This document shows positions 1-64,000 of a DNA stretch of 64,000 nucleotides, piece by piece (the first letter of the stretch is position 1; each line of letters starts with the position of its first letter). Location of the stretch: assembly GCF_036711975.1 (NCBI RefSeq), contig NC_091973.1, positions 6,324,001-6,388,000 of the forward strand, read 5' to 3'. The translations under genes and the position numbers were made by a program. The notes below the pieces were generated by a model. It worked only from the letters and a program-made list of their open reading frames with translations. It was not told the origin of the DNA and ran no database searches. The stretch comes from Onthophagus taurus (Eukaryota > Arthropoda > Insecta > Coleoptera > Scarabaeidae).

Positions 1-1120
1 ACAGAAAAGCAAGTTTATAGAATCGATCATTACTTAGGAAAAGAGATGGTCCAAAATCTGATGACTTTAAGGTATTAATTTAAAATTTTTTTCGATTTCT
101 AACATTTTTCAAATTTAAGATTTGGTAACCGCATTTTCTCACCGACTTGGAATCGCGATAACATCGCCTCAATTCAAATCTCGTTCAAAGAACCGTTTGG
201 CACTCAAGGTCGCGGTGGTTATTTCGATAACTTCGGAATTATTCGCGATATAATGCAAAATCATCTTTTACAAATCCTCACGCTTGTTGCGATGGAAAAG
301 CCGGCTTCGTGTCATCCCGACGATATTCGTAACGAAAAAGTTAAAGTTCTTCGCTGCATAAAACCACTTCAAATGGAAGACGTCGTTTTGGGGCAATATG
401 TTGGGAACCCAGATGGTGAGGGTGAAGCGAAATTAGGTTACTTGGACGATCCAACCGTTCCTAATAATTCGAACACCCCAACTTATGCTTTGGGAGTCTT
501 ACACATTAAGAATGAACGCTGGGATGGGGTTCCCTTCATTTTAAAATGTGGAAAAGCTTTAAATGAACGCAAAGCGGAAGTTCGCATTCAATATAAAGAT
601 GTTGCTGGGGATATTTTCGAAGGGCAACCAAAAAGAAATGAATTGGTTATTAAAGTTCAACCTGGTGAAGCTTTGTATGTTAAATTAATGGTTAAAACTC
701 CAGGGATGACTTTTGATATGGAGGAAACTGAGTTGGATTTAACTTATGGGAGTCGATATTCTGTAAGATTTAATACTTATTTATATATGAGTGTTATTTG
801 TTTCTTTTTAGAACATAAAGTTGCCTGATGCTTATGAAAGATTAATTTTGGACGTATTTTGCGGCTCCCAAATGCATTTCGTTCGTGCCGACGAGTTGCG
901 CGAAGCTTGGAGAATTTTTACCCCGATTCTTCACAAGATTGAAAAGGAAAATATCGCCCCGATTAAATACATGTACGTTTTTAAAACGATTTTTTAATAA
1001 ATTTAAATAAATTAAAATTTTAGGTTTGGAAGTCGCGGCCCAAAAGAAGCCGATGACAAAGTATTCAGCAATAATTTCCAATACTCAGGCTCCTACAAAT
1101 GGAAATCCTCTTCTTTATAA
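1..1120 (+). CDS. G6PD: Glucose-6-phosphate 1-dehydrogenase, 3' part
   Basis: Oxidises glucose-6-phosphate to 6-phosphogluconolactone with NADP+, the first and NADPH-producing step of the cytosolic pentose phosphate pathway. Exons read as 1-71, 120-762, 812-972 and 1024-1120, all with GT..AG introns of 48-51 bp, giving 323 residues to a TAA stop. The first exon encodes RIDHYLGKE, the family's substrate-binding active-site motif, followed by the conserved [41 protein letters not shown] and YGSRGP-like (here FGSRGP) blocks. The usual enzyme is about 515-550 residues, so roughly 200 N-terminal residues with the NADP-binding Rossmann fold lie upstream of the window. An AATAAA at 1318 is the likely polyadenylation signal. 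Identification is firm; exon ends are inferred from splice consensus plus conservation. Confidence 0.96.
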
Positions 1121-1317
1121 AATAATAACATATATCATTTACAATTTTATTAGGTTAGTTCCAAAAAATAATTAATCCCAGTTTCTTGCAATGTTCTTGT
1201 GATAAAACGCAAAGGCGTGTTATTTTTGTTATGATTGAAACGATTTTGTACGTTTGTAATATTTATTGAAACGCAATACATTCCATTTTCAATAACAGTC
1301 TATTGTTTTACTTCAAA

Positions 1318-1323
1318 AATAAA
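1318..1323 (+). other. Polyadenylation signal of G6PD
   Basis: AATAAA about 200 bp after the G6PD stop. The stretch 1121-1775 between the two convergent genes is AT-rich and holds no other gene; a minus-strand AATAAA at 1262-1267 could serve Idh3g, in which case the two 3' ends would overlap. Confidence 0.6.
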
Positions 1324-1775
1324 CACCAAAAAATAAATCTCATTTAAAAAATCAACGTTTTGCGCATGCGTAATTTTTTAAATGTACACTAATATACATA
1401 CATTAGTTATAAATAATATTAATAATAAATAATACTTAACATTCGTTCACCTGTAGCAGTAAACCCAAAATTTTCCTCTGAAAAGAAAAAAAAAGAAAAA
1501 GAACGTTCAAAAAAAATGTTACATTTCAATTTTTAAAGCTTTTAAGAGTCTCGGTGCGTAAAAGCAAGAAATGCGTGATCAGAAGCTTTGTACATAAATG
1601 GCCTGAAAAAAAAACCACAACCAAACTCAAAATAAAAATTAATTAACGAAGAAACGGCAAGCAAGACGTCAAGAATTGAAGAAACGTGCGGGCAAGCAGT
1701 GTCGTTAGTCAAAATCCACAACAAGAAGTGTGTTAATAGTTTTTGAGACAGAAAAACTTTGCTGGGTGATTATTA

Positions 1776-4700
1776 TTACCAGGCGCGGATGTCTGCTTGC
1801 AAAATATGGTCAATTATGCTTTGAACCACATCTGTACTGCTGTTTGATCCTCCCAAATCTATAAAAAAAATTAATTAAGAACTCATTAAACACTAAAATC
1901 ATCACTAATTTACCTGGAGTACGAATATTATCCTCACAAATAGTTCTCAAAATAGCATTTTCAATTAATTCGGCATGGCGGGTGTGTCCCAAATGTTGTA
2001 ACATAGCCACGGAAGCATTTAACATCGCAATGGGGTTGGCTATGTTTTTTCCGGCAATCGCAGTTCCGGTGTTACGAGTTCCAGGTTCGAAAATGGCGTA
2101 CTAAAACATCGATTTTTACTGAATTGAAATTTTGTTCATCGAAAATTTACGTGATCCCCATAATTCTTTCCGCATAAAAGTCCAGCGCCTCCGATTAATC
2201 CGCAAACGACGTTCGAAACAATACTTCCGTAAAGATTTGTCATCATCATCACATCGAATTGGTGTGGGTTCGAAACGAGTTGCATGCAACAGTTATCGAT
2301 GATCATATCGTTGTGTTCTATGTCTGGGTATTCTTTAGCGATGCGACGGGATGTTTCTAAGAATAATCCGTCGGATAATTTCCTTTAATTAAAAAAAAAT
2401 TTTATTAAAAAAAATTAATTTTTTTTTTCTTATTTTACATAATATTTGCTTTGTGTATTGTTGTAACCTTTTTTCTTCCATTCCTTCTGGCGTATTCGAA
2501 AGCCCATCGTGCAACTCGTTCTGAATTTGACTTAGTTACCACTTTCATGCTTTCAACAACGCCATCAACGCTCTAAAAAATTAAAATATAAACCCAAAAA
2601 ACAAAAATAAATAAAGATTTCTATTTAATAACACCTCATGTTCTAACATAGCATATTCCCCTTCCGTATTTTGACGAATAATCATAATATCAATATTTTT
2701 TTGTCTGGCTTGAACCCCGGGGAACGATTTGCAATGCAAAACATTAACATATAAATCTAATTCGTTCCTAATCGCAACATTACGCGATTGAACCTCAGCG
2801 CTTTCGCTTTTCGTCTCGATGTTTCCTTTAATAGCAACGCCGTTTCGTTTAATTGACGTGATGGCGTAGTCTAGTTCTTGGTTATCATCACTTTTCGGGT
2901 CAATATTAACTACTTGGAAATCTACTGGTGCGCCGGCATATCGAAAAACATCTTTTACATAATTCATAAGTTCTGGGCCAATACCGCTACCAGGTAACAT
3001 TGTTACTGCATGTCGACCACCATATAATGCAATAGGAATTGGAGTCTAAAAAAATAATGTTTTTAATTTATTGGAGTTATTGAACTAAAATTAACTATAA
3101 AACGAATTAACTAATAATACAAAAAATTAAATTTTAATCCTAAAAAATTTTTTAGAAAGATACTACTTTGGAAGCCAATTGGAAATTCCATTCCTCGAAA
3201 TCAACTTATCCACATTTTCAAACAAAAAATCATTATCATGGTGAAGTAACGATCTCCATTCAGGCTTCATTTTTGAAGGAGTAAGGTCCAATGATGCCAC
3301 CAGCGTGTGAACCACACCAAACGGTGCATTTTTCTGGTTGGAATGAAGTCTGTTGTAGATTGGTTTCACTCCATATGCGTCAATTTTGTTTATTAACAAA
3401 CTCGTTAAGCCAAAAATTAGCCTCATTTTGCCAATTTCTCTAGAGCTTTGATGATGATGGTCTTATGGCTTTAATTCCTGCACCAGTTGGATCTTAAACG
3501 AGTGTAGCTCAAGATCCTTGCGCAAAATTTATGTGAATTGATGACTGATTTTCAAAATAAATCTGGATAATTTGGTAGCGTTGTTGAACCGTCAATTAAT
3601 AACTTTTCATTAATTTTTTCTATATCAAGCATAGCACAATTGTATAACACCTAGTAAATACTAATTACTTATTTTTAACACCAAATTAAACGAGATAATG
3701 TTTTGCAGCTTTTCCCAATGGTTCCCAGTGCGGTTTTTGAATACAAGATTGGTCGTTGTGGGGCAAATAGTAAGGAGCTTTAAACGTTGTTAAGGGGAAT
3801 CGCGCTAGCTCCGACCCTGATACCATAAATCAGTTCTTCATAAACTCGTTGCCCAATTTGCCACGCGACAATGAAATGTATAATTTTTATGTGGGTGCTT
3901 CTCTGTAGGTTATTTCCCCACTTGTTGAAAAAGGTTCATGGTTCTGCTTCTACCAAAGAAAGCGAATGTTAATCACCTCAAGGACCTTCGTCCAATTAGT
4001 ATTTTACCGATATTGGCAAAAATTACAGAAAGAGTAATTTTACCGCCTGCACACTCAGGTTTTAGAAAGCATTATGGCTGTAATACAGCTCTATTGAATA
4101 TTGTGGACGATGTCATACGAAGCACAGACTTTGATTGACTTGATGTCTGCCATACTTCGCTACATTGGGTTTGATGATCTTGCATCGGGGTTCTTGTACA
4201 GTTACTTGTCGGGCAGAATGCAGTGTGTGAAGGTGAATAGTCGCGTTTCGACAACGTCCAGTGTTTAATTTTGGATTCATTGCTATACTCACGTTACACA
4301 TCGCATTTTAACAGATACATAAAAAGTTGTAATCATCATTTCTACGCGGATGACACCCAGTTTATATATCTTTTCTGCCGTCGGATCTCGATGATGCTTG
4401 TTTTGGTCTGATTTCGGATATAGAGGCTTTGGAGCTACTGCCTTTGTCTGAATGCTGCTAAAACAGAGCTGATTTTATTCGAGCCAAGAAAGGTGATAAG
4501 TGACAATTCTGTTCGGGATCGGGTCAAGATAGTTGTCAACAATCTAGTATTGAACTTTAGTACACTGCTTCCGCGTATGCTGCTCTTAAATTGATTTATG
4601 GCGGTCGGTCGTTCCTCAAATCTTTTGGTGTTACCGCACTTTAATTATTGTGATACATTGTATGATTCATGTATTTCGTATAGTAATACGAAAAAAAATC

Positions 4701-7181
4701 AGAAAATTCAAAATTCTTGCTGTTCCGCACAAATTAAAGGATTTGAGTTGGCATACTTCATTCGGCGATTTTGTTCTTTAATATAATTACTTTAAAGAAA
4801 CCTCCATACTTGTTCAATAGAATAAAATTTCGTACTGATGTTCATACCTTGAATTATATCCATCATCGCCAGCTATTTAAGAAATGCTTTTCATACCAAA
4901 AAACACATATTCTTAATGATTGCCATGAATTATAAAATGTAGCACTTCTTTAAGTTGTTTCGTCACAGAATGAGGGGCCGCTTGTCTCAAATTCGCATTG
5001 TAGGGCGACAGGGATCGGGCAGTTTGCGTTTGGTAATTGATTATGATTTCATTATCATCTTTTTCTTTTTCTCTCTTGTATATTTAGAATTAGTTTTATT
5101 AGATTTGAGTGGAAGAGCAGGTGCTGTTACGGCGGTAGCTGAACTACGCCTAATTTGTCCTGGCTTAATTTATAATAATTTTATGTATACTAAGTCAATG
5201 TACAGGTGTCTAAATTTCGATGGGTTTGCAGGGTATCTCAGTTATTATGAAACTTTTTATTCTGAACTACTTTTTTGTGAAACTTACAATGGTGCAAACC
5301 AAATATTCATAGCCCTCATCGTTTTTACGATTTAAATTTCGAAATTTACGATTTTCAGACACCTCCTGTATCTCGGCTATCCGGAAACTAAGTAAAAAAG
5401 TAAAAACGGCTTCTAATAGATTTTTTCACGTGGAATCCAATGGTGCACGCAGAATTTTTCTAGTCATGACGGTTTTTGAGTTATGTACACAACTCAAATA
5501 CTGAATATTCAACTTCTAAAATACTTAAAGAGTTAAGTATTATAACTCAAAAACCGTGATGACTAGAAAAATTCTACGTGCACCATTGGATTCTACGTGA
5601 AAAAATCTTCGTTTTTATGTTTCCGGATAGCCGAGATACAGGAGGTGTCTGAAAATTTTGAAACACTCCCTGTATATCAAAAACGAAGAGGGCTATGAAA
5701 ATTGGCTTTGCGCCATTGTAAGTTTCACAAAAAAAGTAGCTCAGGTTCATTCTATCTTTCATAATAACTGAAATATCCTGCAAACCCATCGAAATTTGGA
5801 CACCCTGTACATCTAATGGGACAAATAAAGTCATATTATTATTATTATTTAGCATAGTTGTTGGTCTGTCTGATGTAAAAGTTTCTTTCAGATGTTCAGC
5901 AAACAAATTAACTTTTTCTTGATTGCTCTTAGCCTAATTTCCATTATTATTTCGAATTGGAGGTGTATGTGTTTTTGGAACTTTCAGTTTTCTTGTTGCT
6001 TGCCACAGAGAATAATCAGTACTGAATAATTGAATATTATTTTCTTTGTGGCTATCTGTTAATGCTCTTAATTCGGCTGTTATTTTGTTTAATTTAGTTT
6101 TATCACTAGGAATTCTATTGGTTTGCCATTTCTTTCGTGCGTTCTGTTTTTCTGCAATTTTGTTTCTAATGAATTTAGGGTAAATATCAGATTTAGGTTT
6201 TGGTGTCAAAATTGGTGTTGAGGCCCAGGCTGCGTTTTGTATGTCTTTTAAGAACTTTTCTACATCATTGTCAATGTCTTTGTCCGGAATTTTACTTCTA
6301 TCTGTTGGCCAGTAAGTTGGCTTCCCAGTGGAGAGTACATCACAATTAAGATCTGTTATAACTTTAGCCCTTCAAAAGTTTAGGGCCTTAATGAACCTTA
6401 ATATTGCTACAAGGTCTTGTTTCTTTATGTCGGTAGGTGTCAAAAGAGCTTTACCAAAAATTTTTTATGCAATTACACAGTATATGTTCAGCCATTTCTG
6501 ACTCGTCGTTGCGAAGTCGACAACTTTGATCCTCAGCTTGTCCAATGTGGATGAGGCGGTTTTTAGGGGCGCGTGGCTGGTCAGAAAAGCTGAGAGCGTC
6601 CTTAGATCCCCTTTGCTGAAGCATAAGGGAGGTTATCATACTGGAAGTGGTTGGGGGGCGTTTTCACTGCCTCTTTGACCAGCTTGTCCGCCTTCTTATT
6701 GCCCTCAATGTCTCTGTGTCCTGGAACCCACCATAAAGTAATCTAAATTACCTTTGCATCTATCCCTTTTATAAGTTTAAAGAGGTGCAGAAGTTTATTG
6801 CAAGTACTTCTGCTTGAAAATGGTTATGTCTGAGCTGATGGGCAATTTAATGTGGATCTGCCTACTCTGGATCCAACTATCTTTGAAGCATCCATGTACC
6901 TAGGGCTCCTCTTTTTAGTAAAAAAAAAGTAGAAATAAAACTACATCACTAGGCTAAACCTGAATCCTTCTAGTTCTTGTTATTTATTATTATTATTTTT
7001 AAACTTACTTGTTTTCGAACTAATGGTGTTTTATGTTGAAGTTCAAAAGCTGACATAGTAGATGCCTTAAAAAAAATTTATTACTCAATAAAAAAAAAAA
7101 AATTATTAATTTTAATAATGTTACATTTCTGAGTGTTCTTCCCAAGTCGACAAAACGTTTTCCAAAAACTGTGGCGGCCAT
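1776..7181 (-). CDS. Idh3g: Isocitrate dehydrogenase [NAD] subunit gamma, mitochondrial
   Basis: Regulatory subunit of the mitochondrial NAD-dependent isocitrate dehydrogenase of the TCA cycle. Seven minus-strand exons: 7181-7125, 7065-7009, 3045-2635, 2572-2439, 2382-2151, 2100-1914 and 1858-1776. They sum to 1161 nt, 386 residues plus TAA, close to the roughly 390 of the family. Exon 1 starts [10 protein letters not shown] and looks like a mitochondrial presequence, rich in basic residues and poor in acidic ones. Conserved blocks follow: [65 protein letters not shown] and a DLGG-containing tail. The gamma assignment rests on the [24 protein letters not shown] block and RQNTEGEY. The second intron (3046-7008, 4 kb) is filled by transposon debris while the other introns are about 50-62 bp. 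The gene is convergent with G6PD. Confidence 0.94.
3163..3426 (-). pseudogene. Unrecognised 87-codon open frame inside the Idh3g intron
   Basis: An open frame of 87 codons on the same strand as Idh3g, lying in its large intron and next to retroelement debris. It has no recognisable domain. Its amino-acid composition is protein-like ([33 protein letters not shown]), so it may be a captured piece of a cellular gene or of a transposon. No splice sites join it to Idh3g in a way that matches the family, so it is not treated as an exon. Confidence 0.25.
3880..4940 (+). mobile_element. Degenerate non-LTR retrotransposon reverse transcriptase (jockey-like)
   Basis: Broken remnant of a LINE reverse transcriptase. 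At 3938-4138 the frame reads [20 protein letters not shown], the RT1 block that opens the polymerase domain, then a [13 protein letters not shown] block. After frame shifts, the catalytic box FYADDTQF appears at about 4339-4362. The order is that of a sense copy, but stops and shifts separate every block, so it is dead. It lies in the second intron of Idh3g, in the opposite orientation to the gene. Confidence 0.85.
5205..5816. mobile_element. Foldback element with ~290-bp inverted arms
   Basis: The sequence from about 5205 to 5500 is repeated in reverse complement from about 5530 to 5816. Outer ends match (GTACAGGTGTCT on the left, the complement of GGACACCCTGTAC on the right), and inner blocks match too (CTCGGCTATCCGGAAAC on the left with its complement at 5610-5645). 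The centre near 5505-5530 is a short AT-rich loop. There is no coding capacity, so this looks like a palindromic MITE or foldback transposon. Confidence 0.75.
5835..6379 (-). mobile_element. Non-LTR retrotransposon fragment, endonuclease-to-RT linker
   Basis: On the minus strand the frames read [15 protein letters not shown] followed by [30 protein letters not shown] and, after a stop, [13 protein letters not shown]. This series is typical of the end of the endonuclease and the linker before the reverse transcriptase of jockey-type LINE ORF2. The RT itself is missing because the foldback element lies immediately downstream on that strand. Stops make it non-functional. Confidence 0.8.
6380..6860 (-). 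mobile_element. Non-LTR retrotransposon fragment, RNase H and 3' end
   Basis: Minus-strand frames give [22 protein letters not shown], the last conserved RNase H block of LINE ORF2, then [31 protein letters not shown], the Cys/His-containing tail, and [19 protein letters not shown], a typical ORF2 C-terminus. Because RNase H lies 5' of the endonuclease linker at 5835-6379 on this strand, the two are pieces of different copies joined end to end. Confidence 0.8.
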
Positions 7182-8690
7182 TGTGTTGCAGAATCACTTT
7201 TTAAAGTTAAATTTAGGGGAAAATTTTTTTAAAAAACACTGTTTATTTCGCCTAAATTTGGTGGAGAGCCTCTTATATCATCACATGAGTAATATAGGTT
7301 ATATTCGATATTTACGCCATCTGTGAATAGATAAGCGGGGTTTATTTGAGTAATTAGTTGTTAGATGGCGCCAAAAATGTATATTTTTTTAATCCAAATA
7401 GATATGGAAATGCAGTTGTCATGGTAATAAATCAAGAATCGGTTAAAATTTAAAATTTTTGCTCTCATATTTCATTATCTAATCTAATTTTGCAAAACCG
7501 GGAATTACAATCTTATTACTTAGGAATCAAATTGTATGCACAATACAGAAATTTGAGAGCGCGTGTACAGCACGTTCTTATTACAAAAACAAATACTTTT
7601 TTAAAGCTAAATTACATCCAATGCATTTTATGACTTTCAGAAATTCGATTTATAGTTTTTCATGTTCATTATAAACCAAAAATAGGAGATATCGCATAAA
7701 TTACCATCTGGTTAATAGACACGTAAATGCACTTCAATTAGCGGTTAATTGTAATGACGGAAAAGCATGTAACAAAAATTGAAATGCGTTCGTAAACATT
7801 TAGACAATTAAAGTGATTTGTGTACGAACTATATGACGTCAAGTTAATGACCAGAAAAAGAAAGCATTTATAAGGGTTTAATGAAATAATGAACCATTTT
7901 TTAGGTTTCAATCGCTTCTAATTTTCGAATTACCTTATTGAACCCCTACGATAAGAAAATGTTGCAAAATGATCTTTTCGTTATCGGTTATAAAACCGTA
8001 CTTATTAATTTTTGTTGCCAACCAGGAGTATATTTATATCGTTTTTTATAAATCTCCAATAATAAGGTGCAATGCGATAACCAGACGGGGTATCCTATTG
8101 TTATTCGCGTCAGGTTTTTGTATCCTTAAAACATTTTCAAATGCGTACGAAGGTCAATAATTAGAATATAATCGCGGAAGGAAAGATAAAGAAAATTAAT
8201 TTAAAACAAAAATTTTAATGAAGGAACGAAATTTAAATGGAAAATTTAATATTCAATTTCCTTTAATCGCACTTTTTTTATTCAAAACATCCGAGTGTTA
8301 GGTATTTATTATATTTTAATGAGTTTCGATTATTTTAATTGCCTTGATATTGTGGCTGTAATTTTGAACTTTAAACAGCAAATTTTTAATTATATAAAAA
8401 AAGGTCGATGTTGCATCATATACAAGGAAATAAGAATTCCGGGTTGTTTATTTTTGTTTGTTTATCTTTAATATTTTTTCGTTACAAACAGAGAAAGAGT
8501 GTAACCTTGAAGGAAACGAGGAGAGTTATTGATTTATGCACCTCGTGTAAACGGTCAAACACGGAGGAGGATTGATTGTTTATTTTTAATTTTTATCAAT
8601 AAATTGCAAATGGACCTTAACCCCTACGAATTACCGCTAAATAAAGTGTCATTTTTTCCAGATGATACCAGATTTTTAAATGTAACGAGT
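7182..8690. other. Intergenic region upstream of Idh3g
   Basis: AT-rich DNA containing the Idh3g promoter. No coding region, RNA gene or clear TATA element was recognised. The open frames here are short and show no family resemblance. Confidence 0.5.
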
Positions 8691-8699
8691 TTAAACAAT

Positions 8700-9120
8700 A
8701 ACATTAAATTTACAAACGATAAACGATAATATAAATAAAATCGATAACAAAATTAAAAAAAAAAATTTATGACCTTGATTCAAATCGATAATATTTTTCA
8801 TAATGGTTACTTTTATATTTGCAATTCTGCAAATTTATGGACACTCAACAAAATAGCAGTTAAAAAAAAATTTTTTTTACAATTTTGTTATTATTAATAT
8901 CTTTTTCTGTTATTTGATAAGTTTTATTACGAAAAAGTTATATTTTAGACAAAATCATGAAAAACAAAATAAAGAAATAAGAAAAATAAGATCTCAGCGA
9001 TTCTTTTAAATCATCATAATTTTTGACATAATCTTCATTAATTCCCTAAAGTTATACTGAGAATTTCATATAACTTGCAATATATTAATGCAGTAATAAA
9101 ATGCAACATAGCTTAATAGT
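8700..9120. repeat. Family 1 flank, copy 1 of a direct duplication
   Basis: This AT-rich stretch is repeated almost base for base at 9595-10080 (shared blocks CGATAAACGATAATATAAAT, GACCTTGATTCAAATCGATA, GGACACTCAACAAAATAGCA). Each copy leads directly into a family 1 palindrome array through the same junction, AATTGGGTTTCTAGTTCTAGG. It appears to be the terminal unique part of a composite element. The same flank occurs in reverse complement at 29000-29100. Confidence 0.85.
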
Positions 9121-9590
9121 ATAGGAATTGGGTTTCTAGTTCTAGGTATAGTGTTAGTTCTAGTTTTATACTAGCACTATCACTAGAACTAACACTATAT
9201 CTAGAACTAGAATCATTCGGGTTTAGCCGCACGTCTCTCAAGACGGCTAAACCAGAATGATTTTAGTTCTAAGTATAGTGTTAGTTCTAGAAACAGTACT
9301 AGTGTGAAATTAGAACTAACACTATACCTAAAACTAGAATAATTCGGGTTTAGCCGCACGTCTCTAAAGACGGCTAAACCCGAATGATTCTAGTTCTAGG
9401 TATAGTGTTAATTCTAGTGATAGTGCTAGTCTAAAACTAGAACTAACACTATACCTAGAACTAGAAACATTTGGGTTTAGCCGCACGTCTCTCAAGACGG
9501 CTAAACCCGAATGATTCTAGTTCTAGGTATAGTGTTACTTCTAGTGATACTGCTAGTCTAAAACTGCCTGAAGACGCACGGCTAAACAAT
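9120..9590. repeat. Palindromic repeat array, family 1, copy A
   Basis: Tandem run of two alternating palindromes. The first has arms CATTCGGGTTTAGCCG and its complement around a 12-15-base loop containing CACGTCTCTCAAGA. The second has arms CTAGTTCTAGGTATAGTGTT and its complement around a loop of the TGATAGTGCTAGTGTAAAA type. Together they make a unit of about 125-130 bp. The array ends at a degraded copy of the first palindrome, and the flanking unique region then repeats at 9595. Confidence 0.9.
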
Positions 9591-9594
9591 AACA

Positions 9595-10080
9595 TAAAAT
9601 TTACAAACGATAAACGATAATATAAATAAAACCGATAACAAAATTTAAAAAAAAATTGTGACCTTGATTCAAATCGATAGGTTCGATAATATTTTTTATA
9701 ATGGTTACTTTTATATTTGCAATTCTGCACATTTACGGACACTCAACAAAATAGCAGTAACAAAAATTTTTTTTTTTACATTTTTTATTATTATTAATAT
9801 TTTTGTCTGTTATTTGATAAGTTTTATTACGAAAAAGTTATATTTTAGACAAAATCATGAAAAACAAAATAAAATAAAATGTTTCAGCTTTAATTTGAGA
9901 TATAAATTGTGTCTTAAGTCTCAAAAATAAGATCTCAGCAATTTTTTTTAAATCATCGTAATTTTTGACATAATCTTTGTTAGGGTTTGTTCCCCAAACT
10001 TATACCGGGAATTTCATATAACGTGCAATATGTTAATGCAGTAATAAAATGCAACATAGCTTAATAGTACAGGAATTGGG
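9595..10080. repeat. Family 1 flank, copy 2 of the duplication
   Basis: Near-identical second copy of 8700-9120, followed by a second, longer palindrome array. The pair shows that a flank-plus-array segment of about 890 bp was duplicated in tandem. Confidence 0.85.
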
Positions 10081-11400
10081 TTTCTAGTTCTAGGTCTAGT
10101 GTTAATTCTAGTTTTGCACTAGCACTGTTATTAGAATTAACACTATACCTAGAACTAGAATCATTCGGGTTTAGCCGTCTTGAGAGACGTTCGGCTAAAC
10201 CTGAATATTTCTAGTTCTAGGTCTAGTGGTAGTTCTAGTTTTACATTAGCACCATCACTAGAACTAACACTATACCTAGAACTAGAATCATTCGGGTTTA
10301 GCCGCACGTCTCAAGACGGCTAAACCTGAATGATTCTAGTTCTACGTATAGTGTTAGTTCTAGTGATAGTCTAAAACTAGAACTAACACTAGACCTAGAA
10401 CCAGAATCATTCGGGTTTAGCCGCACGTCTTTAAAGACGGCTAAACCCGAATGATTCTAGTTCTAGGTATAGTGTTAGTTCTAGTGATAGTCTAAAACTA
10501 GAACTAACACTAGACCTAGAACCAGAATCATTCGGGTTTAGCCGCACGTCTCTAAAGACGGCTTGTTACTTCTAGTAACAATGCTAGTGTGAAACTAGAA
10601 CTAACCCTATACCTAGAACTAGAATCATTCGGGTTTAGCCGTCTTTAGAGACGTGCGGCTAAACCCGAATGATTCTAGTTCTAGGTATAGTGTTAGTTCT
10701 AGTGATAGTGCTAGTCTAAAACTAGAACTGACACTAGACCGAGGACTAGAAACATTCGGGTTTAGCCGAACGTCTCTCAAGACGGCTAAACCCGAATGAT
10801 TCTAGTTCTAGGTATAGTGTTAGTTCTAGTAACAATGCTAGTGTGAAACTAGAACTAACCCTATACCTAGAACTAGAATCATTCGGGTTTAGCCGCACGT
10901 CTCTAAAGACGGCTAAACCCGAATGATTCTAGTTCTAGGTATAGTGTTAGTTCTAGTGATGGTGCTAATCTAAAACTAGAACTGACACTATACCTAGAAC
11001 TAGAAACATTCGGGTTTAGCCGCACGTCTCTAAAGACGGCTAAACCCGAATGATTCTAGTTCTATGTATCGTGTTAGTTCTAGTAACAATGCTAGTGTGA
11101 AACTAGAACTAACCCTATACCTAGAACTAGAATTATTCGGGTTTAGCCGCACGTCTCTAAAGACGGCTAAACCCGAATGATTCTAGTTCTAGGTATAGTG
11201 TTAGTTCTAGTGATAGTGTTAGTGTAAAACTAGAACTAACACTAGACCTTGAACTAGAAAATATCGAGTTTAGCCGTGCGTCAGATGCACGGTTCTAGTT
11301 TTAGTTTAATAAAGATATGCAACATAGTGAAATCTTATGTTAACTTGCACTGTCACTAGAACTAACATTAGACCTAGAACTAGAAACATTTAGACATGTT
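10080..11400. repeat. Palindromic repeat array, family 1, copy B
   Basis: About ten ~125-bp units with the same two alternating palindromes as at 9120-9590. The loop of the first palindrome is seen in both orientations: GCCGCACGTCTCTAAAGACG (for example near 10900) and GCCGTCTTTAGAGACGTGCG (near 10636). It ends in a spacer with a sequence like AATAAAGATATGCAACATAG, also seen at 34840, 35710 and 36010. Confidence 0.9.
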
Positions 11401-11600
11401 GCAATTTATGTGGTATTGTTATTGTATTTATATATTGCATCTTATGTGAAATTCACTGCATGTTCTATACAAATCATACCATAATACTTAATTATAATAT
11501 AATAATTTGAGTTTGCCTGCATGTTTTTTGCCATATTAACACAAAACGGTGTAACACATTGTAGCCAATAAGTTATCAAACATGATAAATTAGTTAGACT
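11390..11600. repeat. Family 1 central unique region
   Basis: Contains GACATGTTGCAATTTATGTG and, 150 bp later, AAAACGGTGTAACACATTGT and GCCAATAAG. The same blocks recur at 33780-34160 between two arrays and partly at 28230-28320 before another array. It looks like the centre of a composite element whose two sides are palindrome arrays. Confidence 0.75.
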
Positions 11601-13100
11601 ACTGTCAAGTTAGTTCTGGAAGTGAAAGTATTATGATAGAAAAAGTCTCGGTAATTAGGAAATATAATTTAATATAATTTTATTAATTATAATTTTAATT
11701 TTAACTTATGACCCCGTTTCTACGACTTACTTTTCTTTTCTTCAACTATCCTCAACTATACATATAAAATGTTTTTTGGAATTCCGATAATATTTACTTT
11801 ACTGCGCCAACTTTCCAGAATATTTTGATTTAATCGTCGCTAACGAATAGTAACTATTCCTTACGAGTTATTTCACAACATAGAATTACCAAAAAATATG
11901 TTAAACCACAACAAAGTTTACAAGGATTTTATGAAGTAAAGGTTGTGTTTTAATAGGTTGCCAAAACTTGAATCATGTCTCAATGTCAATTATTAACATA
12001 ACAAAACGATTTAATCCGAAATAGAAATGTATTAGTAATTCTTCAGACCCAAGAGATCCACGTGGTAAAACGGAACTTGTTGTAGGTCAAAAGAGAACTC
12101 CGAAGGCAGAAGAGAAATTTCTTAATAGTGAAATATAACGGATTTTTTTTTTATTGAAAGGAAAATTTAAAAGATTATTTGAAATAATAACAAAAAAGTG
12201 TTGCAACACTTTTCTTTTGTTGTTTTTGTTACTTATATATTGTTATAGTAGGAAATCCCGAGTCACAAAATATTTGCTTACGTCAATAATTAAAAATAGA
12301 TAGAGAGACCGTCTTAATGTAGTCTACTAGAAAGTTCGGAAAACGTAGACATATTTAATGGTTAAATGTAAAACCGGAAAATGTTTTTCAATTTGGTGAC
12401 CTTTTTTGCAAACAAATTCTTGATAAAAACTAATATTTATTTATTTTTTTTTAAATTCTCTTTAGGTGCTAAGTTTCTCGAGTGTGTACGAAAAGAAGGC
12501 GTAAAATAATACAAAATGTAGTGCGTCATGATTTTAAAAATATATAAAATCACACCACTACTTAAGCAATGATGAAACAAATTTTGTAAGCTTAACATCT
12601 GAACTATTAATGAACATTAAATCAAAAACAAGTAAAAATTTTCGAAATTGCAATTCAAACACTTTTTATTCTATTACCGTCCATTGTAGCTCCATCAAAG
12701 TGTTTAAAGCAATTTGTAAAACCGTTTTATTAATTGAGAAATGGTTGGTGTCGGGATCTTTAAGATAATATTTTTTGATGATATCGTTTTAAAACTGGCG
12801 CTTAAATTATTTAGGATGTCCAATAATCGTGCGCGTGAAATCGACCAATAGATGGTCGGTATTATGGTCTGACTTTAAGGATGTACCCAGCAAAATACAA
12901 ACAAAAAAATTTTAAATCCGAAAAAACGTCAAAGAAGCGTCAAGAAAACGCAAAACAACATGAAAAAAGTGCCGCTTCGGGTCAATAATTAACATATAAT
13001 GAAAAATTGAATGATAAACGATAAAATATTGAATAATATCGTTTTGGATATTGAGTAGTTGTGTTGGTGGGGAAATAGAAGGGGGTCCCCCACCTTCGGG
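11600..13100. other. Intergenic region upstream of the Spot14-type gene
   Basis: AT-rich, with no gene recognised. It holds a perfect 20-bp palindrome at 12194-12213 centred on TTGCAA. It also has a TATAAAATCACACCACT motif at 12543 that resembles the TATA region of the downstream gene at 13104. Confidence 0.5.
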
Positions 13101-13103
13101 CGG

Positions 13104-13110
13104 TATAAAA
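13104..13110 (+). promoter_or_regulatory. Probable TATA box of the Spot14-type gene
   Basis: TATAAAA within a locally GC-rich stretch, 37 bp before an ACAGTT that could be an initiator (A at 13141) and 119 bp before the ATG at 13223. Spacing is slightly longer than the usual 30 bp, so the start site could lie a few bases upstream. Confidence 0.55.
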
Positions 13111-13222
13111 TCATACCACTCCGTGATGGACCTCCGTAACAGTTAGTAACGATCTCCGTTTGCCCATCGTAATATTTTCAAATCCAATCGTAGTTCTTCT
13201 CCAAAAAATAAATAACAACAAC

Positions 13223-14177
13223 ATGAACGGCTACCCGGAATCATACACTTCCAGCATGGAAAATAGCAGGTCAGAAACCAACCCAAACCTTATTTTTTGT
13301 TCCCTCCTTAAATCCATTTACGAAAATTCCCCATATCCAGGGCGTGTTTTACTCCGAAATATCCAAAACAGTTTTAACACTTTTACCCAATTAACTTCTA
13401 ACAAACGATTTAAGTGAAAGCTTACAAAAAAAATTTCTCAACAATCGTTATTACACAATTTTTTTTCATTTTTTTTTATTGTACAAGTGTGTCACCCATT
13501 TTTGTAATGCTCAGTGTCACTCTTTAATCATCAAAATTTATTTAATCCCTTTTGATTCATGTGTCATTAACACCCATTAATTAATTGAATAATAACATTT
13601 CAGAAATTGTTTGAAAAGAATTGCCAGAAATAACGACACTGAATTTTCAAATCAAAGCGTATTACATGCGATGGAAAAATTTGTAAAAACTGTAAATACT
13701 ATGGATGAAACAATTTTGGTACCATGCCGTTTGATGGATTTGAAGGTGGGCGATGATCAAGATCCGAAAAAAGAAAACATAAATAGTACAATGAGTTCAG
13801 TTGATTTGTTTGGATTGTATAATATGTTGCATACAATTAAAGGAGATTTGTTGTGGGGGCAGGGAAATAATAATAAAGAAAAAGAGGAGGTCGTTGCTAA
13901 TAATGGGGCTCAATTGACCGTAAAAGGGCACGTACGTAGGCCGTCGAGTATCAGCGTTACTTCGACGAATTCCACCTCCAGTATTAGTGATAGCGAATTG
14001 GATATTGGCAATGAAAACGATTCGGGAATTGAAGAGGTCGGGGAAAATCCTACGTTACAAGTTGCCCAGAATTTTAGGCGACATCTTTATGGGTTAACAA
14101 AGTCTTTGAAAGAACTCACGGAGGCAGCACAGTACCTCACAAACCGTTATCAACATGACATAGGGAGCCCTATTTGA
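13223..14177 (+). CDS. Spot14/MIG12 family protein (THRSP/MID1IP1-like)
   Basis: Member of the family that in vertebrates binds acetyl-CoA carboxylase and microtubule-associated MID1 and promotes lipogenesis. Exons 13223-13269 and 13604-14177 join through a GT..AG intron, giving 206 residues and a TGA stop. The N-terminal family block SVLHAMEKFVKTVNTMDETI is followed by VPCRLMDLKV, then DLFGLYNMLHTIKGDLLWG. A low-complexity Ser/Thr/Glu-rich linker follows, then the C-terminal block FRRHLYGLTKSLKELTEAA ending in LTNRYQHDIG. The ATG at 13223 was chosen because splicing from there keeps the frame; an upstream ATG at 13160 is in the same frame and would add 21 residues, some hydrophobic. Reading through the intron stops at 13417. 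The orthologue (Spot14 or MIG12) cannot be decided here. Confidence 0.88.
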
Positions 14178-14344
14178 TCCCAAATAGAATTTTTTTGGTA
14201 TGTGATATAAAAAAAAGGAAAAAATTTCAAAAAAAAATCAATGAAATCGTTTCGATTATTTACTTTATGTTAATTATATGCTCAGAAATAATTTTATTAT
14301 AATTTATTTTGTAATATTATATACCTCCAGGTCAAATAAGGTTG

Positions 14345-14350
14345 AAATAA
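14345..14350 (+). other. Polyadenylation signal of the Spot14-type gene
   Basis: AATAAA about 170 bp after the stop codon, followed by an AT-rich region. The DNA from 14351 to about 15420 is AT-rich and shows no gene. Confidence 0.6.
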
Positions 14351-15419
14351 AATGTACATATTTATATCTTAACCCGTTTTTTATTTCAAAAAAATTACCA
14401 AACCCAATTAATATTAATTTATAAATTCCAAACCGCTCCGTTTACAATTTACAATTGTATTGTTCCTTACGCTTTTTGTACTTTCAAATTTTCGCATTCC
14501 ACAGCAAATTTAATTAACAAAAATACTATCAGACTAGTATTTCCGGTTTACGTATTGTATTCATTAACAACACCACGTATTTGCAAGTACAATTTCAAAA
14601 TAGAGGTCGAAGCAAAAAATACGAAAAATTAATCCAAATTGAATTATTATATGTATTCGTGTTTGCTTAGAAAATTTCCAACGCGCGTGTCCAATAGTTG
14701 TAATATATTACGTAAAAGAAGCACATTATTGTTATAAAACCCCACAAAATATCTATTGAATTGCAGATGTAAATGGATATTCATAGCCCAGCTGTTGCTT
14801 CCTATCGAAAATTACAATCGCCTTTCTTCCATACAATAGTTTCGATTTTAAAACTAGTTCAACTCCGAAAGCAATTCTATTTTAACAAGGAAATTAACAA
14901 AAAAATTCTCGTTATTTAGACATCTGAGAGCAAAAGTGTAAAAGAGCAATATTATTAAGAATAAATTTTATTTAAAAGTTATCTAATAGATAGCATATTT
15001 CGTAAAACCAAGTCTACCCTGCTTGAAGTTTGTTTATATAATAAATAAAATTATAAATAAAAACGAAACATGGGATGGTGAGATAATACTTTATAAATTA
15101 ATTTGAAATATTAAATAAAATTAATTGAATTAAAGCGCCACCTTTGATAACTACCTAAACTAAACCATATTTATTTGAGGTATTTACAACTATCTAATGT
15201 TAATATAGCTTTTAAATCAAAGATGTCCCAACAATATATTTTATACCAATTAAACACTCTGATTATGAAAGTTATATATTTTTCTTTTTTTATTATTTAA
15301 TTACATAATTTATATACTTTAGTAGAATACTTTTCTCTTAAAATCTGAAGAAAGAGTGAAACCTGAAAGAATCTTAATTAATAATTTATTATTATTATAA
15401 TAATAATTTATAAAATTAT

Positions 15420-18400
15420 TTATAAAAAAATTATCGATTAAAATTTTATTAAAACTTCAAATATTATTTTCTCAAAAACTAAAAGTTATTTTTCAAAACG
15501 GGTTGGTTCATTGGAAAGAGGACACTCTTATTAGCACTTTGGGAAATTTTCATACTCATATTCCAAGAAATTGATTTTATACGAATTTTTAAAACTTAAT
15601 CGGCGAAAATTGCAAAATTCGAAAAAATTATCGATTATTTCAAAAATTTTTTTCTCAAGAACTAAAAGTGATTTTTCAAAACGGCTTTTTGTATTAAAAA
15701 GAGGATACTTTAATTAATAATTGGTGATATTTCCACAAGGATTATTCAAGAAATTAATTTTATAGCGAATTTTGAAAATTATCGCAACATCGAAAATTTT
15801 AAATATTGTTTTTTCAAAAACTAAAAGTTATTTTTCCAAACGGGTTGGTTCATTGGAAAGAGGACACTTTTATTAACACTTTGGGAAATTTTCAAACTCA
15901 TATTCCAAGAACTGGATTTTATACGAATTTTTAAAACTTAATCGGCGAAAATTGCAAAATCGATTATTTCAAAAATTTATTTCTCAAGAACTGAAAGTGA
16001 TTTTTCAAAACGGCTTGTTGCATTAAAAAGAGAATACTTTAATTAATAATTGGTGATATTTCCACAAGGATTATTCAAGAAATTAATTTTATAGCGAATT
16101 TTGAAAATTATCGCAACATCGAAAATTTTATCAAAACTTCAAATATTCTTTTCTCAAAAACTAAAAGTTATTTTTCAAAACGTATTGGTTCATTGGAAAG
16201 AGGACACTCTTATTAACACTTTGGGAAATTTTTAATCTCATATTCCAAGAATTTGATTTTATACGAATTTTTAAAAGTTAATCTGCGAAAATTACAAAAT
16301 TCGAAAAAATTGTTGATCATTTCAAAAATTTTTTTCTCAAGAATTAAAAGTGATTTTTCAAAACGGTTTTTTGCATTAAAAAGAGGATACTTTAATTAAT
16401 AATTAGTGATATTTCCACAAGAGTTATTCAAGAAATTAATTTTAAAGCGAATTTTGAAAATTATCGCAACATCGAAAATTTTATCAAAACTTCAAGTATT
16501 GTTTTCTCAAAAACTAAAAGTTATTTTTTAAAACAGGTTAGTTCATTGGAAAGAGGACACTTTTATTAACACCTTGGGAAATTTTCATAATCACATTCCA
16601 AAAACTGTATTTTATACGAATTTTTAAAACTTAATCGGCGAAAATTGCAAAATTCGAAAAAATTGTCGATCATTTCAAAAGTTTATTTCTCAAGAATTAA
16701 AAGTGATCTTTCAAAACGGGTTTTTGCATTAAAAAGAGGACACTTTAATTAATAATTGGTGATATTTCCACAAGAATAATTCAAGAAATTAATTTTATAG
16801 CGAATTTTGAAAATTATCGCAACATCGAAAATTTTATCAAAACTTCAAATATTGTTTTCTCAAAAACTAAAAGTTATTTTTCAAAACGGGTTGGTTCATT
16901 GGAAAGAGGGCACTCTTATTAACACTTTGGGAAATTTTCATAAGCATATTCCAAGAAATGGATTTTATACGAATTTTTAAAAATTAATAGGCGAAAATTG
17001 AAAAATTCGAAAAAATTGTCGATTATTTCAAAAATTTATTTCTCAAGAACTAAAAATGATTTTTCAAAACGGCTTTTCGCATTAAAAAGAGGATACTTTA
17101 ATTAATAATTGGTGATATTTCCACAAGGATTATTCAAGAAATTAATTTTATAGCGAATTTTGAAAATTATCGCAACATCGAAAATTTTATCAAAACTTCA
17201 AATATTCTTTTCTCAAAAACTAAAAGTTATTTTTCAAAACGTATTGGTTCATTGGAAAGAGGACACTCTTATTAACACTTTGGGAAATTTTTAATCTCAT
17301 ATTCCAAGAATTTGATTTTATACGAATTTTTAAAAGTTAATCTGCGAAAATTACAAAATTCGAAAAAATTGTTGATCATTTCAAAAATTTTTTTCTCAAG
17401 AATTAAAAGTGATTTTTCAAAACGGTTTTTTGCATTAAAAAGAGGATACTTTAATTAATAATTAGTGATATTTCCACAAGAGTTATTCAAGAAATTAATT
17501 TTAAAGCGAATTTTGAAAATTATCGCAACATCGAAAATTTTATCAAAACTTCAAGTATTGTTTTCTCAAAAACTAAAAGTTATTTTTTAAAACAGGTTAG
17601 TTCATTGGAAAGAGGACACTTTTATTAACACCTTGGGAAATTTTCATAATCACATTCCAAAAACTGTATTTTATACGAATTTTTAAAACTTAATCGGCGA
17701 AAATTGCAAAATTCGAAAAAATTGTCGATCATTTCAAAAGTTTATTTCTCAAGAATTAAAAGTGATCTTTCAAAACGGGTTTTTGCATTAAAAAGAGGAC
17801 ACTTTAATTAATAATTGGTGATATTTCCACAAGAATAATTCAAGAAATTAATTTTATAGCGAATTTTGAAAATTATCGCAACATCGAAAATTTTATCAAA
17901 ACTTCAAATATTGTTTTCTCAAAAACTAAAAGTTATTTTTCAAAACGGGTTGGTTCATTGGAAAGAGGGCACTCTTATTAACACTTTGGGAAATTTTCAT
18001 AAGCATATTCCAAGAAATGGATTTTATACGAATTTTTAAAAATTAATAGGCGAAAATTGAAAAATTCGAAAAAATTGTCGATTATTTCAAAAATTTATTT
18101 CTCAAGAACTAAAAATGATTTTTCAAAACGGCTTTTCGCATTAAAAAGAGGATACTTTAATTAATAATTGGTGATATTTCCACAAAGATCCTTCAAGAAA
18201 TTAATTTTATAGCGAATTTTGAAAATTATCGCAACATCGAAAATTTTAAATATTGTTTTTTCAAAAACTAAAAGTTATTTTTCAAAACGGGTTGGTTCAT
18301 TGGAAAAAGGACACTCTTATTAACACTTTGGGAAATTTTCACACTCACATTCCAAGAAATGGATTTTATACGAATTTTTAAAGCTTAATCGGCGAAAATT

Positions 18401-19290
18401 GCAGAATTCGAACAAATTTTCGATCATTTCAAAAATTTATTTCTCAAGAACTAAACGTGGTTTTTCAAAACGGCTTTTTGCATTAAAAAGAGGATACTTT
18501 AATTAATAATTGGTGATATTTCCACAAGGATTATTCAAGAAATTAATTTTATAGCGAATTTTGAAAATTATCGCAACATCGAAAATTTTATCAAAACTTC
18601 AAGTATTATTTTCTCAAAAACTAAAGGTTATTTTTCAAAACGGATTGGTTCATTGGAAAAAGGGCACTTTTATTAACACTTTGGGAAATTTTCATAATCA
18701 CATTCCAACAACTAGATTTTATACGAATTTTTAAAACTTAATCGGCGAAAATTGTAAAATTCGAAAAAATTGTCGATCATTTCAAAAGTTTATTTCTCAA
18801 GAATTAAAAGTGATTTTTCAAAACGGTTTTTTGCATTAAAAAGAGGATACTTTAATTAATAATTGGTGATATTTCCTCAAGAATTATTCAAGAAATTAAT
18901 TTTATAGCGAATTTTGAAAATTATCGCTACATCGAAAATTTTATCAAAACTTCAAGTATTGTTTTCTCAAAAACTAAATGTTATTTTGCAAAACGGGTTA
19001 GTTCATTGGAAAGAGGACACTTTTATTAACACTTTGGGAAATTTTCATAATCACATTCCAAAAACTGGATTTTATACGAATTTTTAAAACTTAATCGGCG
19101 AAAATTGCAAAATTCGAAAAAATTGTCGATCATTTCAAAAGTTTATTTCTCAAGAATTAAAAGTGATTTTCCAAAACGGCTTTTTGCATTAAAAAGAGGA
19201 TACTTTAATTAATAATTGGCGATATTTCCACAAGAATTATTATAAGAAGACACTCTTATTAACACTTTGGGAAATTTTATAGCAAAATTC
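15420..19290. repeat. Tandem satellite, dimeric unit of ~340-356 bp, about 11 copies
   Basis: The landmark CTCAAAAACTAAAAGTTATT recurs at about 15471, 15811, 16153, 16507, 16858, 17213, 17567, 17923, 18261, 18612 and 18966, so the period is 338-356 bp. Each unit is a diverged dimer. One half has AAAGTTATTTTTCAAAACGG then GGAAAGAGGACACTCTTATT; the other has AAAGTGATTTTTCAAAACGG then TAAAAAGAGGATACTTTAAT. A three-unit block of 1,059 bp is duplicated nearly perfectly (about 16034-17126 and 17093-18185). Frames are closed, so it is non-coding. Confidence 0.95.
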
Positions 19291-19972
19291 ATCAGAATTA
19301 AGATAAAACGAAAATTAACAAAATTTTAACGAGCAGAATAAATTATAACAGAGCGACCAAGACGGTAATTATAACAAAGTGAAAAGACAAAAAGATACAC
19401 CTGCAAAAACAAAATATGTAATGGTATTAACAAATTTTATTAACACAATTGGGTGTTGTATTTTAGATATTTACGAACGTATTCTACACACGCTGGTTAT
19501 AATTGCTGATCTGATATATACCGCGTCTTCAAGACATTTATCTAAGAAGACTTTTTCATTTCAAATCCAAAGATAAACATGCAAAACTACACAATAATTA
19601 AAACACAAATAAAATATTGATGAGATTGATGAAAATTTAGACGGCTGAATACGCAAAGACAATAATTAGAAGTTACGAAAGTTCGTTAGTTCTGACGAAA
19701 TTGGAAAATTTTGAGATTTTGCGCTATTTATTGCTTTCTTTAAACTCTATGAGTTTGTGACTTAAAAATTTTGAAATACATGGCGCCATCTATTGGTTTA
19801 TTTAAATACTACTGTAATGACAAATGTGTGACGTAACTCGTGACGTACCCTTGTTTATAGATATTTGTTGTTTTGTCAGTCTGTCACTGTTGGTAATAGT
19901 GAGTGTTCATTTGGGTATATATTCAGACAAGTAGCGGCGAGGGCTAAATAATCGATTATTTGAAAAAAGAAA
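19291..19972. other. Intergenic region upstream of Phm
   Basis: Low-complexity AT-rich sequence leading to the Phm start. No TATA box is convincing; the 5' UTR probably starts near 19850-19930, where base composition becomes more mixed. Confidence 0.4.
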
Positions 19973-22900
19973 ATGATGTTTCCGCATATGCTGGTAGTGT
20001 TTCTAGTAATATTTCTGCTGTTAGATGATGTCTTCGCCTACGACATCCACAAATATTCGCTGCTGATGCCGGAGATTCATCCGGATAAGGTGAGAAATAA
20101 CAAAATTATTGTTTTCTTTAAACAATATTGTCTCAAAAAATTTTATGATTATCGTATAAGATAGTAAACATTTCAAAATACTTATATTGATGCTAGTCGA
20201 AACAAAAGATTTAAAATTAACCAGTTTTAATTGCAGTTTTTTTAATAAGGTCAATAACTTGAGTAACCATTAATAATTATACTCTTTCATTAAATGTTAA
20301 GGACTTGTGCAAATATTATACATATGGCTTTTTGATTGTTGTTATCATTTCAGGATGAACTCTACTTATGCACACCTGTTCGAATAGTAAATAAGCAATA
20401 TTATATTGGTAAATTTGTTAAGTTTATTTTTCTTTTATATAAAACAAAAAAATATTTTTAGTTGGCTTTGAACCTAATGCAACAATGCATGATGTTCATC
20501 ATATGTTGTTATTTGGATGCTCAGTCCCTGGAACAACTGATGATGTATGGGATTGTGGAGAAATGGCTGCTTCAGATGGAAGCAAAAATATACGACGCGC
20601 TATACCTTGTGCTGAAGGATCCCATGTAATAAAAATAAAATTTTTTGGAGACAAAATGCAACTCTATGTATTTTTTAAGGTTTTATATGCTTGGGCTAGA
20701 GATGCAACAAAATTGAATCTTCCAGAGGATGTTGGTTTTCAAGTTGGTTTAGGCACAAAAATCAAGTACTTGGTTCTCCAAGTACATTATTCAAAAAAAT
20801 TCCCTGGAAATAAATTAGACAATTCTGGAATTTCTCTTCTATATACTGAGCAACCGTAAGAAAAATTACAGTTATTGACATCTTCTTCCATTTTTAAAGA
20901 CTGCTCCTAGGATTGTTCGCCTCAAGTATCAAGCACAGTACAGAAGGCGGTCGAGATTATTTCTCTTAACCTGCTTGAAATTTATAGAAGAAGTAATCTC
21001 GGCCGACTTCGAAGACGTCGGCCGCCCAAAATATTGTTCATAATATTTGAGGCGGCCGACGTCTTCGAAGTCTGCCGAGATTACTTTTTCCATAAATTTC
21101 GGAGAAACAATCTCCTTAGGTATTATTTATGATACTTAGGGCGGCCGAGATTACTTCTTCCATAAATTTCGGAGAAACAATCGCCTTAGGTATTACTTAT
21201 GATACTTAGGGCGGCCGACGTCTTCGAAGTCGGCCGAGATTACTTCTTGCATAAATTTCAAGCAGGTTAACAAAAACAATCTCGGCCGACTTCGAAGATA
21301 TTAAAATTATGCGTGATATGTTTTAACAGTTTAACAAACCTTTTATTATCTTTATATATTGACAATTAATAACAACATTCACTTTTTATTATATGTAACT
21401 ACTCGTAAAACATTAACGCACTCTTGATTGCTTTAATTGCTTGATTGGGATTGCTTTATGATATAACATTTCAACATTCCCCCTCAAGGCCAATCATAGT
21501 TATAAACTTTTCTAATTTTGGTTTTGGTAACGGCTTTGTTAGCACGTCGGCAATCATTTCTTCTGTTTGACAATATTTTAAATTGAAAACGTTATCTTCC
21601 AAAGCTTCTTATAAAATGATATTTTATATCTATGTGTTTAGTCCTACTATGATAAACGTTGTTTTTTGCCAACTTTTGACAACTTTGATTATCATTGTAA
21701 AGGACGATAGGTTTTTTTGAATTGAATTTTAATTCCGATAAGAATTTTTTCTCATACAGTGCTTCTTTAGCTGCTTCAGTAAGGCTCATATATTCGGCTT
21801 CTGTGCTTGATAAAGCAACAGTCCTTTGTTTTTTAGTTTCCCACGAGATTGCTGCGTTTGCCATTTTAAACAGATAACCAGTATAGGAGCGCCTATCATC
21901 TATAGATAATCCCCAATCTGCATCTGTATAACATTCCATTTCTTTCCCTGACGTTCTATAAGTTAGTTCCAAATTTATTGTTCCTTTTAAATACCTTAAC
22001 ACTCTTTTTGCGGCAATCCAATAACTCTCGTTGTAATTTGTGTTAAATTGACTTAAGAAGTTAACGCTAAATGTAATATCTGGTCTTGTACCAATTGATG
22101 CATACATCAAACTTCCGATCAGATTTTGATATGGATATTTTTTCATTATTTCTTCGTTTTTTACTTCAGGTTTTTGTAATTTTGCATTTGGGTCCATTGG
22201 TGTACTGACTGGTTTTGAGTTTTCCATACCAAATCGCTGTAGAATATCTTTTATATACTTCTTTTGTGAAATTTTGATCGTTGTCTCCTGTTTTATTTGT
22301 TTTAATTCTGTAGGGTCCATAGACAGTATTAAGTCCGATCGTGCTTTACTGTCCTTTATTTCCCATTCTCTAATCTTTTTGATTGATTCATCATTTTCCT
22401 CTATTAAAGTTGTTTTTTTTTTAATGTTCCATTTACATACTCCCATGCGTCATTTTTAATTAATATGGCTACCATTTGCAACTTCCATGTTTCCCAATTA
22501 TTCTTTTTAAAAGGATCAATTTTGAAACTTGTAGACATTTTTTTTTTATTTATTTTCGTTTGTCTTCTTATAAAGGTTTGTTTTTATTAACAGTTTTAAT
22601 AACAATTTAACAAACCTTTTATTATCTTTATATATTGACAATTAATAATAACAACATTCACTTGTTTTTTATTATATGTAACTACTCGTAAAACATTAAC
22701 GCACTCTTGATTGCTTTAATTGCTTGATTGGGATTGCTTTATGATATAACATTTCAACAGAAGATGTCGGCCGCCTTAGGTATTATTTATGATACTTAGG
22801 GCGGCCGACGTCTTCGAAGTCGGCCGAGATTACTTCTTGCATAAATTTGAAGCAGGTTAAAAAACAATCTCGGCCGACTTCGAAGATGTCGGCCGCCTTA

Positions 22901-25140
22901 GGTATTATTTATGATACTTAGGGCGGCCGACGTCTTCGAAGTCGGCCGAGATTACTTCTTGCATAAATTTCAAGCAGGTTAACAGAAACAATCTCGGCCG
23001 ACTTCGAAGATGTCGGCCGCCCTAGGTATTATTCATGATACTTGGGTCGGCCGAGATTGTTTTTTAATCTGCTTGAAATTTATGGAACAAATAATCTCGA
23101 CCAACCTAAGTATTGTTCGCGATGTAAGAAATCATCTCGGCCGACTTCGAAGACGTCGGCCGCCCAAAGTATTATTCATGATACTTGGGGCGGCCGAGAT
23201 TACTTCAAACAGGGTAGATTTGGTTTCACGTGTAATATGCTATTTATTAGAAGTATTATTCGTGATATAAGAATTAATCTCGGCCGACTTCGAAGACGTC
23301 GGCCGCCCCAAGTATCATGAATAATACTTTGGGCGGCCGACATCTTCGAAGTTGGCCGAGCTTGTTTTTTTAACCTGCTTGAAATTTATGGAACAAATAA
23401 TCTCGACCAACCTAAGTATTGTTCGTAATGTAAGAAATCATCTCGGCCGACTTCGAAGACGTCGGTCGCCCTAGGTATTATTCATGATACTTGGGGCGGC
23501 CGAGATTACTTCAAACAGGGTAGATTTGGCTTCACGTGTAATATGTTATCTATTAGAAGTATTATTCGTGATATAAGAATTAATCTCGGTGGACTTCGAA
23601 AACGTCGGCCGCCCCAACTGTCATGAATAATACTTTGGGCGGCCGACGTCTTCGAAGTCGACCGAGATGATTTCTTACATCGCGAACAATACTTAGGTTG
23701 GTCGAGATTATTTGTTCCATAAATTTTAAGTGGGTTAAAAAAACAATCTCGGCCGACATCTTCGAAGTTGGCCGACATCTTCGAAGTCGGCCGAGATTGT
23801 TTTTTTAACCCACTTAAAATTTATGGAACAAATAATCTCGACCAACCTAAGTATTGTTCGCGATGTAAGAAATCATCTCGGTCGACTTCGAAGACGTCGG
23901 CCGCCCAAAGTATTATTCATGATACTTGGGGCGGCCGAGATTACTTCAAACAGGGTAGATTTGGTTTCACATGTAATATGCTATCTATTAGAAGTATTAT
24001 TCGTGATATAAGAAATAATCTCGGCCGACTTCGAAGACATCGGCCGCCCCAAGTATCATAAATAATACTTTGGGCGGCCGACATCTTCGAAGTCGGCCGA
24101 GATTGTTTTTTCAACCTGCTTGAAATTTATGGAACAAATAATCTCGACCAACCTAAGTATTGTTCGCCATGTAAGAAATAATCTCGGCCGACTTCGAAGA
24201 CGTCGGCCGCCCAAAGTATTATTCATGATACTTGGGGCGGCCGAGATTACTTCAAACAGGGTAGATTTAGTTTCACGTGTAATATGCTATCTATTAGAAG
24301 TATTATTCGTGATATAAGAAATAATCTCGGCCGACTTCAAAGACGTCGGCCGCCCCAAGTATCATGAATAATACTTTGGGCGGCCGACATCTTCGAAGTC
24401 GGCCGAGATTGTTTTTTTAACTTGCTTGAAATTTCTCGAGAAATCATCTCGTTTTCGAAATCGGCGGCTCCAAGTATTGTTCGCCTCAAGTTTCACTTAT
24501 GTGTAGCTAATTAAATAATCTTATATTTCTTTCTGTCGTTTAAACAGCTGTTTCATCTTAAATTTTTTTTTAGTCAAAGTAAATTAGCGGGAGTTATACT
24601 ATTGGGTTCTGGCGGAACAATTCCAGCGAGATCAATATCCCACATGGAGATACAATGTGAAATTGAAGAAGAAAAAACGATCTATCCATTTGCTTATAGA
24701 ACACACACTCACAGTTTAGGTAAAGTTGTTAGTGGATATCGAGTTAGAAAAGGCAAGGAAGGAGATGATTGGTTATTGTTGGGTAAAAGAGATCCACTGA
24801 CACCGCAAATGTTTTATCCAGTTTTTAATAAAGATCCTATTTATGGTGGAGATATTTTAGCGGCGAGATGTACTATGGAAAATTATAGGGATCGAGATAC
24901 TTATGTGGGGTAATTAATAAGAAACACTTTACAATATCTAATTGAAGTAATTAATACAAACAATGTTTTAGCCCTACTAATAATGATGAAATGTGTAATT
25001 TCTACTTGATGTATTACGTGGAAAATGGCAACCCATTAGATACAACATTGTGTTTATCAGACGGTCCGCCAAAAGAATATTGGTATAATTCAAAATACAA
25101 TTTGAATAATATTCCCGATTTGGAAGCTTCTAAACTTTAA
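19973..25140 (+). CDS. Phm: Peptidylglycine alpha-hydroxylating monooxygenase
   Basis: Copper enzyme of the secretory pathway that hydroxylates C-terminal glycine-extended peptides, the first step of neuropeptide amidation. Exons 19973-20089, 20354-20408, 20462-20625, 20680-20855, 24574-24909 and 24972-25140 total 1017 nt, 338 residues plus TAA. Residues 1-22 are a hydrophobic signal peptide ending near VFA. Copper ligands are visible: CuA His70 and His71 (HDVHHM) and His148 (LQVHYS); CuB His215 and His217 (HTHSLG) and Met290 (NDEMCNFYLMYY). KRDPLTPQMFY is also conserved. As in Drosophila Phm, the lyase (PAL) domain is absent; the protein ends after LNNIPDLEASKL. The 54-bp third intron (20626-20679) is a multiple of three without stops. 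The fourth intron (3.7 kb) contains family 2 repeats and a Copia element. Confidence 0.96.
20900..21300. repeat. Palindromic repeat array, family 2, left part
   Basis: Alternating palindromes built from CTCGGCCGACTTCGAAGACG and its complement, with short loops of the AAGTATCATGAATAATACTT type between GGGCGGCC arms. It lies in the fourth intron of Phm and was once continuous with the array at 22760-24450; the Copia element now separates them. Confidence 0.88.
21301..22759 (-). mobile_element. Internally deleted Copia-type LTR retrotransposon
   Basis: Two direct repeats of about 160-180 bp (21319-21476 and 22579-22759, ending TTTCAACA on the plus strand) flank a minus-strand coding core. A polypurine tract (GAGGGGGAA on the minus strand, plus 21477-21486) sits directly before the 3' LTR. 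GAAGAT occurs on both sides of the element, fitting a target-site duplication. The core retains a Gag-like start (FKIDPFKKNNWETWKLQM) joined to the end of the reverse transcriptase and to RNase H. Integrase, protease and most of the RT are absent, so it could only have moved with help from another copy. The 18 bases at 21301-21318 are not in the other LTR, so the left boundary is uncertain. Confidence 0.88.
21592..22446 (-). CDS. Copia-type RT end and RNase H, open frame of the deleted element
   Basis: An open frame of about 284 codons on the minus strand. KKYIKDILQRFGMENSKPVSTPM is the characteristic end of a Copia reverse transcriptase; YPYQNLIGSLMYASIGTRPDI and the RNase H blocks TDADWG, AISWETKKQRTVALSSTEAE and YNDNQSCQKLA follow, ending in RTKHIDIKYHFIR. 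Upstream, separated by a frame break, is a Gag-like start near 22535. The frame is intact over RNase H, implying a fairly recent insertion. It is a transposon protein, not a host gene. Confidence 0.85.
   Translation of the reverse strand: MGVCKWNIKKKTTLIEENDESIKKIREWEIKDSKARSDLILSMDPTELKQIKQETTIKISQKKYIKDILQRFGMENSKPVSTPMDPNAKLQKPEVKNEEIMKKYPYQNLIGSLMYASIGTRPDITFSVNFLSQFNTNYNESYWIAAKRVLRYLKGTINLELTYRTSGKEMECYTDADWGLSIDDRRSYTGYLFKMANAAISWETKKQRTVALSSTEAEYMSLTEAAKEALYEKKFLSELKFNSKKPIVLYNDNQSCQKLAKNNVYHSRTKHIDIKYHFIRSFGR
22760..24450. repeat. Palindromic repeat array, family 2, right part
   Basis: Units of about 302 bp (start motif CTGCTTGAAATTTATGG at 23071, 23373, 24116 and, altered, at 23815 and 24421). 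Each has several nested palindromes with GGCCGAC..TTCGAAG..GTCGGCC arms. One block, about 23505-23780, is inverted relative to the others. The innermost loop appears as CCCAAAGTATTATTCATGAT and as its reverse complement. Open frames rich in Arg/Pro read across these units repeat with the units and are not genes. Confidence 0.9.
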
Positions 25141-25667
25141 GATGGATTTTTTAACGACGGACGAAAATAACGATGCCAGTACTTCCTAAATAACTATATA
25201 TGTGTGTTTTTAATGTTTTTAGTATATGTTTTTGCATTATGTAGCATAAATACGTCACAGTATTGATATAGCACAATCAGAATTAGGTAGCACAATGTTT
25301 TAAAAAGAATTTTTTAACTAACTCGAATATCTAGAACTAAATGGGGCCATGGAGCATGTCTATATCAATCTTAAATGTACTACAGATTGAAAAACAACAG
25401 AAAAGATCTTATTAATTTTAAATATTTTTTCTAATTCGCGCTCAGGGGAAATCTCATTTAATAATCTCAATTACAATTTTTTTTTGTATATTTTACTGCC
25501 TCTAATTTTTACTTCCAGTGTTCAAACGTTGATTTGCGTACCAATCAAAATTAAATACAAACATATCCTTTTATCGTTCAAATCAACGTTTGACAAACTT
25601 AAAAACATTCCTTCCGTTGGTTGTGATTATTTTCCATTATGCTTAAGTAGATTCTACTTATTTTTCA

Positions 25668-25673
25668 AATAAA
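25668..25673 (+). other. Polyadenylation signal of Phm
   Basis: AATAAA about 530 bp after the Phm stop; other AT-rich candidates occur further on, so the exact 3' end is uncertain. Confidence 0.45.
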
Positions 25674-25732
25674 AAAATGGAGTTATATGGCGGGGTAAAT
25701 ATTGTCAATTTATTTAAACTGAAAACATATTT

Positions 25733-25784
25733 AAGTTTATTCCAATAAGACATTCTATTCAAACGTCTTATTGGAATTAAACTT
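25733..25784. repeat. 19-20 bp hairpin downstream of Phm
   Basis: AAGTTTATTCCAATAAGAC pairs with GTCTTATTGGAATTAAACTT across a 13-base loop, with one bulged base. It follows the likely Phm 3' end by 60 bp. It may be a small palindromic element or a structure in a longer 3' UTR. Confidence 0.6.
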
Positions 25785-26219
25785 ATTATCTATATTTAAA
25801 ATATATTTATTTTTATGAACTGGTGTACTATCAATATATATCGTAATGTAAATTTGTACAGGTACAAAATATATATATATATACAATTGCAAGAGAATTT
25901 ATCTTTGTTTTTTTTTAATTTTTTTAACCAATGTTCATTTATGGTGTTGTGGTTTGTTGGTCCAAGACTGCACAATTTACCGTAACCACGACTCTTAAAG
26001 ACTCGTGTGTACTAATTACAAGTGCTACCACTCAATCTATAACTCCAGGAAATCACGATTGTTATCATATTCTAATTGTAACTTAATTTATTTAAAAAGG
26101 AAAAAATCTTAATAATAAATTAAACAACTTTCTATGAAGCAAATGATACTTGAGTTGTTTATTATTATCAAACATCATCTGTAGACATCTCAGGGTGGGA
26201 AAAAATCACGAATGGGGGA

Positions 26220-26620
26220 CAAGTGATTACTTAACAAAAATTGCTTATGGAACAGTTTGAAATTGTATTGTGACAGATATGCTGCGAATATGACAAGTAT
26301 GAGAAGACATAGACCAGAAGTTTAAGCTATAGTGATTCTCTTATAACGGTCTAAATTTGCTTTGCAAAGACCTTGAAGTAACTAAAGTCAAAGAGCATGT
26401 GATCCAAATTGTGAAATATTTTAAAAACAATCACCAGGCTGGATCTAAGTATATGGCTTGTATATACTAATGGAAAAGTTTTAAACGATGTGAGTTGTAA
26501 CAGTATGATGGATAGTCTACAAATACATGTAAGTCTTTGGGAAAAACTGTCAAAAGTATGTGAAGAAACGATTTGCAGAAGATTACTTAATTATCTTAAA
26601 GCCAATATCCCGGGGACTTG
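26220..26620 (+). pseudogene. Decayed hAT-type transposase fragment (DUF659-like)
   Basis: A broken reading frame that, pieced over frame shifts, shows blocks typical of hAT-family transposases: DRYAANMTSMRRH near 26276, LNLLCKDLEVTKVKEHVIQI then VKYFKNNHQAGSKY in one frame at about 26345-26468, and LNDVSCNSMMDSLQ with SLWEKLSKVCEE at about 26480-26570. The order and spacing match the family. Stops at 26468 and elsewhere show that it is dead. No terminal inverted repeats were found. Confidence 0.65.
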
Positions 26621-26702
26621 AGAAATTGCAAAAAAAGGTGCTTATCTATACGATGCGAAACTCATACTAAAACTATCGAGTAATTTTGAACCGTGTGTTC
26701 CA

Positions 26703-26915
26703 TCATTTTCGTTTCAAATTTGCTCGCATGCAAATATGCTTCAGTTTTGCATCACTGTGTACGGGCCATCCCTTATATCTGTATATGCCTTCTTGTGCAG
26801 GCGTTTTTGCTTGATGGTAGGGTTTACCCTGGTTCCATGTGGTTAAGGATTGAAACACTTCACTGCTAGCAGGAAATTGTCTAAATGGGTCTGAGTGTAT
26901 CTGATTAACCCACAC
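26703..26915 (-). other. Unrecognised 70-codon open frame
   Basis: Minus-strand frame with a protein-like composition (SEVFQSLTTWNQGKPYHQAK) between the hAT and Penelope-like remnants. No family was recognised; it is probably transposon debris. Confidence 0.2.
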
Positions 26916-27059
26916 CTTGAATATATTTTGAAATATTGGCTCAATAAATCCAAGCGATTGAATCCTTCGTAGGAGCTACAGGACAATGGCATGAAAGACG
27001 GCTAAATTTGGAATTGACATAATTTTGGATTAAACTAACACTAGACCTAGAGACTTTCG

Positions 27060-28100
27060 GGTTAAGCTGTGCGTCTTTTGAAAAAATGTTTGACGTTTCG
27101 GATGCCATGTTGCAATCTTCTTCAGAAATAAGTTCGAAGTGACGAAATCGGTTAAATTTGGCAATAAATACATGAATGCTCCTTTATGGCAATGTTCTAT
27201 GACAGCGATTTTTCTCCGTCGGACATCCCTCTCGTGTTCCTTGATGCGGCGTTCGATGTTACGTCCAGTTTGGCCAACGCAATATTAGATAGACTCCCAC
27301 TCCCTGTAATAGGGTTAGTTTGTCTTTAGCTATCGGAAGAGCGTTTTGTATTTTGCTGACCTTACCACCATATGATTCTTCTTCAGACATCTCGCAATTC
27401 GTTCGGTTACACCTCAAACATAAAGAAGGCAGATAAAGCCAGCACCAACACATCCAGGAATGGCAACTATTTTGCAGTTTCTGTTTCCATGGTAAATTTT
27501 ATCATGGGGTGCTGTAAATTGAGGTTGTCTAGAAATTCCTGGAGTTACTCTTTTCCATGTTGCCAGATCACGAAAGTGTCATCGACGTAACGGAGCTATA
27601 ACTTCGGTTTCCACGGACTCTTCTTCTAACGCTTCCTCTTCAAACATCTCCATGTAAAAATTGGTGATCATAAGTGACAGAGGTGATGCCATTGCACGTA
27701 GAACTCTCCCTTCCAGCTAAACCATCCACGGCATCTTTGATTGGTACTCTGATGAATAGAGATTCCACGTCGAAACTTACCAGGATATCCTATATATATA
27801 GCTTCATACTCCTGATTGATTCTACAAAATATGTGGAATCTTTGACATATGACACTGTTTTACCTGTAAAAGGAGACAGATTCTTGGCAAGGTGTTTTGC
27901 TAGCTGATCCGTGGGAGAATTTATGGCAACGACAATAGGGCGTAGTGGGAGCTCTAGTTTATGGGTTTATGGGAGCTCTGGTTTTTTAATTATCAACATA
28001 TATCTATACTTGTTCTGAAAGTATTAAGATCGAAATTATATGTATAAAGATTTCGCGTCGAAACTTACCAGGATATCCTGAGGGTCTAGCATCATACTCC
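27060..28100 (-). mobile_element. Penelope-like retroelement fragment (RT and GIY-YIG endonuclease)
   Basis: On the minus strand, in order: VSFDVESLFIRVPI near 27780; an altered RT box (RAMASPLSLMITNFYMEMFEE) near 27640-27720; and, after frame breaks, a GVGVYL then GQTGRNIERRIKEHERD block at 27200-27320, which is the GIY-YIG endonuclease signature of Penelope-like elements. Several stops and shifts make it inactive. A second piece of the same element lies at 29140-29285. Confidence 0.8.
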
Positions 28101-28109
28101 TGATTTCTA

Positions 28110-29010
28110 TATTTTTTTTTTTTTTAATTCGGAGGCGTGTTTAAACAAAAATTACACTAGGTAAATTCAAGATGTTGTCCGTCGCTTAGAAACATTCGGA
28201 TTCAGCTCAAGACGGGTAAATCCGTGTCATATCAACACAAAACGGTGTAACACATTGTAGCCAATAAAGAAAATACGATATCAAACATGATAAGTTGTCA
28301 GATTTCTGGCAAGCTAGTTTAGTTAGTGATAGTGTCAAATTAGAACTAACACTAGACCGAGAACTAGAAACATTCGGGTTTAGCCGCACGTCTCTCAAGA
28401 CGGCTAAACCCGAATGATTCTAGTTCTAGGTCTTGTGTTAGTTCTAGTAATAGTGCTAGTGTAAAACTAAAATTAACACTACTAGACCGAGAACTAGAAA
28501 CATTCGGCTTTAGCCGTCTTTTTAGACGTACGGCTAAATCCGAATGATTCTAGTTCTAGGTCTTGTGTTAGTTCTAGTGATAATACTAGTATAAAACTAG
28601 AACTAACACTATACCGAGAACTAGAAACATTCGGGTTTAGCCGTCTTTTTAGACGTACGGCTAAACCCGAATGATTCTAGTTCTAGGTCTTGTGTTAGTT
28701 TTAGTTTTACACTAGCACTATCACTAGAATTAACACTATACCTAGAATTAGAATCATTCGGGTTTAGCCGTCTTTAGAGACGTGCGGCTAAACCCGAATG
28801 TTTCTAGTTCTAGGTATAGTGTTTAGTTCTAGTTTTTGATTAGCACTATCACTAGAACTAACACTATACCTACAACTAGAATCATTCGGGTTTAGCCGTC
28901 TTGAGAGACGTTCGGCTAAACCCGAATGTTTCTAGTTCTAGGTATAGTGTTAGTTCTACATAGTAACAGTGCCAGTGCAAAACTAGAACTGACCCTAGAA
29001 CTAGAAACCC
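28110..29010. repeat. Palindromic repeat array, family 1, copy C
   Basis: Starts with TTCGGAGGCGTGTTTAAAC, also present at 32430, and a short version of the family 1 centre (ACACAAAACGGTGTAACAC at 28233). It continues as 5-6 palindromic units. Both loop orientations occur: CGCACGTCTCTCAAGACG at 28385 and CGTCTTTTTAGACGTACG at 28515. It ends in the reverse complement of the 8700-9120 flank. Confidence 0.88.
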
Positions 29011-29139
29011 AGTTCCTGTACTAAGCTATGTTACATTTTATTACTACTTGGGGAACAAACCCTAAAGAAGATTAGGTATGTCAAAAATTACGATGATTTA
29101 AAAAAATCTAGGTTTAGTGTTACCACTTAGTAGTTTAGT

Positions 29140-29285
29140 GCCGCACTTACCAGGAAACTTACCAGGATATCCTGAGGGTTTAGCATCATACTCCTGATTT
29201 ATTCTACAAAATGTGTGGTTTACCTGTAAAAGGAGACAGATTCTTGGCAAGGTGTTTTGCTGGGTGATTCGTGAGAGAATTTATA
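29140..29285 (-). mobile_element. Second Penelope-like fragment
   Basis: Repeats part of 27780-27910 (ACCAGGATATCCTGAGGGT, AAGGAGACAGATTCTTGGCA). A third short piece is at 28050-28105. Together they suggest that family 1 element C landed inside a Penelope-like copy and that part of it was duplicated. Confidence 0.7.
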
Positions 29286-29399
29286 GTTCTGGTTTATGGG
29301 TTTCCTGTTGGGAAAAGATGAATGTATTTTAATTTCATTTTAGAATAAAAAGTTTTTGATAAAAAATGTATAGGCAACTGGAAACATAATATAAGAGTA

Positions 29400-30680
29400 T
29401 AGTTGGTTGCGTTGTAAATTGGCGCGTTCGATCCAAGAGGTTATAATATACACTTGTTGATACGGTGATGGTGATTCCGTAAAGTGGCGACGATCTCGTT
29501 GTGGACGACGCGGCGCGTAACGACGATAAAGAAGGAACGAAGAAGTATCGAAAAAAGAAGGTAGAATAGCTACTGAAAAAAGGATTCCGAACGAACGTTG
29601 CTGGTCGTCTCGGAAGAGAAGAAGCCCCCCTCATCCTGGAGACGTCTAAACGAAACGCCAAGGTCTCCGAGCCCGCGGCGGGCGGTGTGATGTCATGATG
29701 ACATCATCGGGAAGTGCTGCGGTTCATTTGAGACTTTAGCAAATGAATCCGGGGACGACAAAACGACACAACATAGAATAATTCGGTTGAAGTAATAATT
29801 GAAGGAATAATTGAATTCTTGGGAATAGGAGAAGTGTGGGTTTCGAAATAATAAAAAAAAGGAAAAGTGAAGAAGAAAAAGTAAAATAGTTTTGAGTTAA
29901 AAGTGAAGGTTTGAATACGGATGATAAGAGCAACGTTGCCGTTTCTCTGGTTGGTTCGTCGGTCTGATCGTTGGTTGGTTGAGTTGGTTGAGTGTTGGTC
30001 GGGGATTCAGTGCCTACATTCAGTGGTAGTAGTACATATACACAGAAAGTCTCCTAACCGCCATTTCTCTTTCGAATCAATAGCGCTGACGTCAAGTGGG
30101 TGACGGGGGGGAAGCTATCAGCGCCCACGGCGGGGAGGGGAGTGCACTTGTAACTTGGGTAGTAGTGTCATGTATCCGCGCAAGTGTCTCTACGAACTGT
30201 CCATGTTTTGTGAACCGCCGTTGCGTGCGGCGCGAGAATTTGCGTAAGTTTTCAGTTTTATTTACATTTTCAATTTTTCCCATTATCATTTTTCAACAAA
30301 GTTTTTTTTGCCAAGTGCGCCGTTTAAATATTTTGTCGCGTAACGATTCTCAATGTCGGCGGAAACCTCGGCGACGGCGATGATTCTCCTGGAACCGAGT
30401 TTTCGACTCTCCCGAGTCTGCGACGACGTCGTAACGTGGTAATGTGGCCTTCACCGGCATATTAGTGTTGACATTGAAGGTCTCTACGCAAAGACTGCAA
30501 AAGGCCAGTAGAGGTCAAGTGTCGAAGCGTTCCCGCTGACTACGAAGACCGATCAAAAATAAATACATAAATAATAATAATACTAAGAACTCAACCCCAA
30601 ATAAAAATCGAAGTGATAAACAAATTTATTTGAATATAATCGGTGGGGGGAAAACGGGAAAGTGAACCCGGGAGAAGAGA
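29400..30680 (+). promoter_or_regulatory. Mef2: Probable distal promoter and first non-coding exon region of Mef2
   Basis: A sharp change to GC- and CpG-richer sequence in an otherwise AT-rich window. A donor-like TTTGC/GTAAGT at about 30243 could end a 5' non-coding exon, and an acceptor/donor pair follows at 31289-31343. No ORF here resembles a protein family. Assignment to Mef2 rests only on strand, position and the absence of another gene before the Mef2 ATG at 50010, so it is an inference. Confidence 0.4.
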
Positions 30681-31288
30681 TTGGTCCCCCGACCTGTGAC
30701 CCTAAACGAGATATCTTCGCATCACGGTATTATTTACTTTTTGAAGCCGTTTTATTTTGCGTCTATCTTCGCCGCGATAAACTCGGCGACAACGTTTAGA
30801 TACGATGAGAGAATCTCTCCTTCTCTTTTTTCTTTTTTTTTCTTTTTCTTTTTCTTTTTTTTTTCTTTTTTATATTTTTCGTTTCCCGTCGTCCTCACGT
30901 TCTCGTCTCCTCGGTTCAAGCGAAAATTACACGTTTGTATTTTAATGCCGTGGAAAATGAGTTTCGTCCACCAAAGTGAGCGAGAGGGAGAGAGGCAGTA
31001 GCGAAACTGGTTGCGGCAGTCTCGCGGGAAAAGAAGAAAAAAAACCGGCGCGAGACGAGAAAAAGAAATTATAAAAAAAAAATAATAAAATAAACGAACG
31101 ACCCGTACCCGTTCGTAAAGACCAATAAAGAATAATTAGGTGGATAGTATTACTTATGACATCTTGTTCGTTTCTTGAGACGAGCAGAGATGGAGCCACC
31201 TACTCGTCAACCCCGATTAGTTACCCTGGTTGCCGTATCTCTCGGCGCGATATTTAAATTTCTTTCAAGTTCATCTTTTTTTACAGGC

Positions 31289-31343
31289 TTCCAGTACTTG
31301 CGGAATTATGGATACAAACGTCGTACAAACAGTCGTAACGCAG
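31289..31343 (+). other. Putative small 5' exon (possibly Mef2) with an ATG
   Basis: Bounded by TTTTTTTACAG and CAG/GTTAGT, both good splice signals. It contains an ATG at about 31310 that starts a frame of about 12 codons running to the donor. If spliced to the acceptor TTTGTTGCAG at about 49835 upstream of the Mef2 ATG, that frame would stop a few codons later and form a short upstream ORF. It could instead be the first coding exon of an unrecognised gene. Confidence 0.35.
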
Positions 31344-32430
31344 GTTAGTATCTCCAAAATTTTATTATTTCTTTTCACACAAATTTTTTTAAGCGCCCAG
31401 ATAAGATAATAACCATTAAGTTAATTTGCACTTTATAATCACGTCATAGAATTTAATTATCAACATATATCTATACTTGTTCTGAAAGTATTAAGAACAA
31501 AATACATATATAAAATTGTTTTAAAAACGTGCAAAAAAAATGTGGGGACGTGGAGTGGTACCGCATTAGCATTTTTAGTGCGTTTTATCACCGTTGCCCG
31601 TTGAAGGACAATCCTTATGTCACTTACAACGGCTGCTTGAATATTTCGTTATCGCATTTCGCGAAATATTTATTTATTTTTTTTTTTTCTCTACCACAAT
31701 TCGCAAATTTAATGTAAAAGTATAATCTGATCGGGCGTTATCTCAAAGTGTATGACAGATTACTATCGAGTATTGTATTTGTAAACATATATTCGGGGGT
31801 CGTTGCGTAATATTCGAAATTTTTATCTTCCCACTATTCTTTAAAGATACGACTTGGATTTTCGCCATCAGGCGCCGGCTCGCGAAGAATACTAATTATA
31901 CGCTTAATTTGCTGTTTAATATCGCCTCGCACGTCCTGACAGGGACGGATTAAGACGATTTGATCTGCGCGATAGAGTTACTAATTTTCTTCCTTTTCTT
32001 AACTACATCTTACACCCAATCAACTCTTATTTTTATTAAAAAAAATTTCTACCTTCATTTAACTATTATAAACGTATTAAAAATATACAAAATTTAATCT
32101 ACTCGCAGTATTTTCGCGATAACACTCATAGAGAAAAGTATGAAAACAAATCAAACAGGAAAATGTGGCGAATTCGACCGATTACTTCGTTTGATAATAG
32201 TTAAAACCGCCAAAATATACATACATCATTAAAAAAATACCATTAATATATATTTTTTAACGAAAATATTGTATTATGACGCACTGATAATAAACGAACG
32301 TTGTTATATTTCCGTTGTATGCGGAATTTATGTAGGAGGGACTGAACGAAAATTTCGATTATGCAAAGAGATTTGAAATATGTATACTAAAGTATAACAA
32401 TTTCTATATTCTATTTTTCTTTTTTAATTC
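31344..32430. other. Presumed Mef2 5' intron, unique part
   Basis: Non-coding sequence of mixed composition; a block at 31455-31500 (ATCAACATATATCTATACTT) is shared with 27995-28030. No gene seen. Confidence 0.4.
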
Positions 32431-33790
32431 GGAGGAGTGTTTAAATAAAAATTACACTAGGAAAATTCAAGATGTTGCCCGTCACTTAGAAACATTCGGA
32501 TTCAGATCAAAACGGCTAAATCCGAATGATTTATGTTAGTTCTAGTGATAGTACTAGTATAAAATTAAAATTAACACTAAACCGAAAACTAGAAACATTC
32601 GGATTTAGCCGCACGTCTCAAAAGACGGCTAAATCCGAATGATTCTAGTTCTAGGTTTAGTATTAGTTCTAGTGATAGTATAAAACTAACACTAGACCTA
32701 GAACTAGAAATATTCAGGTTTAGCCGCACGTCTCTCAAGACGGCTAAATCCGAATGATTCTAGTTTTAGGTCTTGTGTTAGTTCTAGTTTTACACTAACA
32801 CTAACACAAGACATAGAACTAGAATCATTCGAGTTAGTTCTAGTAATAGTGTTAGTGTAAAACTAGAACTAACACAAGACCTAGAACTAGAATCATTCGG
32901 GTTTAGCCGTCTTTTGAGACGTACGGCTAAACCCGAATGATTCTAGTTCTAGGTCTTGTGTTAGTTCTAGTGATAATGCTAGTATAAAACTAGAACTAAC
33001 ACTAAACCTAAAACTAGAAACATTCGGGTTTAGCCGCACGTCTTTCAAGATGGCTAAACCCGAATGATTCTAGTTCTAGGTCTTGTGTTAGTTCTAATGA
33101 TAATGCTAGTGTAAAACTAGAACTAACACTAGACCTAGAACCAGAATCATTCTGGTTTAGCCGTCTTGAGACGTGCGGCTAAACCCGAATGATTCTAGTT
33201 CTAGGTCTTGTCTTAATTCTAGTGATAATGCTAGTCTAAAACTAGAACTAACACTAGATCGAGAACTAGAAACATTCGGGTTTAGCCGTCTTTTAAGACG
33301 TACGGCTAAACCCGAATGATTCTAGTTCTAGGTCTTGTGTTAGTTCTAGTGATAATGCTAGTATAAAACTAGAACTAACACTAGACCTAGAACTAGAAAC
33401 ATTCGGGTTTAGCCGCACGTCTCTCAAGACGGCTAAACGCGAATGATTCTAGTTCTAGGTCTTGTGTTAGTTCTAGTGATAATGCTAGTATAAAACTAGA
33501 ACTAACACTAGACCTAGAACTAGAATCATTCGGGTTTAGCCGTCTTGAGACGTGCGGCTAAACCCGAATGATTCTAGTTCTAGGTCTTGTATTAATTCTA
33601 GTGATAATGCTAGTCTAAAACTAGAATTAACACTAGACCTAGAACTAGAATCATTCGGGTTTAGCCGTCTTGAGACGTGCGGCTAAACCCGAATGATTCT
33701 AGTTCTAGGTCGTGTGTTAATTCTAGTGATAATTCTAGTCTAAAACTAGAACTAACACTAGATCTAGAACTAGAAACATTCAGACATGTT
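32430..33790. repeat. Palindromic repeat array, family 1, copy D
   Basis: Starts with the same terminal sequence as copy C (TTCGGAGGAGTGTTTAAAT). It contains about ten units with a spacing of about 125-130 bp between GGTTTAGCCG motifs (33022, 33153, 33280, 33404, 33534, 33659). Loop orientation changes from unit to unit: CACGTCTTTCAAGA at 33025, TCTTGAGACGTGCGG at 33162, CACGTCTCTCAAGA at 33413. The central region GACATGTTGCAATTTATGTG follows at 33784. Confidence 0.92.
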
Positions 33791-34170
33791 GCAATTTATG
33801 TGGGACAAAGTAAGTAGGTACGCCACGGTTTCTATGGAAATATATTGTAGTATATTGCATTTTAAGTGAAATTCACTGTATGTTCTATACAAAATATACC
33901 GTAGAAATAAGAGCAAAATACCACTAGTAAAAAGCTTCTAAGTCTAATGAAATGAGAACTCTTTTGTTTGAGCTTTCTACAAGCTCCTTTTTCGAAGCAA
34001 CCTCAGTTAAATTAAGCAAAATGGATGAGGTTGCTCGAATAATTTGTGGTTGCCTTCGTGTTTTGTGCCATATTGATACAAAACGGTCTAACACATTATA
34101 GCCAATAAGGAAAATAAGATATCAAACATGATAAGTTGTTAAACTTCTATCAAGCTAATTTATTTAGTGA
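33780..34170. repeat. Family 1 central unique region, long form
   Basis: Carries both blocks seen at 11390-11600 but with about 150 extra bases between them (including AAGCTTCTAAGTCTAATGAA). It separates array D from the short array at 34180 and so shows that the complete element has arrays on both sides of the centre. Confidence 0.75.
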
Positions 34171-34179
34171 TAGTGTAAA

Positions 34180-34420
34180 ACTAGACTTAACACAAAACCT
34201 AGAAGTAGAATCATTCGGGTTTAGCCGCACGTCTCTCAAGACGGCCAAACCCGAATGATTCTAGTTCTAGGTCTAGTGTTAGTTCTAGTGATAGTGCTAG
34301 TGTAAAACTAGAACTAGAAAGTTTCAGGTTTAGCTGTGCGTGTGAAGACTATTTTCACTATTTTCTAGTTCTAGGTGTAGTGTTAGTTCTAGTTTTAGTT
34401 CAATAAATATATATAGTACT
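34180..34420. repeat. Palindromic repeat array, family 1, copy E (short)
   Basis: One and a half units following the central region, ending in a TTTAGTTCAATAAATATATA spacer. The DNA from 34420 to 34870 is AT-rich, without a gene. Confidence 0.85.
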
Positions 34421-34869
34421 TGTCAAAGTACTTGTCAAATACTTGTCAATGTAAATTTTTTTAGGGTTTTTGTTGATATTATCTAGGACTCTTATAAAAT
34501 TTATGTTGTTTTCGTGATTTTTAGTAACATTTTCAGTAACTAAATAGTTGAGGTTAAAATACTAATAAATTTTTAGATAAATACGATTTTAACGAAGTAC
34601 ATATTTGTTGTAAAAACGTGCTACATAGTAATTAAATAGAACAAGTCGTACTTTTCTAGGTAAATAAATGGCAAATAAGCACCTCACAACATTTTTGATG
34701 CACCTTTTCTTTTTGAATAACGAAAGCTCAAGTATCAGTGTGACATATTTATTTCAAAACATGATAAAACAAAACTCCTTGTTAATTTTTCCAACTTTAC
34801 AACAATTTAGCAGGTATTATAGAAAAAAAAATGAATTATACAACATAGTAATATTTTATGCTAACTAGC

Positions 34870-36010
34870 GCTAGCTACCACTAGAACTAGAACTAACACT
34901 AGACCGAGAACTAGAAACATTCGGATTTTGCCGCACGTCTTTCAAGACGGCTAAATCTGAATGATTCTAGTTCTAGGTCTTGTGTTAGTTCTAGTGATAG
35001 TGTAAAACTAGAACTAACACTAGACCTAGAACTAGAAACAATCGGGTTTAGCCGTCTTTTTAGTGATAGTGTTAGTGTAAAACTAGAACTAACACTAGAC
35101 CGAGAACTAGAAACAATCGGGTTTAGCCGTTTTTTTAGACTTACGGCTAAACCCGAATGATTCTAGTTCTAAGTCTTGTGTTAGTTCTAGTGATAGTGTT
35201 AATGTAAAACTAGAACTAACACTAGACCGAGAACTAGAAACATTCGGATTTAGCCGCACGTCTTTCAAGATGGCTAAACCCGAATGATTCTAGTTCTAGG
35301 TCTTGTGTTAGTTCTAGTGATAGTGTTAGTGTAAAACTAGAACTAACACTAGACCTAGAACTAGAAACAATCGGGTGTAGCCGTCTTTTTAGACGTACGG
35401 CTAAACCCGAATGATTCTAGTTCTAGGTCTTGTGTTAGTTCTAGTGATAGTGTTAATGTAAAACTAGAACTAACACTAGACCGAGAACTAGAAACATTCG
35501 GGTTTAGCCGCACGTCTTTCAAGACGGCTAAACCCGAATGATTCTAGTTCTAGGTTTTGTGTTAGTTCTAGTGATAGTGTTAATGTAAAACTAGAACTAA
35601 CACTAGACCGAGAACTAGAAACATTCGGGTTTAGCCGCACGTCTTTCAAGACGGCTAAACCCGAATGATTCTAGTTCTAGGTCTTGTGTTAGTTCTAGTT
35701 TTACTTCAACAAAAATATACAACATACTAATATCTTATGCTAACTAGTGCCTACTACTCACTATCACTAGAACTAACACTAGACCGAGAACTAGAAACAT
35801 TCGGATTTAGCCGCACGTCTTTCAAGACGGCTAAACCCGAATGATTCTAGTTCTAGGTCTTGTGTTAGTTCTAGTGATAGTGTTACTGTAAAACTAGAAC
35901 TAACACTAGACCGAGAACTAGACACATTCAGATTTAGCCGCACGTCTTTCAAGACGGCTAAACCCGAATGATTCTAGTTCTAGGTCTTTTGTTAGTTCTA
36001 ATTTTAGTTG
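34870..36010. repeat. Palindromic repeat array, family 1, copy F
   Basis: Eight or so units of the same two palindromes. Several neighbouring units are nearly identical (for example 35440-35560 and 35560-35690), which points to recent expansion. An AT-rich spacer at 35700-35760 resembles that at 34830. Confidence 0.9.
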
Positions 36011-38750
36011 AATAAAAATATGTAACATGGTGATATTATATGGTAACTAAAAGTATAGTTCTTATTTCTTACTTGATATTGTGAATATTGAACTTAACCT
36101 ATTTTTTTGATAAATCGATGGTAACCGTGTCTTCTTGCATGTGGTGAAATGCGTGACAACGAGTTATTCCCATCAGAAAAGGGGGGAATGTTTATTTTAT
36201 TTTGCGAGGTGGAAAAATCTATAGAAAGAACGATACAAAAAGATGTGATTAAAAATGTTGTTGATGTAATTTGAGTATCGATTGAGACGGGTCCATTATT
36301 AACGATTGTAATTGTCGGGTAGTTCGATAACTTTGGCCCCTTTTATAATACAGTATCGTTTCCACGAGCCTTGTGGGGTAAACCGAAAAGATTGGAACGC
36401 GTGGCCAGACACGTGTGTTGGAAACAGCTGTGTCACGATCCGGGGGACATTTACTAAGAGACATGTGTGCGTTTTTCGTCTCTGGTTTGAGCAGAAGGTG
36501 AACGTTCCAATTTTTGTAAACTATTTTCGGAAAGTCTCCTTAACCCCACACACAAAGTTTTATAACATCTCTACCTCTCCGCGTGGCACGATAATCGAAT
36601 GCTATACTCCACTAACAGGATTATTGCGTTGGTCACTATTGTTAATATAATTTGTGCTTCCTGTAATTTATACCAGACCGCAAACTCGCCTCTTTAACGC
36701 TCCTCGTGAATTCGAAAGGATAATATTTTTTTAAAAAATTTTATAATTATTATTATTGCATCTTCTAACAATAATTTCATTTACCGTCCTATATCACCGC
36801 ACTTCAAAGCGTATCATTATCGTATCGTAATCTTGGCCGTGCTGATAATTATTTGCTGTTGTTTGATGCCCAAAAGATTGATTGGCACCTACTTTATCGA
36901 GTTGCTGATATTGAAATAAATAATAAAAAGTCTATTAAGAAGTCATGTAATGTAGTGCAAAAAAATTAAGAAATTAAGGATGAGGCAAAAATGATTTGGC
37001 AAGACAAGGAATGTTATTTAAGTTTCTGATACCGTCAGAAATGATTTGATGTTAATTAATTTTGACTTATTTCTTGTTTATCATGGTGGAACATAAAGCT
37101 GGTCTGATTGGATATTCTAACATTTCAAAAAGCTATCCCATCATGCCAAAGAACGGTTTTCATTTAATGTTGTTTCTTTAATTATTTGAGTCTAAAACTG
37201 AAAAAAACATTTTGCAATAAATAAAACCCGAATAGCAGCGTTCCTTTTATTTATGTAATAGAAAACGTTGCTTATGTATAATTATTATCTCTTACAATGA
37301 TGTTTAACCTCTCCGACCTAAGATAACGGTGCCCGAAGGGAGATAACGGATGTATTAAACGGCATTTTTCTCGTATTCATTAAAATTGTACTGAAAGAAA
37401 TTCGGCAAAAAAAATTCAAAATTGTCTCATTTTTTTATGATATCATCGCAAGCAATTAAAATTTATGAATTCATCAAACAGCAGCGGTTCCTGTATCGTA
37501 CAAGTTGTGTGTTGTTGGGTCGCTAATTTAATTGTTTTTTTTATTTTTTTTTTTTTCGTTGCGTAATCGAATGTTAGCGAAGCATTGTCCATACACATCG
37601 TTTCTTTTTTTTTTTTTTAGATTGTCGTTACTCAAAATAGTTCGAATAAGTATAAATAAAAGGAAAAGTACTAATTTTATCTGACCGACTGTAATCGTGC
37701 TGACGTCATGATTAAACGATCGTACACACAATAAATACATTGCGAGTTTTCACCGTTTAAAAAAAATTTTGTTATGTAATTATTTTGTGTTAAATCACGT
37801 GATTTATTTTGATAAATTCGTAAAAGTTTTTTTTGTATTGGGAGTAGGTTTTCCGAATAATTTATACATTTTCTGTGCTCGGTAGACCTACTTTGTACTT
37901 TTGTGCTTTATATTTAATTAATACTAAATTTTTGTGTCAAATGCGGTTAATGATAATGTTCGAAACGGAAGAGGGACACATTTGTGTTGCGGTTGTAGCC
38001 CCCATACGGCGAACAGATGTATGCAGAAATTGTAGCTGTAACTTTTTTTCGATTTTGGCCGTTTAAATATTACTCATCTAATTATCTAAAGTTTTGATAA
38101 ATATAAAAATAAAAATCAAAAAGTTAATAATCAGCAACGATTAACTGTTAGTAAGTATACAAATATTTTGCATTATCAAAAAGGAAAGAATTTTGTGCGA
38201 TATATAATTTGTGCGTGGAAAAATTTGTTATCTTCAAATCGATTTTTAATTTCCATTACAGGTGCTTCCATTTTATCACCACCTCCTTTTTTGTTTTTTC
38301 GCCACAAATCTTTTTGCCACATTCAGTCTTAAGTCAGATTTTGACAAGCCTAAAAGGTGCTCACTTCTAATTGTTTGATGTTTGTTGAAGACCTTCATTA
38401 AACAAGTAAGAATTTTTTTTAAGTTACGTCTTAGATTTACTGTTCCACTGCGTGGGGCATGAATGGCTTGCTAGCACGTGCTGCCCCACGTGTCCTTCGA
38501 AAGGGTTGGAAAACCCTGTCGTTGTCGTCGTTGCTTTGGTGGTGGCGTACGTGCGTCACGGCCCTGCCTATTGATTGTAGATGCGTGGAGACGATATCTA
38601 CAGTCACGGCCGCTTCTGCACGACCCTCGTTGTCATGACTACTTCTTTCGTCACTCCTCTCCCCCGACGTTACCAATCCCCCAACGTTATTTTTTTATTT
38701 TCAAATTTTCCACACTAACAACCTTTTTAATTAAATAAAATTTTATACTG
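36011..38750. other. Presumed Mef2 5' intron, unique part
   Basis: Mostly AT-rich non-coding DNA with GC-richer patches at about 36300-36700 and 38430-38660 that could be regulatory. No protein family, RNA gene or transposon domain was recognised. Confidence 0.4.
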
Positions 38751-38754
38751 CATC

Positions 38755-40720
38755 ATTCTCATTTCACAACTTTATGCAACTCTAAATGACTACATCAATT
38801 ATAATTAGAGGTGATCATCAATTCCAAACAGTTTTGGTTACGATTATAACTATAATTTAATGTCGTTTTGGACGTCATCACCATACAGCTTTGTAAAACT
38901 TGAGGTAAACCAGTAATAACTTTAATTTTCAAAGTTTTATATCCTTTTCTGTCAAATACGCAACCAACATCACAGTGCAATACGCATCATACGCAAATCG
39001 CGTATTTGGTTGCATACTCGCAATGATGAATTAATTAACACTCTGTATAAACAAGTATAAAACCTTGATTTGATGTTGCAAGATTGAATCAGATAAATTA
39101 TTAATGCGCATATTGGATTCATCAAGAAAGTTTTGATAAACAAATTTAGTATTTATTTAAAAACGTTCTTTTAATGACTCCTTCATGTATTATATATATA
39201 AAAATTAATTAAAAAAAAATTGTAAAAACTCATTTCACAACTTTATGCAACTCTAAATGTTTTTTATGTGACTACATCAATTATAATTAGAGGTGATCAT
39301 CAATTCCAAACAGTTTTGATTCGATTATTTTTAAAGGTTACGATTATAACTATAATTTCATGTCGTTTTGGACGTCATCACCATACAGCTTTGTAAAACT
39401 TGAGGTAAACCAGTAATAACTTTAATTTTCAAAGTTTTATATCCTTTTCTGTCAAATACGCAACCAACATCACAGTGCAATACGCATCATACGCAAATCG
39501 CGTATTTGATTGCATACTCGCAATGATGAATTAATTAACACTCTGTATAAACAAGTATAAAACCTTGATTTGATGTTGCAAGATTGAATCAGATAAATTA
39601 TTAATGCGCATATTGGATTCATTAAGAAAGTTTTGATAAACAAATTTAGTATTTATTTAAAAACGTTCTTTTAATGACTCCTTCATGTATTATATATATA
39701 AAAATTAATTAAAAAAAATTGTAAAAACTCATTTCACAACTTTATGCAACTCTAAATGTTTTTTATGTGACCACATCAATTATAATTAGAGGTGATCATC
39801 AATTCCAAACAGTTTTGATTCGATTATTTTTAAAGGTTACGATTATAACTATAATTTCATGTCGTTTTGGACGTCATCACCATACAGCTTTGTAAAACTT
39901 GAGGTAAACCAGTAATAACTTTAATTTTCAAAGTTTGATATCCTTTTCTGTCAAATACGCAACCAACATCACAGTGCAATACGCATCATACGCAAATCGC
40001 GTATTTGGTTGCATACTCGCAATGATGAATTAATTAACACTCTGTATAAACAAGTATAAAACCTTGATTTGATGTTGCAAGATTGAATCAGATAAATTAT
40101 TAATGCGCATATTGGATTCATTAAGAAAGTTTTGATAAACAAATTTAGTATTTATTTAAAAACGTTCTTTTAATGACTCCTTCATGTATTATATATATAA
40201 AAATTAATTAAAAAAAATTGTAAAAACTCATTTCACAACTTTATGCATCTCTAAATGTTTTTTATGTGACTACATCAATTATAATTAGAGGTGATCATCA
40301 ATTCCAAACAGTTTTGATTCGATTAGTTTTAAAGGTTACGATTATAACTATAATTTCATGTCGTTTTGGACGTCATCACCATACAGTTTTGTAAAACTTG
40401 AGGTAAACCAGTAATAACTTTAATTTTCAAAGTTTCATATCCTTTTCTGTCAAATACGCAACCAACATCACAGTGCAATACGCATCATACGCAAATCGGG
40501 TATTTGGTTGCATACTCGTAATGATGAATTAATTAACACTCTGTATAAACAAGTATAAAACCTTGATTTGATGTTGCAAGATTGAATCAGATAAATTATT
40601 AATGCGCATATTGGATTCATTAAGAAAGTTTTGATAAACAAATTTAGTATTTATTTAAAAACGTATATTAGTATTATATATATAAATATTAATTAAAAAA
40701 AATTGTAAAAAAGCTTAGTA
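38755..40720. repeat. Tandem repeat, ~499-bp unit, four copies
   Basis: The motif CATTTCACAACTTTATGCA occurs at 38760, 39231, 39730 and 40229, giving spacings of 471, 499 and 499 bp. The first copy lacks about 28 bp (TTTTTTATGTG and TTCGATTATTTTTAAAG parts). Copies differ by a few bases only. Each contains GCAAATCGCGTATTTG and a run of TATATATA. The frames are closed and no transposon end is obvious. Confidence 0.93.
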
Positions 40721-42380
40721 TTAAAAGTATGTATAGAGTAAAAGTGTAAAATCTCGTTGTAGTATTGTTTTGTGATGCGCGGAAATTATATCTGATTAAG
40801 ATAAGTTATCAGTGCTTAGGAGCGTCCTCGACTTTCGTAAAATCCCGGCGAAATTGTCGCCGTTGTCACGTGATTTGGCGAATGTAAAAAATTCACGTCA
40901 ATTTTACGCGCTGTTGAGGTAGATTCGAACCTCGCTGCCGCGTTTCGTCGTGTTTACATTAGATAATAAGGATCCCCGATTAAAAACGAACAAATATAGC
41001 TAGCATTTTTCTATTAATAGATGTAAATATTTATCGATCACTTGGAAATTATAAATATGGAACCTAAACAACTATTTTTAGTTAAAAAAAAAAGCAATCT
41101 TTTATAGATAATTTTTTTTTTTTGATAAATTTTTCTAGTTTTGTTATTGTTCTTCTTCGATGCCAGAATGAAAACGTTGCGTAGCGTTGCAATTTAAAAT
41201 GCAATAAAAGTGGACACACCGCGACGACCTTGGGCGGTGAAGATCTGTGTGTGTGAGTGTGTGTGTAATTTTTTTTAATGTTTTCGCTTTGGCAGTGTTG
41301 CTTCTCTGTTATTGTGTACGGTTTTAACGTTGAAGTTGAAATTCACACAATCAAAAAAAAATTTTGTTTTCTTCACATGTCAACGTTTACACTTTTCGTT
41401 ATTGATGACTTAAACAATGACTAGAAACGATTATACTCCGATTCTTCGAAAAAAACCCATCTTGAAACAATGCGCAGTAAACTAGTCTTACAACGGATAT
41501 CGTTATACGTGTGCTTTATTATATTTCTGATTACGTACCTCGTAACTCTTTCATTTTTCGAACCTGTTTAGAACTGGAAGATTACGAGAGGTCTAAGTTC
41601 TGTTAAGAACAAACAATTATTTTTATTTTTATCGTTATGAAGATTAGTTAAAAGCATCAAATCAAATTTCTTTGGAGAGTCATTCTTCAACCCGTGGGAA
41701 AAAGTTGTATTTTTGAATAAAAATTTTTTTTTATTAATATGGCTCTGCGGGATCCCAGCCTATAAGCCACAGTGCAAAACGACTAATCAAGATTCACAAG
41801 AAGTAATTTAACTAAACGATATCAAATAAGAATGGCATCCTTCCTCATGAAAACAAAAATAATTTTAAAAATCTCAAAACAATTTCTGCTTAAAATCGTG
41901 ATAACATCAAGTGGCAAGGAAAAACCGTGCGATAGCATTGATGAAAAATATATGATTGTAAATATTAAAATATTAATTTTATTTAGAGGGGTATGGTAAC
42001 ATCCATGGCCGGACTTTTCTAGAAACGTCACTCCCATTATACCATTGATGGTAAAGTATACGAGGATTAACTCGAATGTACTGCGTCTGCCTGTGCTGAT
42101 ATGCTTGATCCCAGTGTCTGCACCAGTCCTCCTTTACAAGTTCCTGCAGATAGATAAGACCTCAGAAGAAGAAAGTTAGTTTTCAACCAGCTTCCCGCAA
42201 GGCCACCTTATCTACGTGCTTATTATGGACAAAACCTGCGTGAGCCTTCACCCATAAAACTTTTGCCACATGGCCTTGACCATTCAAAATATCGACATTG
42301 TTCAAAATTTCCACTATAACAGGCTATAGTAGGACACTTTTTGAATTGGTGAATATACTAACGTTACTATTTCGGCGTAT
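40721..42380. other. Presumed Mef2 5' intron, unique part
   Basis: Mixed sequence without a recognisable gene. Contains a GT microsatellite near 41250 and, at 41639-41720, one copy of a dispersed repeat (TTAGTTAAAAGCATCAAATC) also found at 44078 and 45115. Confidence 0.4.
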
Positions 42381-42389
42381 ATTTCTATC

Positions 42390-44075
42390 TATATACTTTA
42401 AGGCCTCCAAAATTGCTCTAGCTTCCGCCGCAAAAATACTAGTGGATGGATTAAGTTTAAAACTGGCATGGTAATCAAAAAAACACAACCAACACCACCA
42501 CTTGCAGATTTGGAAGCATCAGTATAAGCAACCAAACTACCCAGGGTTTCAACAAACAATTCTTTATTTTCCCAAACATCATTCCCATAAGGCGGAATAA
42601 TCATTTGATGTACTTGGAAAAAAGGACGTACTTGGAAAAACCAACATTTCAAAACAGAAAGTAGGCGAGGGGAGAGAAACTTGAACGCTGCGACAAGTGA
42701 CAAGTGACCTCCACTGCTAACTTAACGACCTTAGCCTGAAACGTTGTGAAGTGGAGGTTCTATAGCTTCAACGTTAAGCGTTTCAATAGGAGTAGACTTC
42801 ATTGCGCCTAAACAAATTCGAAGCGCTTTGCTCTGAATGACCGGAATGCGCTCAAGCTGATTTACTCTCGCGCTACCGTATGCAGTACATCCAAAGTCCA
42901 AATGCGACCTAATGCAACTTTTATAGAAATTATGTGCACCCCACTTTATTTTTACAAAAATACAGAATATGTTTATAATTTTCTCACATTTTCCGATAAT
43001 GTAATCAATATGTCTCCGCCTTGTTAATTTGTTATCTATCATAATCCCTAAATATCGTATACAACTCTCAATGGGAAACAGATTATCATTTAGCCTTATG
43101 TTACCTGTGTTGAGAAAAGTACAAGATTGCGGACTTGTTAGCAGCAAGAGTCATCCCGTTATCCTCGACCCACCTCTTTAGAATGCTGACTGTGTTTGTA
43201 AGATTGTGATTGAGATCTTCTAAAGTGTTTTTAGATGATACAAGACAAAAATCGTCGGTATATTGAATGATTTTGGCTTATGAAAATCGGTGGAATAAAT
43301 ATTGGCTGAGAATGGAGCCTTGAGGCACGCCAAGAGAGAGTTTTCTAGGACCGATAAAATTAATATCTCGATCGCGAAAGATGTTTACAATATTACATGC
43401 CACTTTAGCTGGAAGTCCCACAGAGTTTATCTTTTCCTCCAATAAGACTAGGTTTACTGAAATGTATGCGTTTTTCAAATCAAGAAACAAACTGGCGCAA
43501 TATTGATTTTTTGAACCTCGGTAATCAAATCTGTTACTGCGTCCAGCGAACTAAACGACTTTCTGAAGCCATATTGTTGACAAGGCAGGATCTTATGTTT
43601 ATGCGCTCATATGTTTTCAAAAAACATGAGAGTAATGAAATAGGCCGCAAAAAATCTGCCCTACAAGACGTGCCATTCTTTGGGATGGACACAACTACAG
43701 TACTCTTGAATTTCATGACATAATTACCTGTAGCCCATATCTTATTATAAACGCCCAACAAAAATAATATTCTATAAGATTCTATAAGCGAAGTGAAAAA
43801 GTATTTTATGGCTCGTGGGAGGTAAAAGGAGTCATCATGAAATGTAGTGGGAGGTATGGGTCAGTACTAAGCGGAACGTTATTGCACACAAAGGAGGGAG
43901 TCAATGAATTCAGAAAATCTTGCAGCTTATCCTCACTAATAAGAAAAGATCTATTGCACGGGCATTTTCGAAAACATCGGCCGCCCCCGGCCATCGAGAT
44001 AAATAAAATAATACCGGTATTTAATACCGGACAAAAATTGTCCGGGATCCCGAAATCCCGGTATTGCAAGCTCTA
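42390..44075 (-). mobile_element. Jockey/R1-type non-LTR retrotransposon, 5'-truncated and broken
   Basis: Minus-strand order is correct for an ORF2: a linker before the RT (LQDFLNSLTPSFVCNNVPLS, ~43900), RT block KSTVVVSIPKNGTSCRADF then LRPISLLSCFLKTYERI (~43650-43730), FLDLKNAY and LSLGVPQGSI (~43300-43490), the catalytic box as YTDDF (~43250) in place of the usual YADD, a thumb with YLGIMIDNKL and CIRSHLDFGCTAYGS (~42880-43060), and RNase H AYTDASKSASGGVGCV (~42470-42530). Stops and frame shifts break it into at least five frames. It lies antisense in the presumed Mef2 5' intron. Confidence 0.88.
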
Positions 44076-45240
44076 GTTAAAAGCATCAAATCAAATTTCT
44101 TTGGGATATTTTCGAATTGATTCTTGAAGAATCATTCTTCAACCCGTGGGAAAAAAGTTATATTCTTGAATAAAAGTAGTGAATTAAGAAAGATGTAGTA
44201 ATATCGTCAATTATTTTTATTTTTATCAATGATTTTCTTCTTCTTCTTCTTCGCTATGAAGATTAGTTAAAAATATAAATAATATTTATATAAAAAATAA
44301 TAATATTAATCACTAGATATATCTAATTGTAAGATTTTTTCCCCTCTGCGGCGTCACCTCTACTAACAACATGTTAATTCCTACTATATTTTTAGATTGG
44401 CAACAAAGTATAAGATACAGAATCTGAGAAGATAATAAAAAAATGGAAAGATATTAGGAATCTGTACAAAGTACCAATAAACTTAAAGGTGTGGATACCA
44501 TTATTGTTTTTTGTTGTCTTTCACTTGGTCCAAAGGTTCAACTTCACTGCCGCGTCAAAAAATGAAATAACACTTCATCATCTGAAGCTCTGTGGAATTC
44601 TTTCGAATTCCTGCTTTGGAATTTTCTGGAAAAGTGCAGATTCAAGAAAGAAACTTTAGCATAGCTCTTGGTAGTTTGTCAGACTTATCATACTACTGTT
44701 ATACTTGGTCGAACGAATCAAACTGACCTAAAACACCATTATGGAGTAAAAACTCCAAAAATAGTTGTATGCAGAGAATATTTTATTGTTGGCTAGGTAT
44801 GACAAATTTATTGAACACGAACATTAAGTTGTTCAACATTCTCTCAGAGTGCAAAATGATATTGCTTGTAGATGGTATTCACACTGATCAAAAAATGTCA
44901 CTTGAAAAAATGATGCTACTATTTTTTAATAAAACGTCAAAAGATGTAAACTTTGAACGGATAGAAACTTCAAACTAGCACGGCCATTTTAGATTTTGCC
45001 ATCAATACCGGTTTTTAATACCGGACAAAAATTGTCAGAAAGTCATAAAAGTGTTATTCTTGAATAAAAGTTGTAAGATGTGTTGTAGTGAATTAAGAAA
45101 GGTGTAGTAAGATTAGTTAAAAGCATCAAATGAAATTTCTTTGAGAAGAGTGTTTCTTCAACCCGTGGGAAAAAAGTGGTATTCTTGAATCAAAGTTGTA
45201 ATATGTATTGTAGTGAATAAGAAAGGTGTAGTAATATCGT
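44010..45240. repeat. Dispersed repeat pair with TACCGG motifs
   Basis: Two related segments, 44010-44200 and 45000-45240, share AATACCGGACAAAAATTGTC, TTAAAAGCATCAAAT and TTCTTCAACCCGTGGGAAAA in slightly different order; a shorter copy is at 41639-41720. They bracket about 800 bp with a 69-codon open frame (44769-44978) of no recognised family. The arrangement could be a decayed transposon. Confidence 0.55.
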
Positions 45241-45379
45241 GATCTATGTATAGTACGGATATTTCCGTTTTGTTTATGTCTATAATTAACGTTAAAAATT
45301 GTTGAGGCAATGCGGCTCGCGGCTTGGTGAGGTCGAAAATACTCAAAAAGCTGTGCTACTACACCAGTACTGAAATAAA

Positions 45380-48300
45380 ACTTATATTTTGAGCTCGGCT
45401 TTTATTCTGGTTGCTCTGAGAGTCTGGTGATTATTCGAACCCAGTGGGCACACGACTGGTGGTTGCGGCGGGCCTACGGGCCGCCGTATCTCGGCCCTCG
45501 CGATCTCGTGGACCCGAACTAGCCGACCCGCGAAAAAATGTTACCGTCGCGATGAGTTTCATCACCGTTTCGCTTCGCGTGTGACATGCACCAAGTTTAT
45601 CGTATCTTGTATCTATCCTTCACATCCCCTTCTTCTCCATCTTCATCTCGTTCTTCATCATCATCATCTCAACGTCTTCGTGAAGTTATTTTCTACTCCC
45701 ACTGACGGGTTTTGGTTTGGACTCTCTTCTCAGGTACACAAGCTGCTGGTACTAACCACAATTATTGCGTTTCTTTTTTCGTTTACTCTCTAATACAATA
45801 TTGTTTTAGGTTTTACAATCCAATCGTAAACCTTAATCTCAGCGACGTCGCTTGGATTTTTTTTATTTTTTTCTTATCTAAACTTTAGTCCGGCCCTCCT
45901 CCGCAAAAAACGACGGATTCTTTTCCTTAACTCGCGAAAGCTCTTCGAAACGAAACGGAACGTGCGGGCACATTTTAACGGCCCCCTCGCCGGCACTATT
46001 ATAGATTTCTTTTATTTTTAAAGCGACCGTGAACGCATTAAATTAACACCTTAATTAAACTTGTGCACAATAGTGTATAGCTATCAGCGTCGTTTTATTA
46101 TTTATGTTCTTAATAGCTATAAAACCGGGGGGATTTAATCGTTCCCCGATTGCTTTTTATATGAAGTCGCTTCTGCCTTCAACGTCAAAACATTACACAC
46201 ATTTTTTTTTACTTTGTAATGGGTGGTACCTCTAATTATTTATCCGCTTGGCACACGATTTCTCTGACGTCAAAACGAAACGCAAGGTCACATTTTTCGT
46301 TTTGACATTTCAAATTCTATAAGATAAAAGATAAAAGGGATGTTTTGATTAAAAAAAAAAATTTTGTTTAGCACGCGATTTCTCTGACGTCAAAAGGAAG
46401 TGCAACAGGTCATATTTTTCCCCCCCGTTCGGAACTTTGCAAGTTCTCCCTGGGGATCGATTTGCTTCCTCTTTCTCTCTCTCTCGGTTCCTCTTTTATT
46501 TCAAAATCTGGTTTGTGCTTTAAAATTTTCCAATCGTCTTTTCTGGTGACAAACAGAACCACGCACTACGTTTTCTATTTCGGGAGTCTACTTTTTTTTT
46601 TTTCAAACTCCGTCGTGTCGTTTGGGATATTGTGCCCAGAACGAAGCGAAGTCAAACCGTGAGCGACATTTTAACGAGGCTAAATATTTGGCATCGGTTC
46701 GCACGTGCGCTTTACTCACGGTTTATAACGTCTCAAATATAGAGACTTTTAAGAAAATGTGTGAGAATATTCTAGATGTTTTAGAAAATTTTTTTGACTT
46801 ATTAATTGCCATCTATGTAGTGATGGCAGTTAATAAAGGATTTCTTTGTTTCCTTTATTGAATGAATTTCATGCGCATTTTTTTGCTCGAGGAGAGTGAA
46901 AAGACCGTCGGCGTGACTCTGCAAGTTTTAGTTTAGTTGGAAATACTTCCAAGTCTTTCTCTTTTTCTTTTTTTTTTTTTTCAGGTATTAATGTTGTTAG
47001 GAATAAAATTCAAGAATGTCAAAAAATAGTTGAAAATGAAATGCGATAAGAGAGATGTTGAGATGATGGGGGGTTGTTGATAAAGAGACGAGGCGTTGAG
47101 GAGAGCATCTGGCCGGGAGCCAAGCGTCGTGTAGTGACCTTTTCTTGGTTTCCGACGCCGAGGTGTGGAGGTTTGGTGGATGTTTGTTCCGTGGCACGTG
47201 TGGAGGGTAGATTGATGCGGGGCCGTCGGGGCGGGTTGAGTTTGGTCGTCGGTTACCTAAGGGGGGAGGCGACGGCGTCGGGGGCACGAAAGTAACTCGA
47301 CGCACTTGGCAGCCCGAACCGCTCCTTAAAAGGTACGGGGCACTTGAGAAGGGGGGCCCCCGTTCCCATCGTCCCAGGCCCGTTACGTCCCTACCGATAA
47401 CGGACGACAACGACGGCGTCGTTCTTCGACGTCGTTCTTCGTGTATGAGATTTGCGGTCTACTGCTAGGAGGAACCCGCCACATGGTAAAAAGGAGAGAG
47501 AAAGATGAGGTTATCTATGAGCAAACTATTGAGCACATGGCTCCTTCTTCCGGTGGATCACACCCGGAGAGAGCAACGAAAGGTGACTAACCCGCCTCTC
47601 TCCCGGGTACGTAAAACCTTTTAGGAAGATGTGCATCTCAAAATGTGGGGGGTTTTTTAAATGATGCGTAGTGAGTCACCTCGCGTCCAGGCGTCCAGCG
47701 ACGCCTGGATGAACCTCGCCGCCGGGACGCCTGGACGCCGTGCCCGGGCTTGCACACGTGCCTAACTCTATCTTTAGCTCACGGCCCCTTGCGTCGCTTT
47801 TTTTTCCTCTCCTCTTCCAAACTCCGACGAACGCGCCTTGGCAACGTTCCCGGTCGTCTTATGTTGTTCCCGTGGAGAAATAAACTTCTTTCTTTTACTT
47901 TCTTACCTTTTCAAATTTTACTCAAAAAAATTATCTGTTAAAAGACTTTATTATTATTCAGATTTTCCTTAGAGATAAGAAACGAAGATTTTAAGGTTTT
48001 TTTGTCTTTGAAATTTCTTGATTTGAACATAATGGAATAATATTAATGTTATGTTAATATTTTATTATTATTAATTTAAATTTGGCGCGTTAAGTTGATT
48101 TTGTGAGTGGCGTAGTTGAAGTTGGGAGCGTCGCGACGTCGTCGTTTAAACGGGAATTCACGGTTGTTTGGGAGAGTCGGGTGGGGATTCGGACTTAGCA
48201 TCCCCGTTGGTTAAGTGCATCTATAACCATCGTTGACGTTAGCGTAAGGCGCGGATGTGGTGGCAGAGGTAAGCGTTTTGTGCGGATAGAGAGTATTTTA

Positions 48301-50009
48301 AAACTGGCAATTATTTTTGGTATCGCATATAATGGGGTGTGATGCATGGCTTAGAGTTTAGTTGCGGCGTGATCGTCGACTGGCCTAAGTAATATCCTTT
48401 AAGGAACAGCTGCAAACATCCTCCAGAACAAAAAAAAAATAAAATAAAATGATGGAAAACGACGAGCTTTCGGGTCTTTCGGCAAAGGATATCCGGTGTA
48501 ACGAGGAGGAGAAACTCCTACGACCAGAAATCATTGGGTATTTATTTGGAAAGTTGAATAGTCGTTGATAAGATTTTTTCATTTTTTTTATATTATCGCA
48601 ATCGGTGTTAATCTTACAGATAAATGACGTAAGATAATCTGTTTTTTTTTTTTTTCGATTAATTAAAATGTTTTAAAAATCGGCGGCTTCTCCTTTGTCC
48701 TTCCTCGCAGTATTTTCTTCTCTTCTCGTCGTCAAGACTTTTTTTTATTATTTTATCGCGTTATTCCGCGGCGTGCCGGGTCTTAGTAACGCTTTGGCAC
48801 GCTTCCAGAAAGATTCAAGGTTTTTTTTCTCCTCGCACCGACGGACGTCAGCAGCGTCGCGACGCTCTCTACTATACTTCGCACTCACTCTTTACAAAAT
48901 ATTTTACAAAATCTTTTACAAAATAATTTACAAAATCTTTTACAAAATTTTTTACAAAATATTCAAAATCCCCCATATTATTTTAACGTGTATCTACCCC
49001 ACAGATTTAAAAAAAAAATATATATAAATTAGAGAACGTGTGGGGCGGTTTTTGTGTTGAGATTCCCGATCTTGCCTTCGGATGTATTCGTTGACTTGGT
49101 GACGTCACCTTGCTATATCGACCAATCGCGTTGCGTTTTACTGGCGGGTATCAACGATCATCTGAGCTTAGTACGAGACCCTATTTCTGGGCGCCTCTGA
49201 CTTCTAGTTCACAAACGCGTGGTGCGCCGTCAGTTTCTGTTACCTTCTGTTACCAGTCGCTAGTGGTCGCTTCGACGACGATATTATATTATGTGACGTT
49301 TTCCTTCCGCGGCCGAGTTCTTATCTATGGAAATACTGTTTTGTGCTGTTACTACTTTTTAACCCTTTGAGACCTTTGAAATATATTTATTTATTTTATT
49401 TTTTTTTCTTTTTCGTTTATGGTTGTTTTTTTTTTTAAATATTTTTTGCGTTTGCCGGTTGTTTAAATCTAGTGTTCCGGGATTATGTGATGAAATGATA
49501 CGCTTTAATTTCGTACGTATTTTCATTTATTTATTATTATTATTAGGGTGGATTTCGTGATATGTCAGAAACGATGGTAATTATTGGACACGATTTCCTA
49601 CCTTATTTCTTTTTTTTTTTAATTACTTTTTTTATAATTCATAAAAAAATTTTTTAAGGTTTATTTTATGTCCTTGTTAGTCAAAGGTCTGTATTGGCCT
49701 TGGTACTGCCTATAACCGATCGATTCCCGGCAATTCTCCACTTCCCCACTAAATCAGGTCACTATGTTTACGGTTTTATTTTCCCATGTCATCCCCCCGT
49801 CGACGCTCTCAATTACCCTTAGGGTTTTTGTTGCAGATCGTCGACATTCACGATTGACGTTTTCTTCTTCCTCTTCATCATCAACAACCCCCACGACGAT
49901 TGTTACTGTTACTTTGACGAGTTTGTCCGCGTCGACGTTTTTATAAATCGGCCGCCCGGATAACGAGTGTCACGGAGTACCAAGAATTTGGTCCAAGATT
50001 TCCTCCGCC
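45380..50009 (+). promoter_or_regulatory. Mef2: GC-rich region upstream of the Mef2 start codon
   Basis: CpG-rich blocks (45430-45560, 45830-46080, 47070-47740, 48100-48350, 48690-49330) alternate with T-rich runs. No ORF resembles a protein. A TTTTTGTTGCAG acceptor at about 49835 may start the 5' UTR part of the first coding exon. A proximal promoter for Mef2 is the simplest reading but is not shown by any single element. Confidence 0.35.
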
Positions 50010-53000
50010 ATGGGTCGCAAGAAAATACAAATATCCAGGATCACCGACGAACGGAACCGACAGGTAAATTAAATTCACTCTCTCTTATATTGTAAAGGCC
50101 AAGATCACTCACTTATCTCTCATTTGGTCCATATACCAAAACAAAATAGATAACACGTTTGTTTTGTAATAAAGTTTTTTTAAAACGTCAGAAAGATAAT
50201 TATCCGTATTTTATAATATCTGCGCGTTCCTATCGTGTGTAATCTTTTTTTGGTCACTTTCTCATTTTTTTATCTCCTATCATTGTTTTTAATTTAAAAT
50301 TTGATCTTTTTAAATTATTATCTAGTCATTTCAATTTGGAATTTTTCCATTTATTTCACTTAAATATATTTTTCTTATTTACTCCTTTCTTTCAGATTTT
50401 TATTCTATATTAAACATACTAATAAAGTAAAATTAGACACTTTTCTAAATTTAACTTAAATGTTTTTTTATAGAATTAAATTCTTCTATTTACGATTTGA
50501 AAGTTTTATATATTATATTTAACCAACAGATTTTTGAGTGAGTTGTCAGTATCCCGGCGGTAGTTGCTAAACCGTTGAGAAAGAAAAAAATGTTTTATAT
50601 AATACGTAAAATTATTTTCCATTTAGGCATAACGGAGAGTATGTAGATTTTTTTAAATGGAACACCCTATATATGTTATATAATTAATAATGTAAAAACC
50701 ACATTTTTTCCAATTTTGCCAGTAGATAAATGATAGTATCCAAAGATATTAGATACAGCGTGTTTCATAAAGATTAGTTACTTTTGATGTTTTTAAAATG
50801 GCTTTTTCATAAATTTTTTAAACGGTACATCCTGTATATTGTGTGCTGGTTGAATTGCCCATCAAGTTACCTTTAATTAATGATAAGTATGTCATATATC
50901 TAACTTTAGTAGTTCGCCTGATATTTAGAATTTAAAAAATAATGTGTAATAAAATATGCATTATTGTACTTAATATTATATTCTGTCTATTTTTTGTTCT
51001 TCCTTTTATATTTGATTAATATTTTATAATTTAAAATAATTTTGCTGCCATACACCAAATTTTAATGCGACTTGGTAATAAAATATGCAATTGTTCTGCC
51101 ATATAATGTTCGACTTTACAAAAAATATATGAATGAAAATATTTTTTTTTGCGGCATTTTGAACAACTTCTAAATATTAATTAAATTAATATCTACTTGT
51201 TGAGCAACGTGTAGTAATTGTTTATAGTTAGTTGCTGCATTTCCTTCAAATAATTTAGTAATTAAAAAAGGGATTTATTGTTCTGCCATTTAGTTGTATT
51301 TTTATCACGTTTTGCTTATTTATTTCTTAATTTCTTTTTTATATTGTATTTTAATATAATATTACTAATTTATCAAATGACAGACAAACAAAAAAGAAAA
51401 AAACAAAAAAAAGAGAATATATTACGTTCTGTCACTTTTTTAAGTACAATAATGACATTTTATTACACATTTTTCTTTAAATTCTAAATATTAGGAAAAC
51501 TATTAAAGTTAGACATATAATATACTTATCATTAATTAAAGGGAACTTGATGAGCAATTCAACTAGCACAAAATATACAGGGTGTTCCGTTCAAAAAAAT
51601 TTAAGAAAAAGCCATTTGAAAAACATCAAAAGTAACTAAGTTTTATAAACAGCCTGTATAGTGTATCTAATATCTTTGAATACTATCATCTTCCTACTGG
51701 CTTTGACTATTATCCGACATAGTTTCAAGTCAAAATCAGCAAATACATCGTTTTTGACATATTTTATTACACATTTTTCTTTAAATTCTAAATATCAGGA
51801 AAACTATTAAAGTTAGACATATAACATACTTATCATTAATTAAAGGGAACTTGATGAGCAATTCAACTAGCACACAATATACAGGGTGTTCCGTTCAAAA
51901 AAATTTAAGAAAAAGCCATTTGAAAAACATCAAAAGTAACTAAGTTTTATAAACAGCCTGTATAGTGTATCTAGTATCTCTGAATACTATCATCTTCCTA
52001 CTGGCTTTGACTATTATCCGACATAGTTTCAAGTCAAAATCAGCAAATACATCGTTTTTGACATATTTTATTACACATTTTTCTTTAAATTCTAAATATC
52101 AGGAAAACCATTAAAGTTAGACATATAACATACTTATCATTAATTAAAGGGAACTTGATGAGCAATTCAACTAGCACAAAATATACAGGGTGTTCCGTTC
52201 AAAAAAATTTAAGAAAAAGCCATTTGAAAAACATCAAAAGTAACTAAGTTTTATAAACAACCTCTACAGTGTATCTAATATCTTTGAATACTATCATCTT
52301 CCTACTGGCTTTGACTATTGTCTGACGTAGTTTCAAGGCAAAATCGGAAAAAATGTCGTTTTTACATCGTTTTTAAAAAGATCCTGTAATAGGCACATTT
52401 TGGAAGAACAATTGAATATCTCAGGAACTATGAACGCTGTGAAATAGTATTCATAATATGTTAAAATATACAGTGTGTTCCATTTAAATAAATTTACGCT
52501 TAAATGGAACAACCTGTATAAGTGAAAATAATTTTACGTAATAGAAAGTGACGATTCAAACAACTTTTGTACGCCGGGATATTAATAATTCACCCTGTAT
52601 ATTTGTAATTGAGATATGGTGGGAAAATCTTATAGCGAATTAATTAAAAGATCCACAATCAAATATTGTACTTTGAACTTATTTAATATAATAATTGACT
52701 GAATAATAAATTTCATATAACAATATTTTTTTTAAGGTGACTTTCAATAAAAGGAAGTTTGGTGTGATGAAAAAGGCTTATGAATTATCGGTGCTGTGCG
52801 ATTGTGAAATAGCGTTGATTATCTTTAGCAGCACTAACAAGCTGTATCAGTACGCGAGCACGGACATGGACAAGGTGCTTCTCAAGTACACGGAATACAA
52901 CGAGCCGCACGAGTCGCTCACCAACAAGAATATTATAGAGGTACATCAAATCCAGCAGCAACTGTGGCTCAATATTTGGCTCATGCATACACGATAACTA

Positions 53001-55340
53001 ACTTTAATTATATATTTTATTTTAATGACTTTTATTTTTATTAATTGGTTTAATTTTATTAATTTGTCGAATCTAACACTGCTTTTTATGTTTTTCTTTT
53101 TCCTTTTATCAACGTTAAGTTGAGTATTTTTTTATTATTTCTTTGACACGAGGTTATCGATTCTTTGCATTTGCCTGTTATTCTCACTAGTTGTTGCTTT
53201 AGTTTTTAAAAAACTAAGAATTTTATATACTCTTAACTCGGACGTGTGCGATGGCGTAAATGAGTAGGTAAAACGAAACTTTTTTTTATTTATACATATC
53301 TCATTTATAAATTGAAAAAAGGAGCTAGTGTGTTTGATGTGTGTGTGATAGCCCTTGAGGCTGTCTTACTCCATGAGCTGGTCCACTGACACTTGCAGGC
53401 ACTCAATAAGAAGGAGCATAAGAACGGCGTTATGAGTCCTGAGAGCCCCGAACCAGAGACTGAGTACCAACTTACACCCAGGACTGAGGCCAAGTACAGC
53501 AAAATCGATCAGGAGTTTCAAATGATGTTGCAAAGAAACCAAATGAATGGCCAAAGGGTAAGCTAATAAAATAACATAATTAACAAAACAAAAATGATTT
53601 GGGATAACCAAATCCGGGCCCCTAAAAATCCTTCAAAAGAATGATTTAGAATTCAATATGACACTGATAACGCTTAATCTGTTCAAACTTTCCAAAACAC
53701 TACATTATCTTTGAGAATAAATACCGTCACGTTATCAGCCACTTTACATTACATACATTTATGTGTAATAATCGAACTAATCTTGGCAATTTTTTTCACT
53801 TGTTACGACTCAAATTCTGAAATTATAAAACATTTCAATTATTTTATTATTTTATTTCTTTAAAAAAAAAATTCATTTCTTTTCGCGAATTAACCGTATA
53901 TAAATTAAATTCCTTATCAGGTTTTCGCTAAATATTTAACAATGTTTAAAACCTGGATGACCCGTTATTTAAATATTAAAGCTTATTGTTTTGTACCTAT
54001 TATCTAATATTTATTTTTGGTTTAATTCTCAATGGATATTTCCATGAATTTTATGTAATTTATACTTAATTTATAGCCTGTAACAATGGGAAGTAGTAAT
54101 TATTCACAACCAGTGTCGGTTCCGGTGAATATAAGTTACAGCGAATCGGGCCTTCTGCAATCTAGTCCACAAATGCCGCACACAAGTATGAGCCCGAGAC
54201 CGTCATCGTCAGAAACCGATTCAGTGTATCCGAGTGGCGGCATGCTCGAAATGAGCAACGGTTACCCGAATTCGTCATCACCCATGGGTGGTTCACCATC
54301 CCCGGGACCAAGTCCTGGGCCTGGACTTAGCTCTTCTAAACAACAACCACCACCGCATGGTAAACAACACTCGCCGGGACCGAGATCCAATCTCCGAGTG
54401 GTTATACCGACCCCACTTGGGTCTACACTCGCCTCTGACGAAGTTTCGTACGGAGAAGTGAGTATTTTTTCTTGTGTGTTTGAAAATAATGAATTAACTT
54501 AACCATTTTTGAAATATGTAATTTTAAAGTGTATTAACAAACTTCATCAAATTAAAGTAATACACTTTAAAAATACATATTAGTTAAAAAAATTTAGTAA
54601 CGTCATTGTTTTTAGCTTAAATATATTTATTTAATGCTGCGCAAAAGTTGCGTCAAGGAAACGTCTTTCTTTTATTGTGTAAAAAAAGTAGATGTAGTTT
54701 TGATATTAAGGTGATTGGGTTACGAGGAGGACGTTTTCTCGACGCAACAAAAAAATTTTTTGGTAACCTTACCAAAAATAAGCGTGGCAACGAACAGACG
54801 TTACGTGAGCTGTAGTATCTCTTACAGCATAATCGCTCACAGCAGTCATTGAACACACCTGTGGTGGCATTGCAGACGCCCGGATTGTCGAGCTACCCGA
54901 GTGCCTTGACAACATTTGGGGGTGGCGAATTCATTGGTTCGGACATGAGCCTAGCTTCATCGATTCCATGGAGTACGCATTCAATCCCCACGTCCCTAGC
55001 GCATGGAAACGCGCTACCCCACCTATCGGTATCAAGCAGCACACCACCTCCGGCATCATCGCCACTCCCAATGAACATCAAAAGCGAACCCGTGTCGCCG
55101 CCCCGGGACCATCATCATCACATCGGTGCCGGAATTCATCATGCGCACGTCCACAGTTTGAACCTTTCGCACAGTAGCCATCATACGAGGCCGAATTCGG
55201 CAGGTCAAATGACTCCAACACCTGGAAGCGTCACACCCACGAATATGCCGTCACCACCGGGACCGCCAAGTGGAAACGATTATGATAACGGGCCGCCAAT
55301 GTTAAAGAGGTCGCGTATCGCTGAAGGTTGGCCATCGTAG
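50010..55340 (+). CDS. Mef2: Myocyte enhancer factor 2
   Basis: MADS-box transcription factor that binds YTAWWWWTAR sites and drives muscle differentiation; in flies it also acts in fat body. Exons 50010-50063, 52737-52940, 53399-53557, 54077-54457 and 54828-55340 total 1311 nt, 436 residues. Residues 1-57 are the MADS box ([17 protein letters not shown], then [20 protein letters not shown]) and 58-86 the MEF2 domain ([20 protein letters not shown]). [17 protein letters not shown] follows, then a Ser/Pro/His-rich activation region with [28 protein letters not shown] (a phospho-sumoyl switch type motif) and a basic KRSRIAEGW end acting as nuclear signal. The last exon has two in-frame acceptors, 54828 and 54843; the first matches the fly protein better. 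Confidence 0.96.
50640..52560. repeat. 304-bp tandem repeat with an inverted copy (first Mef2 coding intron)
   Basis: TACAGGGTGTTCCGTTC recurs at about 51576, 51880 and 52184, a period of 304 bp, with nearly identical copies. The same sequence lies inverted at about 50640-51120 (TTAATTAATGATAAGTATGT, complement of ACATACTTATCATTAATTAA). The whole is a foldback structure in the 2.7-kb intron between the two MADS-box exons. Outer ends carry the CAGGGTGTTCC type sequence common in insect palindromic MITEs. Confidence 0.85.
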
Positions 55341-57901
55341 GCCGCTCTTACCACCTTCAAATTGGGTGGCAAAAGCGGCGCTGAGCGCGACAAAACAGCG
55401 ACACCGCGGAACGCTAGTGCCATATAGTGATTTTTTCCAAAATACACACACATACACACGTTTCTTTGCCAATATTGTCATCTATGTGATAAACTGTTAA
55501 AAAAAGAGAAGAAGAGTAATGAAAAAAAAAAAAAAAGAATTAAAACAAAAAACAGTTTTGAATATTTTGATGATGAGAGAATTAAAAGATTTTAAAGAAA
55601 TGGTTTAAGAAAAAAAGAGATATAAAATTTGTTATAGTCCGCATTAAAAATAAAGTGAAGGACGCTATTTTCTATATAAATATGAAATTATAAAGATGAA
55701 AGTATATCGAGTCAATGAAATTTTCTTTTTTAAGTGTTTTCGGTTGTACGTATATAAATAATGTCTATATATTTATATACGGGTTAAGATGAAGAATTCA
55801 AATGAAGAATGCAATTGCGAGGAAGGAAAGTGAGGGTTATATTTTAATAAATGGTGCGGTGCGTCGGACGTACAAGTAAAAAAAAACATTTTTCCTTTGC
55901 GTTGACGTCTTAAAGTGGTTCCGGTCCCAAGTCGTCTAACGGAAAAGATAAAAAAAATTATATATATATAAAATAAAATAGCAATCGTTCAGAACGGCGG
56001 CAAGTTCTTATTTCGACCTTAAACGAACATGATTATATAGTGCCATTATTTTTCTTGTAATTATTAGTGTCTTTTTTATAAATGTTTTTAGATGACTAGT
56101 ATATTATTTATAATGTACACTTGTTAATTTAGCCTGGATGCAGTCACTAACAAAACGATACAATGTGAAGAAAATATGAAAACAAATAAGAGAGAAAACG
56201 TCGGTTTTAAATCGACGAATTTAATAATGTACAACGTGAAGATACAATATGACGACAGAAATGACACGATATATATGTTATTTGATTAATTGTGAATGGA
56301 AACAGAGATTTTTATGAACCCGCACGAAACGATACGTTGTTTACGGGTTCTCGTATTTGTTATTACGTAATGTACTGGTGCTTTTTCCCCTACCTACCCC
56401 CAAAAACAAAACAAAAACAAGAAACCTCCCCCAGAATTGCCGATCGAACGTACTCTATCCGTTGGCTGTTGCGCGGCCCGCTTAGGCGGTCCAGCGTTTT
56501 TTTTGAATGTACTGCTTCCCCATGGAACCTAGAGTGTTCATTGTTGTAGCCTTTTCAATTTGTTTGTGATTTCAGAGTACGATGATATACATTACATATA
56601 TATCTATTCTGTATATTGACCTACACAAATGATGAAGAAAAAAAAAAGAAACAAAAATGATATATATGATGAGATGATACGATTATACATTATATTATAT
56701 ATATATACATATATATTTTATCTACTGTTGTGTGCACAAACCTTGCACATAGTTTTAAAGTTTACGGATTACTAATGCCCGGGCCGCCACGGCTGGAATA
56801 AAAAAAAATCGAGCCGATCGTGTAGCTGCGGATGAAAACCCTATCTCCACTGACTACTGTAGGAATGCCTTACTCACAGTGCCTAACAATATATGTGTAC
56901 GTATCTATTTGTGTATGTACTACAACGTCGATGGTCGATGTCTGATAGTCATCGTCAATGTCCGAAAGATAAATAAGTAAATAAATTTAAAAAAAAAAAA
57001 ACATATTTAATGAAAACCAAGCCGCTGCGGTACAACTCGTCGACTCTTCACAGGGTATTACGCCGTGTACACCTTTTACTCCATCATCCATACAAAATCA
57101 ACTTTCATAATCATACAAATCTCACAATCATTACTATTAAAACCATACAAATGACAAAATCCACATTATCAACAATAGATTTGTTTTGGAGATAATTCCG
57201 GATTCTTCTGCGCTTGCCCAGTATCATTTTCAGTACTGCGCAAACGTAGGAGAAACGTCAACTGTTGCTAGAACAAACCTAACAAATATATGTATTATTG
57301 ATTAGTTATGATTGTTTAGTTGATTTTATATGGATAATTCCACTCCGTCTGTGCTTAAACGGACAGACCATTACCGCTGCTTGTGCCTTCTTGTCTAACC
57401 CAGTACCTTCTGTTCCCGATCTGGCTTCCGTGTCACTGCACTCTTAAATGTGTCTTCTCTATGTTACTCGGTAAGGCCGTTACCGTTTAGACCCGTCTCA
57501 TATCGAGAAGTCAATTGACACGTTCAGTTTAGTTAGATTTTCTCCTCCCCTCCCCTCTACATTTAGCTGATGATTTTACTGATTACGTTTTTTGAACGCC
57601 ACATTTCTAAATGGACGAAATACACCGGCTACACCATTTTTTTTTGTACATATTTGATGTATTATTGTAGCGTTGCCACGTGTTCTCTTTTTATTTTATT
57701 TTTATTTTTTGGTTTATCCGCGTCGGTTTCTTTTTTAAACGAGTTCAAAATAATTTTTTTTTAAAGTATATATATAATATTTTTTTTTTAATTCTTGGCA
57801 TAAACATATATTGCGTCCATTTGATTTGGGCATTTTTTTTTTCAATCATGTGCAATATTAATCTGAAATTTATTTATCTATGATGTATTAAATTTAAACC
57901 A

Positions 57902-57907
57902 AATAAA
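57902..57907 (+). other. Polyadenylation signal, Mef2 proximal
   Basis: AATAAA within GTATTAAATTTAAACCAAAT and before TTGTTTGTTACAAACTG. Confidence 0.6.
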
Positions 57908-58514
57908 ATTGTTTGTTACAAACTGACGTTTTATTTACGTTAGTGCTAATATACCTCTGTCGAGCATTCTGCTTATTGCTTTTTAGTGTCTTAGTGTTAA
58001 CTGTAACGATGCGTGTTAGAAAAAAATATCTCTCTTATTTCTTTTTCTGTTTGGGCATGTATTACTTCCCCTCCTTAAAGAATCAACTCGGTGTTGCATG
58101 GTACGCTTATTTGATATGTTTCACTTTTCTTACTTTTCGATGTCTAGTTTTTTAGTAGGAAATGCTTGTGCTAGTAAAACCCGGTGTTGCAGAAAAAAGA
58201 TGAAAAAAGAAAACGCAGCTACACTATTGTACATAGAAAGAAATATATATATACATATAGTTTTTCTCGTTTAGTCGTTCGTACCTTCCTCGTTCTAGTG
58301 TTTTTTGCAAAAAAATGGAATGCATCTCATTTAGCAACAAAAAAGGAGGAGATTTTATTATATGTATTCGTTCTATCCAAATATGAAAAAAAAGAAAAAG
58401 GTATAAATGTCCCCTTAATACTGCGTCCGAATACATTATGTACTCTGGGCATTTTATTAAAAAATGTGCAATATATATGAAGATTATTTATCTTAATGTA
58501 TTAAATTTCAACCA

Positions 58515-58520
58515 AATAAA
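58515..58520 (+). other. Polyadenylation signal, Mef2 distal
   Basis: AATAAA in a near copy of the proximal context (GTATTAAATTTCAACCAAAT before, ACTGTTTGTTACAATATC after). It lies 400 bp before the imd start codon. Confidence 0.6.
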
Positions 58521-58919
58521 AACTGTTTGTTACAATATCATTTATTTCTTTTCTTTAACATTATTTATTTCATTAATCTCGTTAACATGTAATAAAGACA
58601 ATACGAAAATAAACCAATGTATTTATTCTCATTTTTTTGCATGCTTATAACTACTATTATTAGTATTTAACAAACTTCTCGTTCGTTATTTGTACTTTTA
58701 TTCAGGGTCACGTGACGAAAGAGCTCTCCCAATCCGTCTCGGTGCAATCGACCAGAAAAAGCTGGTTATATACGCATGAATTAAAGATAAAAAGAGAGAG
58801 ACATAGCAATGGTAATTCCGATAAGTAGTAAGGTTTTACCAGGTTATCGATAAGTTGACAGCTAGTCTTCGCAATTTGCGAGTTTGTTTACGTCGATTAA
58901 TGTAAAGAAATCTATAAAA

Positions 58920-59694
58920 ATGAGTAACGCTAATGATTATGACGAGGATTTAACGACCGACGCCAAACCAATAGACACAGAACCCAACGTGCACAAAGAA
59001 AAATTAAATAAATCAAAATCGGACGATGGCGATACAAAACACACAAAACAGATTGAAGAGGATGTTGAAGATGCAATACCAATTACGTACAAAGTGAACA
59101 ATATGAAGAAAAAAAAGGGAAAGAACCTAACTAATAGCCGTAAGTTTTTAGGCACGCTTTCTTTGTTGTACAAGTTGACATATTTAATTTTTTCCATAAA
59201 TTAGCCACAGCAAACATAATAAATATTGCAAATTGTAATGGAGTACAAATTGGCAAAAGTATAACATACAACATACAAAAAAAAGAATCAAAAGATGAAT
59301 CTGAAAAGAAGCAATATCAAAAAACTAAAACAATAACAAAGCTATTTGATTGCAAAGAAAGGGTGAACGAGGATGATCTTATGTTTGTTTCAACTCATGT
59401 TGGCGAAGGCTGGCGAGATATCGGACGAAAACTGAAGTATTCTGATGGGCAAATATATCAATTTGAAGAAACACATAGAATAAAAGGAATCAAAGAAGTA
59501 TCCTATCTTATCTTCATTAAATTAATTAATGAATTAATTTCATTTTAAAACTATTTTAGGTTGTTTATCAAATGTTATTAGATTGGATCCAAAACGAGCC
59601 AGAAACAGCAACGCTGGGAAAATTAAGTACAATTTTATGGGAAACTCAACAAGAAGAAGTCGTCCACCTGCTATCGACCAAATTAACTTTGTAA
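58920..59694 (+). CDS. imd: Immune deficiency (Imd) adaptor with RHIM-like motif and death domain
   Basis: Cytoplasmic adaptor that links peptidoglycan receptors (PGRP-LC/LE) to FADD and the caspase Dredd and thereby activates Relish. Exons 58920-59139, 59205-59497 and 59560-59694 total 648 nt, 215 residues. Near the N-terminus, LTTD (11-14) followed by AKPI (15-18) fits the caspase cleavage site and IAP-binding motif by which cleaved Imd recruits DIAP2. Residues 76-95 (ANIINIANCNGVQIGKSITY) form a RHIM-like motif with the core VQIG at 87-90. The death domain spans about 129-211 (DDLMFVSTHVGEGWRDIGRKL to EEVVHLL). The middle region is Lys/Asp-rich and probably disordered. The ATG at 58920 is the first in frame; only TTG lies upstream. 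Mef2 ends about 400 bp before. Confidence 0.93.
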
Positions 59695-59785
59695 ATAAGC
59701 TCAATTTGTGATAAAATTAACTTTTTTTTATAGACGTTTACAATTATTTTATAACAAGAAATACTGTAATATAACAATTTAAGAT

Positions 59786-59791
59786 AATAAA
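59786..59791 (+). other. Polyadenylation signal of imd
   Basis: AATAAA 92 bp after the stop codon; 59800-60195 holds the short spacer and the upstream region of TRAPPC8 and no other gene. Confidence 0.6.
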
Positions 59792-60195
59792 CGAACTAAC
59801 AATTAATTTTTTTGATGTTTTTTTTGACATTCAAGAAGTCGATAAAGTAGGTAACTAATACATTTAAAACATTTTAATAACAAAATAAAATTAAAATATA
59901 AACATAAAAAAGTAACACAAATTAAATCGATACTAATTAAATAATATTTAACTTTAATAAATTTTCACTTGACGTTTATAAAATTTGACGTGTCGGTTTA
60001 GTAGGAAATATGCCCGAAACAAAATAAAGTACTATTTGACAGGTAACATTCAACATTTTCGTGTAAAATATATAAATTAAACATAAATCGTTTAATATTT
60101 TTTAAAACAAAATTCATTCAAACAATGCAATAATTACCAGTGATGTGAAAGTACACGACGGTTTCGCCCGTACACAAAAGTAACCTACAAAACAA

Positions 60196-60352
60196 ATGGC
60201 TCACTGCAAACTAACCCCACATGAGTTTATAAAAAATGCGTTTACGCCACAAATCGCAGTTATATGTAGCCCTAAAGTTGAAGAAATCAGCCAAAGGAAT
60301 AACTTAACGTTCAGAGAACTATTACAACCGTTTTGTAAATTAGGAACTGAAG
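60196..60352 (+). CDS. TRAPPC8: TRAPP complex subunit 8, first coding exon
   Basis: TRAPPC8 (Trs85) is a subunit of the TRAPPIII complex, which acts as a Rab1 exchange factor in ER-Golgi traffic and autophagy. The exon encodes 52 residues plus one base and ends at TGAAG/GTAAAG. The order of blocks agrees with the TRAPPC8 N-terminus: MAHC, ELI-like EFI, FTPQIAVICS, then NNLTFRELLQPFCKL. The family is above 1,200 residues, so nearly all of the gene lies beyond the window, after an intron of at least 3.6 kb filled with family 3 repeats. The ATG is in the context ACAAATGG. Identification rests on a short exon but the match pattern is good. Confidence 0.8.
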
Positions 60353-60880
60353 GTAAAGTTAGGTTATGTTCACATTTATTAACAATTTTTCTTATTAAAT
60401 AAATGTGTTGGATTATTTATGAGAGTAAGATATTTTTGATATTTTTGTCACACCTTATTCTGGACTGACTCTGATATATGTGGTGTTAAAATTTACACCC
60501 TTAAGAAGTGTTATATTAATAATGAGAAAAACAAGGTGAGTTAAGTTTCCTACCTTTAAAAAGGTAACCCACTGAAGCGCCTTAATTAATTAAGAAGAAA
60601 AAAAATCATGGCATAAATAAGCTGTGGTAAGTGGATTATTTAATAAGTATTGCACAACAATTTCTGAAGTATAACCTCATTTATTTTGTTGTTAGTATTC
60701 GTTTCCCGCGCTATTAATTATCACAATTACTATCAGCATGAATCATACACCTGGTATAACACCTCTGCAGTATCAAGAAATGTAATACATACTAGAACGA
60801 AGTTGCTTTTTAGAGTAAGACTGATACATTATTACTATACAACCTTAATTCAATAACATTTTTTTAGGAGCTATAATAAA
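60353..60880. other. Start of TRAPPC8 intron 1, unique part
   Basis: AT-rich intron sequence before the repeat array. Nothing recognisable. Confidence 0.4.
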
Positions 60881-60884
60881 TCAG

Positions 60885-62745
60885 GAAGAATCGTTTATCT
60901 TCACTTCGCCAAGGTCGCTTGCGGGCGAGGCGCTAGATTTAAGTCATAAAATTAGTTAAGTTGAGGTTCGTATTTATAACGTGTCAATCCCAGCGCCTCG
61001 CCCATAAGCGAACTCCGCGAAATGAAAATAAACGATTTCTTATACAAGTATTGTGTACTTAATTTATTTTCCAAGACATCAAGTGAACGATTTTATCTAT
61101 TAACGCCGAGGTCGCTTGCGGGCGAGTCGCTAGATTTGATACTTTATAAACACAAACCTTAATTCAATGAGATTTGGCATTTAGGAGCTAAGATACCAGT
61201 TCCACCGCCTCGCCCGCAAGCGACCTCGGCGAAGTGAAGATAAACGATTTCTTATACAAGTATTGTTTACTTAGTTTACTTTCCAAGACATCAAGTGAAC
61301 GACTTCATCTAATACCGCCGAGGTCGCTTGCGGGCGAGGCGCTGGGTTTGACACATTATAAATACGAACCTCAACTCAACTAATTTTATGATTAAAATCT
61401 AGCGCCTCGCCCGCAAGCGACCTCGGCGAAGTGAAGATAAACGATTTCTTATACAAATAACTATTGTGTATCTAATACCGCCGAGGTCGCTTGCGGGCGA
61501 GGCGCTGGGATTGCCACATTATGAATACGAACCTCAACTCAACTAATTTTATGACTCAAATCTAGCGCCTCGCCCACAAGCGACCTCGGCGAAGTGAAAA
61601 TAAACGATTTCTTATACAAGTACCTATTGTGTATCTAATACCGCTGAGGTCACTTGCGGGCGAGGCGCTGGGATTGATACATTATGAACACGAACCTGAA
61701 CTCGACTAATTTTATAACCACGTGATATCAAATCTAGCGCCTCGCCCGCAAGCGACCTCGGCGAAGTGATGATAAACGATTTTTCATACAAGTATTGTGT
61801 ACTTAATTTACTTTCCAGGACATCAAGTGAACGATTTCATCTAATATCGCCGAGGTCGCTTGCGGGCGAGGCGCTGGAACTGTTATCTTAGCTCCTAAAT
61901 GCAAAATTTCATTGAATTAAGGTTTGTGTTTATAAAGTATTAGACCTAGCGCCTCGCCCGCAAGCGACCTCGGCGAAGTGATGATAAACAGTTTCTCATA
62001 CAAGTACTGTGTACTTAGTTTACTTTCCAAGACGTCAAGCGAACAATTTCATTTAATACCGCCGAGGTCGCTTGCGGCCGAGGCGCTGGGTTTGTCACAT
62101 TATAAATACGAACCTCAACTCAACTAATTTTATGACTCAAATCTAGCGCCTCGCCCGCAAGCGACCTCGGCGAAGTGAAGATAAACGATTTCTAATACAA
62201 GTACCTATTGTGTATCTAATACCGCCGAGGTCGCTTGCCGGCGAGGCACTGGGTTTGTCACATTATAAATACGAACCTCAACTCAACTAATTTTATGACT
62301 CAAATCTAGCGCCTCGCCCGCAAGCGACCTCGGCGAAGTGACGGTAAACGATTTCTCATACAAGTACCTATTGTGTATCTAATAGGAGGTCGCTTGCGGG
62401 CGAGGCGCTGGGATTGATACGTTATGAACACGAACCTCAACTCGACTAATTTTATAACTACGTGATATCAAATCTAGCGCCTCGCCCGCAAGCGACCTCG
62501 GCGAAGTGAAGATAAACGATTTCTCATACAAGTATTGTGTACTTAATTTACTTTCCAAGACATCAAGTGAACGATTTCATCTAATACCGCCGAGGTCGCT
62601 TGCGGGCGAGGCGGTGGAACCGCTATCTTAGCTCCTAAATGCAAAATTTCATTGAATTAAGGTTAGTGTTTATAAAGTATTAGGCCTAGCGCCTCGCCCG
62701 CAAGCGACCTCGGCGAAGTGATGATAAACAATTTCTCATACAAGT
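60885..62745. repeat. Palindromic repeat array, family 3
   Basis: Alternates GCCGAGGTCGCTTGCGGGCG (at about 61106, 61317, 61483, 61640, 61850, 62060, 62222, 62588) with its reverse complement CGCCCGCAAGCGACCTCGGC, so every ~27-bp arm is opposed to another. AT-rich loops of 60-90 bp lie between the arms and spacers ending in GATAAACGATTTCTTATACA join the units, giving periods near 165 or 210 bp. Two loop types occur, each in both orientations: one with TTAGCTCCTAAATGCAAAAT (61893, complement at 61165-61200), the other with ACGAACCTCAACTCAACTAA (61365, complement at 60955). Confidence 0.92.
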
Positions 62746-63217
62746 ACTGAGAGATGTGTAACACTGCGCTGCGCGGCGCAATTGAGTTAACTCAGTACAG
62801 TGTGTTACGCGCGCTAATACCCAACTTTAAAATGAGTCAACTCAATTGTGCCGAGTTAGACGCAACGCACTCGTAGGCCCAAAGCAGTTTAACGCACAAC
62901 CGCTATGGCGCGGGCGACATAAAACTTAGGGCTGGTATGTTCAAATATCTATAAAGTCCGCAATAGCTATACGACAGATCTGTCAGATTTATCAGCCTGT
63001 TATAGCCCTTCAAATGAGCAAAAATAATTTCGACATTGTACAAAACGCGTTATGTACTCCTTATATTCACGTTTTGTATACCGCCACCGTAACATATTCT
63101 CAGTTACGGAGTTTAACAGGGCTAAAAATCTGACAGATTTGTCAAATAGCGATTGAAGATTTATAGGTATGTAGTTGAAATGCGAGCGATAGATGTGATG
63201 CATCAGCAACTGTATTA
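62746..63217. mobile_element. Insertion into family 3, including a small inverted-repeat element
   Basis: The array stops at about 62745 and resumes near 63855. The left part is unusually GC-rich (CGCTGCGCGGCGCAATTGAG) with an imperfect palindrome around AACTCAGT. At about 62950-63180 arms of around 60 bp face each other (AGATCTGTCAGATTT and TAGCCCT on the left, AGGGCTA and AATCTGACAGATTTG on the right), which marks a small MITE. The PIF/Harbinger element at 63218 follows directly. Confidence 0.6.
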
Positions 63218-63803
63218 AGCCGGATTTATATTTGTCTGACGTGTTATGTCGTGATGCGCTCTGACGTAATGGTTAGTGTTCACATTTATATGTTGTGTTC
63301 TGACGCACTCTGGCGATATTTTGAATCAATACAATCGTAGCACTCAGAGAGTTCATACGTGGGTTTATAATGTTTTCCCATGAATCTTCTGATTCAAATT
63401 ATGAAGAAGATATTCATTTCATGGTACTGGCAACTGTTTTAAAAAAAGAAAAAGAGAAGATATTGGGTTCATCCAGTGAACAAAAAGAGAGAGGCTAGAG
63501 GCGAATTTCACGGCCTGATTAAAGAGCTTGAGAGCGATGCTGATAATGTTAAATGTAATTAAATTTAATATCGAAAGAAAGAAGAAACGCAAATCTGACG
63601 AGTCATAAGACAGGTGTACACTTGTCTGATCTGTCGTTATGCGTCACTTCCCACTCCACTGCTCTGACGGACATCGGGATCGTTGCTGATGCGACACAAC
63701 ACATGGCGACACACAAATATAAATCTCACCATAGTAAATGTATTCAACCGATACCGTTCTGACGCGTCACAATACGACATGTCAGACAAATATAAATCCG
63801 GCT
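63218..63803 (+). mobile_element. PIF/Harbinger non-autonomous element (586 bp)
   Basis: Terminal inverted repeats begin AGCCGGATTTATATTTGTCT on both ends (25 bp or more matching). They are flanked by the 3-bp direct repeat TTA at 63215-63217 and 63804-63806, the target-site type of the PIF/Harbinger superfamily. Inside is a short, frame-shifted remnant of the transposase N-terminus. Most of the transposase, including the catalytic DDE domain, is missing. Confidence 0.88.
63370..63562 (+). pseudogene. Harbinger transposase N-terminus, frame-shifted remnant
   Basis: Starts MFSHESSDSNYEEDIHFMVL, an acidic opening common in Harbinger transposases. After a run of A residues the matching frame moves by one: KKKKRRYWVHPVNKKREARG, then EFHGLIKELESD, the conserved block before the DDE nuclease. 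It ends at a TAA with no catalytic domain. Confidence 0.75.
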
Positions 63804-63854
63804 TTAATACATTGCGCTAACTCACTTAGGCGCGCCAGTATCAGTGTGTCAGTG

Positions 63855-64000
63855 TGGTATCATAGCTCCTAAATGTCAAATTTCATTGAATTAAGGTTTG
63901 TGTTTATAAAGTATCAGACCCAGCGCCTCGCCCGCAAGCGACCTCGGCGAAGTGAAAATAAACGATTTCTTATACAAGTACCTATTGTGTATCTAATACC
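63855..64000. repeat. Family 3 array, continuation after the insertions
   Basis: Resumes with the TAGCTCCTAAATGTCAAATT loop, GCGCCTCGCCCGCAAGCGAC arm and GATAAACGATTTCTTATACA spacer of the array at 60885-62745, and runs off the window end. Confidence 0.9.

What the first reader, a model, noticed from the sequence alone, without database searches (positions are those of the whole stretch)
8700..64000. Three unrelated palindrome arrays share one architecture
Family 1 (9120-11400, 28150-29010, 32430-36010), family 2 (20900-24450) and family 3 (60885-64000) have no obvious sequence in common. All are tandem arrays of GC-rich inverted arms around short AT-rich loops, with units of about 125-300 bp, lying in introns or just outside genes. 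One transcript over any of them would fold into a series of long hairpins. Convergence of three families on one design suggests a common process, such as a foldback-type transposon lineage, palindrome-driven amplification, or selection for hairpin RNA. This is the best candidate here for something not yet described.
Basis: partly seen in the sequence, partly recalled or inferred. Interest (0 to 1): 0.82.

Follow-up and report, generated by a model that had tools for sequence, protein, structure and literature searches.

The report
Palindrome arrays, one restricted to X
An insect, probably a beetle, carries three unrelated kinds of hairpin-forming repeat array that share one layout, and one of them is almost confined to a single chromosome that is probably the X, which could make it a tag for that chromosome, although no function has been shown.

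Summary
The three palindrome-array families are real, and their units share no sequence beyond chance. All have one layout: a short core in alternating orientation, fixed spacing on one side, variable AT-rich loops on the other. Neighbouring cores are inverted in 243/250 (F1), 235/281 (F2) and 234/276 (F3) pairs. One transposon lineage for all is not supported. Some F1 arrays end in a shared terminus (TA|CAGTGAATTTCAC...); in one window array it has an inverted partner. F2 is joined to an AT-rich ~175-bp satellite at 10 of 31 F2 loci, against 0 of 27 F3 and 0 of 12 F1 loci. F3 shows no shared ends. Unexpectedly, F2 is nearly confined to contig C8 (7.2% of the genome): 13 of 14 copies in a complete list, at least 96 of 116 in another. 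C8 is probably the X: both plexin places lie on it and PlexA is X-linked in Tribolium; against it, ephrin 1 of 3 and PAX 0 of 9 places. Cores diverge less than loops between loci, most clearly in F3 (28/28 locus pairs; F2 65/78). Best reading: transposon- and satellite-linked palindromes expanded and flipped by palindrome-driven recombination; F2 is an X-restricted euchromatic satellite. Function untested.

The parts
9054..9565 (.). F1 array, first block: left terminal-repeat-like segment (9054 on) and palindrome units of 127 bp
10002..11461 (.). F1 element: left terminal-repeat-like segment (from about 10002), palindrome array, right end CAGTGAATTTCAC on the minus strand at 11439-11458
28337..28958 (.). 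F1 array B (127-bp palindromic units); no clear terminal repeat
32512..33878 (.). F1 array C; right end CAGTGAATTTCACTTAAAAT (minus strand 33859-33878) preceded by TA; no left end recognised
34211..34400 (.). short F1 block
34875..36049 (.). F1 arrays D and E
20940..21300 (.). F2 array, left part, apparently in an intron of the PHM-like gene
21324..22759 (-). Copia-like retroelement fragment between two LTR pieces, nested in the F2 array (named by eye)
22760..24450 (.). F2 array, right part; core GGCCGACTTCGAAGACGTCGGCCG in both orientations, many pairs 52 bp apart start to start
20443..24913 (+). PHM-like gene: Cu2_monooxygen in ORF 20443-20859 and Cu2_monoox_C in ORF 24515-24913, on either side of the F2 array
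60907..62715 (.). F3 array: 20 cores CGCCTCGCCCGCAAGCGACCTCGGCG (0-4 mismatches) in strictly alternating orientation
63924..64000 (.). F3 core and unit after about 1.1 kb of other repeat DNA; cut by the window end; further F3 cores in the next 8 kb (L016)

Best explanation
Three repeats of different origin converged on arrays of alternating inverted cores because a palindrome, once present, recombines with itself. SHOWN: some F1 arrays end in a common terminus (CAGTGAATTTCAC, preceded by TA in 5 of 6 cases) and one window array has an inverted, diverged copy of it on the other side; F1 occurs on at least eight contigs. F2 cores are joined, at a third of the F2 loci fetched, to an AT-rich satellite of about 175 bp that resembles satellite at the starts of three contigs, and nearly all F2 copies listed are on contig C8. 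F3 is dispersed and over-represented on C8. Cores alternate, spacing on one side is fixed, loops occur in both orientations within arrays, and cores diverge less between loci than loops do. INFERRED: arrays grow and flip by hairpin extrusion, template switching or exchange between arms; F1 moved as a non-autonomous TIR transposon; C8 is the X chromosome; F2 is thus an X-restricted euchromatic satellite, comparable in distribution to the 1.688X repeats of Drosophila. NOT SHOWN: any function, such as binding a protein, giving dsRNA, or marking the X.
For: Alternation: F1 243/250, F2 235/281, F3 234/276 neighbouring cores inverted (overlapping locus L014 left out, which one search had counted as well); commonest spacing on one side 30, 52 and 110 bp. 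Loop flips: of the F1 loops in the window 21 point one way and 13 the other, interspersed. F1 ends: 6 arrays on C3, C5, C7 and C8 end in the same 20-mer (0-2 mismatches; a seventh match, 4 mismatches, is at an F2 locus); in the window 2 matches against 0.02 expected; left and right ends of array A align with score 62 against a maximum of 42 in 300 shuffles, and 58 against 36 for its tandem second copy. F2 and satellite: 10 of 31 F2 loci against 0 of 27 F3 and 0 of 12 F1 loci; likeness to 3 of 6 contig-start pieces. F2 on C8: 13 of 14 (binomial P 2e-14; 9 of 10 when clustered, P 5e-10), at least 96 of 116. Exact core: 1342 copies, 100 listed: 47 on C1-C7 (197 Mb) and 53 on C8; 1242 not listed. 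X: the plexin family has matches in 2 places, both on C8; PlexA is listed on x in Tribolium (PMC3411249); the X is kept across beetles (PMC11753715, abstract and passages); (TTGGG)n at the start of C1, reported for four scarabaeoid beetles (PMC8233369, passages). Core against loop: F3 28/28, F2 65/78, F1 84/120 and 44/55 locus pairs.
Against: C8 as X: 0 of 9 PAX places on C8, although eyeless, twin of eyeless and shaven are on Drosophila element F (recalled); ephrin only 1 of 3 places; no sex-specific coverage; species not identified; (TTGGG)n is also reported in a lacewing (title). F1 as element: of six array edges fetched to test it, 2 (L097, L100) have the end and 4 (L095, L096, L098, L099) do not; both ends together were seen only for window array A; with the C end the same left segments score below the best shuffle (40 against 43, 36 against 39), and the B edge gives 34 against 33 and 25 against 35; shuffles there were of single bases; no transposase was sought. 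F2: 21 of 31 loci show no satellite in the stretch fetched, and locus sizes differ between families (1-10 kb). Core conservation: the F1 difference is small (9% against 13%). The loci were fetched because they contain cores, most large ones on C8, so locus counts are not a random sample. No empty site was recognised.
Confidence: 0.6

Rival explanations
1. Neutral satellite drift: F2 spread only locally along one chromosome by short-range copying, and the conserved core merely reflects arm-to-arm gene conversion.
For: Higher-order repeats of 505 bp in L022 and 307 bp in L025 show local copying; F3 is also over-represented on C8 (10 of 34 copies, 7 of 27 clusters).
Against: Arm-to-arm conversion does not explain cores conserved between distant loci while loops differ; listed F2 matches are scattered over 8.9 Mb of C8.
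Confidence: 0.35
2. F2 is a functional X-recognition element: its hairpin transcripts or a protein bound to its core mark the X for dosage compensation or for pairing.
For: Near confinement to C8, core less diverged than loop, strong predicted hairpins, position apparently in a gene intron, and the precedents of 1.688X (abstract of PMC11228850) and other X-specific satellites of Drosophila (abstract of PMC4079201).
Against: No RNA, chromatin or genetic data; X-specific satellites can accumulate without function; X identity of C8 not proven.
Confidence: 0.13
3. All three families are central repeats of one lineage of foldback or Helentron-type non-autonomous transposons that exchanged their inner repeats.
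For: Some F1 arrays have a shared end; satellites inside Helentron-like elements are known in an oyster (abstract of PMC7492417) and inside the foldback element Tetris (abstract of PMC4079207). Families lie close together in places: F1, F2 and F3 cores within 10 kb in L024, and F2-like cores on both sides of an F3 array in L028.
Against: No shared ends: F3 has no module shared by 3 other loci beyond 110 bp from a core (32 loci); the F2 modules shown in that call are satellite; no common sequence among units.
Confidence: 0.13
4. Assembly artefact: palindromes created by collapsed or chimeric repeats.
For: Repeat arrays are error-prone in assemblies; three contig lengths are round numbers.
Against: 111 core clusters in the fetched sequence and matches on many contigs with the same layout and diverged copies.
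Confidence: 0.02

Closest known systems
1.688X and other X-specific euchromatic satellites of Drosophila (abstracts of PMC11228850 and PMC4079201)
   Same: Short repeat arrays scattered along one chromosome and rare elsewhere.
   Different: F2 is built of alternating inverted GC-rich cores with AT-rich loops; 1.688X units are AT-rich, about 359 bp (abstract), head to tail (recalled). X-linkage of C8 is inferred; function untested.
Foldback-type element Tetris of Drosophila virilis (abstract of PMC4079207)
   Same: Tandem repeats belonging to an element with terminal inverted repeats give rise to satellite-like arrays, as proposed for F1.
   Different: Tetris repeats are ~220-bp tandem copies within the TIRs; F1 units are palindromes of about 127 bp with loops in both orientations.
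TCAST families dispersed in Tribolium euchromatin (passages of PMC5844308; one table part and one passage of PMC3411249)
   Same: Satellite-related repeats in introns and near genes of a beetle.
   Different: TCAST copy number overall follows chromosome size and is lowest on the X; F2 is the reverse, nearly confined to C8.
Bacterial BIMEs (REP sequences); recalled, no call
   Same: Conserved palindromic cores in alternating orientation with a small set of spacers.
   Different: Bacterial, mobilised by RAYT transposases; resemblance in layout only, no claim of kinship.

Membership tests
TIR DNA transposon / foldback-type element (F1) | Terminal inverted repeats around the array | tested here: inconclusive
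   Shared right end at 6 arrays; inverted left copy for window array A only (62 against 42, 58 against 36); not above the best shuffle for array C and hardly or not for B; 4 of 6 edges fetched for the test lack the end.
TIR DNA transposon / foldback-type element (F1) | Target-site duplication (TA) | tested here: inconclusive
   TA directly before the end in 5 of 6 arrays; the partner TA of one insertion and an empty site were not seen.
TIR DNA transposon / foldback-type element (F1) | Transposase of an autonomous relative with the same ends | not tested
   No genome searches left (12 of 12 used).
X-specific euchromatic satellite (F2) | Confined to one chromosome | tested here: met
   13 of 14 in a complete list and at least 96 of 116 in another on C8; whether C8 is a whole chromosome was not tested.
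X-specific euchromatic satellite (F2) | That chromosome is the X | tested here: inconclusive
   Plexin 2 of 2 places on C8, PlexA X-linked in Tribolium; ephrin 1 of 3, PAX 0 of 9.
X-specific euchromatic satellite (F2) | Small RNA or chromatin role in dosage compensation | not testable with these tools
   No RNA or chromatin data held.
One common family for F1, F2 and F3 | Shared unit or end sequence | tested here: not met
   No excess similarity of one unit each; no shared F3 module.
Retrozyme or other catalogued structured RNA | Match to an Rfam family such as hammerhead | tested here: not met
   0 matches at gathering score, window only.
Helentron-type HINE element | Conserved non-repeat flanks on both sides of the central array | tested here: not met
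   F3: 0 modules in 32 loci; F2: the shared modules shown are satellite. Helitron end motifs and F1 in this respect were not tested.

The most novel reading that the evidence does not exclude
F2 is a beetle X-identity signal: a conserved palindromic core, scattered in hairpin arrays along one chromosome, read out by a dedicated protein or by siRNA from its hairpin transcripts, evolved independently of the Drosophila 1.688X system, and built from a palindrome joined to a satellite.
Probability: 0.13. Interest if true: 0.88.

Novelty: new variant of a known kind. Interest (0 to 1): 0.56.

Why it matters
How a cell recognises its X chromosome outside a few model animals is open (recalled), and dosage compensation has been reported in Tribolium beetles (passages of PMC11753715) without, as far as I know, a known recognition signal. 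A repeat almost confined to the probable X, with a core that changes less than its surroundings, gives a concrete sequence to test. Independently, three unrelated repeats with the same alternating-palindrome layout in one genome are material for the question how palindromes turn into satellites.

Tried and rejected
One lineage for all families: rejected for lack of shared ends or sequence. Catalogued RNA such as hammerhead retrozymes: no Rfam match in the window. Viral or prokaryotic source of the cores: no exact match in viral contigs for F1, F2 and F3 patterns, nor in genome contigs for F3 (F1 and F2 not sought there). Published core sequence: no paper of the library holds any of six 16-19-base strings. 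Empty-site search inside the fetched sequence: 2268 candidate pairs; the ones visible looked like array-to-array matches, but the output was cut, so this is no proof of absence. A 62-base F2 pattern gave only 2 copies, both in the window, and was too narrow to be of use. F3 as inside of a MITE: several F3 loci lie near a terminus like ACCCTGTATA, which I read as later MITE insertions into TA-rich loops; not counted. Muller-F identity of C8 by ephrin and PAX did not give the expected result. Faulty counts: searches used a regular-expression mode that skips weaker matches; one search is the corrected scan; one search counted locus L014 together with L029, which contains it, and recounts without it (F3 244/286 became 234/276). 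treat the same data with different mismatch limits and averaging (F2 core divergence 5.6% and 9.8%).
Full report
OBSERVATION. The window is C8:6324001-6388000 of a 290.8-Mb genome in 33 contigs. The arrays exist at about the given places, and the excess of nearby inverted repeats is limited to them apart from a MITE-like element at 5.2-5.8 kb. Nine array pieces that I chose are all far more stable than their dinucleotide shuffles when folded as RNA (z -5.1 to -16.1). In 219 kb of other sequence held here, mostly flanks of arrays, a similar scan gave 9 runs, all single inverted repeats. One unit of each family compared with the others shows no excess similarity.

LAYOUT. With a scan allowing mismatches, neighbouring cores within 400 bp are inverted in 243 of 250 F1, 235 of 281 F2 and 234 of 276 F3 pairs, in 17, 25 and 28 sources (which leaves out a locus that overlaps another and was counted). 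One side has a commonest spacing (F1 30, F2 52, F3 110 bp start to start), the other varies. In the window the F3 cores from 60907 to 62690 alternate without exception, 20 in a row. F1 loops in the window point one way in 21 cases and the other way in 13, interspersed, so loops have flipped relative to their neighbours.

ORIGINS DIFFER. F1: six arrays on C3, C5, C7 and C8 end in CAGTGAATTTCACTTAAAAT with 0-2 mismatches, preceded by TA in five. Array A of the window has an inverted, diverged copy of this end on its other side (62 against a shuffled maximum of 42, and 58 against 36 for its tandem second copy). Against this, the same left segments score below the best shuffle when compared with the end of array C, the edge of array B gives nothing clear, and of six edges fetched to test the idea only two have the end (L097 and L100, not L095, L096, L098 and L099). 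I read F1 as a non-autonomous TIR element of Tc1/mariner type (type recalled from the TA and CAGTG) whose inner palindrome became a tandem array and often outgrew or lost its ends. F2: 10 of 31 F2 loci, 0 of 27 F3 loci and 0 of 12 F1 loci contain an AT-rich satellite of about 175 bp (loci are 1 to 10 kb long). It resembles three of six 60-bp pieces from contig starts, those of C4, C17 and C22. The F2 core pair sits next to satellite units in L022 and L025, and a single core in L074. F3: no module away from the cores is shared by three other loci among 32.

CHROMOSOME RESTRICTION. The exact F2 core has 1342 copies (659 + 683, control pattern 0); the 100 places listed, in contig order, are 47 on C1-C7 (197 Mb) and 53 on C8, and 1242 are not listed. 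A one-base variant has 116 copies: 100 listed, 4 on C1-C7 and 96 on C8, 16 not listed. A rarer variant is listed in full: 14 copies, 13 on C8 and 1 on C7. All listed matches of a 421-base F2 query are on C8, between 0.15 and 9.04 Mb, though only 40 candidates were scored and the query is itself from C8. C8 is 7.2% of the genome, giving P = 2e-14 for 13 of 14 and 5e-10 for 9 of 10 clustered loci. The F3 variant list is complete: 34 copies on nine contigs, 10 on C8 (7 of 27 clusters, P 0.003). Listed F1 matches are on eight contigs.

IS C8 THE X? For: the plexin cytoplasmic family gives 6 matches in 2 places, both on C8. PlexA is listed on chromosome x in Table 1 of PMC3411249 (passage; the part of the section read ends before that row). 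PMC11753715 states that the ancestral X is maintained across beetles (abstract and passages), and PMC10715201 that element F is the ancient insect X (abstract and passages). The start of C1 is (TTGGG)n, reported for four scarabaeoid beetles in PMC8233369 (passages) and for a lacewing (title, listing). Against: ephrin 1 of 3 places on C8 and PAX 0 of 9 places (14 matches). I put X at about 0.75.

CONSTRAINT. Between loci, core divergence is below loop divergence in 28 of 28 F3, 65 of 78 F2, 84 of 120 and 44 of 55 F1 locus pairs; mean divergence 5.3% against 19.4% (F3), 9.8% against 18.5% (F2), 9.1% and 9.2% against 13.3% (F1). Loops could align in the better of two orientations, which favours loops. 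Units had to have recognisable cores, which favours cores; most cores have 0 or 1 mismatch (F2 267 of 370 and F3 225 of 326 at up to 8 and 9 mismatches, the loosest class being partly chance). This fits protein binding, hairpin function or biased conversion and does not tell them apart.

CONTEXT. The F2 array in the window lies between the two domains of a PHM-like gene. A Copia-like fragment between two LTR pieces (95% over 160 bp) sits inside it; GAAGAT stands on both sides (sequence), which fits a target-site duplication within an F2 core, so the array is probably older than that insertion.

PUBLISHED STATE. X-specific satellites are known in Drosophila (abstracts of PMC4079201 and PMC11228850). 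Satellites enriched on X or Y are known in a flea beetle (passages of PMC11846391). In Tribolium the dispersed TCAST repeats are fewest on the X (passages of PMC5844308). Satellite repeats inside mobile elements are known (abstracts of PMC7492417 and PMC4079207). Searches (15 of 35, 12 of 81 and 10 of 10 papers listed) showed no title or abstract start that describes alternating-palindrome arrays confined to an insect X; only open-licence papers are covered.

VERDICT.

Noticed in passing
window 15440-19241: AT-rich tandem array with a 353-bp unit, direct repeats without palindromes.
   Followed up: no
window 38836-40664 and 51457-52367: Two further direct tandem arrays (499-bp unit at 98% and 304-bp unit at 96% matches).
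   Followed up: no
window 5195-5815: MITE-like inverted repeat of about 600 bp with ends like GTACAGGTGTC / GACACCCTGTAC.
   Followed up: partly
L075, L077, L078, L083, L084, L092, L093: Several F3 loci lie near a terminus like ACCCTGTATA, as if MITEs insert in the TA-rich loops (by eye).
   Followed up: no
L028:4530-4560 and 6560-6590: An F3 array has F2-core-like motifs on both sides in the same orientation, about 2 kb apart.
   Followed up: partly
L020:4300-5800: An F2 array lies between what looks like a LINE 3' tail and a reverse-transcriptase coding stretch (by eye).
   Followed up: no
L095 and L097: F1 arrays lie near an aquaporin-like gene (C6) and a Hand-like bHLH gene (C8); names from reading the DNA by eye, no search.
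   Followed up: no
window 14906-14968: Isolated fragment of the 175-bp satellite, 6 kb from the F2 array.
   Followed up: no
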